Part shown: positions 1 to 50,231 of the stretch, one piece after another
Layout: each line of letters opens with the position of its first letter
Numbering within the stretch: the first letter of the stretch is position 1
Assembly (NCBI GenBank): GCA_944376335.1
Contig: CALWCH010000012.1
Coordinates: forward strand, 1-50,231
Source of the DNA: an uncultured Clostridia bacterium
GTDB taxonomy: Bacteria; Bacillota; Clostridia; Christensenellales; Borkfalkiaceae
Length of the DNA stretch: 50,231 nt
Reading direction: 5' to 3'
The notes under the pieces: generated by a model
Seen by the model: only the letters and a program-made list of their open reading frames with translations
Database searches by the model: none
What the model was told of the DNA's origin: nothing
Program-made: the position numbers and the translations under genes

Positions 1-76
1 AGGCTCAAGGGGCGCCCCTGCTAAGGGCGTAGACGTGTTACAGCGTGCGAGGGTTCAAATCCCTCTCACCGCGCCA
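1..76 (+). tRNA. tRNA-Ser(GCU), 5' end cut by the window
   Basis: The anticodon arm is visible: stem CGCCC/GGGCG with loop CTGCTAA and anticodon GCT at 20-22. A long variable arm follows, then a T-arm (GAGGG-TTCAAAT-CCCTC), the acceptor 3' strand, discriminator G and an encoded CCA ending at 76. The long variable arm and discriminator G are serine features. The D-arm and acceptor 5' strand lie before the window. Confidence 0.93.
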
Positions 77-105
77 TCTTTGTTGCACGATAAGGCTGCA
101 ACGGG

Positions 106-143
106 AAATCTCCACAGGATACGGACTATCTTGTGGAGATTTT
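106..143 (+). terminator. Rho-independent terminator of the tRNA gene
   Basis: AAATCTCCACA at 106-116 pairs perfectly with TGTGGAGATTT at 132-142 around a 15-nt loop, followed by a T-rich run. It lies 30 bp after the tRNA CCA end. Confidence 0.8.
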
Positions 144-283
144 CTCTATATCCCGCGGTTTTTCTTCAATCATGATTTTGGCGCAACGGCTTATTTTGAC
201 GGCTGCATTTGGAGCATTTCCCTTCAAAAACAGGTTTTGAACCTTCGCGGACTTCTTTTTTGACATTCACCCTTCATTTGCAA

Positions 284-320
284 GGCGGCGGCACACAATC
301 TGTGTGCCGCCGCCCCTCTT
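284..320 (+). terminator. Strong GC hairpin with T-tail
   Basis: A 14-bp perfect stem (284-297 with 301-314) has a 3-nt loop and is followed on the plus strand by CCTCTTTTT. No plus-strand gene is recognised between this and the tRNA terminator, so it may back up the tRNA transcript or serve a lost gene. Confidence 0.65.
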
Positions 321-370
321 TTTCCTAAAACGCTTCTTCAAGTTCTCCCCCGCCCTTCAGTACGATACGC

Positions 371-600
371 TTATTCCTCATCCGGGTCTTGGAAGGTGAT
401 ATATTTCGCCATCGGTCTTGAGAAACACGGGTGCCGCAGCTTGCGCAGAATGACAGCGTCCCGAAGGGTGACCTTATAAACGGAAATATCCTCTTCCAAA
501 GCAATTTGAAGGCGGCTCTTTCCGTCTTAAAACTGTTTCCGGAAAAGATCGATTTCTTCTTCCGACAGACGGACGGGAATATCCGAACCGCATTGTCAAG
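371..600 (-). pseudogene. Broken remnant of an unknown protein
   Basis: One minus-strand frame reads protein-like sequence (DIPVRLSEEEIDLFRKQF), meets a TAA at 527-529, then continues in the same frame as DGKSRLQIALEED and so on to a TAA at 371-373. A stop lies just upstream and there is no start codon, so no intact product is possible. I do not recognise the family. The rest of 77-646 holds two terminators and no other gene I can support. A 20-bp near-copy of the WYL promoter (590-609) overlaps the upstream end. Confidence 0.4.
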
Positions 601-611
601 ATAGAAATTTG

Positions 612-635
612 GGGGAGACGCGCAGGCGCCTCCCC
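612..635 (-). terminator. Terminator after the FtsH-like gene
   Basis: A 10-bp stem with one mismatch (612-621 with 626-635) follows the stop codon closely, with AAATTTCTAT downstream on the minus strand. Confidence 0.55.
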
Positions 636-646
636 TTTCTGTCCTT

Positions 647-1921
647 TTACGCCGCTTCTTTCTTGAGGGCGACGATGTCCTCAAAGATGATCGTGTCCCT
701 TTCGACGAGCTTTGCGGCGAGCTTTTCGACGAACGCCCAATTATCGCGCATGAGCGCCTTGGCGTCCTCATAGAAGCGGGCAAGCATGGCGCCGCGCTCG
801 ACGGCGATGGCGTCTTCGTGCGCGTGGGAATCGATGCCGTTGTCGGAGTGGAAGAGCGCAAAGCCGCTTGCGGCATAGTCGGTGACAAAGCGTTCGATGA
901 TGGCAGACGCGCGTTCGAGGTCCTGCGCCGCGCCCACGTCGATGATGCCGAATTTGAGTTCGACGGCCGCCCTGCCCGAGAGCAGCATGACGACGCGCTG
1001 ACGCATCTTTTCATACGAGCCGAAATAGCCGTCGGGTTTGAAGACCTGCGTCACGCCGCGGGTCTCGCCCTTTGTCGGACGGACGGAGATGAGGCCCACG
1101 CCCTCGGGGTCATAGGCGAGCGCCGCCGCAGCATGACCCGCCTCGTGGAAGGCGATTTCCTGCTTTTCGGCAAGGGGCATGGCGTTGACAGATTCTTCTG
1201 CCGAGAACACGGTGCGGAGCGCGGCACGGATGATGTGGTTGCGGCCGATCTCGGTGCAGTTATCATAGCCCGCGTAGATGCCCGCTTCGTTGAGGATGCT
1301 TTCGAGTGCGGCGCAGGAGCTGCCGTCGAGCAGGCGCGCAATGCTCTCGACCGAGATGTCCGAGGCGATCTTCTTGTCGGAGAGATAGTGGCGGACGATC
1401 TCAACGGCGTCCTTTCTGTTGGGCGCGGGGATCTCGAGGATGATGTCGAAGCGGCCGGGGCGGCGGAGCGCATAGGGAAGGGCGCGGAATTCGTTGGCGG
1501 TCGCGACGACGAACACATCGGCCTCTTTCACGGAGTCGATGCCCGACTGCACGGCGATGAGCTCTTCGGGGTTGCGGGAATCGCTGTCCGAAGAGAACTT
1601 GTCGAGATCGTCAAGGAAGATGACGGAGGGCGCGTTCTTCTTGGCCTCGGCAAAGACCTTGCCGATGGTCTCGACGAATTCATCGTTGGCCTTGTCCTTG
1701 CGGAGGATATAGCTCTTGCGGCCCATTGCAGCGACGAGGTCGGTCGCCATGAGCGTCTTGCCGAGGCCGGGTTCGCCGTGAAGGAGCACGCCGCGGGGAA
1801 GGCGCACGCCGAGAGATGCGTACTTTCCGGGGTTTTTCGCGATGTCGCAGAGGCGATAGAGCTGTTCCTTTTCCTTTTCGTAGCCGATGACGTTTGCAAA
1901 GTAACTTTCAAATGCTTTCAT
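647..1921 (-). CDS. Soluble FtsH-like AAA+ metalloprotease
   Basis: This is an ATP-dependent zinc protease of the FtsH type (AAA+ plus peptidase M41). Visible motifs are Walker A GEPGLGKT near residue 50, Walker B VIFLDDLDKF near 100, the second region of homology RRPGRFD near 153, the zinc motif HEAGH near 259, and the likely third ligand Asp in GAAQDLERA. At about 424 residues it is much shorter than classical FtsH (about 600-650), because the N-terminal membrane segments and periplasmic domain are absent; it should be cytosolic. I chose the second ATG (1921) because AGAGG is 7 bp upstream; the ATG at 1927 has only 1 bp of spacing. It has its own palindrome promoter and is followed by a terminator, so it is a single-gene unit. 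Its substrates are unknown. Confidence 0.85.
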   Translation of the reverse strand: MKAFESYFANVIGYEKEKEQLYRLCDIAKNPGKYASLGVRLPRGVLLHGEPGLGKTLMATDLVAAMGRKSYILRKDKANDEFVETIGKVFAEAKKNAPSVIFLDDLDKFSSDSDSRNPEELIAVQSGIDSVKEADVFVVATANEFRALPYALRRPGRFDIILEIPAPNRKDAVEIVRHYLSDKKIASDISVESIARLLDGSSCAALESILNEAGIYAGYDNCTEIGRNHIIRAALRTVFSAEESVNAMPLAEKQEIAFHEAGHAAAALAYDPEGVGLISVRPTKGETRGVTQVFKPDGYFGSYEKMRQRVVMLLSGRAAVELKFGIIDVGAAQDLERASAIIERFVTDYAASGFALFHSDNGIDSHAHEDAIAVERGAMLARFYEDAKALMRDNWAFVEKLAAKLVERDTIIFEDIVALKKEAA

Positions 1922-1952
1922 ATCCATACCTCTTCTTTTGATTTACAAGTAG

Positions 1953-1985
1953 ATTATACGACTTTGTACGTCCCGTTTTTGGGAC
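1953..1985 (-). promoter_or_regulatory. Palindrome promoter copy 1 (FtsH-like gene)
   Basis: On the minus strand, palindrome GTCCCAAAAACGGGAC (1970-1985) is followed by 11 bp and then a -10 TATAAT (1953-1958). No TTGACA-like -35 sits at 16-18 bp. Confidence 0.8.
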
Positions 1986-2042
1986 AAGAACGGCCTTTTT
2001 AAGAAAAATTAAAAACTTTTTTCGCCCGTTCGGGGGGCAAAA

Positions 2043-2064
2043 GGCGCACCGCATTTGGTGCGCC
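2043..2064 (-). terminator. Terminator after the DUF2779 gene
   Basis: Perfect 8-bp stem GGCGCACC/GGTGCGCC with a 6-nt loop, followed on the minus strand by TTTTGCC. It sits 8 bp past the DUF2779 stop codon. Confidence 0.75.
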
Positions 2065-2071
2065 CTGTCTT

Positions 2072-3565
2072 TCAGATACAAAATTCTTTGAGGCGCTGCC
2101 AGAGGAGCACCATTGCCATCGTGTCTAACTTGCAGTAGGCAAGAAGGCTTGCTCTCAGCTTTTCGCGCTCCCCCTTCTCCATGCCGCGAAGGGAGAGGAA
2201 CGCCGCCGTTGCCTCGGTGCCGTTGTGCACGTCCTCGAGGTTGTGATAGTCAAGCTCGGGGGAATTGGGAAAGAGTGCGGGAAGCACGCTCTTGATGGAG
2301 AGGCTCCCGCCCATCGCCCTGTCATAGACGAACCCGTCGCGGAACACGTCGAGAAGGTCGCGGATGTTGCCCTCGATCTTCAAAAGATGTTCCGCAAGGT
2401 CGGGGAAGGCCGCGGCGAGCTCTTTGAGGCGGGTACACTCGAACGCCTTGTTGTAGGCGAGCACGCAGGCATCCTGCGGGATGTCGGAAACGAGCTGTTC
2501 CGCAAGGGCGCGGCGGGGATCGCCGTCCTCGTCGGCGAGAAATTCGCTGTGACAAAGCTCCCCGTCCTTCTCCAAAAAGTAGTGGAGCGAGTACTGGAAG
2601 GGCACCTGCTGATAGGGACGGATGCCGTCGTAGAGCGGCACGCAGGTCTGGAAGGTCTCGAAGTCGAGAAAGTACAAGGGATAGGTGAGCGTCTCCAAGA
2701 ACGCGCGGATGCCGGGTTTGTCGATATGCGTCGGGAGGTCGAACGTCTCAAATTCCGCCTGCCGCCGCTGCATCGCGTTGAGCGGAATGCGGCACGTTAA
2801 GGCATCTTCCAAGGAGACGATGCCGCTTTGATAGTACTCCTCCGCCTTGCCCGCGCTCATGCGGTACAAGTCGAACACGTTGGGCTTGGGGAGCGTGCGG
2901 AAGCAGTAGTCGTGATAGACGCAGGGGTACGGGTCGGAACAATGCTTGCCCACGCACATGGGCGGCTCTTCCTTTTGGGTGAGATAGGAAAGCGCCTCGC
3001 GGGTGGTCTCCCCCACCTTGTTTTCGTAAGGCGCGAGGCGGTCGGTCACGTCCTCCACTTTAAAGAGTTCGTGGATATTCACCTCGCCGTTCCGCACATA
3101 GCGGTTGTTGATATAGGCGATAAACACGCGGCCGATGTTGAGCCCCGCCGAAGTCAACACCCATTTCTGATAGGAGCAGTCCGCAAGATACACGTCCTTG
3201 ATCTCCGTGCTCGACTTGACCTCGACGATGTCGTAGCCCTTTTCCATCTTATGGAGGATATCGACGGCGCAGTAGCAGTTGTTCTTGGAAAACGCCGCCT
3301 CACAGATGTTCTCAACGCCCTGAGAGAGGTACTTCCCGGTATTCTTGAGCATAGCGGCGATGTCCAGCCTGCCGTCCTCGGTATAGGCGGTCGTTTCGAC
3401 GTAGTCGCCCATCAGCCCCATCGCGAGATCGCCCACCTCATTGCCCTCCGCAAAGCGGCGCAGAAGTGCAGGGTCCTCTTTGGCAAGTTCCCGCTTGTAG
3501 GTGTCCAGCCAAAGCATCTTGGGGCATTGCAGATAGCGCGTAAATTTACTCTTCGAAAGATTCAT
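2072..3565 (-). CDS. DUF2779 protein: Cas4-like nuclease plus DEDD exonuclease-like domain
   Basis: This 497-residue protein has two nuclease-like halves. The N-terminal half begins LSKSKFTRYLQCPKMLWL, has the active-site-like string YDIVEVKSST and cysteines CVGKHCSDPYPC...YC, as in Cas4/PD-(D/E)XK enzymes with a 4-Cys iron-sulfur site. The C-terminal half has YFLDFET, AYNKAFECTRL and YCKLDTMAM, matching ExoI, II and III of DnaQ/DEDD 3'-5' exonucleases. The combination matches the DUF2779 family; its biochemistry is not established here. The gene starts 73 bp after the 168-residue upstream gene with no terminator between, so it may be read from the phosphatase promoter. A weak TATAAA (3596-3601) lacks a good -35. 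Confidence 0.75.
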   Translation of the reverse strand: MNLSKSKFTRYLQCPKMLWLDTYKRELAKEDPALLRRFAEGNEVGDLAMGLMGDYVETTAYTEDGRLDIAAMLKNTGKYLSQGVENICEAAFSKNNCYCAVDILHKMEKGYDIVEVKSSTEIKDVYLADCSYQKWVLTSAGLNIGRVFIAYINNRYVRNGEVNIHELFKVEDVTDRLAPYENKVGETTREALSYLTQKEEPPMCVGKHCSDPYPCVYHDYCFRTLPKPNVFDLYRMSAGKAEEYYQSGIVSLEDALTCRIPLNAMQRRQAEFETFDLPTHIDKPGIRAFLETLTYPLYFLDFETFQTCVPLYDGIRPYQQVPFQYSLHYFLEKDGELCHSEFLADEDGDPRRALAEQLVSDIPQDACVLAYNKAFECTRLKELAAAFPDLAEHLLKIEGNIRDLLDVFRDGFVYDRAMGGSLSIKSVLPALFPNSPELDYHNLEDVHNGTEATAAFLSLRGMEKGEREKLRASLLAYCKLDTMAMVLLWQRLKEFCI

Positions 3566-3638
3566 CTCATACCTCGCTTAAAACTCGTATTGATTTTTAT
3601 ACCACCCGAATGCCCGAAGCAATCACGATTTTACGGTT

Positions 3639-4145
3639 TTACGGCATTTTTTCGCTCGGAATGAGCGGAATGTAGACGGGCTTTGTGCGGAAATAGGACG
3701 AGCGCGGGAGTTCGACTTCGTAGACTGCCTCAAGCGCTGCCTCCGCCGCCGCTTGCGCCGCGTTCCCGGCTTCCCGGAGGACGTTCAGAGAGGCTGCCTC
3801 GCCCGTGTCCTCTTTGAGGACGACAAAGAACTGCCCGCCCTCGCCCGCAAGCCGCAGAGCGTCCCTCTCGCTTATCCGAAAGACGAGCAGGGAGTTCACA
3901 TCGAACGCCTCTCCGTCCTTCCCTTTCCAGACGGAACGCAGCCAAAGAGAGCCGTATCCGAGCGCCTTGACGCGCTTTTGCAGCGCGGAGACGGTCAAAA
4001 AAGTGCCGCTCGCGGGGTAACTTTTGACGGGAGTGAAGAGCGCCCAGCTTTCTTGAAACCGAGCGCCCTTCGCCCCCTGCAGCGACGCAAGCGCCTCTGC
4101 AAGCTGCATATTCATTGCTGATTGTAATAATGTCACTTCTTTCAT
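3639..4145 (-). CDS. Uncharacterised protein, weakly DUF3293-like
   Basis: A 168-residue protein with no signal peptide or membrane segment. The middle and C-terminal part (LLVFRISERDALRLAGEGGQ and following) resembles by eye the pattern of DUF3293 proteins, whose role is unknown; this is tentative. Its ATG overlaps the preceding stop as ATGA (4142-4145), so translation is coupled and the two proteins probably act together. It is third in the phosphatase operon. Confidence 0.6.
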   Translation of the reverse strand: MKEVTLLQSAMNMQLAEALASLQGAKGARFQESWALFTPVKSYPASGTFLTVSALQKRVKALGYGSLWLRSVWKGKDGEAFDVNSLLVFRISERDALRLAGEGGQFFVVLKEDTGEAASLNVLREAGNAAQAAAEAALEAVYEVELPRSSYFRTKPVYIPLIPSEKMP

Positions 4146-4735
4146 GCTTTCACCTCGTTAGAAGCCGTTTGGGAAGTATTTTCAGAGGGTCTCGCCTCCC
4201 TGCCGAGGACGTGGAAGAACCCTCTTATAATGTTGCCGACATGAATGCCGAGGTCGCCGAACCCGTCCTGCGCAATGACGCGGAAGATGTGGCCGTCGAA
4301 GCGGAGATCGATCTTAAAGACGCGCTCGTCCTGCCATTGCATTTCTTCGACGCCGACGACGGTGCCGCCCATCAGGACGGTCGGCGTTTCCACGAAGTCG
4401 GGATCGTTCGTCGGACTGAACGTGCCCGACGGAATGTACGATTCCGCCGCCATGTTTGACTTACTTTCACGATAATATTCCGCCTCGTCCTTAAAAAATT
4501 CGCCCTCTAAAAACAGGAAGCGGAGTTCGACATTGAGCTCTTCCTGCTTCTTGAGCCCGCGGAGCGGCTCGCCGACGACGGCATAGTTGATGGGCACATT
4601 GGGATTCAAGAGCCAAACCTTGTGCATCTTCCCCCACTTGACCCAGCGTTCGTGTTCACAGAGATAGGGCTGCGGCTCCCACCAAGTGAAAAACTCTTCT
4701 TCTTCGGGGAAAACATAAATAATTCCATCTTTCAT
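4142..4735 (-). CDS. Uncharacterised protein of the phosphatase operon
   Basis: A 197-residue protein I do not recognise. It begins MKDGIIYVFPEEEEFF and is acidic and aromatic-rich, with a beta-rich C-terminal part (TVVGVEEMQWQDERVFKIDL) that could be a small barrel. No catalytic motif, signal peptide or membrane helix is visible. I chose the ATG at 4735, behind an AGGAGG, over an upstream in-frame ATG (4789) that lies inside the phosphatase gene. It starts 2 bp after the phosphatase stop and overlaps the next gene by ATGA. Confidence 0.65.
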   Translation of the reverse strand: MKDGIIYVFPEEEEFFTWWEPQPYLCEHERWVKWGKMHKVWLLNPNVPINYAVVGEPLRGLKKQEELNVELRFLFLEGEFFKDEAEYYRESKSNMAAESYIPSGTFSPTNDPDFVETPTVLMGGTVVGVEEMQWQDERVFKIDLRFDGHIFRVIAQDGFGDLGIHVGNIIRGFFHVLGREARPSENTSQTASNEVKA

Positions 4736-4737
4736 TG

Positions 4738-5424
4738 TCAGTATTCCTCCTTGACATAAAATGTTTGGCAAGTTTCCATTTGTATGCACCCTAAAACGCC
4801 GCTATGAAAAACGCCCGTATCGAAATGCACTTTTGCATAGTCGCGAATGTCTCCGCTCCCCCGCTTGCTTTCGGAACGCGGATAGAGCAAAATTTCGTCC
4901 CTTCCCGTGAGATTGCGCACGGGCGTATGGCCGAAGAAGACGCACTTCCCCCCTTTCGGCAGGACGTCGGGATCCTTGAAGCGGCGGTCGTAGACGAGCT
5001 GCTCGCACGTCGCCTCGGCGGGGTCGGTGAGCTTTCCGTCCACAACGGGCATGCCCGCATGGACGCCGATGAAGTCCTCCGTCTCCGCATAGAAGGGTAA
5101 AAGGTCGAAGTTGTCCACCGTCTCCCAATCGAGAAGCTCGCCGTCCGTAAAGTAGGCACGGAGGGAGGTAAATACGCTGTCAAAGTCTCTCGTCGCCCGC
5201 ATGAGGCCGCGGCAAAACTTTAAAAAGTCATACTCATGATTGCCCATGATACATACGGCGTTGGGCATGGAAAAGAGCAGCTTTGCAAGGCGGATGCTGT
5301 CGGGGCCCTTCTCGACGATGTCGCCGAGCACATAGAGCGTATCCCCGCCCCCGAATTTGATCTTGTCCATGAGCCGCAAAAATAGCTCATAATATCCGTG
5401 AATATCCGAAATACAGTAGGTCAT
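4738..5424 (-). CDS. PPP-family serine/threonine phosphatase-like metallophosphoesterase
   Basis: A 228-residue cytosolic calcineurin-fold phosphoesterase. Its metal-binding motifs appear in order: DIHG near residue 7, GDIVEKGPDS near 34, GNHE near 61, VHAGMP near 125 and GHTPV near 168. This set is typical of bacterial PrpA/PphA-type protein phosphatases and ApaH-like diadenosine polyphosphate hydrolases; the sequence does not tell which substrate is used. It is first in an operon of at least three genes and lies about 27 bp downstream of palindrome promoter copy 2. Confidence 0.85.
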   Translation of the reverse strand: MTYCISDIHGYYELFLRLMDKIKFGGGDTLYVLGDIVEKGPDSIRLAKLLFSMPNAVCIMGNHEYDFLKFCRGLMRATRDFDSVFTSLRAYFTDGELLDWETVDNFDLLPFYAETEDFIGVHAGMPVVDGKLTDPAEATCEQLVYDRRFKDPDVLPKGGKCVFFGHTPVRNLTGRDEILLYPRSESKRGSGDIRDYAKVHFDTGVFHSGVLGCIQMETCQTFYVKEEY

Positions 5425-5450
5425 ACACCCCGCCCCTTGTCTTCAAAGAC

Positions 5451-5483
5451 ATTATACGACATTCTGTGTACCAAATTTGGTAC
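5451..5483 (-). promoter_or_regulatory. Palindrome promoter copy 2 (phosphatase operon)
   Basis: A perfect palindrome GTACCAAATTTGGTAC (5468-5483) lies 11 bp upstream of TATAAT (5451-5456) on the minus strand. The position expected for the -35 holds CAAATT, the palindrome centre. Confidence 0.85.
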
Positions 5484-5527
5484 TTAGAAGGCAAATCAAG
5501 AAGCTTTTGATGTTCGTCTTATAAAAT

Positions 5528-5559
5528 GAGCCGGGCACAGAGAACTCCATGCCCGGCTC
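5528..5559 (-). terminator. Terminator of the DUF262 module
   Basis: Perfect 10-bp stem GAGCCGGGCA/TGCCCGGCTC with a 12-nt loop, followed on the minus strand by ATTTTAT. It lies about 18 bp past the stop of the second DUF262 gene. Confidence 0.8.
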
Positions 5560-5576
5560 GGCTGTGTTTAAGAAAA

Positions 5577-8177
5577 TCAAATGCCTAATCTGTTGCAAAG
5601 TTCGTTACAGACGTCCTCAATAGTGTCCTTAATAGTGTCTCCGATTTCCGTATTCACATCATCAAGAATATACTTTCCCTTATAGTAGGCTACTCTGTGT
5701 TCTTCCCCATTGGAAACTTTGATAGTAAAATACCTGTTCGGGAAACCATTTTCTATATAGTTATTTAATTGCGACAATTGGTACCCTACCGGTATTTTGT
5801 CTTTGATGAGGCATGCCAATGCAAAGGAATGGAGCTCAGCGCTGTTGATGCGTTTATTGGTAGTATTGTAAATTGCGATAGCTGTTGGGTCATCGGTCCA
5901 CGCACCGGGTTCAAGGCAGTTTGAGAAGGTAAAACCTCCAACTGTTTTCCCGAACAAATCATATTTAAGAAGGAGTTTCTTCCAGTCGGGGAGGTTGTTG
6001 TAATTGGACCCACTCTTAGCCCCACTTAGGTAATCGTTGAGCCAAGTTTCAATGTCGTTTTCATTTTGAGGATCAAAATCTGGAGCATCCACCATTGCTC
6101 TGAGCAGCGCGAGCGTAACATCGTAGCGCTTTCGATTATCGGTGTCTTCTCCGCTTGCAGCATAGCTGTGCGACAAATGCTTGGAAAAATCCGTGCCGAC
6201 AAACTTCTTAGTGTTGGTCGCTATCCCTGACATCGTCACCAAATGGTCAATTCCACTAAAAGCATTATCATACGCCCCGACAGCCAGCAGAGCCCGTTCA
6301 AAAAGAAGTGAAAGTGAGTCGCTTTGAAGCTTCTTTTCATTCTTAAAGATTTTTATGGCAATCGAAACGGCTTTTTTAAACCTATTTAAATAAGAATACC
6401 CGCTTGGGGTTTTTGCCAAGTCGAGAAGGAACCAGATCTCCCCATCGGAGTTGAAATAATTTTCGGCGTCAATTATAGCACCCTTCCACTGATTGGTGTG
6501 ATCATTCACAATAAATTTTGATTTCAGCAATTCCTCGTCAAAATGAAGACGTGCGGAGCTGCCCATTGTTACGTTTGCAGAGTTGCTAATTACATCAGAA
6601 ACGCTGTTTGAAGTATTAATTCCTTTGCAAATCTTGCGAAGACCGCGGAGGGTGTCCACCGCTTCGTCGAAGTTGCCGAAATCGGTATTTTTGACCAGCT
6701 TCCAAACAAAGCGGTTCCAGTCGTCGTAGTACGCTTTTATTCTGGCATCGTTTAAGTTGTCCTTAAACTTCTCCAAGAACGCATACAAGGCATTGCGCGC
6801 AACAAAATCACCGAGAGAAAGCGTTTTATTATCATTATCTAACGGGTCGACGGCAAGCCCGGTGCTCGTTTTTTGATCTCCTTTGAAAAGTTCATCAAAC
6901 AATGCATATCCAATCTTTCTATCAATATCTTTTTTAAAAATTGAATCATCGCTATTTTTAGAGAACAAATTACAAAGGTCAATGATCCGCTCGATCGAGT
7001 TGGTAAAGGCCTTTTGAATCTCGCTATAGAATTCATTTTTGGCTTTTTCATCACCTAAGTCAATATAGGGATTTTTTCTTTTCCCGTTTTCATCCACATA
7101 TCCATCGATCAGCAGCTTTCCGCTGTCTCTGATAAAGTTATAGAGCTCCTTTCCGCTCATTCCCTTGACGACATTGTTGTGTGCGCGATAAGTCTTCTGC
7201 GGAACGCCCTTTTCGCTTGCAGCGCAAAAGAAGTCGGCGCGGACGATCTCATTGATGAAGTTCATCATCGCCTGGTCGAACTTATCCGATTCTGTATCCC
7301 TGTTTCCGTTGACGTTGTCATTGATCAGATTAAAAAAGAAATTGGTATATTCGTTATTGAATTTGCCGATCAATTTGACGCGGTTCTCAGAGGAATCGGC
7401 TATCATTTCTTTTTCAAAAAAGCTCTTAAGCAAGTCAAAACCGTCCTGCACCGTCTTTTGAAGTTCCGCCTTGAAGATCTCGAAGTCGGTCAAGGCAAGT
7501 CCCCTCGCGTTCATCTTGATGTACAAATCGCGCACATTAAAGGTGGTGCTCGCTCCGCTCAAGTCATAGTAGTAGAACGTGATGGGGCAATCGCCCTTTA
7601 ATTTCTTAGCGAACTCGTTAAAGTCAGCATCCTTAAATTTGTTATGAATGCAGTCTATCACGACCAGCATTGACTTCACCGTGGGATCGTGTCCCATGGC
7701 GCCCGTGAACCACGAAATATTCCTGAGCTGTGCGGATATGTCCTCCTCATTACTATCGAACTTTAAATCCAACTTCCCGCAAATATTCTCACAGAAAGTG
7801 CGCGAGGTCGTCCTCGTCGCATAGGAAAATTTATTATGGAGAGTAGAAAGAGCACTTTCATCTCCCGCGCGCTGGAAGATGTGCCAATGCAGCAGATAGA
7901 GAATGGTGAGGCGCTGCTGGCCGTCGACGGGGTGGAACTTGTCGTTATTATTGTTCTCTTTATCATTATCATCTTCATTCCCGCCGAAGATAAAATCGAG
8001 TTCCAGCGGCGTATTTTTGTCCAATGCATCGTAGAGAGCATTCACAAGGCCCGTTCTGATACCTTCGGCGCTTCGGTTATTTCTTCCCTGTGCATACTCA
8101 CGCTGATACTTCGGGATCTCGATTTTTTTACCGTCGATCAGTTCCCAAAATGAGCCTTTTGTAGCTTGTCCGTTCAT
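5577..8177 (-). CDS. DUF262 (GmrSD-like) protein, second gene of a restriction-like pair
   Basis: An 866-residue protein whose first 130 residues are a DUF262 domain (FWELIDGKKIEIPKYQREYA, then VDGQQRLTILYLLHW near residue 85). DUF262 is the GmrS-type NTPase/DNA-sensing domain of type IV modified-DNA restriction enzymes and related defence proteins. The remainder is long and mostly helical, and I see no clear DUF1524 HNH motif, so the partner probably supplies the nuclease. Its ATG overlaps the upstream stop (8174-8177, ATGA). AT content and codon use look higher in A/T than the regulon genes around it, suggesting separate acquisition. A terminator follows. Confidence 0.8.
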   Translation of the reverse strand: MNGQATKGSFWELIDGKKIEIPKYQREYAQGRNNRSAEGIRTGLVNALYDALDKNTPLELDFIFGGNEDDNDKENNNNDKFHPVDGQQRLTILYLLHWHIFQRAGDESALSTLHNKFSYATRTTSRTFCENICGKLDLKFDSNEEDISAQLRNISWFTGAMGHDPTVKSMLVVIDCIHNKFKDADFNEFAKKLKGDCPITFYYYDLSGASTTFNVRDLYIKMNARGLALTDFEIFKAELQKTVQDGFDLLKSFFEKEMIADSSENRVKLIGKFNNEYTNFFFNLINDNVNGNRDTESDKFDQAMMNFINEIVRADFFCAASEKGVPQKTYRAHNNVVKGMSGKELYNFIRDSGKLLIDGYVDENGKRKNPYIDLGDEKAKNEFYSEIQKAFTNSIERIIDLCNLFSKNSDDSIFKKDIDRKIGYALFDELFKGDQKTSTGLAVDPLDNDNKTLSLGDFVARNALYAFLEKFKDNLNDARIKAYYDDWNRFVWKLVKNTDFGNFDEAVDTLRGLRKICKGINTSNSVSDVISNSANVTMGSSARLHFDEELLKSKFIVNDHTNQWKGAIIDAENYFNSDGEIWFLLDLAKTPSGYSYLNRFKKAVSIAIKIFKNEKKLQSDSLSLLFERALLAVGAYDNAFSGIDHLVTMSGIATNTKKFVGTDFSKHLSHSYAASGEDTDNRKRYDVTLALLRAMVDAPDFDPQNENDIETWLNDYLSGAKSGSNYNNLPDWKKLLLKYDLFGKTVGGFTFSNCLEPGAWTDDPTAIAIYNTTNKRINSAELHSFALACLIKDKIPVGYQLSQLNNYIENGFPNRYFTIKVSNGEEHRVAYYKGKYILDDVNTEIGDTIKDTIEDVCNELCNRLGI

Positions 8178-10288
8178 TCTGCGACCTCCTCAGCTTCCAC
8201 TTTTACCATTTCTGACACATTGTTGCCTTTAGTTGCTAAAAGACACGATATACTCTCTTCCATAGTTTCGATGTACTTTTTTCTGTCGTCGCTTGTCCAG
8301 AAGTCGGCAGAACCATTTGCCGAAGGCTGCTGTTGACTAGCGGAATCATCCTGATATTCCCTTAAGAATACCCACATCGTACCCGGGAAGATGACGCTCT
8401 GCTTATAATAAGCCTTGGTTTCAACGACAGCATTGGTTGCATCAGCAACTTTGGGAATAGCGTTGCCGAAGCGGGCAGCCAAGACGTGAGCACGTTTTAT
8501 ATTAAACGGATTATCCTTATAGCTTCTGTTCACAGATGCATCAAGCAAAGTGAGATTGCTGAGATCGTCCAATTCCGCCGCTTTTTCGAGTTGTTCAATA
8601 AGTGTGTTGCTCATCTTGGAACCTTTTGCTTTGCCTACCTCGTCACTCAAAGTTTGTTCATATTGAGGGTTATCCCTTCGAATTATTCCCAAGACATTTT
8701 CCGCCCATTTTTCATTATCCCCAATTTTATCTTTTTGTCCTTCCAAATGCTTAGGGTTGATGTGCTCGATATCGATCGGGTTTTTCTTACTCTTGTAGAG
8801 CTTGAATGAGAAGCGCTCAGTGGCGTTATCCGGGTTGATTTCATATGCATTTACCAGGAGCGCCACATTAAAGAGAAGCAGGACAGCTTTAACAGACTTT
8901 TTGTTGCCGTTGTACGAAAGGCCGTTGTCGGGGGCGTCGAGGATAATGCTGTTCTCCTTATCAAAAATAGGTTTCACATCATCCAGCTTACAAATACGCT
9001 CTTTCAAATATCCCTTAAAATCAGTCTTAGACTTCCGTTGATATTCGCTATACAGCTCTTTGATGATTTCGGCGGAAGACTTTTTGTCGACGGCGATGAT
9101 ATAGCCGATCATATGGTAGAAGAAGTAGTCCTCGTACCAATCGCGCAGCGTCTGATAGCATTGAACGGCTTCCTGCCATACGGTATATGCATCTTTTCCC
9201 TTTAATTCTTCCGCGACCGTCAAAGAGAGCGCATGCGACTTGTTGTCTGAATTCTGGTCGGGATAGGCAATTTCGAACAGCAGATCGATGCGGGTTTCGT
9301 ATTCTTTCGAGGACAAAAAGCCCCAGAATTCGTCGTCACTCAAGCCGCGTTCGATCTCCTCCCACTGCAGGGAGAACTCGTCAACTCTGTTCGAAGCAAG
9401 CTTATCGATAAAATAGGCTTTGATGAGTTCGGACTCCGTGAGGGGGATCTTGCCCGCATTCAGATGAGAGAAGCGTTCGATCGCCCAGTCGTCGTTTGGC
9501 GTGTTTTGCGAGCCATTCTGGGCGTTCTTCTCCGGCCCTTCTTGCTCTTCCGATGGCGCAGCGTCCTGAGCCGCCCCTTCGGGAGATACATTCCCATCCG
9601 CACCGTCTTGCCCCGCCTGCTCGTTGGTGATCTCGTTCCAGAAAATGCAGATTTCCTTTTCTCTCTCTCCATATTCATCAGGAAGAATACTATCACTAGC
9701 TAAAATGGTGTCTAAAATAACCGCAGCTTTTTTCCCTCCCCTCTCATATGCCAATATTTCTTTTAATCCATTACTGATAAATTTAGAATCAATATCGGAC
9801 GCTCCAGCAAAAATATTATTTGCAGGATCAGCTACATTCTGGCAATAGGTTGTTAGATTGTTTTTTCCATCAAACTTTAGCGTATAAACAGGTAAATTTT
9901 CTTCATATTCAGAATCGTATTTAACAGTACTACGAAAAGCAACAACCAACATCCAAATGGCGGTCAACCGCTGTTGGCCGTCTACCACTTCATATATCGG
10001 GTTACCATTGTCATCTTTTTTATCAGTTTTTATAATAGTAATGGTTTGCAGGCAATATATTTTTTCATTCTGCGGTTTTTCAGCTTTCTTTTTCCTGCCG
10101 CTGCAAAACTCATACAAGTCATCGATGAGTTCCCGGATCTGCTGCCACCGCCAGCGGAATCCCCGCTGATACGCCGGGATCTCAAACGTAAGGCCTCTCA
10201 GATCCTGAATATTCATGAGCCTCAGCCCCGGCCCGTTCCCTGCCGCCTGCGCGATGCCCGCTCCTGCCATATTGATATTCTCTTCCAT
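8174..10288 (-). CDS. DUF262-DUF1524 (GmrSD-like) nuclease
   Basis: A 704-residue protein with an N-terminal DUF262 domain (FEIPAYQRGFRW; VDGQQRLTAIWML near residue 100) and a C-terminal DUF1524 HNH-type nuclease region (DIEHINPKHLE near 505, then NLTLLDASVNRSYKDNPFN near 577). This order matches type IV restriction enzymes such as GmrSD and the SspE-like family, which cut modified or foreign DNA. A Gln/Glu/Pro/Ala-rich linker (EEQEGPEKNAQNGSQNTPN) interrupts the middle. I chose the ATG at 10288 behind AAGGAGG; the longer in-frame start at 10333 lies over the promoter. It is first in a two-gene operon with a clean sigma-A promoter and no palindrome. Confidence 0.85.
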   Translation of the reverse strand: MEENINMAGAGIAQAAGNGPGLRLMNIQDLRGLTFEIPAYQRGFRWRWQQIRELIDDLYEFCSGRKKKAEKPQNEKIYCLQTITIIKTDKKDDNGNPIYEVVDGQQRLTAIWMLVVAFRSTVKYDSEYEENLPVYTLKFDGKNNLTTYCQNVADPANNIFAGASDIDSKFISNGLKEILAYERGGKKAAVILDTILASDSILPDEYGEREKEICIFWNEITNEQAGQDGADGNVSPEGAAQDAAPSEEQEGPEKNAQNGSQNTPNDDWAIERFSHLNAGKIPLTESELIKAYFIDKLASNRVDEFSLQWEEIERGLSDDEFWGFLSSKEYETRIDLLFEIAYPDQNSDNKSHALSLTVAEELKGKDAYTVWQEAVQCYQTLRDWYEDYFFYHMIGYIIAVDKKSSAEIIKELYSEYQRKSKTDFKGYLKERICKLDDVKPIFDKENSIILDAPDNGLSYNGNKKSVKAVLLLFNVALLVNAYEINPDNATERFSFKLYKSKKNPIDIEHINPKHLEGQKDKIGDNEKWAENVLGIIRRDNPQYEQTLSDEVGKAKGSKMSNTLIEQLEKAAELDDLSNLTLLDASVNRSYKDNPFNIKRAHVLAARFGNAIPKVADATNAVVETKAYYKQSVIFPGTMWVFLREYQDDSASQQQPSANGSADFWTSDDRKKYIETMEESISCLLATKGNNVSEMVKVEAEEVAE

Positions 10289-10334
10289 CGTACCCTCCTT
10301 ATTTTCAGGCGCAGTGACCGCCCTTACAATCACT

Positions 10335-10363
10335 ATTATAACACATCGTTCGATTTATTTCAA
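10335..10363 (-). promoter_or_regulatory. Sigma-A promoter of the DUF262 module
   Basis: Minus strand TTGAAA (10358-10363), 17-bp spacer, TATAAT (10335-10340). Unlike the neighbouring units it has no GTCCC/GTACC palindrome. Confidence 0.85.
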
Positions 10364-10429
10364 GGGGAACAAGTAAATTTGCACTGCCGATTTGCAAATC
10401 TCTAAACCATTCTGCGCTTCATGAACCCG

Positions 10430-11524
10430 TCAATCATCGTTGTAGAGCTTATAGGCGGCTTTGTCGTTGTAGTCGATCTTGATATCGCGCACTTTCCCTT
10501 CCGTGCGGATCGCCTGCAAAATGATGGTCGCATATTCATCGGGGTGATACGTCTCCGCCGGGTGCATGAGATAGGGCATGCATGAGACGCGCACGGCATC
10601 ATAGATGGCAAACACGCGCTCCGCGAGCTCCTCGCTGTAGGTATAGTCGCCGTACTCTTTGGAGTATTCCCCCTTCAAAGCGTCCTGCACTTCCCAAAGT
10701 TCCCCGAAATGCGCAGTAAAGAGGCTCTCATAACGATCCTGAGGAAGTTTTCTGCCCTTATTATCCACGAAGCGGCTGACGTACTCCAACTTTTCGGCGC
10801 ACTTATACAGCCACAGAGGGAAGAGCGGATGGCTCTCACCGTACAGGGCGCAGCGAAAGAGATTGTAGGAAATAGTGCCCGTCGCCTGCCAGAGCTCGCT
10901 CCGGATCTTCCTGCGCGTCGTTTCGATGCGGTAATAGGGAAAGTCTCGGAAGCGATTCTGCTGGATCGAGGCCGTGAACCGCAAGAGATTTAAAAAGGCT
11001 CTGGCATTATAGAGGCAGTCCGTCTGCGCCTCGATCCACTTTCTCGAGCAACTCGTCTCGGTGATGACGGTTTCAAAGGAGAAATCGGACACTTCTTTAT
11101 AGAAGATGCGGCGGGCGAGCGCAAGGCCGTCCACGCGCCCCAAAGGGAACGCGATGCCATACACCGCCCCGCGCGAAACGAGCGTGGAGAAGACGTCCTC
11201 GCCGTATGCCGCAAGCGTATGCCCTTCTGCAAATGCAGCAAGTGCGATAAGGGCCTCCTGCTCGGAGGGAAAGATACGCGGCTGGACGGCAGGAGAATAT
11301 TTTTTTATAAAAGCAAGCTCTTCGCGCATTTCGGGATCGCTTGCCCGTTCCACGGGATCTCTCCCGTCGGGCAGGTTCGGTTCAATGAAGGCGTGCAACG
11401 CGTCCTTCTCGTGAAAGTTCATCTCCCGGACGGCGGCAAATTCGGAGAGTACTCCCCTCTCGTCCGTCCGAAGATAAATGGCTATAAACCCGCGCTTTCT
11501 TAACTTGTCGTGTAAACTCTGCAT
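10430..11524 (-). CDS. Uncharacterised 364-residue protein of the ADP-ribosylglycohydrolase operon
   Basis: I do not recognise this protein. It has no signal peptide or transmembrane helix. The N-terminal 150 residues look alpha/beta (GFIAIYLRTDERGVLSEFAA), and the C-terminal half is helical and aromatic-rich (LFRCALYGESHPLFPLWLYK). It starts 21 bp after the stop of the 168-residue gene and is the last gene of the operon led by palindrome promoter copy 3. No terminator hairpin is evident between its stop and the DUF262 promoter. Confidence 0.65.
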   Translation of the reverse strand: MQSLHDKLRKRGFIAIYLRTDERGVLSEFAAVREMNFHEKDALHAFIEPNLPDGRDPVERASDPEMREELAFIKKYSPAVQPRIFPSEQEALIALAAFAEGHTLAAYGEDVFSTLVSRGAVYGIAFPLGRVDGLALARRIFYKEVSDFSFETVITETSCSRKWIEAQTDCLYNARAFLNLLRFTASIQQNRFRDFPYYRIETTRRKIRSELWQATGTISYNLFRCALYGESHPLFPLWLYKCAEKLEYVSRFVDNKGRKLPQDRYESLFTAHFGELWEVQDALKGEYSKEYGDYTYSEELAERVFAIYDAVRVSCMPYLMHPAETYHPDEYATIILQAIRTEGKVRDIKIDYNDKAAYKLYNDD

Positions 11525-11545
11525 AGGCTTCCTCTCTTGGAACTA

Positions 11546-12052
11546 TCAGTCGGTAAGGTCCTGAAAGATGCGGGCGAGGGCGGAAAAGGCCTCTTCGATT
11601 TTTTCCTGATGCCGATCGAAGACCTTCCGCTCGAAGTCATGCGTCTCCCAGCCCTCTTCCCAAAGAGCCGCTGCCTCGTCGAACTTGTCCGCAACTCCAT
11701 TGATCATTTGCATCCAATGCTCGAACTCTTCATTACCCGACTCTTCGGCCTCCTCTTCCTCGGTCAGCTCCCACATATTCTTGTGGTACTTCTCGAGATA
11801 GTACGCATTCCCGATCGAATACGAAATCTTCGTGTAGGCGCGCAGGTAATCGCGGATGATCGCCGTGAGATAGATCGTCGCCTCGGAGGCAATGTAGGGC
11901 GGTATTTTTTCGATATAGAGCTTACCGTCCCGCCACTTCTGCTTGCCGAGCGAGAGATGCCGCGCACGGAAGCGGTCTATCGGCCTACGCAACGAAAAGA
12001 AGAATCGGCGCAGCTTCCAATAGAGAGCGCTATGCGGCTTTCTCTTCCTCAT
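11546..12052 (-). CDS. Uncharacterised protein sharing the N-terminal domain of the large LRR protein
   Basis: A 168-residue, basic-then-acidic protein. The segment IYLTAIIRDYLRAYTKISYS matches IYLSAIIRDYLRLFLDRAP in the large LRR protein at 17697-19502, followed in both by an acidic stretch and a helical region with ADKFD. The two therefore appear to share a domain of about 130 residues, standing alone here. Similar helical domains occur in phage and mobile-element proteins, from memory. Its ATG overlaps the upstream stop (12049-12052). Function unknown. Confidence 0.65.
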   Translation of the reverse strand: MRKRKPHSALYWKLRRFFFSLRRPIDRFRARHLSLGKQKWRDGKLYIEKIPPYIASEATIYLTAIIRDYLRAYTKISYSIGNAYYLEKYHKNMWELTEEEEAEESGNEEFEHWMQMINGVADKFDEAAALWEEGWETHDFERKVFDRHQEKIEEAFSALARIFQDLTD

Positions 12053-12837
12053 AAAACCGCACCCTCGAACTTCTTGACAATGTCCTGCAGCTCTTCGGGA
12101 AGGACGGCGAGAGCGGAGAGGCGTTCTGCTTCGCTCATGCCGAAGTACGCCTCGGCAACGCTTCCCGCGATTGCTGCGATGGTGTCCGAATCGCCGCCGA
12201 TGAAGATGGCGTTGCGGATGGTATCTTCAAAGCTCTCGCCCTCGAAGAAACAGGTGAGCGCCTCGGGCACGGTGCCCTGACAGCTCTCGTTGAACTCGTA
12301 GGTCTTGGAGAGCTCCGCGCAGGAATAGCCGCCGAGTTCGGGATAGTACTCTTTCGCACGGGCGAAAATTTCCTCTTTCGAAGCACCATTTCTTGCGAGA
12401 TACACGCACATTGCAGTACATTCCGCGCCCTTGAGCCCTTCGGGGTGGTTATGCGAGACGCCCGTCACGATGCGGGAAAGGCGCCCCACGTCCTCTTCGT
12501 CTTTCGCGAACCACCCGACGGGAGAGATGCGCATGGCGGCGCCGTTCCCCCAGCTGTTGTAGGGCTTGGGGTCGTCGAAGAAGAGCCACGCGGAAAAGGC
12601 AAGCCCCCAGCCTCTTTGCGGGTACTTTCGTCCGAGCGTCTGCATGGAATGGATCGTTTCGCGGCGCAAAGCCTCGTCGTCTCCGCCCGCCTTTATGAGC
12701 GCATTTGCAACGGCGATGGTCAGAAGAGAATCGTCGGTAAAGAAGCAGTCCTTATGAAAGAGCTCAAACTCTTTGCTGCGGCAGTTATAAAACTCAAAGC
12801 GGCTGCCGACAATGTCGCCGAAAATGGCACCCAACAC
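12049..12837 (-). CDS. ADP-ribosylglycohydrolase (DraG/ARH family)
   Basis: A 262-residue enzyme predicted to remove ADP-ribose from proteins or nucleic acids using two metal ions. Visible motifs are GAIFGDIVGSRFEF at the N-terminus, FTDDSLLTIAVANAL, GNGAAMRISPVGW in the middle, SHNHPEG, and IGGDSDTIAAIAGSVAEA near the C-terminus with the metal-binding Asp residues. I chose a GTG start at 12837: the GDIVGS motif normally lies within the first 15 residues, AAGGAGG is 9 bp upstream, and longer in-frame starts overlap the previous gene. The previous gene stops 1 bp before this start. In a regulon with SLOG and other conflict-type proteins, it could reverse ADP-ribosylation during stress. Confidence 0.85.
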   Translation of the reverse strand: MLGAIFGDIVGSRFEFYNCRSKEFELFHKDCFFTDDSLLTIAVANALIKAGGDDEALRRETIHSMQTLGRKYPQRGWGLAFSAWLFFDDPKPYNSWGNGAAMRISPVGWFAKDEEDVGRLSRIVTGVSHNHPEGLKGAECTAMCVYLARNGASKEEIFARAKEYYPELGGYSCAELSKTYEFNESCQGTVPEALTCFFEGESFEDTIRNAIFIGGDSDTIAAIAGSVAEAYFGMSEAERLSALAVLPEELQDIVKKFEGAVL

Positions 12838-12838
12838 C

Positions 12839-14323
12839 TTATTTGTCCTCCTTTTTGGGCGGGTAGAGCAGATTTCCCTGTGCATCTCTTCGATATTCGC
12901 GGGGATAGCGGAAGTATTCAAATTCATCGCCGCCCGTCCATGCGCGGATGTATTCAAAGACTTCGGGCGTGATGCGGATGTCCGTGGGGCACCCCAAGAT
13001 CCGCATGGTCTCGTGCTTCCAGCCATACACCGCCATGTATTCCCTCCCGTCGATTTTGACGATCATATCATACCAAAGGGAAGGATGCAGCGGGCACTGA
13101 TGTTGCTTTTTGAAGGAGACGAACTCGATGTCGCAGACGTCGTACACTTCTTTTTTGGGTAAAAAGCGCAGTTTTCTGTCTTGCCGTTCGAGCACCTTCA
13201 AGTCCTCTTCCGTCGCTTCGCCGCGAAGATACTTCACCACCCGCACGATGTAATCATCGTTTGTGAGGAGAAGAAGTTCCTCCTCTTCCTTTTTTTGCTT
13301 CTCCCGATCCAGCCCGAGGGAATGTAGTTGATCGACAAAAATGTAGAAGTCAAACGAGCGGAGATATTCTTCAACGGAGCCTTTTCTCCAAAGGACGGTG
13401 CCGTCCGCGTGCACCTCGATGAAGGTATAGGAGTTCTTTCTATCGCGGCGGATATAGCACACTTCGCCGTCCCTCTCGACGCGCATGAACTTTTCACCAC
13501 GCTGCGCCGCTTCATAGTCTCTGTCAAATTCCTCTTTCGCGCTTTGAAAGCGCTCGAGCTGTTCGGGCGTGAGCGGGTAGCGCTTATAGTCATTCACCGT
13601 GACGATGTTCCCGTTTAGTGTGACGCGATTTTTATCACCCTTGCGCGTTTTGAGGCAAAAGACGGCCTCCCCATTTCGGTACCCCCAAAAGGTGACGGCG
13701 TTCTTTTTGTTGCAGATCTGGATGCGCGTGCCGATGCCCCGCGTGTTTTCCTGCGTTTCTTCCATGATGCCCTCCCGCAATTGCCTGTCTTTATGATACA
13801 ACTTCGTATGTACCATATTTGGGGCATCGGAGCCTGCTCCCGAAATCAAGATGTTTTTTCGGCGCAGCTGTTTTGCGTAGGCGATGGTGCGCGCCGTGCC
13901 GCCATAGGGCTGCCCTTCGACGGCGATGACGAGCGAGGAACGCTCCACCATCTCACTGTCTCGCGCCGCATAGGCTTCGAGTGAAAACGAGGGCGCGATC
14001 ACGTTCACAAGGTCGCACTGCTCCAAGATGCGGGCGTACTGTTCGCGCGTCTCTTTGTTCCAACGGGCGGGCTGCTCGGGGAAGGGCACGGCGGCCTCCA
14101 AAGAGATACTCTCCCCCTCCGCTTTGAGGCGCAGGACGATCTCGGCGGCTAAAAGGTCGATGCCCGCCGCCATGCCGCAGATAAAGTGCCTGTATCCGAT
14201 TCGGACAGCCTCTCTCACAGCCGCTTCGAGCTTTTGAGTGACGAGCATAAGGCGGCTTTCATCGTTCCCCCACGGGTAATTCTTGGGTCGCGGCCCCGTA
14301 AAACAACAGGTGAGTAATTGCAT
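12839..14323 (-). CDS. SLOG (DUF1273-like) protein reading into an unknown protein across an internal promoter
   Basis: One uninterrupted frame of 494 codons covers two apparent proteins. Residues 1-175 form an SLOG/DUF1273 (YpsA-like) Rossmann domain that likely binds a nucleotide ligand: CCFTGPRPKNYPWG, FICGMAAGIDLLAAE, and SLVIAVEGQPYGGTARTIAYA. It then reads through SDAPNMVHTKLYHK, which is palindrome promoter copy 3 translated. At codon 187 a better-placed ATG (13765, behind GGGAGGG) begins a 308-residue unrecognised protein with a strongly charged middle. No stop separates them. I read this as a SLOG gene whose stop was lost, or a real fusion that also makes the short form. The SLOG ATG is 6 bp after the upstream stop and lacks a Shine-Dalgarno site, so it is probably coupled. 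Confidence 0.7.
   Translation of the reverse strand: MQLLTCCFTGPRPKNYPWGNDESRLMLVTQKLEAAVREAVRIGYRHFICGMAAGIDLLAAEIVLRLKAEGESISLEAAVPFPEQPARWNKETREQYARILEQCDLVNVIAPSFSLEAYAARDSEMVERSSLVIAVEGQPYGGTARTIAYAKQLRRKNILISGAGSDAPNMVHTKLYHKDRQLREGIMEETQENTRGIGTRIQICNKKNAVTFWGYRNGEAVFCLKTRKGDKNRVTLNGNIVTVNDYKRYPLTPEQLERFQSAKEEFDRDYEAAQRGEKFMRVERDGEVCYIRRDRKNSYTFIEVHADGTVLWRKGSVEEYLRSFDFYIFVDQLHSLGLDREKQKKEEEELLLLTNDDYIVRVVKYLRGEATEEDLKVLERQDRKLRFLPKKEVYDVCDIEFVSFKKQHQCPLHPSLWYDMIVKIDGREYMAVYGWKHETMRILGCPTDIRITPEVFEYIRAWTGGDEFEYFRYPREYRRDAQGNLLYPPKKEDK
13793..13825 (-). promoter_or_regulatory. Palindrome promoter copy 3 (inside the SLOG frame)
   Basis: An imperfect palindrome, plus-strand GTACCATATTTGGGGC (13810-13825), lies 11 bp upstream of TATCAT (13793-13798) on the minus strand. 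A start at about 13786 would leave a 21-nt leader before the ATG at 13765 and the ADP-ribosylglycohydrolase operon. Confidence 0.7.
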
Positions 14324-14329
14324 GACTTT

Positions 14330-14899
14330 TCAGAATTGAATGATGCCGTCCGAGCAGACGACCTTCTTGACAGAGGAGTGCCTTCTCCATGCGGAGATGC
14401 CCGAAAAGCGCTGATGAAAGAGCGCCATGGACTCTTGAAAGACGATTTCCGTCAGTTTGGGGCAGGTGCCGAATACCTCGTCCCCCATCACCTTGACGGA
14501 ACCGGGCAGGCAGACGGACTTGAGCTCCAGACACCCCTCAAAGACGCGGGAGCCGATGGTATGCAGCCGATGGCTCTTGATGTCCACTTCTTCGAGGGGC
14601 TCATTCATGGCAAATGCCTCGTCCCCGATGCTGTCGATGTTCTCGGGAATGGTGAAGCGATTTTCGCTGTAGAGCCCGTGATAGAGATAGTAATCCGGAA
14701 TGTGCCGCATATAGTGAAGCGGGTCCTCGTCGATCTGCAGCATGATGGACGTAAGGAGGCCCCTCGACGGGCGGTCGTCGATCTGCTCATAGACGAGCTC
14801 GAACTCGGCGGTGTTGAGGTGCTCCGAAAAGACGGGGTCATCAAAGAGCTTTGCAAGCGTATCGTGGTAGATAGTTTTCCATTCATCAAACGTCTTCAT
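14330..14899 (-). CDS. Small BspA-like leucine-rich repeat protein
   Basis: A 189-residue protein. The N-terminal 80 residues are helical with no recognised domain (MKTFDEWKTIYHDTLAKLF). The rest is BspA/LRR_5-type repeats such as FTIPENIDSIGDEAFAMNE, LHTIGSRVFEGCLELKSVC and KVMGDEVFGTCPKLTEIVF. There is no signal peptide, so unlike secreted BspA proteins it should be cytosolic, perhaps a recognition or scaffold part. It is second in the unit driven by palindrome promoter copy 4, between the Cys-rich and SLOG genes. Confidence 0.75.
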   Translation of the reverse strand: MKTFDEWKTIYHDTLAKLFDDPVFSEHLNTAEFELVYEQIDDRPSRGLLTSIMLQIDEDPLHYMRHIPDYYLYHGLYSENRFTIPENIDSIGDEAFAMNEPLEEVDIKSHRLHTIGSRVFEGCLELKSVCLPGSVKVMGDEVFGTCPKLTEIVFQESMALFHQRFSGISAWRRHSSVKKVVCSDGIIQF

Positions 14900-14935
14900 G
14901 ATATCCTCCTTGGTTTTCGTAAGTTAAAGAGTCGT

Positions 14936-15823
14936 TCAGTCCCAGTCCTTTTCCATCTTATCCTTCCATGCACGGAGCCTAGGAATGGAAGAGAGGAGCT
15001 TGTTGAACGGGGTGTTGAGCGGGTCTTTGCGAAGGTCGACGATGCCGCCGTTCTCCCGCAGGAGCACCTCTTCCAGAAAGTCATCAAAGTGGAGCTGCTC
15101 GTCGAGGTTTTTTTCGAGGCAAACTTCAAAGGCGGCGGAGATGACCGCTCTGCACCGCTCGGGAGCGTGTTCAAGAAGGGTCAGGGCGGCAGAGACGAGC
15201 GCCCCCGCGTCGAGATAGGTCTCGAAAGAGCAGCTGTAACGATCGGCAAACGCCGCGTCGAGGTGACTTTCGATGAACGCCTCAGCAAGGGCAAGTTCTT
15301 CCTCGGAATAATCTTCCCGACGAAACGCGCTGACGAGAGGATACAGCCTTCTCCCCTCGTAAGGTTCCGCCCCCTCGTCGTAATTGTTTTGCGCGAGAAA
15401 TTCCTCCCACGAGGGCCAGCCCGGAACAGTGAAGCGGAAACTCGCGTACTCCTCCCGCAGCGACCTCATCTGAATGTTGCATCTGCAGAGCATATCGTCG
15501 ACGAAATAGAAGCACGGCCGTTTCGAGCAGTCGGGGCAAGGAGAAAGCGGCTCATATTCCTTCATGTGCGAGGACGAACACCAAACCTCGCCGTTTGACC
15601 TGTGCAGGCCGTTCTCGCGGCAGAAGGAGTAGAACGCCGCGTTGAGGTTGTTTCGCGCATCGGCGTAGTGCGTCTCGTCGAGGGTGAAGGAGAAGCGCTT
15701 GCCCGTCTCCGTGACGGCCGTGACCGAACGGATACGGCAGCCGTACGGGCAGCAGTCCTCGGGGAGAAAGGTGATGTGCGCAAACGCAAGCGTCTTGTTT
15801 TTCGTTCGTCTCATCGTTTTCAT
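14936..15823 (-). CDS. Cys-rich uncharacterised protein
   Basis: A 295-residue protein I do not recognise. The N-terminal half holds many cysteines (EDCCPYGCRIR; then CPDCSKRPCFYFVDDMLCRC), which could form zinc sites; the C-terminal half is helical and acidic. No signal peptide or membrane helix is seen. The in-frame sequence upstream of 15823 is promoter, so the start is 15823 or 15814. The -10 ends at 15830, so an ATG at 15823 would sit at or very near the transcription start, making it almost leaderless; the ATG at 15814 has only a weak GGGG upstream. It is first in its operon, followed by the LRR and SLOG genes. Confidence 0.65.
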   Translation of the reverse strand: MKTMRRTKNKTLAFAHITFLPEDCCPYGCRIRSVTAVTETGKRFSFTLDETHYADARNNLNAAFYSFCRENGLHRSNGEVWCSSSHMKEYEPLSPCPDCSKRPCFYFVDDMLCRCNIQMRSLREEYASFRFTVPGWPSWEEFLAQNNYDEGAEPYEGRRLYPLVSAFRREDYSEEELALAEAFIESHLDAAFADRYSCSFETYLDAGALVSAALTLLEHAPERCRAVISAAFEVCLEKNLDEQLHFDDFLEEVLLRENGGIVDLRKDPLNTPFNKLLSSIPRLRAWKDKMEKDWD

Positions 15824-15829
15824 GCCCCT

Positions 15830-15862
15830 ATTATACAATTTTGTATGTCCTAAATTTGGGAC
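15830..15862 (-). promoter_or_regulatory. Palindrome promoter copy 4 (Cys-rich/LRR/SLOG operon)
   Basis: Plus-strand GTCCTAAATTTGGGAC (15847-15862, one mismatch from perfect) lies 11 bp upstream of TATAAT (15830-15835) on the minus strand. The RecF-like gene stops 10 bp before the palindrome. Confidence 0.85.
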
Positions 15863-15872
15863 ATCACCATGA

Positions 15873-16736
15873 TCAAAGCAGATAAATTTTGATTTGTTCG
15901 GAGCCTCGGATGCGCTCCGCAATTTTTTTATCGCGCGAGAACACGAACACCTGCCTTCCGAGCGCAGCCGCTTTCTTTAAGAGGGGCGCAAGGTCGATGC
16001 ACTCGTCGATGACGTCTGCAAGGGAGAGAACAAAGAGCGGGTGTGCGTCCGTCCTTCCCATTGCAAGGTGCACATCATTCCAAAAGCGGTTGACTTCTAA
16101 AAAGCTGAGGTATTCCAAGAGGGTGCGCTCGGTCGTACTCAAATCTCTGCGCGGCTGCGCGTCTCTTGCCGTAAAGTTGCCCCTCGCGTCCAGCGTGAGA
16201 TACAGCCGCTTTTGAAGGCGCACGGGCTGCGGCTCGAAACTCCTGATATGTTCCCGTAAGAGGCGGCGGAAGGTGCTTGAAAACCCCGCGCCGTCCGTGC
16301 GTTCGCTGAAAATTTCCCGTTCCTCTCGGATGCCCTTGATGTACCGCGCAAACGTTTCGGAAAACGGGAACTCTGTCTCCCTCATGAAATACGAGCAGGC
16401 CTCCTCCTCGATGCTCTCCGAAAAGAGCGCGGCGCGCCCCTGCGGCAGTTCCCGCGTTCCCCGCCGCACGGAAAGAAGATAGTGCTCGGGCGCCTCGTCT
16501 GAATACCGCGCCTCTATCGCATAGTCTTCCTCATCGCGGACGGCGTCGGCTGCAAGACGGCTCTCCCGCGCAAGGCGCACCTGCGGCTGAATGCAGCGGC
16601 TCCCCGTGAGAAGATTGAGCGCGGCGAGCATATCCTCCCGCCCCTCCCCCGCAAAGACGGTGACGGGCGAGTCGAGCGCAAACCTTTGACAGCCGATGCG
16701 CCCGAAGTGCTCCAACGTGAGTTTTGTAAGCGTCAT
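15873..16736 (-). CDS. Degenerate RecF/SMC-like ATPase
   Basis: A 287-residue protein that begins like RecF and AAA_23 ATPases (LTKLTLEHFGRIGCQRFALD) and reaches the P-loop position with VTVFAGEGREDMLAALNLL, where the GxxGxGK[ST] lysine is missing. Near the C-terminus LSTTERTLLEYLSFLEV and PLFVLSLADVIDECIDLAP sit where the signature and Walker B regions would be, but without a clean DE pair. It is therefore probably unable to hydrolyse ATP normally. Its ATG overlaps the stop of the DnaE-like gene (16733-16736), so the two are made together. I am fairly confident of the fold relation and unsure of the function. Confidence 0.6.
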   Translation of the reverse strand: MTLTKLTLEHFGRIGCQRFALDSPVTVFAGEGREDMLAALNLLTGSRCIQPQVRLARESRLAADAVRDEEDYAIEARYSDEAPEHYLLSVRRGTRELPQGRAALFSESIEEEACSYFMRETEFPFSETFARYIKGIREEREIFSERTDGAGFSSTFRRLLREHIRSFEPQPVRLQKRLYLTLDARGNFTARDAQPRRDLSTTERTLLEYLSFLEVNRFWNDVHLAMGRTDAHPLFVLSLADVIDECIDLAPLLKKAAALGRQVFVFSRDKKIAERIRGSEQIKIYLL

Positions 16737-17635
16737 GATGTGCCCCCTTCCGAGACGGACTGCATCATGAGGTACTGCGCCAATGCCAGATAGGACGCGC
16801 GGCAGATGGTGTAGAGCCCCTCGCGCCGCACGAGGTCGAAGATGTCGTCGAAGTCATCTTCGTCTAACCCTTCCGCTTTTGCCCGCTCGTGCAGCCGAAG
16901 GCGGTAGAATGTGATCGGCCCTTCGTCCTTTTTTAAAAACGCCCGACGGATGCGCTCGCCCTCCTCGGAAGAAAACCCCACCTCGCACAGGAGGCCGACG
17001 GCCTCTTCCTGAAATTCGAGGGGCGGCTCCCCCTCCATAAATTCCTTGAATCGGAGCGCGACGAGCGTGTCGCTCAGCTGCGCGACGGAGTGAAGATGTT
17101 CTATCCCGAGTTGCTTGGCCGTTTTTAAGAGCAGCTCTTCGTCCTCGAAGGGCCTTTTGCGGAAGAATTCGGCGGCCTTTTGCGGGTCGATGAAGGGTAT
17201 CTCGCGCTCCAAAAGTTCGACGGCGGCGCGCTCTTCTTCTGTGCGCTGCGCGGCGGCTTCTTTGAGCTTGTCCGCAGGCACGAACAGCGGCAGCGGCGGG
17301 ATACGCTCCCCGGGGAGCAGGAGACGCTCGGGATAGCTGCCCGTCTCGAAGGGATCGACCTCGGTGATGCCGAGTGCGTAACATAGGAGCGAGCAGTTGT
17401 GCGCGCTCAGAACGTACGGGAATACCACCCGTTTGACGGCAGAGATGGCGCGCTCCCATAAGAGAAACAGCCCCTCCGCCTGCATTTTTCGGACAAGTTG
17501 GAGCTCGTAGAAAAGCCGCTCCTTCCGCTCCCCTTCGAGCGCTCCGAACCGCCGCTCTGCCCCTTCGAGCGCCCTTTGTCGGAGCAGTTCTTCCTCTCCC
17601 GCCTGCGGGGCGGGCTCATACAAATTTTCTTTCAT
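16733..17635 (-). CDS. Truncated, catalytically dead DNA polymerase III alpha-like protein
   Basis: A 300-residue protein that follows part of the C-family polymerase (DnaE) core. LSAHNCSLLCYALGITEVDP aligns with the conserved GSAAGSLVAYxLGITxxDP region, followed by FETGSYPERLLLPGERI like LLFERFLNPER. LEFQEEAVGLLCEVGFSSEE and RIRRAFLKKDEG align with YQEQVMxIxxxxAGFSLGEADxxRRAMxKK. FDDIFDLVRREGLYTICRAS resembles the KSHAAAY segment. The PDxDxD catalytic aspartates are absent (PLPLFVPAD instead) and there is no PHP domain, so it cannot be a polymerase. It may have kept a binding or structural role. The start at 17635 is behind AAAGGAGG. Confidence 0.65.
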   Translation of the reverse strand: MKENLYEPAPQAGEEELLRQRALEGAERRFGALEGERKERLFYELQLVRKMQAEGLFLLWERAISAVKRVVFPYVLSAHNCSLLCYALGITEVDPFETGSYPERLLLPGERIPPLPLFVPADKLKEAAAQRTEEERAAVELLEREIPFIDPQKAAEFFRKRPFEDEELLLKTAKQLGIEHLHSVAQLSDTLVALRFKEFMEGEPPLEFQEEAVGLLCEVGFSSEEGERIRRAFLKKDEGPITFYRLRLHERAKAEGLDEDDFDDIFDLVRREGLYTICRASYLALAQYLMMQSVSEGGTS

Positions 17636-17653
17636 TTTGACCTCCTTTGCTCC

Positions 17654-17686
17654 AGCATAGCAAATACGGCGTACCAAAAACAGGTC
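17654..17686 (-). promoter_or_regulatory. Palindrome promoter copy 5 (DnaE-like/RecF-like operon)
   Basis: The weakest copy: plus-strand GTACCAAAAACAGGTC (17671-17686) lies 11 bp upstream of TATGCT (17654-17659) on the minus strand. The large LRR gene stops 10 bp before it. Confidence 0.65.
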
Positions 17687-17696
17687 ATTCGTTCCG

Positions 17697-19502
17697 TCAA
17701 CCCTGATTTTTGTCTGCGTCCTTCTCGAAGAAAACGATACGTTGCTCACCTTTCCAATCATCGCTGTTTTGAAAAAGGCGGTCGGAAATCGAACGGGGGC
17801 AAAAGATCGTCAAATTTTTGCAGTCCGCAAAGGAGTCACTGCCTGCCGACATCAGGCTCTCGGGCAGGACGATTTCCTTTAACGAGACACACCCGTCAAA
17901 GGCGTATGGTTCAATGGACGTCAGCCCTTCGGGAAGTTCGACGCTCTCCAGCGAAGAACAGCCCCTAAAGGCGCATGACTCAATGGACGTCAGTCCTTCG
18001 GGGAGCTTGATATGTTTCAAAGAGGAACAGTCGTCGAACGTTCCACTCGGGAGTTTCGAAATGCCCTCGGGAAGGCGCACTTCTTCCAGGGAAGTGCAAT
18101 TAAAAAACACCCACTCACCGAAATTTTCGATCTCATGAAAGGTACAGCGAAGCTCGGCACGCTTGAGGGAAGTACAGAACGCAAAAACTTCGTCGCCGAA
18201 CGCTTCGACGCTCTCGGGAATGGTGATGCGCTCGAGCGCTTTGCAGCCGCTGAACGCGGAGGAGGCGATGACGGTCGTTGCGTCCGCCACGCAGACCTCA
18301 CCCGCAAGATCCTTTCTCGCTGCGATGAGGCAGTTCCCGAGATGCAGAAACCCGTCCTTCCAATTTGTTTCTCGTTCGAATATGGCCGTATTTGCAAAGG
18401 CGAGTGCGCCGATCCTGCGAACGCTCTCGGCAAGAGTGACCTTCTCAAGACCCGAACAGCCGAAGAAGGCTCTCTCACCGATTTCCAAGATACCGTTTGG
18501 AATGTGTATTTGTTTCAACCCCGTGCATCCCTCAAATGCACCGAAGCCGATTTCCAGCACACTTGTGCCCTCCAAGATCTCGGAGCTTGAGCACCCCGCG
18601 ACGATCTGTTTTCCCTCCACGTCGATGAGACAATTCCCCTCGCTGCAATAGGCTTCGTTCCCTTCCTCCACACGGATGGATGAGAGCGATGTGCAGTTCA
18701 AAAAGGGCTGCGAGTCAATATATCCAACGCCGCGGGGAATGACAATGCTTTTCAAAGAAGTGCAATTCCAAAATGCTCTCTCTTCGATGAGCTGCAAACT
18801 CTCGGGAAGGACGATCTCTGCCAACGACGAACAGTCGAGAAATGCCTCGATCCCGATAGCGATAACACCTTCGGGGAGGACGACCCGTTTGAGGGTCTTG
18901 CAGCCTGCAAACGCACCCATGCAGATGCGCTCGACCCCTTGGGGAACGATGACTTCCTCGCTCTTTCCGCAATACGCCCTCAGATAGGTTGCTTCCAAAA
19001 CAAAATCCTTGCAGTTATCCATGCTGTTCCCCCGTTGCCAACTGAGATCGGGAAAGATCTCTTTGAGACCGTCGAACGCCGCCGCGGCTGCCGCGCGGTA
19101 CTGCTTGCTGTCCATTTTTTCGACCTTCTTGGCGTCGGCGAGGACGTCAAACTTGTCCGCAAAACTGGTCAAGAGGTCCTTCCAGCGCTTGGATGCCGCC
19201 TCATCGTCAAGATTCTCGTATGCGGACGGCAGAAGATTTCCCTCTTCGTCGTGCTCGAGGACGCAATTTCCGATGATGGGAGCCCTGTCAAGAAAGAGAC
19301 GAAGATAGTCGCGAATGATGGCAGAAAGGTAGATGTTGCTCGCCCAATGCACATCCCACGAGACGTTGATGGTCTTGAGTTCCCCGTCCTTCCAACACAC
19401 CGTGCCGAGCTTGAGTTTTCGCATTTTTCGCTCATGCAGAAAATTCTCAATTCTCCACGGAAGCCGTATCTTCTTCCGCTTCTTTTCGCCTTCTCGTTCC
19501 AT
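17697..19502 (-). CDS. Large cytosolic BspA-like leucine-rich repeat protein
   Basis: A 601-residue protein. Residues 1-150 contain the domain shared with the 168-residue protein at 11546-12052 (IYLSAIIRDYLRLFLDRAP). From about 170 to the end run some 15 LRR_5/BspA repeats of roughly 23 residues, such as AFAGCKTLKRVVLPEGVIAI and AFLDCSSLAEIVLPESLQLI. It is basic at the N-terminus but has no signal peptide, so it is probably cytosolic. BspA repeats usually mediate protein binding; here they may sense a partner or invader. The start has AAAGGAGGGG upstream, and the gene is alone under palindrome promoter copy 6. Confidence 0.75.
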   Translation of the reverse strand: MEREGEKKRKKIRLPWRIENFLHERKMRKLKLGTVCWKDGELKTINVSWDVHWASNIYLSAIIRDYLRLFLDRAPIIGNCVLEHDEEGNLLPSAYENLDDEAASKRWKDLLTSFADKFDVLADAKKVEKMDSKQYRAAAAAAFDGLKEIFPDLSWQRGNSMDNCKDFVLEATYLRAYCGKSEEVIVPQGVERICMGAFAGCKTLKRVVLPEGVIAIGIEAFLDCSSLAEIVLPESLQLIEERAFWNCTSLKSIVIPRGVGYIDSQPFLNCTSLSSIRVEEGNEAYCSEGNCLIDVEGKQIVAGCSSSEILEGTSVLEIGFGAFEGCTGLKQIHIPNGILEIGERAFFGCSGLEKVTLAESVRRIGALAFANTAIFERETNWKDGFLHLGNCLIAARKDLAGEVCVADATTVIASSAFSGCKALERITIPESVEAFGDEVFAFCTSLKRAELRCTFHEIENFGEWVFFNCTSLEEVRLPEGISKLPSGTFDDCSSLKHIKLPEGLTSIESCAFRGCSSLESVELPEGLTSIEPYAFDGCVSLKEIVLPESLMSAGSDSFADCKNLTIFCPRSISDRLFQNSDDWKGEQRIVFFEKDADKNQG

Positions 19503-19528
19503 GTTCCCCTCCTTTGCTTTTTTATGCC

Positions 19529-19561
19529 ATTATACGAAAGGCGGCGTACCGAATTCGGTAC
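19529..19561 (-). promoter_or_regulatory. Palindrome promoter copy 6 (large LRR gene)
   Basis: A perfect palindrome GTACCGAATTCGGTAC (19546-19561), extended by GGC/GCC to 22 bp, lies 11 bp upstream of TATAAT (19529-19534) on the minus strand. Confidence 0.85.
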
Positions 19562-19582
19562 GCCGGTGTGATTTTGCAGTTT

Positions 19583-20557
19583 TTACTTGTATTTTCCCAA
19601 GCCGCGCTGTAAATTTTCGCGGATGCGGGTACGGAGCGAGGCGGGAGAAAGCACCTCCACATGATTCAAGTACTGCATCGCCCAATACTCCATCGCAAGC
19701 GGGCTCGCCTTGACGGTCACATGAAGCTTATCCCCCTGTCGGGCAATGCGCGCGTTGTCGCCGAACCAGTCGACGATCTGATCGACGACGGTCTCGTCCG
19801 CCAAAAAGTCGACGACTTCCGGCTTATCCGCATACATATAGGGCAGCGAGGTGGCGTAGTCATGATAGTCGATGCCGAACTCGTGGCCGGGGAGCGACTT
19901 GAGCGGCGTTGCAGGCTCGTCCAAGAGGCGGATCTCGGTGATGCGGTCGAGGCGGTAGTGCCCGAGGTTTTTGTGCTTTTCGTTGCACGACACGAGGTAG
20001 TACCGCTGATTGTGCAGAATGAGCTGATAGGGCGAAACGCGCTGTTCGCTCGTCTTGTGCAGCTTCTTGTCCGCGCCGTACTTGTTGTAGTGGAAGGCGA
20101 TCTGCTTCCCCTCTTCAATGGCGGTATCGATGACCTCGATGCTGTAAAAGAGCGCACTGTTGTCCGTCTTGCTCCAGTCGTTGACGGAACAGATGTGCTT
20201 GACGTGCGAGAGGAAGTACTTGTTGGAGAGGCCGCACAGCTTTTGGATGAGGTCCTTGGAGTGCCTGGCGGTGATGTACCTGCTCGAAAGGACGCCGTCG
20301 ATGAGAAGGCGCAGCTCGGAGTCTTCGAAGGGGCGCTCCGCAAGATAGCTGCCGCGGCGGTCGGACTCGATGTCATAGCCCGCCTCTTTGAGAATGGAGA
20401 GGTTGCGCCCGACGAGCTTTCTCTCGACCATGAGGCCGTAGTCCTTGTCGAGGTAATTCACGATCTCTTCCTGCGTCAGCGGGTGGTCGTAATCGGTGTA
20501 CTCCTCCAAAATTTGCAGAATGCGCAGAGGCGCCAACTTTTTCGGTTCAATGCTCAT
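19583..20557 (-). CDS. WYL-domain HTH transcriptional regulator
   Basis: A 324-residue regulator with a winged HTH at the N-terminus (LRILQILEEYTDYDHPLTQE, then RNLSILKEAGYDIE) and a WYL domain from about 140 to 215 (KQIAFHYNKYGADKKLHKT, RVSPYQLILHNQRYYLVSCN, HYRLDRITEIRLLDE), followed by a WCX-like C-terminal part. WYL proteins such as PafBC, DriD, BrxR and CapW control DNA-damage or phage-defence genes through nucleic-acid or nucleotide ligands. It has an ordinary promoter and no palindrome, while eight units around it carry the palindrome, so it is the best candidate regulator; that link is inferred. Confidence 0.85.
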   Translation of the reverse strand: MSIEPKKLAPLRILQILEEYTDYDHPLTQEEIVNYLDKDYGLMVERKLVGRNLSILKEAGYDIESDRRGSYLAERPFEDSELRLLIDGVLSSRYITARHSKDLIQKLCGLSNKYFLSHVKHICSVNDWSKTDNSALFYSIEVIDTAIEEGKQIAFHYNKYGADKKLHKTSEQRVSPYQLILHNQRYYLVSCNEKHKNLGHYRLDRITEIRLLDEPATPLKSLPGHEFGIDYHDYATSLPYMYADKPEVVDFLADETVVDQIVDWFGDNARIARQGDKLHVTVKASPLAMEYWAMQYLNHVEVLSPASLRTRIRENLQRGLGKYK

Positions 20558-20596
20558 GGGAAGGTTCCTTTCACCTTAACAAAATTCGACAAAACA

Positions 20597-20625
20597 ATTT
20601 TAACATATCGGTATTGCATTGTCAA
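20597..20625 (-). promoter_or_regulatory. Sigma-A promoter of the WYL regulator gene
   Basis: Minus strand TTGACA (20620-20625), 17-bp spacer, TAAAAT (20597-20602), about 40 bp upstream of the ATG. The -35 and its flank recur almost exactly at 590-609. Confidence 0.85.
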
Positions 20626-20643
20626 GATATAAATTGAAAATAA

Positions 20644-21048
20644 TTACTGCTCGGCGGCTTGCAGATAGCGGTAATGCTCGGAGCCGTCCGCAAGGATCTT
20701 CAGAACGCGGTTCTTAAGGCAAAATTGCTCCTTAAGATAGCCGATAACGTCCTCCGTTGCAAGGTCGGGGGTGAGGAAAATCGTCGCGTTTTTCGTATCT
20801 TTGATCTCTACCCTGCCGCGCGGATAGAAATTGTACGGCTTCCCGCGGCGAAGTTCCGGAGTAAGGTACTCCTCCCACGTCTTCTTGTGGTTGTAGTTGT
20901 CGCCGTGCTTGGAATTGAGCGGCGGAATGGGCGTCAAATAGGTTGGCACTCCCGCCAAATCAACGGGAATACGAAAGAGATACGGCTCATTCGCGCTCAG
21001 GTCTTCCCGATCGACGATCCAGAAGATCCCCTTCTTTTCCCCTTCCAT
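20644..21048 (-). CDS. Small uncharacterised protein with an NHK...W...YPRGRVE signature
   Basis: A 134-residue protein beginning KKGIFWIVDREDL, with NYNHKKTWEEYL and KPYNFYPRGRVEIKD in the middle and DGSEHYRYL near the end. From memory this resembles a small uncharacterised family found in many bacteria; I know no function. No signal peptide or membrane helix. The start has GTGAGGTG upstream and the gene is alone under palindrome promoter copy 7. Confidence 0.7.
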   Translation of the reverse strand: MEGEKKGIFWIVDREDLSANEPYLFRIPVDLAGVPTYLTPIPPLNSKHGDNYNHKKTWEEYLTPELRRGKPYNFYPRGRVEIKDTKNATIFLTPDLATEDVIGYLKEQFCLKNRVLKILADGSEHYRYLQAAEQ

Positions 21049-21076
21049 ACTTCACCTCACGCAATAGTTTTTCTCG

Positions 21077-21109
21077 ATCATACCACAGCGGGTGTCCCAA
21101 ATTCGGGAC
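21077..21109 (-). promoter_or_regulatory. Palindrome promoter copy 7 (134-residue protein)
   Basis: Plus-strand GTCCCAAATTCGGGAC (21094-21109) lies 11 bp upstream of TATGAT (21077-21082) on the minus strand. This copy also has a TG one base before the -10, as in extended -10 promoters. Confidence 0.85.
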
Positions 21110-21129
21110 GCCTGCGACGCAATCGGAGC

Positions 21130-21420
21130 TCAACTATTCAGCCAATGGCGGTGGAGCATACGCCGCATATTGTCCCGCCCTACGGGATTCATCGTGTGCA
21201 GCGCGATGGGATAGAGCGTGCCGCGCTCCAACAGCCAGTCCAAGAGCTTGATGCCGTCGCCGCCGCCCTGGGCAAAGTCGCCGAGGTCGTGGTCGCAGTC
21301 GATAAGCTCGATGGGCTGCGTCCTTTCAAGCTCCGCGATGACCATTTTCGCCTCGTTGACGTTGCGGCACCACTTATACCCCTGCGGCGCCGGCCGCAGA
21401 TCGTCCAGCCAAATTTTCAT
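21130..21420 (-). CDS. cREC-like (cyclic-phosphate-processing receiver) domain protein
   Basis: A 96-residue single-domain protein: MKIWLDDLRPAPQGYKWCRN, DCDHDLGDFAQGGGDGIKLL, and ALHTMNPVGRDNMRRML. The WLDDxRPxP, DHDLG and MNPxGRxNM motifs match the receiver-like cREC_REC family (PF20274, from memory), predicted to act on cyclic phosphates and seen in RNA-repair and conflict gene sets. It starts 21 bp after the HAD phosphatase stop, so the two are probably co-transcribed. The activity is a family prediction. Confidence 0.7.
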   Translation of the reverse strand: MKIWLDDLRPAPQGYKWCRNVNEAKMVIAELERTQPIELIDCDHDLGDFAQGGGDGIKLLDWLLERGTLYPIALHTMNPVGRDNMRRMLHRHWLNS

Positions 21421-21441
21421 GTTGAGTAAAATCTTCTCCTC

Positions 21442-22350
21442 TTATTGCAGCTTGCCATCTTTCGCTGCCGAATCCCGTTCTCCCTTGCAGGCATAGTGAA
21501 GCGTTTCGAGGGCCTCGTTGGCAGCCGTGCGGTCGATGATGGCCTTCACAAGGAGATCAAGCTCCGTATTTTCCCGATAGTCGGCAGGTGCAAAGTATCT
21601 GATCCTCCCGTCGCGCATCATCTTATAGACCTTTGACTTGTCCTTCGTCTCCGCATTGTAGACGCCGATGGAGTGCCCGCCGTACGAAGTCACCAGCTTC
21701 ATACAGGGGATGTCGGTATCGCTGTCCCCGATGTAGACCATGTTGCGGAAGGGAACGCGCATCGCCTCGGGCGAAAAACTGTCGTTGACGGCGGGGTCGT
21801 TGATGTCCAGCACCCCCTTCTCGATGCGGAAAAGGTACTGCGTCTTGTTGGTATAGTTGACGACCTGCGCCGGCCAGACGGCGACCCCGCGTTCGTTGTA
21901 GTAGAAGGAACTCGCGTAGATCTTCTCGAACGCGCCCGCCTTCGCGACGGACGTGCCCTCGATCATCTCTTTGAGACCGGACGAGATGATGTAGTGCTCC
22001 ACGATGACGCCCTTCTCCTTCCCATATGCGCGGATGCGCTCAAACCACTCCTCCACGCCCGGAAAGAGCTTGACGTTCGAACCGTAGGCGGCGAGGGTAT
22101 CCCGATTGAAGATGAGCTTGCCCTCCGACTCCTGCATCATGACGAACATATAGGCAAGGTTGTCGTCCATCTCGTTTGCGGAGGCGAGCGCGTTGGTCTT
22201 TTCCCAGAACGCGGGAACATCGTAGCCGACCGACTGGATATACCCCTGCGCCTGCATATCGTCCGGCGTCAGCGTCTTGTCGAAGTCGTAACAGATTGCA
22301 ACGACGGGCCGCTCTTCCTTGTGTTTGCGTTCATATTGCTTTTCGGGCAT
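21442..22350 (-). CDS. HAD-family phosphatase
   Basis: A 302-residue HAD hydrolase. Motif I is CYDFDKTLTPDD near residue 25, motif II the IISSGLKEMIEG segment, and motif IV YIGDSDTDIPCMKLV near 225; all catalytic aspartates are present. A helical cap lies between motifs I and II. No signal peptide. I chose the ATG at 22350 because GGGGGAAA lies before it; the in-frame ATG at 22368 has no ribosome site. It precedes the cREC-like gene under its own promoter without a palindrome. Substrate unknown. Confidence 0.8.
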   Translation of the reverse strand: MPEKQYERKHKEERPVVAICYDFDKTLTPDDMQAQGYIQSVGYDVPAFWEKTNALASANEMDDNLAYMFVMMQESEGKLIFNRDTLAAYGSNVKLFPGVEEWFERIRAYGKEKGVIVEHYIISSGLKEMIEGTSVAKAGAFEKIYASSFYYNERGVAVWPAQVVNYTNKTQYLFRIEKGVLDINDPAVNDSFSPEAMRVPFRNMVYIGDSDTDIPCMKLVTSYGGHSIGVYNAETKDKSKVYKMMRDGRIRYFAPADYRENTELDLLVKAIIDRTAANEALETLHYACKGERDSAAKDGKLQ

Positions 22351-22380
22351 AACATTTCCCCCATTCATCTTGATAGGTTC

Positions 22381-22409
22381 ATTTTAACAATTTTGAAATG
22401 CAAAGTCAA
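22381..22409 (-). promoter_or_regulatory. Sigma-A promoter of the HAD-cREC pair
   Basis: Minus strand TTGACT (22404-22409), 17-bp spacer, TAAAAT (22381-22386). No palindrome. The -10 and its TTG lead match those of the WYL gene promoter. Confidence 0.8.
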
Positions 22410-22428
22410 CGACCAAATCAAAGTTCAT

Positions 22429-22827
22429 TCATCCCATGCAGAGGGTCTCACCCGCAAGAAACATCGGTTTGATCATTCCCTCGCGGATAAGAGCGAGCTG
22501 CAGTCTTCCCGCCTCGTCATAGCCGATACAAAAGCGCTGCTGCAGAAATTCGATGGAAAAGTCCATTGCTTGACGCCCTGCCCGAAAGGCCTCTTTCATC
22601 AATTCCTCGGTGATCTCGAACGGTGGCTCTTCCGGCGGCGCGGGGCGGAGGTCCTCAATGTGATGGAGAGCATGATCGGAAAGCCCCCTCAGCTTCTGCG
22701 CGAACGCTTCCAATTCGTCGGAGAAGCCTTCCTTCTCCGTGTCATGACTCATCTCCTTGAACTCTTGCGCCAATTCCTCCAACCGCTCTGAGCAGAAGTG
22801 ATACAATGTTACGTACGTTTCCGTCAT
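22429..22827 (-). CDS. Stand-alone FtsK-gamma-like DNA-binding protein
   Basis: A 132-residue protein. The N-terminal 65 residues are helical and acidic. The C-terminal 55 residues match the FtsK gamma winged helix: EAFRAGRQAMDFSIEFLQQR, FCIGYDEAGRLQLALIREG, compared with ASISLLQRRFRIGYNRAARL in FtsK. In FtsK/SpoIIIE this domain reads oriented chromosomal octamers and activates XerCD; here the motor is missing, so it is probably a DNA-binding regulator or targeting subunit. It is alone under palindrome promoter copy 8 and could itself act on the regulon. Confidence 0.7.
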   Translation of the reverse strand: MTETYVTLYHFCSERLEELAQEFKEMSHDTEKEGFSDELEAFAQKLRGLSDHALHHIEDLRPAPPEEPPFEITEELMKEAFRAGRQAMDFSIEFLQQRFCIGYDEAGRLQLALIREGMIKPMFLAGETLCMG

Positions 22828-22872
22828 CCTGTCGAACTCCTTTTTTAATGATTATATCATATCACAACACAA

Positions 22873-22905
22873 ATCGTAGCACAAACAGCGTCCCAAATTC
22901 GGGAC
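22873..22905 (-). promoter_or_regulatory. Palindrome promoter copy 8 (FtsK-gamma-like gene)
   Basis: Plus-strand GTCCCAAATTCGGGAC (22890-22905) lies 11 bp upstream of TACGAT (22873-22878) on the minus strand. It is the last copy and marks the right edge of the regulon. Confidence 0.8.
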
Positions 22906-23264
22906 GCCGCTCTTCTTTTTTACTAACGATCCATCTTTTCACCGCAGCTATTTCGTATATAAAAGACACAAAAAGAGAGTTAGCTGAAAGCTGGCTCCTT
23001 TTTTGTTACCCGAACCTTGAGAGGGATTTGAGGGTGGAGGCGTCCGCTGCGCGGGAGGGAGGCGCGCTTGGGGGAGCATTCCGAAGCGGAAGTGCCCGCT
23101 GGGCGGGAGGAATGCCCGCTTGCGGGAGCATTTGAAAGGTGCGGTCGATGTAACCGTTCTTGATAAGTTCAAAGCAGATGGCCCGTGCAGGCAGGCCGTT
23201 TTCCTCCTTGATCTTCTTGCCCGCGGGGATGCCCCTATCCCCTCGCCCGAGAGAGGCGCAAAAA
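22906..23264. other. Gene-free stretch between the regulon island and the lipoprotein gene
   Basis: Between two terminators lie about 250 bp of GC-rich sequence with degenerate GCGGGAGG/CATTCC direct and inverted motifs. A minus-strand frame reads KKIKEENGLPARAICFELIK, which looks protein-like but lacks a proper start and runs into low-complexity codons, so it may be a gene fragment. No intact gene is supported. Confidence 0.4.
22977..23004. terminator. Probable bidirectional terminator
   Basis: GAGTTAGCT (22977-22985) pairs with AGCTGGCTC (22989-22997, two G-U pairs on the plus strand) around loop GAA. TTTTTT follows on the plus strand and TCTTTTTG on the minus strand. Confidence 0.65.
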
Positions 23265-23306
23265 GATCCCCGCGGCGGAAGCAGGGGCGCTCTGCCGCAG
23301 GGGATC
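23260..23306 (-). terminator. Terminator of the lipoprotein gene
   Basis: GATCCCC (23265-23271) pairs with GGGGATC (23300-23306) with GC-rich pairing inside, followed on the minus strand by TTTTT at 23260-23264. It is 30 bp past the stop codon. Confidence 0.75.
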
Positions 23307-23335
23307 AAATGGGAATGTGCAAGCGTCGTTAGAGC

Positions 23336-25822
23336 TTATTCTTCGTCCCCAACAACGCCGAAGATGGTATCGTACTCGCCCGTTTCGGGATCGGCGTAGT
23401 CCTTGATGTTGACGCCCATGAGCGCGTAGACGGACTCCATCGCATTGACTTCTTCCTTCGTGGGAATGTAGCCGATGGCCTCGGCCGCAGCCGTCTCGCC
23501 ATCCACGGTGAAGGAAACGCCCGAAGCGTCCGTGCTGTACACCTTCACATCGCCGTCGTTTGCAAGCCTCTGCACGCAGTAGACGAGGTCATACCCGCCG
23601 AGCGCGGTGCCCAAGGTATAGCTCTGCGCCGCTTTGCCGCCCGTGATGATGTCGACGTCAACATCGACGGTGTTGTTTTTGGCCTGACCGAACTTCTGGA
23701 CGCCGCCGAGGCCGCCGACGAATGCCGCCACGCCGTTCTCTGCGACTGCTGAGGTGTCCACGGAGAGCGTGCCCTGCGCGGTGACATTGCCCGTGTAGGC
23801 CGTGCTGCCTCCTGCGCCGCCTGCATACAAGTTGATGACTGCCCCCTCGGGAATATCCGCTGCCGCGCGCACATCGGAGACGGTGACTTCGATGTCGGCA
23901 TCCGAAGTGGTGTAGTTGAGGTTTTCGTAGTTCTCGCCCGCAAGGCCGCCCACAAAGATGTTGACGGGAGCCGCATAGGCAAATTCTTTGCTGTAGACGA
24001 ACTCTGCCTTGATGCTGCCCGTAAAGGAGCTTTCAAGCAGGTTGCCGCCCCAATGCCCTGCGATCATGCCGGCAACGGCGACGTAGTCGATGTCGGTGAG
24101 GGTGACGTCGATCACGGCGTCGGTGACGTGGCAGTTTTCAAACAGGCAAGAGGAGTCCGAGGTGAACGCGACGAGGGCCGACACATAGGCGTGGTGCTCT
24201 TTTGCATAGTCGTCGATGGTGATGCGGGGAGCGGCGAGGGTGACATTTTGGATCGTCCCCTTTGCGACCGCGCCGAACATGGCGACGGTGCCGTTCGCGT
24301 TGCCGATGTCGCCGACGTCCACATCCTCGAAGGGCTTCAACGTCGTGATGGTGAGCCCGCTGATCGTGTGGCCGTTGCCGTCAAAGAGGCCGTCGAAGGC
24401 GTATTTCCACCACGAGCTGTCGATGTATTCATAGACAGTGTAGTACTTGCCGACGGGCGTCCATTCCTTGGTGAGCGTGATGTCGTTGTCGAGGATGTAC
24501 CAGCCGCCGAGGTCCTCGGAGATGGCGCGGAGCTCCTCTTCATTGGTGATGTGCGTGGGCTGTACCCAGCGCGCATAGATGGTCGTGTCCTCCGTGATGG
24601 GGCAGACGTAGTTGTCCTCCTCACTCGGGTACCAGTCGGAGAGGCGCTTGCCGAGGAAGTACTCGGTCTCCGAAGCGCCGTCCTTTAAGACGGGGTTGGG
24701 AGAGGTATCCCAGCCGGCGAAGCGGTAGCCCTCTCTCTCGGGCACGGCGAGCGCAAGTTCCTCCCCTGCGAGCACTTCCCAGTCATACTGGCGGTCGATG
24801 TACTGATACTTCGTGCCGTCGTCGTCCGTGAAGGTCTCGGTCACGAGCTGCACGGTCTCCGCGCCCTCATAGTTCCAGTCAAAGGTGACGGTGAAGTGCT
24901 TCTCGGTGTCCTGCTCCATCCGATTGACGAGCGAGAACGTCACATCTCCCGCCTGCGGGATGGTGAGCGTCACGTCGCAGGAGTAGTTGAGGACGGGGTA
25001 TGCCGAAATGTCGACGGCGACCGTCGTCAGGACGTCGTTCGCTGCCATGTTTGCCTGGTCGTCGGTGACGGTGAGCGTGAGGCTGAAGTCCTCCGCCATC
25101 GTGAACGTGCCGCCCAGCGCGTACATATAGTCCATGCCCGCGGTGTAGATGATGTAGAGCTCCCAGACGTTCTCCGCTTCCGTTGCGCCGTTATAGAGGT
25201 CGATGCGCACCTGCATGCCCATCTCATTCACGGGGCTCTCCAAAATGGTGTTGGGCTCGCCCTGGGTGGGATCGTCGGGCACTTCGGGCATGTCCTCGCC
25301 GCAGGCGTCGCACTTGCCGTCGCCGTCCTCGTCGACGTGGGTGACGCAGGGCGGGTCCTCATTTTCGCCGACGGTGTCCGCCGCGGGATCGAAGGTGAAC
25401 TCGCACGCGCCGCCGCCCACGATGGCGGGGATGGTGAACACGCCGTCCACCGCGGTAAACTCGATGGGCGTATCCTTCTCCGCGTCGCGGATGCAGGTGT
25501 TGTCGTCCATATTGACGGCGGTGAGCGTGAGGGTATCCTCCTCAAGCTCCCAATAGCCGTCCGACCACAGGCTGTACGCCTGTCCGTAGGAGCTCACGGT
25601 GATCTCATACACCTGCCCCGCCTCTCCCCACTCGTTGCCCTCGGGCACGTTCTTGAAGGAGAGGTAGGCGCTGACGTTGGGGTTGACTTCCACCACTTGG
25701 GTGCGGTAGAGTTCCCCTTCCGCCGTCTCGGGCGCTTCCTCGGGTTTGCAGGCCGCCATCGTCGCCGCGCCGACCGTGAGCGCCGTGCAGGCAGCCAGAA
25801 TGCCCAATAATCTTTTCTTCAT
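23336..25822 (-). CDS. Secreted lipoprotein with InlB-like and GLUG-like regions
   Basis: An 828-residue surface protein. The signal peptide (MKKRLLGILAACTALTVGAA) ends in a lipobox TMAAC, so it is predicted to be lipid-anchored on the outer face of the membrane. After a Thr/Glu-rich start come a Ca-loop-like DEDGDGKCDACGED near 170, an InlB/Listeria-Bacteroides-like segment (REGYRFAGWDTSPNP; TTIYARW) near 375-420, and a GLUG/peptidase M26-like beta-helix region (FDGLFDGNGHTISGL near 480 onward). Such proteins bind polymers or host surfaces. The ATG at 25822, behind GCGGAGGG, is preferred over the one 15 bp upstream. Its promoter shares a box with the adjacent glycosidase operon. Confidence 0.8.
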   Translation of the reverse strand: MKKRLLGILAACTALTVGAATMAACKPEEAPETAEGELYRTQVVEVNPNVSAYLSFKNVPEGNEWGEAGQVYEITVSSYGQAYSLWSDGYWELEEDTLTLTAVNMDDNTCIRDAEKDTPIEFTAVDGVFTIPAIVGGGACEFTFDPAADTVGENEDPPCVTHVDEDGDGKCDACGEDMPEVPDDPTQGEPNTILESPVNEMGMQVRIDLYNGATEAENVWELYIIYTAGMDYMYALGGTFTMAEDFSLTLTVTDDQANMAANDVLTTVAVDISAYPVLNYSCDVTLTIPQAGDVTFSLVNRMEQDTEKHFTVTFDWNYEGAETVQLVTETFTDDDGTKYQYIDRQYDWEVLAGEELALAVPEREGYRFAGWDTSPNPVLKDGASETEYFLGKRLSDWYPSEEDNYVCPITEDTTIYARWVQPTHITNEEELRAISEDLGGWYILDNDITLTKEWTPVGKYYTVYEYIDSSWWKYAFDGLFDGNGHTISGLTITTLKPFEDVDVGDIGNANGTVAMFGAVAKGTIQNVTLAAPRITIDDYAKEHHAYVSALVAFTSDSSCLFENCHVTDAVIDVTLTDIDYVAVAGMIAGHWGGNLLESSFTGSIKAEFVYSKEFAYAAPVNIFVGGLAGENYENLNYTTSDADIEVTVSDVRAAADIPEGAVINLYAGGAGGSTAYTGNVTAQGTLSVDTSAVAENGVAAFVGGLGGVQKFGQAKNNTVDVDVDIITGGKAAQSYTLGTALGGYDLVYCVQRLANDGDVKVYSTDASGVSFTVDGETAAAEAIGYIPTKEEVNAMESVYALMGVNIKDYADPETGEYDTIFGVVGDEE

Positions 25823-25940
25823 CTTTTCCCTCCGCATATGATTATTTGTGAACGGACTTCGTCCGTCGGTTCCCCGTTTGCATTCCGCACGCGCGGAAGC
25901 TTCCGCCCGCCCCTGTTGGAATTTTTCGTTTTATGGGAAA

Positions 25941-25971
25941 ATTATACATGAGCGCCGTGCGGAAGTATTGC
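25941..25971 (-). promoter_or_regulatory. Promoter of the lipoprotein gene with the shared GTATTGC box
   Basis: TATAAT (25941-25946) on the minus strand, with GCAATAC (plus GTATTGC, 25965-25971) 18 bp upstream instead of a standard -35. The same box and distance recur in the glycosidase operon promoter. Confidence 0.6.
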
Positions 25972-26029
25972 AGAGAAGTCCGAAATTTTGTAGATTCGTA
26001 CCAAAACGGCGCGAACTTTTTCTAAAACG

Positions 26030-26063
26030 GCGCCGCGCGGGGCAAAAATGCCCCGCGCGGCGC
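26030..26063 (-). terminator. Terminator of the glycosidase operon
   Basis: Perfect 15-bp GC stem (26030-26044 with 26049-26063), 4-nt loop, then GTTTTAG on the minus strand. It lies 28 bp past the GH39 stop. Confidence 0.85.
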
Positions 26064-26090
26064 TTTATAAACCATCTCGTTCGGAAAATT

Positions 26091-27632
26091 TTACTTGAGA
26101 AATTCCAGCATGACGACGTCGTTGGTGGAAATGTTCAGCGTCATCTTGCCGCCGAACGGGAGCGTCTCGGGGGTGAGACAGGAGCGGCGCTCGATCTCCT
26201 TCGCCGTCTCGGGGGAGATGTAGGCGGGCGCGCCCATCTCCTGCCAGACCTTCTTGGGGTTGCAGTGCGTGTCGTCAATTTTATAGACATTCACGCGCTT
26301 GTATGCGCCTGCAAGCTCCACGGTGACGTCCGTCTTCTCGTGCCTGCTGTAATCGTGCGACTGGTCAAAAAGAAGCACCTGCACCTTCTCGCCGTCCGTA
26401 AAGGCGGCGTATTCGACACCCTCCTTTGCCTTGCCTTGCGTTTCGAGGCGCTCTTTGCAGAGCATGGAGAGAAGTTTGAATGCCCAGAAGTTGGGCTTGG
26501 GGATGCCGTCGATAGAGATGATGCCGAAGGAGCCGTGGAAGGGTTCGCCGATGAGCGCCATCTCCTCAAAGACGTCGCTCATGCACCAGAACATGTAGCC
26601 CGAGAGCTTGTTTTCGAGGTCGAGGCAGGCGCGGACGAGGAATGCCGAAGAGTACTTTTCGTCGTGCACGGGCGCGCCGAACACCGCCATCGAGTTCCAT
26701 TCCGTGATGTATAGGGGCAGCCCCGCCGCCTCCTTCAAAGCCTTCTCGTCGAGCTCTTTTAAAACGCCTCTGTGCCACTTTGCATACACCTGCGGCTTGA
26801 AGAAGAGTTTTTTATAGATTTCGCCGAGCTTGGTGCCCTTTGCCGCCGCCTCTTTGGAGACACCCATCATCTTGAAGGCGTCCGAGAGCGTGAAGGTATT
26901 GCCGAAACCGTCGCCCGGGTAGTGGTGGGTCGTTACGAAGTCGACGGGAGAACCCGACTGCCTGCAGAAGGCGACAAAGTCCCCCACCCAGCGGCAGGCG
27001 CTCGTGGAGGGGCCGCCCACTTTGAGCGCGGGATCGACGGACTTGACTGCCTCCGCCGTCGCCTTGTAGAGCTTGAAATAGTCCTTTTGGCTGCCCTTGA
27101 AAAAGCAACCGAGGTCGGGCTCGTTCCACACTTCAAAGTACCAGCTCTCCACTTCCTCTTTGCCGTAGCGGTCGATGATAAAGCGGATGAAGGCGCGGAT
27201 GAACTCCTGCCACTTTGCAAGCGATTTGGGCATCGTGATATTGTTCCAATAGCGCCTGTGCGGGAAGCCGCGCTTACTTCCGCTTGCAAGGCGGGAGGGC
27301 ATGAAGGAGAGTTCGACAAAGGGCTTTAAGCCCGCCGCGAGGACGTTGTCGTAAACGCGCCCCACCTCGTGGAAGTTGTAGGCGCAGCACTGCTTGGACT
27401 TGGGGAGGCCGCCGAAGTTTGCGTTGTCGCCCAAGGCCTGATAGCAGAGCATGTCGTCATCGAAGATGCCATGGAAGCGGATGTACTTGATGCCGAGCTC
27501 TGCGTGGATGCGCTTGATGTGCTCTGCAACGTCGGTGCGGAGCAGCGTTGCGGCGTGGTCGTTGCCCATGCCGAACTGCCAGGAGAAGTCGGTCGGGATG
27601 CGCTTTGCGTTCAAATCGATTTTGATGTTCAT
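26091..27632 (-). CDS. GH39-family glycosidase (beta-xylosidase-like)
   Basis: A 513-residue cytosolic retaining glycosidase. The acid/base Glu is in WYFEVWNEPDLGCFF near residue 165 and the likely nucleophile in LYITEWNS near 310, as in GH39 beta-xylosidases; a beta-sandwich C-terminal part follows. No signal peptide. Its ATG overlaps the GH43 stop as ATGA (27629-27632). It is last in the operon before the terminator, and probably removes xylose or a related sugar from a glycoside. Confidence 0.8.
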   Translation of the reverse strand: MNIKIDLNAKRIPTDFSWQFGMGNDHAATLLRTDVAEHIKRIHAELGIKYIRFHGIFDDDMLCYQALGDNANFGGLPKSKQCCAYNFHEVGRVYDNVLAAGLKPFVELSFMPSRLASGSKRGFPHRRYWNNITMPKSLAKWQEFIRAFIRFIIDRYGKEEVESWYFEVWNEPDLGCFFKGSQKDYFKLYKATAEAVKSVDPALKVGGPSTSACRWVGDFVAFCRQSGSPVDFVTTHHYPGDGFGNTFTLSDAFKMMGVSKEAAAKGTKLGEIYKKLFFKPQVYAKWHRGVLKELDEKALKEAAGLPLYITEWNSMAVFGAPVHDEKYSSAFLVRACLDLENKLSGYMFWCMSDVFEEMALIGEPFHGSFGIISIDGIPKPNFWAFKLLSMLCKERLETQGKAKEGVEYAAFTDGEKVQVLLFDQSHDYSRHEKTDVTVELAGAYKRVNVYKIDDTHCNPKKVWQEMGAPAYISPETAKEIERRSCLTPETLPFGGKMTLNISTNDVVMLEFLK

Positions 27633-29053
27633 GAGAATGTCAACTCCAATAGCTCAAGGGTTCCCCTTGTAATTTCCAATTCGAGCGCCTTGACGCCCTG
27701 AAATGAGAGCGCAAACTCGGCGGTTGTCCAACGTTCGGAGGCGATCTTCTTCTCGGCGCCCGCGATGCGCAGCGAGCCCTCTCCCCGCGCCGTGACGGAA
27801 AGTTTGACGGGCCTTGTAAAGGAGAAGTACTTATACACGATGTGCGTGCCCTTCTTGGCGCCGAAGATCAAGCGGTCCTTGCCGTCGAAGGTGACGCAGG
27901 GGTACTTTTCCCGCTTGCCGTTGCCGCGCACCGGCTTTAAAGAGGGGTTATACAGCTGACAGCACACCGCGGCGGGATAGCTCCCCTCGGCCTTGAGAGG
28001 GCCTTCGAGCCCCTGCGTGGTGACTTCCGCCATCTCGAAGCTGCCGTCCGCGTTCATCGTGATATACTCCGCGCATGCCTGACGGGAGAAGTCGGTGTTG
28101 TTGGTGCAGCGGTGATAGAAGATGCAGTACTTATCTCCCACCTTCTCCACGCTGCCATGGATGGTGCCCGCGTTGTTCTTGGGGGTTTGATTGCCCTTAT
28201 AGCCCAGATCGGCATTGGAGATGACGACGCCGCGGAAGGTAAAGTCTCTGTCGGGATATTTGCTCGTGGCGTACGCAAGCTCGTTGTTCGAGCCCGAGGA
28301 ATAGATGAGATAGTAGGTATTCCCGAACTTTCTAATGGAGGGCGCTTCGTAGAAGGGGTGAAGATAGAAGCCGCTCCCCTTCTCTGCCGTCGTCTTACTG
28401 GGCAGCACCGCCTTGGGCTCGCCCTTCACGGTGAGCATGTCCTCCTCGAGCTCGACGACGGCGCAGTCCATGATGGAGGGCTTGGTCGCCTTGATCTCTT
28501 TTATGGAGCGGTGGAAGAGCTTGCTCTCGACAAAGGTATAGAGGGGCGAGAGAAGTTTGCTGCGAAAGTCAATTCCCAGCCCCCAGCCGTAGTACAGCCA
28601 AATTTTGCCGTTGTCGTTGAGGACGGTCGGATCGTTGGTGAGGTATTTGAGAACGGGCGTGCCGTCGTGATAGCGGATGTCGCCCAAATACTCAAACGGC
28701 CCTTCGGGGCGGTCGGAGACGGCAGCGGACATCGGCCCGAAGTTTTGCGTATTCGGGCCCATCGCGACGTAGTAGAGATAGTACTTCCCGTCGTTGCCCT
28801 TCACGCAGTCGGGGGCGTAGTAGTCGACGAGCTTATCGCCTTTGCTCCTTTTGTCCTGACTCTTTTTATAGGAAACGCCGTGGTTCTTCCAGTTCGTGAG
28901 GTCGCCTGTGGGCGCGGACCACACCGTGTAGTCGCGCATGCAGAACCTGTCGCCCATCTCTTGGTCGTGGCTGCCGTAGAGATAGACCCGATCGCCGAAG
29001 ACGTGCGGCTCGCCGTCGGGAACGTATTCATCGAGGGGAAATAAGGGGTTCAT
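27629..29053 (-). CDS. GH43-family glycosidase (second copy)
   Basis: A 474-residue five-bladed beta-propeller glycosidase of the arabinofuranosidase/xylosidase group. The N-terminus (YVPDGEPHVFGDRVYLYGSH), DYYAPDCVKGNDGKYYLYY and FYEAPSIRKFGNTYYLIYS carry the likely catalytic Asp, modulating Asp and acid Glu of GH43; a C-terminal beta-sandwich follows. It is a paralogue of the GH43 that begins the operon. The 62-bp gap upstream holds a possible internal promoter. No signal peptide. Confidence 0.8.
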   Translation of the reverse strand: MNPLFPLDEYVPDGEPHVFGDRVYLYGSHDQEMGDRFCMRDYTVWSAPTGDLTNWKNHGVSYKKSQDKRSKGDKLVDYYAPDCVKGNDGKYYLYYVAMGPNTQNFGPMSAAVSDRPEGPFEYLGDIRYHDGTPVLKYLTNDPTVLNDNGKIWLYYGWGLGIDFRSKLLSPLYTFVESKLFHRSIKEIKATKPSIMDCAVVELEEDMLTVKGEPKAVLPSKTTAEKGSGFYLHPFYEAPSIRKFGNTYYLIYSSGSNNELAYATSKYPDRDFTFRGVVISNADLGYKGNQTPKNNAGTIHGSVEKVGDKYCIFYHRCTNNTDFSRQACAEYITMNADGSFEMAEVTTQGLEGPLKAEGSYPAAVCCQLYNPSLKPVRGNGKREKYPCVTFDGKDRLIFGAKKGTHIVYKYFSFTRPVKLSVTARGEGSLRIAGAEKKIASERWTTAEFALSFQGVKALELEITRGTLELLELTFS

Positions 29054-29071
29054 CTTGTACCTTCCAAATGT

Positions 29072-29100
29072 ATTTTAATAGAAACGTGCGGAAAAATCAA
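29072..29100 (-). promoter_or_regulatory. Possible internal promoter before the second GH43 gene
   Basis: Minus strand TTGATT (29095-29100), 17-bp spacer, TAAAAT (29072-29077), in the longest gap of the operon. It could add expression of the GH43-GH39 pair. Confidence 0.5.
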
Positions 29101-29115
29101 GTATTGTTCAAGATT

Positions 29116-30438
29116 TTAAACGTCTTTGATGGCTTCGCCGCCCGAGGCGATGATCTCGCGGTAGTGAAGGGCAGAATTTTTCAAGGTGCGCTTGCCCGTT
29201 TTGTAGTCGACATAGATGAGCCCGAAGCGGGGTTCGTATCCCTCCGCCCACTCGAAGTTGTCCATGAGCGACCAGTGCTGATAGCCGAGGATGGGCACGC
29301 CCTCCCCCATCGCCTTCTTCATATAGGCGAGGAAGTTGTCGAGGACTTCTGCACGCACGCCGTCCTTCACGCTGCCGTCCGCCTCGGGTTTGTCGTCGAG
29401 GGAGACGCCGTTCTCCGAGATGAGGATGGGGAGGCGGTAGCGCTCGTAGAGGAATTTGAGTGTCCAATAGAGCGAGCGCTCGTCGATGACCCAGCCCAAG
29501 GAATTTAAGCGGAGCTTAGACTTGTCGACGCCCTTGTCGCCGCCCCATGCGGAGTAGTTGAATGCCTCGTAGTGGTTGACGCCGATGAAATCGAATTTTA
29601 CCTGCACGCTCTTTGCGAACTTCGCGCCGATGTGATAGACGCCGTAAGCGCGCACGGGCTTGCCTGCAAGGATGGGGTCCATCCACCAGCGGTTGTTCAT
29701 CGTGCCCATGCCCTTATTGAAGGACTTCTCTTTTGCCTCTTCGACGCTTGAAGGGTCCCTTTCGTTCGCGGGAATGAACGCGCCCGCCGCATAGGAAAGG
29801 CCGATCTTGGGCGGCTTTTTCGCCGTCTTGCGGATGAGCTCGACCGTCTCCTTGTTGGTGCGCATGAAAATTTTTGTGAATTTGGGAAGGTTGAGATAGT
29901 GCCTCAAGAAGGGCGCGTGCATCCCCTGCATATAGCCGTTCATGAGGAAACACGAAGGCTCGTTGAAGGTGATCCAATAGGTAACGCGGTCGGAGAGCGC
30001 CTCGACGACGGCGCGGGCGTAGAAGAGGAAATCTTCTGTTATCTTCTTGCTCTCCCAGCCGCCGTAGGCGTTCACCCACACGGGCATATCCCAATGATAG
30101 AGGGTGACGAGGGGCTGGATGCCCGCCTTTAAGAGCTCATCCACAAGGTCGCTGTAAAATTTTAAGCCCTCTTTGTTGATTTTCCCCTTTTCGGGCACGA
30201 TGCGCGGCCAGGAGATGGAGAAGCGGTAGCTCGTAAAGCCGAGCCCCTTCATGAGGGCGACGTCCTCCTTCCAACGGTGATAGAAGTCGCACGCTACATG
30301 GCAATTTTCGCCGTTCTTAATTTTGTCTGCGGGGGCGACGTCCCAAATGCTCGGCGTTCTGCCGCCCTCTAAATAGCCGCCCTCGACCTGCGCGGCAGCC
30401 GTCGCCGCGCCCCACAAAAAGTCCTTGGAAAATTTCAT
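29116..30438 (-). CDS. GH1-family beta-glucosidase
   Basis: A 440-residue retaining beta-glucosidase or 6-phospho-beta-glucosidase-like enzyme. The N-terminus (FLWGAATAAAQVEGGYLEGG) is typical, with the acid/base Glu in TFNEPSCF near residue 165, the nucleophile in ILISENGVSL near 350, and the sugar-binding string FEWAEGYEPRFGLIYVDY near the end. No signal peptide. Its ATG overlaps the upstream GH78 stop (30435-30438). Confidence 0.9.
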   Translation of the reverse strand: MKFSKDFLWGAATAAAQVEGGYLEGGRTPSIWDVAPADKIKNGENCHVACDFYHRWKEDVALMKGLGFTSYRFSISWPRIVPEKGKINKEGLKFYSDLVDELLKAGIQPLVTLYHWDMPVWVNAYGGWESKKITEDFLFYARAVVEALSDRVTYWITFNEPSCFLMNGYMQGMHAPFLRHYLNLPKFTKIFMRTNKETVELIRKTAKKPPKIGLSYAAGAFIPANERDPSSVEEAKEKSFNKGMGTMNNRWWMDPILAGKPVRAYGVYHIGAKFAKSVQVKFDFIGVNHYEAFNYSAWGGDKGVDKSKLRLNSLGWVIDERSLYWTLKFLYERYRLPILISENGVSLDDKPEADGSVKDGVRAEVLDNFLAYMKKAMGEGVPILGYQHWSLMDNFEWAEGYEPRFGLIYVDYKTGKRTLKNSALHYREIIASGGEAIKDV

Positions 30439-32663
30439 AATTCCTCCTCAAAGGTATAGTCTCCGCTTGAAACGGGATGTTCCGTGCCGCTCGGCATCAC
30501 AATAGTTGCCGCGCATGAGGCGGGCACGGTGACGCTCAGGCGGAATTTGCCGCCCTCTTTTTTCCAAGCGACGCAAATGGTGCCGTATGCCGTTTGAAGT
30601 TCCCCCTTTGCCTCGGCGAGCGGGCCGCATACGGGGCGCACCAAAAACGTGCGGTAGCCCGCCTCGATGGTCTCCAATCCCAAAATGCGGCGGTAGAAGA
30701 AGTCGCCCACCGTGCCGTAGGCATAGTGATTGAAGGAGACCATGCCCGCGCCGCCGTGGAAGAAGGAGCCGTCCTCTTCGATCGCATCCCAGCGCTCCCA
30801 GAGCGTCGTTGCGCCGTGCTTTACCATGTGCAGCCAGCCGGGGCACCTTTCGTTTAGAAGCACCTTGAAGGCGAGCTCGGGATAGCCGTTGTCCGCAAGG
30901 GCAAATAAAAGATACGGCGTTCCCGGGAAGCCCGTCATCACCTTATAGTCGTTTTCCTCGACGAGCTCGGCGAGCTGCTTTGCAGCGAGTGCCCGTTCCC
31001 GCTCGGGAAGGATACCGAAGTAGAGCGCGTCGACGTACATGCTCATGAAGTGCGCGTGGCGGAAGCTGCCGTCGGAGCGCAGGTACGCCTTTAAAAACGC
31101 CCTTTGAATGTTTGCGGCGAGCTCCGAAAATGCCTTTTCGTCCTCGGAATAGCCGAGGGTGCGGGCGGCCTCTTTGACGAGGTTGACGCTGTTATAGTAC
31201 CACAGCGTTGCAAGGTGTTTGCCGCGCCTGTTCCAAGTATACCACGTTTTGCCGAAACATGCCCAATCGCCGAACTGATATTTGTTCTTATCCCAAAGAT
31301 ATTGCTTAAGCCCCTTGCCGTGGCGCTCCGCCTCCCGCTTTTCGCTGAGCGCATACGCCTTCATGTGCGGGTAGTGCTCTTTGAGCTTTGCCCTGTCGCC
31401 GTAGGCAAGATAGAGCATCCACGGCACGACGACGGCGGAATCTCCCCACATCATGAGCGGAATGGGCTTTTGGGGGCTCGGGTCGTACATGCCCGTGCTC
31501 GGCGCGGCACTGGGCACCGCCCCGTCCACCTGATGGGAATAGAGGTCGAAGAGCCACTTGTTCATGAACGTAGAGATGTCGTAGTTGAAGCAAGCCGTGC
31601 GCGAGAAGGTGCATGTCTCCCCCGTCCAGCCGAGGCGCTCGTCGCGCTGGGGGCAGTCGGTCGGGATCTCGACGAAGTTACTTTTCAAATTCCAGACGAG
31701 GCAGGACTGCAGGCGGTTGAGCCGTTCGTCGGAGCAGGCAAAGCTGCCGATGTGCCGCATCTCGGAGGAATACACAACACCCTCGACGGAGAGCACTTCG
31801 ATGGGCTTGTCGCCCGAAATTTCCGCATAGCGGAAGCCCATATAGGTGAACGTGGGGAAAAATTCGTTCTCGCCCTCTCTTGCGATGAGGGTGAGCGCTG
31901 CCTTGGCGGTGCGGTAGTTTTCGTTGAAGAGCTTGCCGTCCATCAGAATTTCCGCATGGCGGACGGTGATGCAGGTGCCCTCTTTCGCCCTGACCTTAAG
32001 GCGCACGACGCCCGCAAAGTTCTGTCCGAAATCGTAGATAGTGCCGCGCGCGCCCTGCCGCGAACCGACGGGCACAAGCGCTTCCTGCGCACGCACAAAG
32101 GTGCCGAAGTGGGGAATAAGCTTGGGCGTTTTGCCCGCATAGAGCTGCACGGGGAAATACTGCCGCTCTTTCTTCCGAAGGTCGATGGTCTCGCCGTCGT
32201 AGAAGTCGGCAAAGCGGACGGGGCCGTCCAAGGTCACGCGCCAGCTCTCGTCCGTCGGGATGACGGCGCCGTCGAACGTAAGCCCTGCTAGAAGGGCGCG
32301 GCAGTTTCCGTAGACGTTGAACTGATTGCCGATGCGCCCCAAGTACCAGCCGTTGGCAACGGTGACTTCGAGGACGTTCTCCCCCGCCTTTAAGAGGGGC
32401 AAAACGTCGTACTCCTGCACCTGAATGTGGCTCTTGTAGTTGGTATAGCCGGGGGTAAAGAAGTCTTCCCCCACTTTTTTGCCGTTGAGATAGGCCTCGT
32501 AGATGCCGAGGGCGGTGACGGTGAGTTTTGCCTGCGCGGGCAGACCATCCAAATGAAAGGTCTTTTGATAGGTCTCGGGCGGGAGCGAGCAAGCTTTCTC
32601 GTTCACCCTCCCCGAAGAGATCCACTTCGCCGCGCGCATGCAAATGTTTTCAGAAGATGTCAT
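30435..32663 (-). CDS. GH78-family alpha-L-rhamnosidase (second copy)
   Basis: A 742-residue enzyme predicted to release L-rhamnose from plant glycosides. It has N-terminal carbohydrate-binding beta domains (ALGIYEAYLNGKKVGEDFFT), the alpha/alpha-barrel motif DCPQRDERLGWTGE near 345 with the catalytic Glu region, and LWERWDAIEEDGSF plus FNHYAYGTVGDFFYR later. No signal peptide. It overlaps the preceding GH78 stop by ATGA. The two GH78 proteins are clearly related but diverged, suggesting different linkages or aglycones. Confidence 0.88.
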   Translation of the reverse strand: MTSSENICMRAAKWISSGRVNEKACSLPPETYQKTFHLDGLPAQAKLTVTALGIYEAYLNGKKVGEDFFTPGYTNYKSHIQVQEYDVLPLLKAGENVLEVTVANGWYLGRIGNQFNVYGNCRALLAGLTFDGAVIPTDESWRVTLDGPVRFADFYDGETIDLRKKERQYFPVQLYAGKTPKLIPHFGTFVRAQEALVPVGSRQGARGTIYDFGQNFAGVVRLKVRAKEGTCITVRHAEILMDGKLFNENYRTAKAALTLIAREGENEFFPTFTYMGFRYAEISGDKPIEVLSVEGVVYSSEMRHIGSFACSDERLNRLQSCLVWNLKSNFVEIPTDCPQRDERLGWTGETCTFSRTACFNYDISTFMNKWLFDLYSHQVDGAVPSAAPSTGMYDPSPQKPIPLMMWGDSAVVVPWMLYLAYGDRAKLKEHYPHMKAYALSEKREAERHGKGLKQYLWDKNKYQFGDWACFGKTWYTWNRRGKHLATLWYYNSVNLVKEAARTLGYSEDEKAFSELAANIQRAFLKAYLRSDGSFRHAHFMSMYVDALYFGILPERERALAAKQLAELVEENDYKVMTGFPGTPYLLFALADNGYPELAFKVLLNERCPGWLHMVKHGATTLWERWDAIEEDGSFFHGGAGMVSFNHYAYGTVGDFFYRRILGLETIEAGYRTFLVRPVCGPLAEAKGELQTAYGTICVAWKKEGGKFRLSVTVPASCAATIVMPSGTEHPVSSGDYTFEEEL

Positions 32664-35155
32664 ATCGCTTCCTCCAGCGTGTATTCTCCGCTTTCCAAGG
32701 TGTATATTTTTCCGCTCGGGAGCGTCGCCTCACACGCGCATGAGACGGGCACGGTGACGCTCAAACGGAATTTGCCGCCCTCCAAATGCCACTCGGCGGC
32801 GGCGATGCCGTAAGGGGTCTTTTTCTCCGCCTTCGCAAAGGTGAGCCCGCCGCCCAAGACGGGTTTAACGGAAAAGCGCTTAAAGCCGCCCTCTATGGGC
32901 TCCAACCCCGCGACGCGGCGGTAGAGAAAGTCTCCCACGCACCCGTAGGCATAGTGATTGTAGGACGGGATGTTGCCCTCTTTTTTGGGGTCGATGGTCC
33001 ATTCCTCCCACGTCGTCGTTGCGCCCTGTTTGACGAGGTACAGCCACGAGGGAGGCGTCTCTTGCAGGAGAACTTTGTAGGCAGCCTCCTGATGCCCGCT
33101 GTCTGCAAGGGCGAAGAGAAGGTGCGGCGTGCCCGTAAAGCCTGTATTTAAGTGATAGTCCTTTTCTTTGACGAGGGAAGCAAGGTTGTCCCCCATCCTC
33201 TCACGCTCCTTGCCCTCGGTGAGCCTGAACGCAATGGGCAGCGCATAGCCCGTCTGGAAAGGCTGTTTTAAGTTCCCATTTCCGTCGGTGAATACATGGC
33301 GGTAGGCTTCACTCACCTTTTTATGAAGGGAGGCGTAATACTGTGCGTCCTGTTTTTCGCCCAAAATGTCGGCGATTCTTGCAGCGATGCCGCAGGAGTT
33401 TGCATAGTACGCCGTGCCGATCCACTTGCCGCGCTTCATCCAGTCGAAGATGCCGCCCTCGGGCGCGCACCAATCGCCGAACTGGAAGAGCCGCTTCCAG
33501 ATATGGCGGCGGTATTTGCCCGGGCCCGAGAGCCCCGCCCAAAATTTGACCGCCTTCAAAAAGCGCTTCATCGAAGGATAGGCGCGGGCGAGGGAATATT
33601 TATCGCCGTCTGCAAGGTACTTCTGCCAGGGTACGAGGATGCAGCTATCCCCCCAGCACGCCGTTGCGACGGTGGGCGCCGCAATGCCCTGTTTGGGAAT
33701 GACGAAGGGAAGTCCGCCGCCCCTTCCTTGCTCGGAACGAAGGTCTTGGAGCCACTTTTCGAGGAAGGCGGAGAGCCCGAAGAGGTACACCGCCGTGGAG
33801 GCAAAGACGGAGATGTCGCCCGTCCAGCCCATGCGCTCGTCGCGCTGCGGGCAGTCGGTGGGGATATCGACAAAGTTACTCTTCCCGCTCCACACGATGT
33901 TGCTCTGCAGTCTGTTCAAGAGCTCGTTGGAGCAGGAAAATGTGCCCGTCTCCTCGAAGTCGGAATAGAGCGCGAGCGCGGAGACTTCCACGTCCTCGGG
34001 CGCAATGCCCGAAATGCCGATATAGCGGAAGCCCATATAGGTGAGGCGGGGGGAATAGACTTGCTCGCCCTCTCTTGCAATGTAGACCGCCGTTGCCTTG
34101 GCGGTGCGGAGCGATTTGACGTTGAGATCGCCGTCCGTTATAATTTCCGCGTGGCGGACGGTGACTTTCTGCCCCCGCTTGCCCCTGAGCTTTAAGGAGA
34201 CGACGCCCGCGAAGTTCTGCCCAAAGTCGTAAATTTCCTCTGTCCCGTTGGCGGCGGGGAAGTGAGAGAGGGGCAGAAGGCGCTCGTGCGCCCTCACCGC
34301 GGGGCCGAAACGGGCGGTGAGCTTCGGCCTTATCTTGGGGCGGTAAAGATCGGCAGGGCGGGCGGGAGAATCTTCCAAGCGCCTCGTCGCGTCATAAATT
34401 TCGCCGTCATAGAAGTCGGCAAAGCGGTAGTTGCCCTCTTCCAAGAGCCGCCAGCTTTCGTCGGTGGAAATGACTTCCCTCGTGCCGTCCTCATATTCGA
34501 GGAAGAGCTCCGAAAGGAACGCCTGACGGTCGCAGGTGATGCGGCTCTTACTTGAATAGGTGAACCGCCCCACCGCCCAGCCGCCGCCCACGACGGCGAC
34601 GAGCGTATTCTCCGCCCGAAGCTCCTTCGTTACGTCATAGAGATGATATTGCAGGGTGTGCTGGTAGCTTGTAAAGCCCGGGGCGAAGTAGTCCTCCCCC
34701 ACCTTTTTGCCGTTGAGCGTAAGTTCGAAGATGCCGAGGGCGGTCGCCGTGAGAAGGGCGCGTTTGACGGGTTTGTCTGCGCGGAACTTCTTCAAAAAGG
34801 TAAAGGGCGCGGGCGAGGCGTTCTTGGGGAATGTGTGCCTTGTGTCCGTCAGCCACTTCGCCTTCCACGGGGTATTCATGCGCCCCGTTTGGAATTTGAC
34901 GCTCCCGACTGCCATGCTGCCGAAGTTGTCGAACGCGGTGATCTCCGCCTCGTACCCGGTAAAGGGCGCAAGCGGCATTGGAAGCCGCAGCGTCTGCTCC
35001 TTCGTCTCCGTTTGAAAATCGCCCACGCGCACGACTGCCCGCGCCAGCCTGCAGCCCTTGCGGTCGCTCTCGAGCGAAAAGGAGAGCGTGGGTGCATCGT
35101 CTATGACGCACCCCTCTCCCATATGGTCGATACTGACTTCGCCGATGCGGAACAT
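32660..35155 (-). CDS. GH78-family alpha-L-rhamnosidase (first copy)
   Basis: An 831-residue enzyme with an extra N-terminal fibronectin-like domain compared with its neighbour, then ALGIFELTLNGKKVGEDYFA, the catalytic motif DCPQRDERMGWTGD near 435, and WEEWTIDPKKEGN with YNHYAYGCVGDFLYR near 705-735. No signal peptide, so it acts inside the cell. It starts 3 bp after the GH3 stop. Confidence 0.88.
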   Translation of the reverse strand: MFRIGEVSIDHMGEGCVIDDAPTLSFSLESDRKGCRLARAVVRVGDFQTETKEQTLRLPMPLAPFTGYEAEITAFDNFGSMAVGSVKFQTGRMNTPWKAKWLTDTRHTFPKNASPAPFTFLKKFRADKPVKRALLTATALGIFELTLNGKKVGEDYFAPGFTSYQHTLQYHLYDVTKELRAENTLVAVVGGGWAVGRFTYSSKSRITCDRQAFLSELFLEYEDGTREVISTDESWRLLEEGNYRFADFYDGEIYDATRRLEDSPARPADLYRPKIRPKLTARFGPAVRAHERLLPLSHFPAANGTEEIYDFGQNFAGVVSLKLRGKRGQKVTVRHAEIITDGDLNVKSLRTAKATAVYIAREGEQVYSPRLTYMGFRYIGISGIAPEDVEVSALALYSDFEETGTFSCSNELLNRLQSNIVWSGKSNFVDIPTDCPQRDERMGWTGDISVFASTAVYLFGLSAFLEKWLQDLRSEQGRGGGLPFVIPKQGIAAPTVATACWGDSCILVPWQKYLADGDKYSLARAYPSMKRFLKAVKFWAGLSGPGKYRRHIWKRLFQFGDWCAPEGGIFDWMKRGKWIGTAYYANSCGIAARIADILGEKQDAQYYASLHKKVSEAYRHVFTDGNGNLKQPFQTGYALPIAFRLTEGKERERMGDNLASLVKEKDYHLNTGFTGTPHLLFALADSGHQEAAYKVLLQETPPSWLYLVKQGATTTWEEWTIDPKKEGNIPSYNHYAYGCVGDFLYRRVAGLEPIEGGFKRFSVKPVLGGGLTFAKAEKKTPYGIAAAEWHLEGGKFRLSVTVPVSCACEATLPSGKIYTLESGEYTLEEAI

Positions 35156-35158
35156 CGC

Positions 35159-37603
35159 TTAAAATCCCTTGCTGGTCGCCGCCGAGAACACGAGGTTCAA
35201 GACATACGCTGCGGAATAGAGCATCTCCTCGCGCTTGAGTTCGCCGCGCTTGATCGCGTCGCAGAATGCCTTATACACTTCCTTCTTGCCGGGCATGACC
35301 ATGTTGTTGCCGCACTTGACCGCCTCCACATAGGAACACTGCTCCACGGCATCCCAGTCGCTCATGACGACGCCCTTATAGCCCCACTCGCAGCGCAAAA
35401 TATCGATGAGAAGTTCGCGGCAGTTGGGCGAATAGGTGCCGTTGATGCGGTTATACGAGGACATGAGCGCCATCGGCTGCGATTTCACGGCAATGCGGAA
35501 GCCCTTTAAATAAATTTCGCGCATCGCACGCTCGGAGAGGTTGGAACTTACCTGCATGCGGTCGTTCTCGCGGTTGTTGCAGGCGAAGTGCTTGATGGTG
35601 ACGCCCACGCCGCCCGCGCTTTGCACGCCGCGCGTCGTTGCCGCCGCCATCTCGCCCGAGACGACGGGATCCTCGGAGTAGTACTCGAAATTTCTGCCGC
35701 AAAGCGGGTCGCGGTGGATGTTGAGCGCGGGCGCGAGCCAAAGCGTGACGCCCATCTTCAGCATCTCCTTGCCGACGGCGAGCCCGACCTTTTCGACGAG
35801 CGCGGTGTTCCAAGTCTGCGCGAGCGTCGTCGCATTCGGCCATGCCGTGCAATACTGATAGATGTGGATGTCCTTCTCCTTGGCGAAGAGGAACCTGAGC
35901 TTGGGGATAAACGTCTTGAGCCAGCCCCACTGCCACTGTTCGGGGAGCGCGTCGATGTACTTGATGCCGCCGCGCTTGGAGCACGCCGCCTTTTGAATGA
36001 GGTTGATGCCCGCGGGGCCGTCCGCCATGATGATGTTGGGAATGCCCTTCTTTACAAGCATGCTCGTCGTGTTCCCGCACGAGCCATCCGCGCGGTTGAA
36101 CTGCTTGGTGAAGTACCCGCCGCCCATGCAGAAGCGCGCAAGCTCTTTGTCGGACAGCGTATCGAGGTACTTCTGCACTTTCGAAGAGACGGGCGGGAGT
36201 ACGTTCTTGTAGTCGTGTTTTACAACGCGGATGCCCTTCACCGTGACGAAAGGAAGGCCCGTGCAGTCGGCTTTTTGGGTGGGAATGATGAGGTCCTCAA
36301 ACGCGCGCTTGCGGGTGCAGCAGTTCTTGCACTGCTCGGTCAAAAGCTCTGTTTCCACGCGAAGGACGGCCGAGGCCTCGGCGTTTGCAGAGTGGGTGCC
36401 GACGAATACGCCGTACTCCCCCGCCTCCAACACATAGGCCGCGCGCTTCTCGTCGTACGTCGCGCTGTCGGCAAGGTCGAAACAAAGGGTAAGCGTCTCT
36501 TTTTCGCCGGGGGCGAGCAGCTTTGTCTTTTGGAAGGCGACGAGCCCCTTCTTTTCGCCGCTGTACTTTTGATTGGGCTTTGCAAGATACACCTGCACGA
36601 CCTCTTTGCCCGCGCAGCTGCCCGTATTTTGGACGGTAGCCTTGACGCTCACAATGCCGTTTTCTTCGGAAACGCCCTCGAACTTGCAGGAAAATGTCGT
36701 GTACGAAAGGCCGTAGCCGAAGGGATACAGGGGCTTGATATTCTTCGCCTCGAACCAGCGGTAGCCGACATAGATGCCCTCGAAGTAGTCCTCTTCGAGC
36801 TGCTCCTTCTGCTTGAAGTGCCCCGTGGGATAGTCCAAATAGCTCTTGCCCCAGGTATCGGTGAGCTTTCCCGAGGGGCTGACTTTGCCCGAAATGATAT
36901 CGCCAAGCGCGTTGCCGCCCTCTTCGCCCGCCTGCCCGTAGTAGACGATGGCGGAGACGAGCCCTTCGACGGGGGTGATATCCAGCATGCCGCCGCAGTT
37001 GATGACGAGAATGACATGTTTATAGTGCTTTGCGCACGTTTGAATGTTCTTGACCTCGATATCGGAGAGGTAAAAGTCGCCCTTCTCCGCCTTTCTGTCG
37101 TCGCCCTCGCCCGCCTGACGGGAGACGACGTAGATGCAGGTATCGCAATTGACGAGGTCGCTCTCTTTGATCTCGTCGCCGACGGGATAGCCGAGCTTGA
37201 ACTCGCCGATTTTTATAAACATCGCCATGACCTGCCACGGCTTGTAACCGCTGATGGCGTTTTCCACGCGCTCGCGGAAGGCGGCCTTTTCCGCCTCGTA
37301 CTGCGCGGTGAAGCGGGTGAGCCAGGCATCCGAGAGGATGGTGTATCCCGCGTTCTTGAGGCCTTCCTCGATGCTCACGGAGTAGCGCTCGTGCACGTCG
37401 CCGCTGCCCGAACCGCCCTTGACGGTGAGCCGCGCGCCCGCACCGTAGAGGGCGATGTCCTTCTCTTTTAAGGGCAGGACGCCGTCGTTTTTAAGGAGCA
37501 CGAAGCCCTCGGAAGCCGCCTCGCGGGCAAGTGCTCTGTTTGCAAGTTCCAATGCGGAGGGGTTTTCCGTCCGCTCGCCGTAGACCCTGAACTTTTCCAT
37601 CAT
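35159..37603 (-). CDS. Reversed-domain GH3 beta-glucosidase
   Basis: An 814-residue GH3 enzyme with its two halves swapped. The part that normally ends the protein comes first (ASEGFVLLKNDGVLPLKEKD near residue 30, TDTWGKSYLDYP, YPFGYGLSYTTF near 275), then a fibronectin-III-like domain, and only then the TIM barrel with IKHFACNN and the nucleophile in GVVMSDWDAVEQ near 745. Similar reversed GH3 enzymes are known from rumen bacteria, as I recall. The ATG at 37603 overlaps the GH2 stop (ATGA); longer in-frame starts lie inside GH2. No signal peptide. Confidence 0.85.
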   Translation of the reverse strand: MMEKFRVYGERTENPSALELANRALAREAASEGFVLLKNDGVLPLKEKDIALYGAGARLTVKGGSGSGDVHERYSVSIEEGLKNAGYTILSDAWLTRFTAQYEAEKAAFRERVENAISGYKPWQVMAMFIKIGEFKLGYPVGDEIKESDLVNCDTCIYVVSRQAGEGDDRKAEKGDFYLSDIEVKNIQTCAKHYKHVILVINCGGMLDITPVEGLVSAIVYYGQAGEEGGNALGDIISGKVSPSGKLTDTWGKSYLDYPTGHFKQKEQLEEDYFEGIYVGYRWFEAKNIKPLYPFGYGLSYTTFSCKFEGVSEENGIVSVKATVQNTGSCAGKEVVQVYLAKPNQKYSGEKKGLVAFQKTKLLAPGEKETLTLCFDLADSATYDEKRAAYVLEAGEYGVFVGTHSANAEASAVLRVETELLTEQCKNCCTRKRAFEDLIIPTQKADCTGLPFVTVKGIRVVKHDYKNVLPPVSSKVQKYLDTLSDKELARFCMGGGYFTKQFNRADGSCGNTTSMLVKKGIPNIIMADGPAGINLIQKAACSKRGGIKYIDALPEQWQWGWLKTFIPKLRFLFAKEKDIHIYQYCTAWPNATTLAQTWNTALVEKVGLAVGKEMLKMGVTLWLAPALNIHRDPLCGRNFEYYSEDPVVSGEMAAATTRGVQSAGGVGVTIKHFACNNRENDRMQVSSNLSERAMREIYLKGFRIAVKSQPMALMSSYNRINGTYSPNCRELLIDILRCEWGYKGVVMSDWDAVEQCSYVEAVKCGNNMVMPGKKEVYKAFCDAIKRGELKREEMLYSAAYVLNLVFSAATSKGF

Positions 37604-39918
37604 TTTACCTCTAAAGTGAATGTCTTTGAAACGACGCCGCCCGATGAGACGGTAATTTCCGTTCTGCCCTGTTGTTTGCCCGCGCGGAAGACGGCAAGCG
37701 CCCTGCCGCGGTAGCTCGTGTGCGTGAGGGAGGAGAAGGTCTCGTCCGTCTTGCACAGCGCGCTCCCGAAGCCCGCAAGCTCCGCGCCGCCGCCCGAGAG
37801 ATGCAGCGTGACGGGCTGTTCGATGTAGGGAAGCAGATTGCCCTTCCCGTCCGTGAAGGTGATCTCGGCAAAGCACAGCTCGCCCGCCTTTAAAACGCGC
37901 TTTTCCACGTTGACGCGAAGCTCCGTGCACCCGCTGCCCGTCCTTAAAGTCGTCCGCGCAAGTTCCCTGCCCTTCTCGTCGAGGGCAATTGCAACGAGCG
38001 TTCCCGCGCGGTAGCGGACGGGGAAGAGCGCCTTGTAGTCCTTCACGCGCCGCTGCCCGATCTTTTTGCCGTTGAGCTCCAGCCGCACGGCGTAGGCATC
38101 CGCATACACTTCGGCAATCGTCTTCTTGCCCTCATAGCCCTGCCAATTCCAGCTCTCGATGGCGTCGGTGAACTGCCAGGCGCTCGTCTTGGGGCGCTCG
38201 CCGCTGTGATTCAAGGGGCGGACGCTAAGGCACATCTTCTGCAGCCCCCATACGACGCGCATGAACGCCATCTGCGCCTTGGGGGTGCCGCTCGCATCGA
38301 CGAGCCCCTGCCCTGCGAAGAGAGGGAGACCCTTGTAGCTGTAGTACGTCCAATCGCCGATGCACGCCTCGCCGAGGTAATCCCACGCCGCCCAGACGAA
38401 GTCGCCCACGAGCTGCGGATACTTCTTGACGCGCGGCCAGTTGTAGGGCAAATCGCCCGCCATCGTCTCGGTGCCCAGCATCATGCGGTCGGGGTATTTC
38501 TTCGAGTCAATGTCGTAGCGCGAGGCGGCATAGTTGAGCCCGACGATGTCGAGCGAGGGCGCGATGCCGTTGACCACCATCTCCGCCGTCTTGCCCTTGC
38601 TCATATGGAACATCAGCCCGCCCAGCTTCTGCACCCAATAGTTGAAGAACGCCGAGCCCGCCTTTTTCTCCCTGTAGGAGCCGTTTTCGGGGAGGGGCTC
38701 GCGCTTATATTCGCCCTTGTCCTTGTACACCCCCAAGCCCTTCTTTGTATATACATCCAATAGCACATTGATGCCGCAGGTGACGGGGCGGGTCGAATCG
38801 AGGGAATGCACGAGATCGCGCATCTCCTTGCACAGTTTGATGCCCCGCTCCTCCGCCGTCTCGGTGACCTCGTTGCCGACCGAATACATGATGACGGAGG
38901 GATGATTATAGTCCTTCTCGACCATGGCGCGCAAATCGTCCCGATAGCCCTCCATGAAGTCGCGGGAATAGTCGTGATAGTCCTTGGGGGTGTACCAGCC
39001 GTCGAAGCACTCGTCGAGGACGTACATGCCGAGCTTGTCGCACGCCTCCAAGAGGGAACGCGAGGCGGGGTTGTGTGAGACGCGCAGCGCGTTGAAGCCC
39101 TGCTCCTTTAAGATGCGAACGCGCCGTTCCTCGGCATCGGGGAAGGTGCAGGCGCCCAAAACGCCGTTGTCGTGATGGATGCAGCCGCCGCGCAGCAGCG
39201 TGCGCTTGCCGTTGATAAGAAGCCCCTCCTTGGCGCTCCATTTGAGGGAACGGATGCCGAAGGTCGCCGTCAGCGTTTCGCCGCCGCGGGAGACGGTGCA
39301 GGTGTAGAGATAGGGCGTCTCCGCCGACCAGAGCTTGGCATTCGGGATCGTGAATTTGCCCGCCTTGCCCTTTGCAACGAGCTTGCCGCCCTCTAAAATT
39401 TCCACTTCGACGTTTTCATCCGCCTCCACCTCGATGACGGCGGGGGAATGGGAGAGCGTCCTTATGCGGAGCGTCTCGGGGGCGTTCTCGCCCTTTACGA
39501 TGAGATGCACGGGGCGGTAGATGCCGCTGCCCGTGTACCAGCGGCAGTTGGGCACGAGGGAATTGTCGACGGTGACGAGAAGTTCGTTCTCCCCCTCTTT
39601 CACGAAGGGGGTGACGTCGACATAAAACTCCGTGTAGCCGTACTTGTGCGCGCCCGCCTTCTTGCCGTTCAAAAACACCTCGGCGTTGCGGTAGACCCCC
39701 TCAAAGAGAAGGGAAACGCGCTTGCCCGCCTGCTCGGCGGTAAGGGAAAAGCGCTTTGTATAGCGGTACTTGCCGCCCGGGAAGTAGGCGCAGTCTCCCC
39801 CGCTCGGGCAAGCGCCCGAACGCTTTTCCTCGAGCATGGCGTCGTGGGGAAGGTCGACGGTTCTCCCCGCGCCCCCCTCTTTTTGAAAATACCAATTTTG
39901 ATTGAGCTCGTAGTTCAT
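37600..39918 (-). CDS. GH2-family glycosidase (beta-galactosidase/glucuronidase type)
   Basis: A 772-residue enzyme with GH2 sugar-binding, immunoglobulin-like and TIM-barrel domains in the usual order, then a C-terminal beta part. The N-terminal DLPHDAMLE and NWYFQKEGG are typical. The acid/base Glu is in MYSVGNEVTET near 345 and the nucleophile likely in MLGTETMAGD near 480. The exact sugar cannot be told. No signal peptide. It starts 12 bp after the GH43 stop and overlaps GH3 by ATGA. Confidence 0.85.
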   Translation of the reverse strand: MNYELNQNWYFQKEGGAGRTVDLPHDAMLEEKRSGACPSGGDCAYFPGGKYRYTKRFSLTAEQAGKRVSLLFEGVYRNAEVFLNGKKAGAHKYGYTEFYVDVTPFVKEGENELLVTVDNSLVPNCRWYTGSGIYRPVHLIVKGENAPETLRIRTLSHSPAVIEVEADENVEVEILEGGKLVAKGKAGKFTIPNAKLWSAETPYLYTCTVSRGGETLTATFGIRSLKWSAKEGLLINGKRTLLRGGCIHHDNGVLGACTFPDAEERRVRILKEQGFNALRVSHNPASRSLLEACDKLGMYVLDECFDGWYTPKDYHDYSRDFMEGYRDDLRAMVEKDYNHPSVIMYSVGNEVTETAEERGIKLCKEMRDLVHSLDSTRPVTCGINVLLDVYTKKGLGVYKDKGEYKREPLPENGSYREKKAGSAFFNYWVQKLGGLMFHMSKGKTAEMVVNGIAPSLDIVGLNYAASRYDIDSKKYPDRMMLGTETMAGDLPYNWPRVKKYPQLVGDFVWAAWDYLGEACIGDWTYYSYKGLPLFAGQGLVDASGTPKAQMAFMRVVWGLQKMCLSVRPLNHSGERPKTSAWQFTDAIESWNWQGYEGKKTIAEVYADAYAVRLELNGKKIGQRRVKDYKALFPVRYRAGTLVAIALDEKGRELARTTLRTGSGCTELRVNVEKRVLKAGELCFAEITFTDGKGNLLPYIEQPVTLHLSGGGAELAGFGSALCKTDETFSSLTHTSYRGRALAVFRAGKQQGRTEITVSSGGVVSKTFTLEVK

Positions 39919-39930
39919 AAGGCCTCTCTC

Positions 39931-41373
39931 TTATTCGGAAAATTTTATTTTGAGAAGATTTGATTTGCCGCGAACGCCGCGGATGCGCAGCTCTCCCGCC
40001 TCGTGAACGGTGACGGGGAGGGTGCGCTCCTCCCACGCCTTGGTGGCGGTGCGTATGGTGCCGAGGCGCTTACCGTTCAAAAGCACCTCCACCTCCCCCT
40101 CGCCGCGCAGGGTGAGGGCGAGCGCGTTCGCCTTGGAAAGGTCGAAGTACTTCCATGCGGCATACGTCCTTTCATCGATGCCGCAGATGTACTGTTCTCC
40201 GTTCGAGCTTGCGATCATGGGGATGCCGCTGTTCTTGCCGCCGTGGGGCATGCGGCCGTTGGTGAGGTTGCAGCAGGTGACGGCGCTGTATTCGCCCGAC
40301 GCCTCGAGCGGCGCCCCGTCCATGCCCTGCGTGGTCACTTCCACCTGCGGAATGGTGCCGTCCGGACGTATTTCGATGCGCTCTGCGCACGCCTGCCGCG
40401 AGAAGTCGGTCCCATGCGTCTGACGGTGATAGAACACATACCACTGCCCGCCGATGTTCTCAATGCAGCCGTGGTTGTTGCCCGTGTGGTTGAGGCGGTC
40501 GCGCTCCTTCCTGCCGCGGTATCCCACATCGCCGTTGGAGACGATGGTGCCGCGGAAGGTGAAAGCTCTGTCGGGATACTTGCTCGTCGCATAGCACAGC
40601 TCGTGGTTTTTCTGCGAGGAATAGACAAAGTAGTAGGTATCCCCGATCTTTCTCATCGAACTGCCCTCGAAGAACTCGTGCCCCTGCCACGGGGTGCCCT
40701 TCGTGCGCGTCGTAAAGAGGCGGGAGGGCTTCCCCTTGACGGTGAGCATATCGCCTTCAAGCTCGACATGGAACGCGCCCATGATGCCCTCATCCCACCG
40801 CCGTTTGACTTCCTCCTTGCTGCGCCCGAACATGTTCATCTTGATCTTCGTTAAAAAGAGCTGCGAGAGCCAAGGGTACTTGTCGAAGGGAAAGTACGCA
40901 CCGACATACAGCCGTATCCTGCCGCCGTCGTTGAGTACGGCGGGGTCGAACAGCAAGACGTCGTTGAAGAGCGTGCCGTCCGCGTGTTTCACATGGCCCA
41001 AAAACTCGAACTTGCCGTCGGGCGTATCGCACACGGCGACGGACACGGGGCCCGCATATCCTCCGCTGCCGCCCTTTCCCGCAAGGCAATAGTAGAGGTA
41101 GTATCTTCCGTCGCTGCCTTTGACGCAGTCGGGGGCATACATGTGGGGGCGCTCCTTCGTACAGAGCGGGTCCTGCTCGGCGCGGTAGTTGACGCCCTTG
41201 TTCGTCCAGTTTGAAAGGTCGTCGACGGGTGCGGACCAGATGGTATAGGGCAGCATGCAGAAGGTATCGCCCGCTTCTTTGTCGTGACTGCCGTAGAGAT
41301 ACACCCTGTCGCCGAAGACGTGCGCCTCGCCGTCGGGAATGTATTCCCATGAAGGTAAAAATGGATTGGGCAT
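39931..41373 (-). CDS. GH43-family glycosidase (first gene of the operon)
   Basis: A 480-residue GH43 beta-propeller enzyme paralogous to the second GH43. It has YIPDGEAHVFGDRVYLYGSH, HMYAPDCVKGSDGRYYLYY and FFEGSSMRKIGDTYYFVYSS with the likely catalytic acids, and a C-terminal beta-sandwich. I chose the ATG at 41373 behind AGAAGGAGG, since the upstream reading frame is not GH43-like. No signal peptide. About 205 nt of leader precedes it. Confidence 0.82.
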   Translation of the reverse strand: MPNPFLPSWEYIPDGEAHVFGDRVYLYGSHDKEAGDTFCMLPYTIWSAPVDDLSNWTNKGVNYRAEQDPLCTKERPHMYAPDCVKGSDGRYYLYYCLAGKGGSGGYAGPVSVAVCDTPDGKFEFLGHVKHADGTLFNDVLLFDPAVLNDGGRIRLYVGAYFPFDKYPWLSQLFLTKIKMNMFGRSKEEVKRRWDEGIMGAFHVELEGDMLTVKGKPSRLFTTRTKGTPWQGHEFFEGSSMRKIGDTYYFVYSSQKNHELCYATSKYPDRAFTFRGTIVSNGDVGYRGRKERDRLNHTGNNHGCIENIGGQWYVFYHRQTHGTDFSRQACAERIEIRPDGTIPQVEVTTQGMDGAPLEASGEYSAVTCCNLTNGRMPHGGKNSGIPMIASSNGEQYICGIDERTYAAWKYFDLSKANALALTLRGEGEVEVLLNGKRLGTIRTATKAWEERTLPVTVHEAGELRIRGVRGKSNLLKIKFSE

Positions 41374-41584
41374 AAGCGCCTCCTTCTGTCGGACGGGGGC
41401 GGCTCTGAAAAGAGCCTCTTTCTCCCTTGTTCCTGTCTTGTTTATGCGCGGCGGACGCGCTTTTGTTCGTCCTTCCGCATCCGAGGCGGGGAAGGCGCTG
41501 TATTTTTGCATTTCGGGCTGATACCAAGCCCCCGCCCGCTGCGCATCATGGCGCATTTGTGGAAAAATTTCTTTTTGTGAGAGA

Positions 41585-41615
41585 ATTATACAAAATTGTT
41601 CGGCGAATGTATTGC
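41585..41615 (-). promoter_or_regulatory. Promoter of the glycosidase operon with the GTATTGC box
   Basis: TATAAT (41585-41590) on the minus strand, with no good -35 but GCAATAC (plus GTATTGC, 41609-41615) 18 bp upstream, as in the lipoprotein promoter. The box overlaps the -35 of the divergent AraC gene. The roughly 205-nt leader contains small hairpins; no riboswitch class is recognised. Confidence 0.65.
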
Positions 41616-41640
41616 TTTTTAGTCCGAATTATTGTAAAAT
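41612..41640 (+). promoter_or_regulatory. Promoter of the AraC-family regulator
   Basis: Plus strand TTGCTT (41612-41617), 17-bp spacer, TAAAAT (41635-41640), 21 bp upstream of the ATG. It overlaps the divergent operon promoter, so one bound regulator could control both. Confidence 0.7.
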
Positions 41641-41660
41641 AGTATCGAAGGGGAAATGTT

Positions 41661-42845
41661 ATGACAAAAGATAGAATTTTGACTACCTGCGAACTGCTGT
41701 ATTCCACACACTTTGTGCCCATGGCCGTCATCGATGGAGGCGAAGTTGAACTCTTCTGTTCCTATGAAGGGTACAAAGAGGTCTTTAAGAAGCTCTCCGG
41801 GAGCGCAAAGGAGGGCGAGAAGATCACCCTCATCAACGGGGCGGTCGGCCTCTACGGGGCGGTGAAAGCAGGCGGGCTCATCGTATTAGCGGGGCCGTAC
41901 CTCAACAAGCAGACGGAGAGCGGACTTGACGCGCTCATCCACCGCTATGAGCTCGACATAAAAGAGCGGGAGAACTTAAAACAATTTCTGCTCTCCATCC
42001 CCCGCTGTTCGCTCAACACGTTTTTGAATTTCCTCGTGCTTTTACACTTCCTCTTCAACGGGGAGCGGCTCTCCATCGTCGACTTCTTTAAGGACGCCCA
42101 GCCCGCCCTGCAGCGCAAGATGGGCAAGGACAGCGTGAAGGACGTGTTTGAGGAAAACGAGATCCCCCACGGCACCTATCAGCTTGAGCAGCAGCTACTT
42201 GACTACGTCTCGGCGGGCGACGTTGCGGGGCTGGAGCTCTTCTTTGATAAAATTGCCCGCGCCGAACCGCTCTCCGAAGGAAAGCTCGCCGACGACAACC
42301 TGCGGCAGTCCAAAAATATCTTCATCGGGCTCATCTCCATGGTCGGAAAAGGCGGCGCCATCCGCGGGAATCTGGACATCGAGCAGACGTACAGCCTCAT
42401 CGATCTCTACACGCAGGAGTGCGAGCGCTGCACGTCGGTGAGCCAGATCAACCAGCTCCGTTACACCGCCATTTTGGACTTTACCCGCCGCGTTGCCGAG
42501 CAGAAGCACCCCGACGCCTATTCGAGCGAGGTGTTCCGCGCGCTGCAGTTCATCAAATCGCACACCAACCAGCCCATCGGCGTTGATGACGTTCTGAATG
42601 AAGTCAAGAAGAGCCGCTCCGTGTTTATGGAGCAGTTCAAAAAGGAGACGGGCGAGACGCTCGGCCGCTATATCACGAAGGCCAAGCTCGAAGAGGCAAA
42701 GCTGCTTTTGGCATATTCCGACAAGTCCCTTCCCGCCATCAGCAACACGCTGTATTTTTCCAGCCAGTCCTACTTCCAGAACCTCTTTAAGAAGCAGTAC
42801 GGCATCACCCCGCTCGAATACCGCAAAACCCACCACAAGGGGTGA
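41661..42845 (+). CDS. AraC-family transcriptional regulator
   Basis: A 394-residue regulator. The C-terminal 100 residues form the double HTH of AraC/XylS proteins (FIKSHTNQPIGVDDVLNEVK, then SLPAISNTLYFSSQSYFQNL and FKKQYGITPLEYRK). The N-terminal 280 residues are a sensory region I cannot assign with certainty; a PocR-like sensor is possible. GAAGGGG precedes the ATG. Its position back-to-back with the glycosidase operon implies it activates that operon in response to a sugar or glycoside, and perhaps the lipoprotein gene. Confidence 0.85.
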   Translation: MTKDRILTTCELLYSTHFVPMAVIDGGEVELFCSYEGYKEVFKKLSGSAKEGEKITLINGAVGLYGAVKAGGLIVLAGPYLNKQTESGLDALIHRYELDIKERENLKQFLLSIPRCSLNTFLNFLVLLHFLFNGERLSIVDFFKDAQPALQRKMGKDSVKDVFEENEIPHGTYQLEQQLLDYVSAGDVAGLELFFDKIARAEPLSEGKLADDNLRQSKNIFIGLISMVGKGGAIRGNLDIEQTYSLIDLYTQECERCTSVSQINQLRYTAILDFTRRVAEQKHPDAYSSEVFRALQFIKSHTNQPIGVDDVLNEVKKSRSVFMEQFKKETGETLGRYITKAKLEEAKLLLAYSDKSLPAISNTLYFSSQSYFQNLFKKQYGITPLEYRKTHHKG

Positions 42846-42863
42846 ACCGTCTCAAAAATAAGC

Positions 42864-42896
42864 AAAAAACGTAAGCCGGCTTGGCTTACGTTTTTT
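42864..42896. terminator. Bidirectional terminator between araC-type and cat-like genes
   Basis: AAAAAACGTAAGCC (42864-42877) pairs perfectly with GGCTTACGTTTTTT (42883-42896), loop GGCTT. It serves both convergent genes; the cat-like stop codon lies inside the stem. Confidence 0.92.
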
Positions 42897-43530
42897 TACA
42901 GTTCGGAATGTTCCCCTCAAACCGCTCAACGGCACCCTGCAATTTTTGCAAAAACTGCGCGACATGGTATCCGTCACACACGGCATGATGCACCTGAATT
43001 GCGAGCGGCAGCAGCCACTTTCCGTTCTCCTCGGCCGCCCTTCCCATCGTGAAGATGGGGAGAAGATACCTCCCGTCGCCGTTGATGTTCAGGTTGAAGG
43101 AAGTGAACGAGAACCACGGGATCATGGAGATGTCGAAGGTATTCTCAGGGCGCCCCTTCTGCGGAAGCAGCCCCTCTGCACCGCGGCAAGTCTCCGCCGT
43201 CCTTTGATAGCGCTCCAAAAACACCTTATAGTCGCCCGAATACTCAGTAAAGACGCAGGAAAAGTTCCCCCGCTCGGGGTGGAAGATCGTATAAGCGGGG
43301 TGCATCTCGTCGTACACACCCAGTCTCTCCCCTTGAAACGCCGTGCGGAACTGCGGCATCTCGTTGACCGTCCCCGTCAGCAGCCAGAGCATGGCAGGGT
43401 ACAGCTTCTGCCCCTTCAAAGGGGTGATGTCCAGCCGCACTGTCGCGGAATAAGTACAATTTACACGATTTAAGTAGTGGAAAAAGTACTCCCTTCTCTC
43501 CCAATTTGCAAGATCGATCTCCCGAAACAT
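42886..43530 (-). CDS. Chloramphenicol acetyltransferase-like protein (CatA type)
   Basis: A 214-residue acyl-CoA acyltransferase. The catalytic motif HHAVCDGYH near residue 185 and FTSFNLNINGDGRYLLPIF match type A CAT enzymes, as do the start (FREIDLANWERREYFFHYL) and overall length. Some chromosomal relatives do not confer drug resistance, so the substrate is uncertain. I chose the ATG at 43530 behind AAAGGAGG; the longer in-frame start is not supported. Confidence 0.85.
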   Translation of the reverse strand: MFREIDLANWERREYFFHYLNRVNCTYSATVRLDITPLKGQKLYPAMLWLLTGTVNEMPQFRTAFQGERLGVYDEMHPAYTIFHPERGNFSCVFTEYSGDYKVFLERYQRTAETCRGAEGLLPQKGRPENTFDISMIPWFSFTSFNLNINGDGRYLLPIFTMGRAAEENGKWLLPLAIQVHHAVCDGYHVAQFLQKLQGAVERFEGNIPNCKKT

Positions 43531-43691
43531 CGCATTCCTCCTTTCCCCCATTCTATCACAGCGGGCGATTTTTTGCAACCATCCGTCTCACTTCAGCTGT
43601 TTTCGGTATTGATAGGGCGTCGTACCCGTGCATTTTTTGAATTGGCTCTTTCATGAGCATTGAGCATTTGCAAAAAGTTTTCATAAAACAG

Positions 43692-43720
43692 TTGACAAAC
43701 GCGGGCGCACATGCTATCAT
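43692..43720 (+). promoter_or_regulatory. Sigma-A promoter of the leader RNA
   Basis: TTGACA (43692-43697), 17-bp spacer, TATCAT (43715-43720). Transcription should start near 43727. Confidence 0.85.
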
Positions 43721-43726
43721 AAAAAT

Positions 43727-43848
43727 ACAGGAGGATGAAAGCATAGTGGACGGCAGCGAAAGCAGCGTGCCGCGACGATCGCGGAACTTCATATGACTTT
43801 TGGGAACATAACTTGTCTTGCGGATGCGGGAACGGGTTATGTTTTTTG
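43727..43848 (+). ncRNA. Putative leader RNA / attenuator or small RNA
   Basis: The predicted transcript of about 120 nt contains hairpins GGCA...TGCC and CCGCG-ACGAT-CGCGG, then a terminator. AGGAGG at its 5' end abuts ATG-AAA-GCA-TAG, and an in-frame GTG at 43746 could give a 16-residue peptide ending at 43796, so ribosome-controlled attenuation is possible. I match it to no riboswitch class. It could regulate the following membrane-protein gene or be an independent small RNA. Confidence 0.45.
43805..43848 (+). terminator. Strong terminator or attenuator hairpin
   Basis: AACATAAC (43805-43812) pairs with GTTATGTT (43836-43843) and the pairing continues inward to loop GGAT, with a T-rich run after it. 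It stands 85 bp before the CNNM/HlyC-like start codon. Confidence 0.8.
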
Positions 43849-43932
43849 TGTTGTAAAAAATCGGAAGAGAAATTTTAAGTCTCACTTTTCCGCTTCCACC
43901 CACGGCGCAGAGCGCCTTATGCGAAACTCACC

Positions 43933-45348
43933 ATGAACCCCGGCGACATAGCCATATCCCTCATCCTGCAGGTCGTACTCATCGCCCTCAACGCCATCTT
44001 TGCCTGTGCGGAGATCGCAGTCGTCTCCGCCAACAAGACCAAGATGGAGAAGCTCTCCGAGGACGGAAACAAGCGGGCGAAACGCATCGTCAAGCTCACT
44101 TCTAACCCCTCCCGCTTCCTTTCCACCATTCAGGTGGCGATCACGCTCGCCTCGCTCCTTGGCAGTGCCTTTGCGGCGGACAACTTTGCAGAGCCCATCG
44201 CAAACGCCCTCATCGGCGCGGGGCTCAAGATGAATTTAGAGGTGCTGGAAACCATCTGCCTCATTCTCATCACGCTGGTGCTCTCCTACTTCAGCATCGT
44301 GTTCGGCGAGCTCGTGCCCAAGCGCATCGCAATGCGCAATCCCGAGAAGGTCTCCTTGGGGCTTGCAGGGCTGCTTCGGGTCGTCTCCGTCATCTTCGCG
44401 CCCCTCGTGTGGCTCCTCACAGTCTCCTCCAACGGCATTCTGCGCCTGTTTGGCATCAAGCCCGAGGACGAGGGCGAGGAAGTCACCGAAGAGGAGATCA
44501 TGCTGATGGCGGAAGCGGGCAGCGAGAAGGGCTCCATCGACGAAAAGGAGAACGAGTTCATTCAGAACATCTTCGACTTCAAGGAGAACGACGTCGGCGA
44601 AGTGTGCACGCACCGCAAGGACGTCGACTTCCTCTTCGAGCGCGACGACCCCTCCGTCTGGGAGGAGACCATCAAGAAGAGCTATCACACCTTCTACCCC
44701 GTCTGCGGGAAGGACATCGACGACGTGACGGGCGTTTTGAACACGAAAATTTACTTCCGTCTCGACGACAAGTCGCCCGAGAACGTCAAAAAACAGGCGA
44801 TCGTCGACCCGATGTTCATCTCCGAGACCATGCAGGCGGACGACCTCTTTTACCGCATGAAGACGACGCGCGAATACTTTGCGATCGTTTTGGACGAGTA
44901 CGGCGGCATCAACGGCATCATCACGCTGCACGACCTCATTGAACTGCTCGTCGGCGACCTCAACGAAAAGGGCGAGGCGGACAAGTATGAGATCATAAAG
45001 CTCGGCGAGAACGAGTGGGAGATCAACGGCCTTGCGCCCTTTGATGAAGTGGTCGAGGCGATGGGCTTGAAGCTCCCCGAAGAGGAAGAGGAGTATGACT
45101 TCGAGACCTTTGCGGGCTATGTGTGCGAGATGCTCGGGGAAGTGCCCGACGACGGGACGACCGCCGAGTGCGAGGACGCGTATGTGAAGATCGAGGTGCT
45201 GCTCGTTGCCGAGCACCGCATCGAGAAGATGCGCGTTACTAAGAAGGAACAGCCCAAAGAGGACGACGAGGACGATAACAAGAAAAAGAAGAAGAAGGAC
45301 GACACCGAAGACGACAGCAAAAAGTCCAAATCCGACGAGAAGCAATAA
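43933..45348 (+). CDS. CNNM/HlyC (UPF0053) family membrane protein with CBS domains
   Basis: A 471-residue integral membrane protein. Residues 1-180 form the DUF21 region with about four hydrophobic segments (ISLILQVVLIALNAIFACAE; TICLILITLVLSYFSIVFGE) and the family string FGELVPKRIAMRNPEKV. Then comes a CBS pair (about 205-340; FAIVLDEYGGINGIITLHDL), a CorC_HlyC domain (about 350-425) and a Lys/Asp-rich disordered tail. Relatives transport or regulate Mg2+ or other cations; the name hemolysin is historical. No Shine-Dalgarno site precedes the ATG. A leader RNA with a terminator lies upstream. Confidence 0.88.
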   Translation: MNPGDIAISLILQVVLIALNAIFACAEIAVVSANKTKMEKLSEDGNKRAKRIVKLTSNPSRFLSTIQVAITLASLLGSAFAADNFAEPIANALIGAGLKMNLEVLETICLILITLVLSYFSIVFGELVPKRIAMRNPEKVSLGLAGLLRVVSVIFAPLVWLLTVSSNGILRLFGIKPEDEGEEVTEEEIMLMAEAGSEKGSIDEKENEFIQNIFDFKENDVGEVCTHRKDVDFLFERDDPSVWEETIKKSYHTFYPVCGKDIDDVTGVLNTKIYFRLDDKSPENVKKQAIVDPMFISETMQADDLFYRMKTTREYFAIVLDEYGGINGIITLHDLIELLVGDLNEKGEADKYEIIKLGENEWEINGLAPFDEVVEAMGLKLPEEEEEYDFETFAGYVCEMLGEVPDDGTTAECEDAYVKIEVLLVAEHRIEKMRVTKKEQPKEDDEDDNKKKKKKDDTEDDSKKSKSDEKQ

Positions 45349-45384
45349 AGCGCTTTGATAAAGCCCACTGCAGAAATCATATCA

Positions 45385-45419
45385 AGAGCCGCCGCGCGTT
45401 GAAAACGCGCGGCGGCTCT
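45385..45419 (+). terminator. Terminator after the CNNM/HlyC-like gene
   Basis: A 16-bp perfect GC-rich stem (45385-45400 with 45404-45419) with loop GAA. The tail is only partly T-rich (GCTTTCCCCC). Confidence 0.65.
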
Positions 45420-45457
45420 GCTTTCCCCCATCCCATCGGAAAATTTTTGAAAAAATA

Positions 45458-45487
45458 TTGACAAACATTGCCATGTCATGATAGAAT
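45458..45487 (+). promoter_or_regulatory. Promoter of the small-peptide mRNA
   Basis: TTGACA (45458-45463), 18-bp spacer, TAGAAT (45482-45487), plus strand. Confidence 0.8.
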
Positions 45488-45522
45488 ACAAATTGAGCAA
45501 CATGGATACCGACGGCGGTTAG

Positions 45523-45564
45523 CCTCCTTGATAAGGGGGAAATGAGAATTTCCCACTAAGGAGG
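45523..45564 (+). promoter_or_regulatory. Hairpin masking the peptide's ribosome site
   Basis: CCTCCTT (45523-45529) is fully complementary to the Shine-Dalgarno AAGGAGG (45558-45564), with an inner hairpin GGGGAAAT/ATTTCCC. The mRNA would therefore hide its own ribosome site, as many type I toxin mRNAs do. Confidence 0.65.
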
Positions 45565-45572
45565 TGATGCTG

Positions 45573-45677
45573 ATGAAGAAAGAGCATATCCTGATCCTTC
45601 TCGCATTGAAGGAGATGGGCATTATCTCTTCGATCACGGTCACTAAGACAATGGTCATCATTCGCATAAAAAAATAA
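45573..45677 (+). CDS. 34-residue hydrophobic-basic peptide (putative type I toxin)
   Basis: An ORF of 34 codons starting MKKEHILILLALKEMGIISS, with a hydrophobic core and a basic end (IIRIKK). AAGGAGG lies 8 bp upstream of the ATG; another in-frame ATG at 45567 is too close to it. It has its own promoter, a leader that hides the ribosome site, and a shared terminator with a convergent transcript. Size, charge pattern and layout resemble small membrane toxins of type I toxin-antitoxin loci, but I recognise no named family. Confidence 0.55.
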   Translation: MKKEHILILLALKEMGIISSITVTKTMVIIRIKK

Positions 45678-45715
45678 CCGCCCTTTAGTTGGTAGCTGAG
45701 GCGACGGTTATTTTT
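45673..45715. terminator. Bidirectional terminator of the small-peptide locus
   Basis: AATAACCG (45673-45680) pairs with CGGTTATT (45705-45712). TTT follows on the plus strand and a run of seven T on the minus strand. It ends both convergent transcripts and overlaps the peptide stop codon. Confidence 0.8.
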
Positions 45716-45759
45716 AACAATTGCTGAGGCTAACCGCTGAATGGTATCCCTCTGTTGCT
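45677..45759 (-). ncRNA. Putative convergent antisense RNA
   Basis: From the minus promoter at 45765-45793 a transcript of roughly 80 nt would run to the shared terminator. Its 5' end copies the leader of the peptide mRNA (GAGCAACA, GGATACC, GCGGTTAGCCTC), so the two promoters and leaders look like an inverted duplication. Confidence 0.55.
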
Positions 45760-45764
45760 CTTTT

Positions 45765-45793
45765 ATTGTATCACCGTTTTTTCGACTTGTCAA
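45765..45793 (-). promoter_or_regulatory. Promoter of the convergent RNA
   Basis: Minus strand TTGACA (45788-45793), 17-bp spacer, TACAAT (45765-45770). Confidence 0.82.
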
Positions 45794-45837
45794 CCCTGTT
45801 CGCACAAAAATTCGTACACCTGCTTCTAAAATAATGC

Positions 45838-45923
45838 TTCAAGGAGGGTTCCCCTCCGCTGCAGTGTTATAAATTCACTCTGCAAGCAAAACCACGCTTT
45901 TGCGCAGCAGGACCCAATTTGCG
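45838..45923. repeat. Dispersed intergenic repeat, copy A
   Basis: It shares the 20-mer AGCAAAACCACGCTTTTGCG (45885-45904) exactly with copy B (49571-49590) and continues AGCrGsACCCAATTTGC in both. The upstream halves (CTTCAAGGAGGG versus CTTCGCAAGGAAGG) are diverged but alignable. The rest of 45924-46163 holds several hairpins (AAACGGCG/CGCCGTTT; AAACAGCAC/GTGCTGTTT) and no gene I can support. Confidence 0.65.
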
Positions 45924-46163
45924 CGATACCTCGCGCTTATTGTCTTTGAGAACAAAGCGGTGCGCGGGCGATAAAGTCGGGAGATGTCGATAGCTCTATT
46001 TTCTCAAACGGCGCAAGGGAAACGCCGTTTTCGGTCACCGCTCGCGCGGGGAGAATGCGCTCGCTCATCTCGCAAGGGAAAAACAGCACACCGTGCTGTT
46101 TTAAGAATACCCTTGCTCGACCCTCACGGAACTTATTTTGCGCAGCAAAAGAAGTTCGTGAAT

Positions 46164-46640
46164 TTAGTACCTGGAGTGTTTCCCACTCAAATGCTCGGGC
46201 GTAAATTCGATGATGGCGACGGAGGGCAGCCAGTGGGCGATGACCTTCTCCCTTTCTTCCTCGGGCACGTTGGGCGAATGACGGAGCGAGAACGCCTCGA
46301 TGGCGCGGAGCACCTCCCCTTCGTCCTCCAAGATGCGGAACCTGCCGAAGGCGATGACGCTGCGATAGTGCGTCGAGTGCTTCTCGGGCAAAATTTCGGC
46401 GCAGTCGATAACGGTGAGGCTCCCTTTATCGCATCGGCGGATGCTGTCCAATTTATGCCCCTCCTTCGCGCAATGGATGTAAATTTTGCCGTTTGCATAG
46501 CAATAGTTGACGGGCACGGCGTACGGGTAGCCGTCGTCGCCCGCAAGTGCGAGCACGCACACCTCGCCGCGTTCCAAGATCTCCTCGCACTGCTCTTTGG
46601 TGAGCGCGCGTTCCTTTCTTCTCATTTCACGAAACATCAT
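46164..46640 (-). CDS. Pyridoxamine 5'-phosphate oxidase-fold (PPOX/NimA-like) flavoprotein
   Basis: A 158-residue split-barrel flavin-binding protein: VCVLALAGDDGYPYAVPVNY, GKIYIHCAKEGHKLDSIRRC and HYRSVIAFGRFRILED are the typical strands. Relatives use FMN or F420 and reduce small molecules, including nitroimidazoles in NimA-type proteins; the substrate here is unknown. It starts 5 bp after the flavodoxin-like gene, so the two redox proteins are probably co-expressed. Confidence 0.82.
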   Translation of the reverse strand: MMFREMRRKERALTKEQCEEILERGEVCVLALAGDDGYPYAVPVNYCYANGKIYIHCAKEGHKLDSIRRCDKGSLTVIDCAEILPEKHSTHYRSVIAFGRFRILEDEGEVLRAIEAFSLRHSPNVPEEEREKVIAHWLPSVAIIEFTPEHLSGKHSRY

Positions 46641-46645
46641 TCACC

Positions 46646-47263
46646 TCAACGGACAAAGTTGGTGCGGGCGCCCTTCTCCTGCGCGGGGAAGCCCTCGCGG
46701 CAACCCTTTATAAGCCAAGCCATGTTCTTGCCCAGGTTGTGCATGGTCTGGAGGCCCTCTTGATCTTCGAGCACGTCCTCGGGCTTGCTGCCGTGTACCA
46801 TGTTCCAGTAGGACGAGCCGACGGTGGGCATCGAAGCGATGGTGAAGTACTTGTTGAGGACATCGAGTGACGCCGTCGTGCCCGCGCGGCGCGCCGAGAC
46901 GACCGCCGCCCCCGGCTTTCCCGCAAAGGGACTGCCGTTGCTGTTGCGGCTGCCCGCATAGAAGGCTCTGTCCAAAAAGGAGAGGATGCGTCCCGACGGG
47001 TGGGCGTAGTAGACGGGCGAGCCGAACACGAAGCCGTCCGCCTCGCGCGCCTTCTGCAAAAATTCGTTGACCTTGTCGTCGTCAAACACGCAGCCCTTGT
47101 TCGAGCACTGTAAGCACCCGATGCAATCGCGCATAGGCCCTGCGCCGAGCTGGAAAATTTCGTAGTCGACGCCCTCTTCGTTGAGAGCCTTGCCCACTTC
47201 GGTGAGCGCCGTAAAGGTACAGCCCGCAGCCTTCGCGCTGCCGTTTACCATTAAAACCTTCAT
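46646..47263 (-). CDS. NAD(P)H-dependent FMN reductase / iron-sulfur flavoprotein-like
   Basis: A 205-residue flavodoxin-fold protein: MKVLMVNGSAKAAGCTFTAL is the FMN phosphate loop, CIGCLQCSNKGC a cysteine cluster that may hold iron-sulfur, and DGFVFGSPVYYAHPSGRILS the second flavin loop. It reduces FMN or small acceptors using NAD(P)H. The start has AAGGAGA upstream, and it is first in a two-gene unit with the PPOX-fold gene. Confidence 0.83.
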   Translation of the reverse strand: MKVLMVNGSAKAAGCTFTALTEVGKALNEEGVDYEIFQLGAGPMRDCIGCLQCSNKGCVFDDDKVNEFLQKAREADGFVFGSPVYYAHPSGRILSFLDRAFYAGSRNSNGSPFAGKPGAAVVSARRAGTTASLDVLNKYFTIASMPTVGSSYWNMVHGSKPEDVLEDQEGLQTMHNLGKNMAWLIKGCREGFPAQEKGARTNFVR

Positions 47264-47303
47264 AGATCGTCTCCTTATTTTTCTCTTTTTATATAAACTT
47301 TGA

Positions 47304-47325
47304 CCCGCCCATGTAAACGGGCGGG
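47304..47325. terminator. Hairpin after tsaD
   Basis: CCCGCCC (47304-47310) pairs with GGGCGGG (47319-47325), 8-nt loop. The plus strand has ATTTTTT after it; the minus-strand tail is weaker (TCAAAGTTTATATA). It separates tsaD from the flavodoxin-like gene. Confidence 0.65.
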
Positions 47326-47332
47326 CATTTTT

Positions 47333-48367
47333 TCAGCGCAGCGGGATGCTCGCAGCGGCATTCAAAGAGAGGGGCGAAAACTCCCCCGCCTCATAGCGAA
47401 GCAGCCCCTCCGCGGCGATCATGGCGGCGTTGTCCGTGCAGTGCTTCTTGGAAGGCAAAACGAGCTTTAAGCCATGCGCCCTGCACGCCTCGGTGAGCTT
47501 TTCGCGCAGATATCCGTTGGCGATGACGCCGCCCCCCGCCGTCACGGTGTTTACATTCTTTTCGAGCGCGCCCTCCACCGTCTTATTGACGAGGATATCG
47601 AGCGCGGCGCTCTGGAAGGATGCGGCGACGTCCGCCTTGCTCCAAACTTCTCCCCGCTGGTCCATCGTGTGGCAGTAGTTGATGACGGCGGTCTTTAAGC
47701 CGCTGTAGGAAAAGTTGTAGCCGCCCTCCCCTTTGAGCATTTTGGGCATATGGACGACGGGCTTTCCCTCGCGGGCGAGAGATTCGATGTGCGGGCCGCC
47801 GGGGTACGGAAGCCCCAAAACGCGCGCGACTTTGTCGAACGCCTCCCCCGCCGCATCGTCCAGCGTGCCGCCGAGCACTTCAAATTCGGAGTACGACTTC
47901 GTATAGATGACCGCCGTGTGCCCCCCGCTTGCAAGCAGCGTTATGAAGGGCGGGCGGAGCGATTCGTCCTCCAAATAGGCGGCGGCGAGGTGCCCGCGGA
48001 TGTGGTTGACCCCGATGAGGGGAATGTTGAGCCCATACGCAAGCCCCTTCGCGAAGGAGAGCCCCACAAGGAGCGCCCCCAAGAGCCCCGCCCCGTAGGT
48101 GACGGCGACGGCATCGAGCTGTTCCTTTTTGACGCCGGCGGCGTTCAGGGCGCGTTCGACGACGAGGTCGACGGCGTCCGTATGCGCACGCGAAGCAATT
48201 TCGGGCACGACGCCCCCGTAGAGTGCCTGAATGTTGGCGGACGAGGCGATCTCATCGGACAAAAGCCGCCTGCCGTGGATGACGGCGGCGGCGGTCTCGT
48301 CGCAGGAAGATTCGATGCCTAAGATGAGCGGCTTGTCTTTCAGCGCGCCCGTCACGAAATTCTTCAT
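47333..48367 (-). CDS. tsaD: tRNA N6-adenosine threonylcarbamoyltransferase
   Basis: A 344-residue ASKHA-fold enzyme that, with TsaB and TsaE, transfers the threonylcarbamoyl group to A37 of tRNAs reading ANN codons. Motifs are ILGIESSCDETAAAVIHG at the N-terminus, metal-binding NHIRGHLAAAYLED near 113, LLASGGHT, GEAFDKVARVLGLPYPGG, NFSYSGLKTAV and TAGGGVIANGYLR. The length is normal. It begins 1 bp after the prfB stop, in the order secA-prfB-tsaD. Confidence 0.97.
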   Translation of the reverse strand: MKNFVTGALKDKPLILGIESSCDETAAAVIHGRRLLSDEIASSANIQALYGGVVPEIASRAHTDAVDLVVERALNAAGVKKEQLDAVAVTYGAGLLGALLVGLSFAKGLAYGLNIPLIGVNHIRGHLAAAYLEDESLRPPFITLLASGGHTAVIYTKSYSEFEVLGGTLDDAAGEAFDKVARVLGLPYPGGPHIESLAREGKPVVHMPKMLKGEGGYNFSYSGLKTAVINYCHTMDQRGEVWSKADVAASFQSAALDILVNKTVEGALEKNVNTVTAGGGVIANGYLREKLTEACRAHGLKLVLPSKKHCTDNAAMIAAEGLLRYEAGEFSPLSLNAAASIPLR

Positions 48368-48368
48368 A

Positions 48369-49466
<1,098 letters not shown>

Positions 49467-49769
49467 AAATACCTAACTTTTCCGTTGATTCCTGCTGTCA
49501 ATTAAAATGTTTCCAAAATGAACTTCGCAAGGAAGGTTGCCTTCCGCAGCTTCCAAAATGAACTGCCGCGAGCAAAACCACGCTTTTGCGGAGCGGCACC
49601 CAATTTGCCCTATGCTTAGGGCTTTTGAGGAAAGGTAAGATGGCGCGCATTCTGACTGTTGCTATCCGCGCGCCATCAGGAAAACCCGATGAGAGCATGG
49701 CGAACATCGGGTTGTCCTCAAATCACGACATTTTTCCGCGTCAGTTCGCGGAAAAATGTGTGAACGCTT
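49467..49769. other. Hairpin-rich intergenic stretch between secA and prfB
   Basis: No gene is supported. It contains repeat copy B, then three good stems: 49639-49648 with 49668-49677 (10 bp), 49683-49691 with 49705-49713 (9 bp), and 49728-49740 with 49747-49759 (13 bp, ACATTTTTCCGCG). The last, next to the secA stop, could act as its terminator. Confidence 0.6.
49523..49610. repeat. Dispersed intergenic repeat, copy B
   Basis: The second copy of the repeat at 45838-45923, sharing AGCAAAACCACGCTTTTGCG (49571-49590) and CACCCAATTTGC. It lies just upstream of the prfB start. Confidence 0.65.
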
Positions 49770-50231
49770 TTACGGCTTTCCATGGCACTTCTTATACTTC
49801 AGCCCGCTGCCGCAGGGGCAGGGGTCGTTGGGGCCGATCTTCTTTTTCTTGGGCATGGAGGCGGGGTTGAACTTATTTTCCCCGCTCGTTTTCAGACTGT
49901 CCACATCGATGGCGGGAGGAAGGTCGGGAATGCCCGCAGGCGAGAGCCCGGGAAGGTGATTTGCCTGCGGACGCACGGGCTGCGCGGGTGCGCTCTGCTG
50001 CGCGGGCGTATTCTGCTGTGCAGGCTGCGCGTTCTGCGCGGGCGCATTCTGCTGCGCGTTCTGCGCGGGCGCATTCTGCTGCTGACGGGGCACGAAGCGG
50101 TTCGCCGTGGGCAAAACGCGCGTTGCGGGGCTCTGACGCACCTCGATGCGCACCTTCAAGAGCATGGCGACGGTATTCGTCTGGATGCGCTCGATCATCT
50201 CGTTGAACATCGCCGAGCCTTCCTGCTTGTA
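49770..50231 (-). CDS. secA: Protein translocase subunit SecA, C-terminal end (partial)
   Basis: The last 153 codons of SecA; the gene continues past the window. The first visible residues ([20 protein letters not shown]) match the helical end of the SecA core. A Gln/Ala/Pro/Asn-rich linker with repeated QNAPAQNAQ follows, then the zinc-binding tail [20 protein letters not shown], which binds SecB or the ribosome in other species. SecA is the ATPase motor of Sec export. Confidence 0.93.

Follow-up and report, generated by a model that had tools for sequence, protein, structure and literature searches.

A palindrome held at a fixed distance from the -10 box links eight promoters of a Clostridia gene island to a putative WYL-domain activator

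The window analysed here, a stretch of 50,231 nucleotides from contig CALWCH010000012.1 of an uncultured gut-type Clostridia bacterium (genome of 1.75 Mb, 86.4% complete), carries on its minus strand an island that is truncated on the left by the end of the contig, and whose genes and promoter sites are collected in the table. When ten island proteins were examined singly with PADLOC, models of GmrSD-like, Cas4, AAA, and WYL type were matched at domain level, and the SLOG frame gave a weak match to ShosA; single-protein models of this kind cannot call a system. Of the labels in the original prediction, "RecF-like" belongs to a protein that has no Pfam match, and "FtsK-gamma-like" to one whose score is under the Pfam cut-off. 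In one relative (L011) the SLOG part and the gene that follows it are encoded separately, and the palindrome at 13810 marks the gene boundary.

Table. Genes and promoter sites of the island, in order of position within the window
Feature	Position	Strand	Details
FtsH-like AAA + M41 protease	647..1927	-	HEAGH, Walker A; no segment reaches the hydrophobicity of a transmembrane helix
Operator palindrome 1	1970..1985	-	TATAAT -10 at 1953-1958; 5' of soluble FtsH-like AAA-M41 protease
DUF2779 / Cas4-like nuclease	2072..3565	-	
Calcineurin-like phosphoesterase	4738..5424	-	Two small genes with no Pfam match come next (4142-4789 and 3639-4145)
Operator palindrome 2, perfect	5468..5483	-	TATAAT -10 at 5451-5456; 5' of metallophosphatase unit
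Two GmrSD-type genes (type IV restriction-like)	5577..10333	-	5577-8177 and 8174-10333
Two genes without Pfam match	10430..12052	-	10430-11524 and 11546-12052
ADP-ribosylglycohydrolase	12049..13026	-	
Gene of no assigned family	12839..13765	-	Start behind promoter 3; open frame runs on upstream into SLOG part
YpsA-type SLOG domain	13770..14323	-	Upstream part of open frame 12839-14323; end not fixed
Operator palindrome 3	13810..13825	-	TATCAT -10 at 13793-13798; between SLOG part and next gene
Gene of no assigned family and small LRR_5 gene	14330..15823	-	14936-15823 and 14330-14899
Operator palindrome 4	15847..15862	-	TATAAT -10 at 15830-15835
DNA_pol3_alpha-match gene and RecF-like gene	15873..17635	-	16733-17635 and 15873-16736
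Operator palindrome 5, degenerate (GACCTGTTTTTGGTAC)	17671..17686	-	TATGCT -10 at 17654-17659; weakest model score, 18.6
LRR_5 (BspA-type) protein	17697..19502	-	601 aa
Operator palindrome 6	19546..19561	-	TATAAT -10 at 19529-19534; 5' of LRR_5 protein
WYL-WCX transcription factor, proposed regulator	19583..20557	-	324 aa; wHTH ~6-72, helices 79-149, WYL 151-215, WCX 247-323 (model)
134-aa protein, first in WYL unit	20644..21048	-	Relatives behind same motif in two other loci
Operator palindrome 7	21094..21109	-	TATGAT -10 at 21077-21082; 5' of 134-aa protein, then WYL regulator
FtsK_gamma-like small protein and HAD hydrolase	21442..22827	-	22429-22827 and 21442-22368
Operator palindrome 8	22890..22905	-	TACGAT -10 at 22873-22878; 5' of FtsK_gamma-like protein and HAD hydrolase

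The coordinates originally proposed for the eight palindromes and their -10 boxes were all verified, with a spacer of exactly 11 bp in every case, and the absence of a -35 element at all eight promoters was likewise borne out. The 16-bp palindrome spans -39 to -24, and can be extended to a 20-bp form, ATGTMCC-N6-GGKACAT, whose GGKAC half-site occupies -28 to -24; the -10 is of the housekeeping type, and is a perfect TATAAT in four of the eight. Searched with up to three mismatches, GTNCCAAATTTGGNAC matches the window eight times, versus 1.83 +/- 1.26 in shuffled sequence; seven of these matches are listed sites and one (25978) is unrelated, the copy at 17671 being missed. A 33-position model drew its training set of 115 unique sites from relatives, leaving out both the window and locus L009, which is a 100% copy of it; on the two strands of the window, its top eight places are exactly the eight sites (scores 39.2 to 18.6). 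The opposite strand of the site at 1970 comes next with 9.3, the best place unrelated to the sites scores 4.8, and the maximum over 30 shuffled windows was 13.7. One caveat is that a first motif model had the window's own eight sites among its seeds.

Elsewhere in the same genome, a search for GTCCCAAATTTGGGAC and GTACCAAATTTGGTAC at three mismatches or fewer identified three further palindromes, all off the island (L005, L006, and L111), one of which (L006) reaches a score of 15.7 from the palindrome alone, and none of the three has a -10 at 11 bp. The regulon thus appears, as far as seen, to be bound to the island, and no genome-wide regulon was seen; because of this confinement, a lack of genome-wide enrichment, put forward in the original prediction as a refuting result, would mislead.

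Loci retrieved with the WYL protein alone provided 62 relatives, or 63 sequences with the window, in which the distance between the palindrome and TAnnnT was 11 bp in 30 cases (four of them from L009), each of the other distances between 0 and 33 occurring in zero to seven. When the palindrome was scored and the -10 had to be strong, 11 bp accounted for 87 of 261 palindrome sides, against zero to nine at each other distance, including two at 10 bp and one at 12 bp. An iterated search yielded 145 sites in 58 of the 63 sequences (five were without any site), and the full arrangement of palindrome, 11 bp, and TAnnnT was present at 124 sites in 54 sequences. Sites share the strand of the WYL gene in 121 of 137 cases (62 loci), start codons lie mostly 15-60 bp downstream, and the cargo varies among islands while the site is retained. 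By a hand count of the site list, 21 sites lie within 150 bp upstream of the WYL gene itself, 14 of which carry the full TAnnnT; if the starts of the longest frames are used, a close upstream site is found at only 13 of 57 WYL genes. The full motif likewise stands at the start of the WYL gene in relatives of 41-43% identity (L081-L084 and L145). A -35 with at least four of six matches occurs at 0 of the 124 sites, versus 28% of 1018 other TATAAT boxes in the same loci, a deficit that is partly built in because the operator fills the -35 positions. Sequence comparison thus shows an arrangement, with its palindrome, 11-bp spacer, -10, and missing -35, that is conserved near predicted WYL orthologues across Clostridia, at some of them in the WYL promoter itself, which backs the earlier suggestion of one regulator with a fixed geometry replacing the -35.

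That regulator, which the original prediction did not name, is very probably the WYL protein of the same island, whose gene sits in the unit behind the palindrome at 21094; the scan of island proteins gave no second WYL gene. Pfam matches identify WYL and WCX domains, and the model places an N-terminal wHTH, a three-helix bundle, WYL, and WCX in one chain. The solved folds nearest to the model in Foldseek are those of DriD (2.9e-15) and PafBC (2e-13), with BrxR at 5e-9; the model has a pTM of 0.46, and TM-scores are low (0.38). The arginine pair RxxR associated with single-stranded DNA in PafBC, would correspond, by pattern and not by alignment, to R202, an arginine in 50 of 50 proteins, and to R205, a position held by 32 arginines, 13 histidines, and 5 lysines. 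Residue 29 of the WYL protein's helix tracks the outer base pair of the operator, with glutamine accompanying G:C and histidine or tyrosine accompanying A:T (37:3 and 1:11 loci, respectively); L053 has histidine yet a G:C site, and nine of the 62 relatives, some on short contigs, offered no qualifying site (L014, L019, L023, L024, L030, L037, L058, L061, and L067). This tracking does not amount to many independent events, since the tree shows just two changes of state.

FtsH-like genes, the commonest target in relatives after WYL, served as a separate test. Among 14 such genes found in 200 genomes without the use of either WYL or the motif, eight have the motif at their start, that of the genome studied here included. 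At an E value of 1e-60, WYL and FtsH-like genes occur together in eight of the 200 genomes, FtsH-like alone in six, and WYL alone in 21 (p 1.3e-4). The presence of the motif at FtsH-like loci shows no clear dependence on WYL (seven with and four without the motif where WYL is present, one and one where it is absent, the locus of G223 being truncated): in G164 the motif precedes the FtsH-like gene and WYL was not detected in the genome, and in G038, G094, G137, and G173 both genes are present and the motif was not found at the FtsH-like gene.

The palindrome with at most one mismatch is found in 16 of 61 related genomes, versus 2 of 61 for a reversed control. Of the copies fetched from relatives, those outside WYL islands lack a -10 at 11 bp, except for two sites on a G017 fragment (L096), one of which precedes an FtsH-like gene, and a weak full motif (TACCAT, score 15.9) at L104 of G054, a genome without a WYL match. 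That this is a viral feature was rejected: in unrelated IMG/VR contigs TAnnnT lies at 11 bp in 5 of 289 palindrome sides, which is no excess, other distances reaching 20 (1 bp) and 13 (17 bp), and the WYL profile detects a single IMG/VR locus (L150).

The geometry itself is not new, and matches that of the published WYL activators DriD, SiwR, and PafBC, although the best matches listed from a search of the open-access full-text literature include no description of this motif or island. In the parts of the sources considered here, DriD of Caulobacter crescentus is a homodimeric activator of ~325 aa, triggered by single-stranded DNA, whose sites overlap a poor -35 at a constant distance from the -10 (PMC12340889). 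The likeness extends to the domain order of wHTH, helical bundle, WYL, and WCX within that length, to a pseudo-palindrome of ~20 bp (ATACGAC-N7-GTCGTAT in DriD), and to its centring on a poor -35. Unlike the contiguous Clostridia island, whose own WYL operon carries a site, the proteobacterial DriD is described there as controlling a few DNA-damage genes and as not regulating itself (PMC12340889). SiwR of Mycobacterium smegmatis, also a homodimeric activator, recognizes a 19-bp palindrome between -10 and -35 with GGA at -26, as compared to GGKAC at -28 to -24 here, but its target in the portions cited is one two-gene operon (DinB superfamily) in Actinobacteria (PMC10693628, PMC4012209). Mycobacterial PafBC, which like SiwR acts at -26, is reported in the excerpted account to replace the -35 contact by sigma adaptation through a -26 motif, with conserved WYL arginines (PMC11804915); the half-site described here covers -26 as well. 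PafBC is a heterodimer of two WYL proteins (pafB and pafC), as opposed to the single WYL gene in the scanned part of this contig-truncated island. BrxR and CapW, which are linked to defence, belong to the same family of WYL dimers but are described in the passages at hand as repressors; the BrxR operator, an inverted repeat, lies downstream of the predicted -10 (PMC9122601), and its fold match is much weaker.

Taken as a whole, the eight promoters probably form one island-wide regulon of this WYL protein, acting as a DriD/SiwR-like activator that replaces the -35 contact. Its predicted binding to the palindrome is well supported on sequence grounds, and activation, one of the two options (to activate or to block) originally left side by side, is likely. 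A WYL dimer would bind the palindrome, thus sitting on the region normally read by sigma domain 4, and would anchor RNA polymerase through protein contacts, as DriD does; such anchoring would make it an activator with positive control of its own operon and of the whole island. Less surely, the WYL domain may sense a nucleic-acid signal, most plausibly single-stranded DNA from damage or from an invading element, and may jointly switch on stress- or defence-like cargo that includes the protease, nucleases, GmrSD, SLOG, ADP-ribosylglycohydrolase, LRR, and replication-protein-like genes.

It is also conceivable, if unlikely, that the WYL protein acts from the palindrome as a repressor, in which case extended -10 promoters would fire alone until the bound protein masks the -35 region, with relief of the block by a ligand, as for the repressors BrxR and CapW in the descriptions cited. 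With T at -15 in 91 of the 124 sites, TG at -15/-14 in only 41, and perfect -10 boxes at half of the window's promoters, such promoters could indeed fire by themselves. A repressor, however, need not hold one distance, whereas departures from 11 bp are very rare here; no site of the 124 has a -35 with four of six matches; the placement described for BrxR, downstream of the -10, differs from the upstream position found here; and the fold is closer to DriD and PafBC than to BrxR.

Appreciably less probable is the binding of the palindrome by another regulator of these bacteria, of which WYL would simply be one target. The motifs in G164 and G054 are compatible with this, as is the tracking by residue 29, which rests on two changes, and the FtsK_gamma-like island protein could be another winged-helix protein; but clustering placed a small family of that kind in only 4 of the 63 sequences, coupled -10 boxes among the fetched off-island palindromes are limited to the G017 fragment with its FtsH-like gene and the weak G054 site, and the site lies just ahead of the WYL gene in 21 cases, as it also does in WYL relatives that are more distant. 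That the palindromes are recombination or cassette-boundary sites would fit a site that stays while cargo differs, and the gene boundary at 13810, but is very improbable given the fixed coupling to the -10 and the nearby start codons. Chance was rejected as a negligible prospect, since, even if lone palindromes do arise in a window this large (1.8 expected) and in viral contigs, shuffled-sequence counts, the wide gap below the eight top-ranked sites in the relatives-trained model, and the coupling conserved in relatives all stand against it.

Described WYL activators (DriD, SiwR, and PafBC) are few and, in the sections of the literature cited, govern small groups of genes for damage or stress, and BrxR and CapW, the WYL proteins linked to defence there, are repressors. 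A wider reading, which we hold only tentatively and at somewhat less than even chances, is that single-stranded DNA triggers a WYL activator which, as master switch, controls a modular, immune-like island of gut Clostridia, into which cargo plugs by way of the operator and -10. In that case, a gene would join the response once captured behind the signature, defence islands would be governed by activation too, in addition to the WYL repressors already known, and cargo of unknown function could be read out through the 33-bp signature. A large family in Clostridia, in which one activator presides over whole variable islands, would tie the sensing of damage or invasion to many uncharacterised genes, and the signature provides a direct, sequence-only route to further members, making the membership of each gene testable.

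The eight promoters of the window, originally predicted from 16-bp palindromes on the minus strand that each stand exactly 11 bp from a -10 box, can be regarded on sequence evidence as a real, conserved island regulon. All eight palindromes were present in the window sequence (50,231 b; G+C 56%), with the 11-bp gap exact in 8/8 and the boxes reading TATAAT (four sites), TATCAT, TATGCT, TATGAT and TACGAT as proposed; gene starts follow 6-45 bp downstream of the -10. A plain consensus search of the window recovered 7 of the 8 sites plus one unrelated place. A 33-position weight matrix, built from sites of relatives and without those of the window or its identical record L009 (the first seeds for the motif model did contain window sites), ranked the eight sites highest on both strands, with scores of 39.2 to 18.6, against 9.3 for the next-best place and 13.7 for the best score in 30 shuffled windows. 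The motif was not found at 23.4-50.2 kb of the window. The promoter of site 22890 may have a second start, because a second -10-like stretch lies downstream of its TACGAT box.

Features of the window
Feature	Position	Strand	Remark
FtsH-like protease	647-1927	minus	AAA-M41; no transmembrane-like stretch
SLOG open frame	12839-14323	minus	
Palindrome 17671	17671 (left coordinate)	minus	weak copy
WYL-WCX regulator (WYL)	19583-20557	minus	member of the unit behind palindrome 21094
Second -10-like stretch	22851-22861		TATGATATAAT
Glycoside-hydrolase cluster	26091-41556		GH39, GH43 (two), GH1, alpha-L-rhamnosidase (two), GH3, GH2
Chloramphenicol-acetyltransferase-family protein	42886-43578		

The island spans 0.65-22.8 kb and comprises about 20 genes, all on the minus strand, in eight units (drawn by gene order) that each lie behind one palindrome; its left end is outside view, since the window starts at a contig end. 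In addition to the FtsH-like, SLOG and WYL-WCX proteins of the table, it encodes a DUF2779/Cas4-like nuclease, a phosphoesterase, an ADP-ribosylglycohydrolase, a HAD hydrolase, two LRR_5 proteins, two GmrSD-type genes, and a DNA_pol3_alpha-matching gene with a RecF-like gene. No stop codon closes the SLOG frame ahead of operator 13810, so that it continues in frame through the operator and its -10 into the next gene; since both parts are encoded separately in the related locus L011, the operator marks a real gene boundary, and the read-through reflects either an imprecise gene end or a recent fusion. Beyond the island, from 26 kb, lies the glycoside-hydrolase cluster, a locus for the use of rhamnose-rich glycan adjoined by a divergent AraC regulator, followed by housekeeping genes.

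A search with the WYL protein alone retrieved 63 loci in public genomes, labelled mostly as Clostridia or other Bacillota (one as Elusimicrobiaceae), with animal gut samples named in many titles. In these loci (L009-L071), TAnnnT stood at 11 bp from 30 of 90 loose-form palindromes, including 4 in the window's own copy, and at any other distance from at most 7; 29 of the 30 were on the WYL strand. When the search was iterated over the window and 62 loci, 58 of these 63 sequences yielded a total of 145 sites, with TAnnnT at 124 of them (54 sequences). The consensus reads ATGTMCC-RAATTY-GGKACAT, followed by a spacer whose -15 position is T and then by TATAAT. The first gene behind the sites was WYL itself (21 loci), FtsH-like (17), a 670-aa AAA protein, a 180-aa family or a SNF2-type helicase (7 each), a DnaB-like protein (5), LRR_5 (4), or one of several others, including, as read by eye, one putative DNA ligase and one putative PolC-like gene. 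Cargo differs among islands, the most recurrent genes besides WYL being FtsH-like and DUF2779, each in 16 of 63 sequences.

An independent search of 200 genomes with the FtsH-like protein, using neither WYL nor the motif, found 14 genes, 8 with the motif at their start (own genome counted); WYL was present in 7 of those 8 genomes. On unrelated IMG/VR contigs the perfect palindrome had TAnnnT at 11 bp on 4/221 and 1/68 sides, which is no excess, and none of three further palindromes in the own genome had a -10 at that distance. Outside WYL islands in related genomes, a coupled -10 was seen on a fragment of G017 and, in weak form, at a single site of G054. Single ATCCCRAATTYGGTAC palindromes on either strand, lacking a -10 at 11 bp, are shared by same-genus genomes (G018:C9:54118, G011:C22:8432, G022:C124:3608, G034:C14:42888, G008:C8:5358), where a similar sequence may serve some other function. 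The 40-kb viral contig IMGVR_UViG_3300046536_000145 (L183, L187, L193, L224) has six exact copies of GTACCRAATTYGGTAC, none coupled to a -10 box, which are perhaps a phage's own operator set. A WYL relative (L150:8001-8972; 56%), followed immediately downstream by the motif, lies on a 14-kb IMG/VR contig that also has genes judged phage-like by eye.

WYL is the predicted binder of the palindrome on four lines of evidence. In 21 orthologues a site stands in front of the WYL gene (full TAnnnT in 14), as it does in relatives of 41-43% identity; sites and WYL gene are linked; HTH residue 29 covaries with the outer operator pairs; and the site position equals that of known WYL activators. Q at residue 29 accompanies G:C pairs (loci 37:3) and H/Y accompanies A:T pairs (11:1), counts that should not be over-read, as the residue changed only twice on a tree made by a quick method, and that omit loci without a qualifying site (L014, L019, L023, L024, L030, L037, L058, L061, L067), L066 (residue unreadable) and L009 (the window's copy). 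Even so, L043 and L049, with Q inside the H clade of that tree, do keep G:C sites.

The palindrome spans -39 to -24 and thus occupies the stretch in which a -35 would be contacted by sigma domain 4; a -35 with 4/6 matches occurred at 0 of 124 sites, partly because the operator fills that place. According to PMC12340889, sites of the WYL activator DriD have a poor -35 at their centre and keep a constant distance from the -10, and the DNA-binding domains flank sigma 4 on either side; the window palindromes likewise lie at a fixed distance, over the -35 region. In PMC10693628 and PMC4012209, the SiwR target is a 19-bp palindrome whose GGA lies at -26, and the PafBC site is likewise placed at -26. 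Foldseek with the WYL model (domain packing unsure, pTM 0.46) ranked DriD and PafBC on top and the defence-linked repressors BrxR and CapW far lower. Palindrome position, lack of a -35, the DriD/SiwR/PafBC geometry and this ranking favour WYL as a putative activator replacing the -35. Of the 126 palindromes that have a -10, 6 are flanked by one on each side at the 11-bp distance, so that a single dimer could act on a divergent gene pair. Ligand and purpose of the WYL system are inferred. PafBC requires an RxxR arginine pair for ssDNA, according to PMC11804915, and in WYL relatives one arginine is invariant, the other position being R, H or K.

Several genomes (G004, G001, G162, G080) hold two WYL relatives, with identities to the window's WYL of 75% and 41% in G004 and 61% and 58% in G080, and may operate parallel regulons. 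None of the papers listed by open-access literature searches described this regulon, which, as judged from its sequences, would fall among the WYL activators, as a variant of them.
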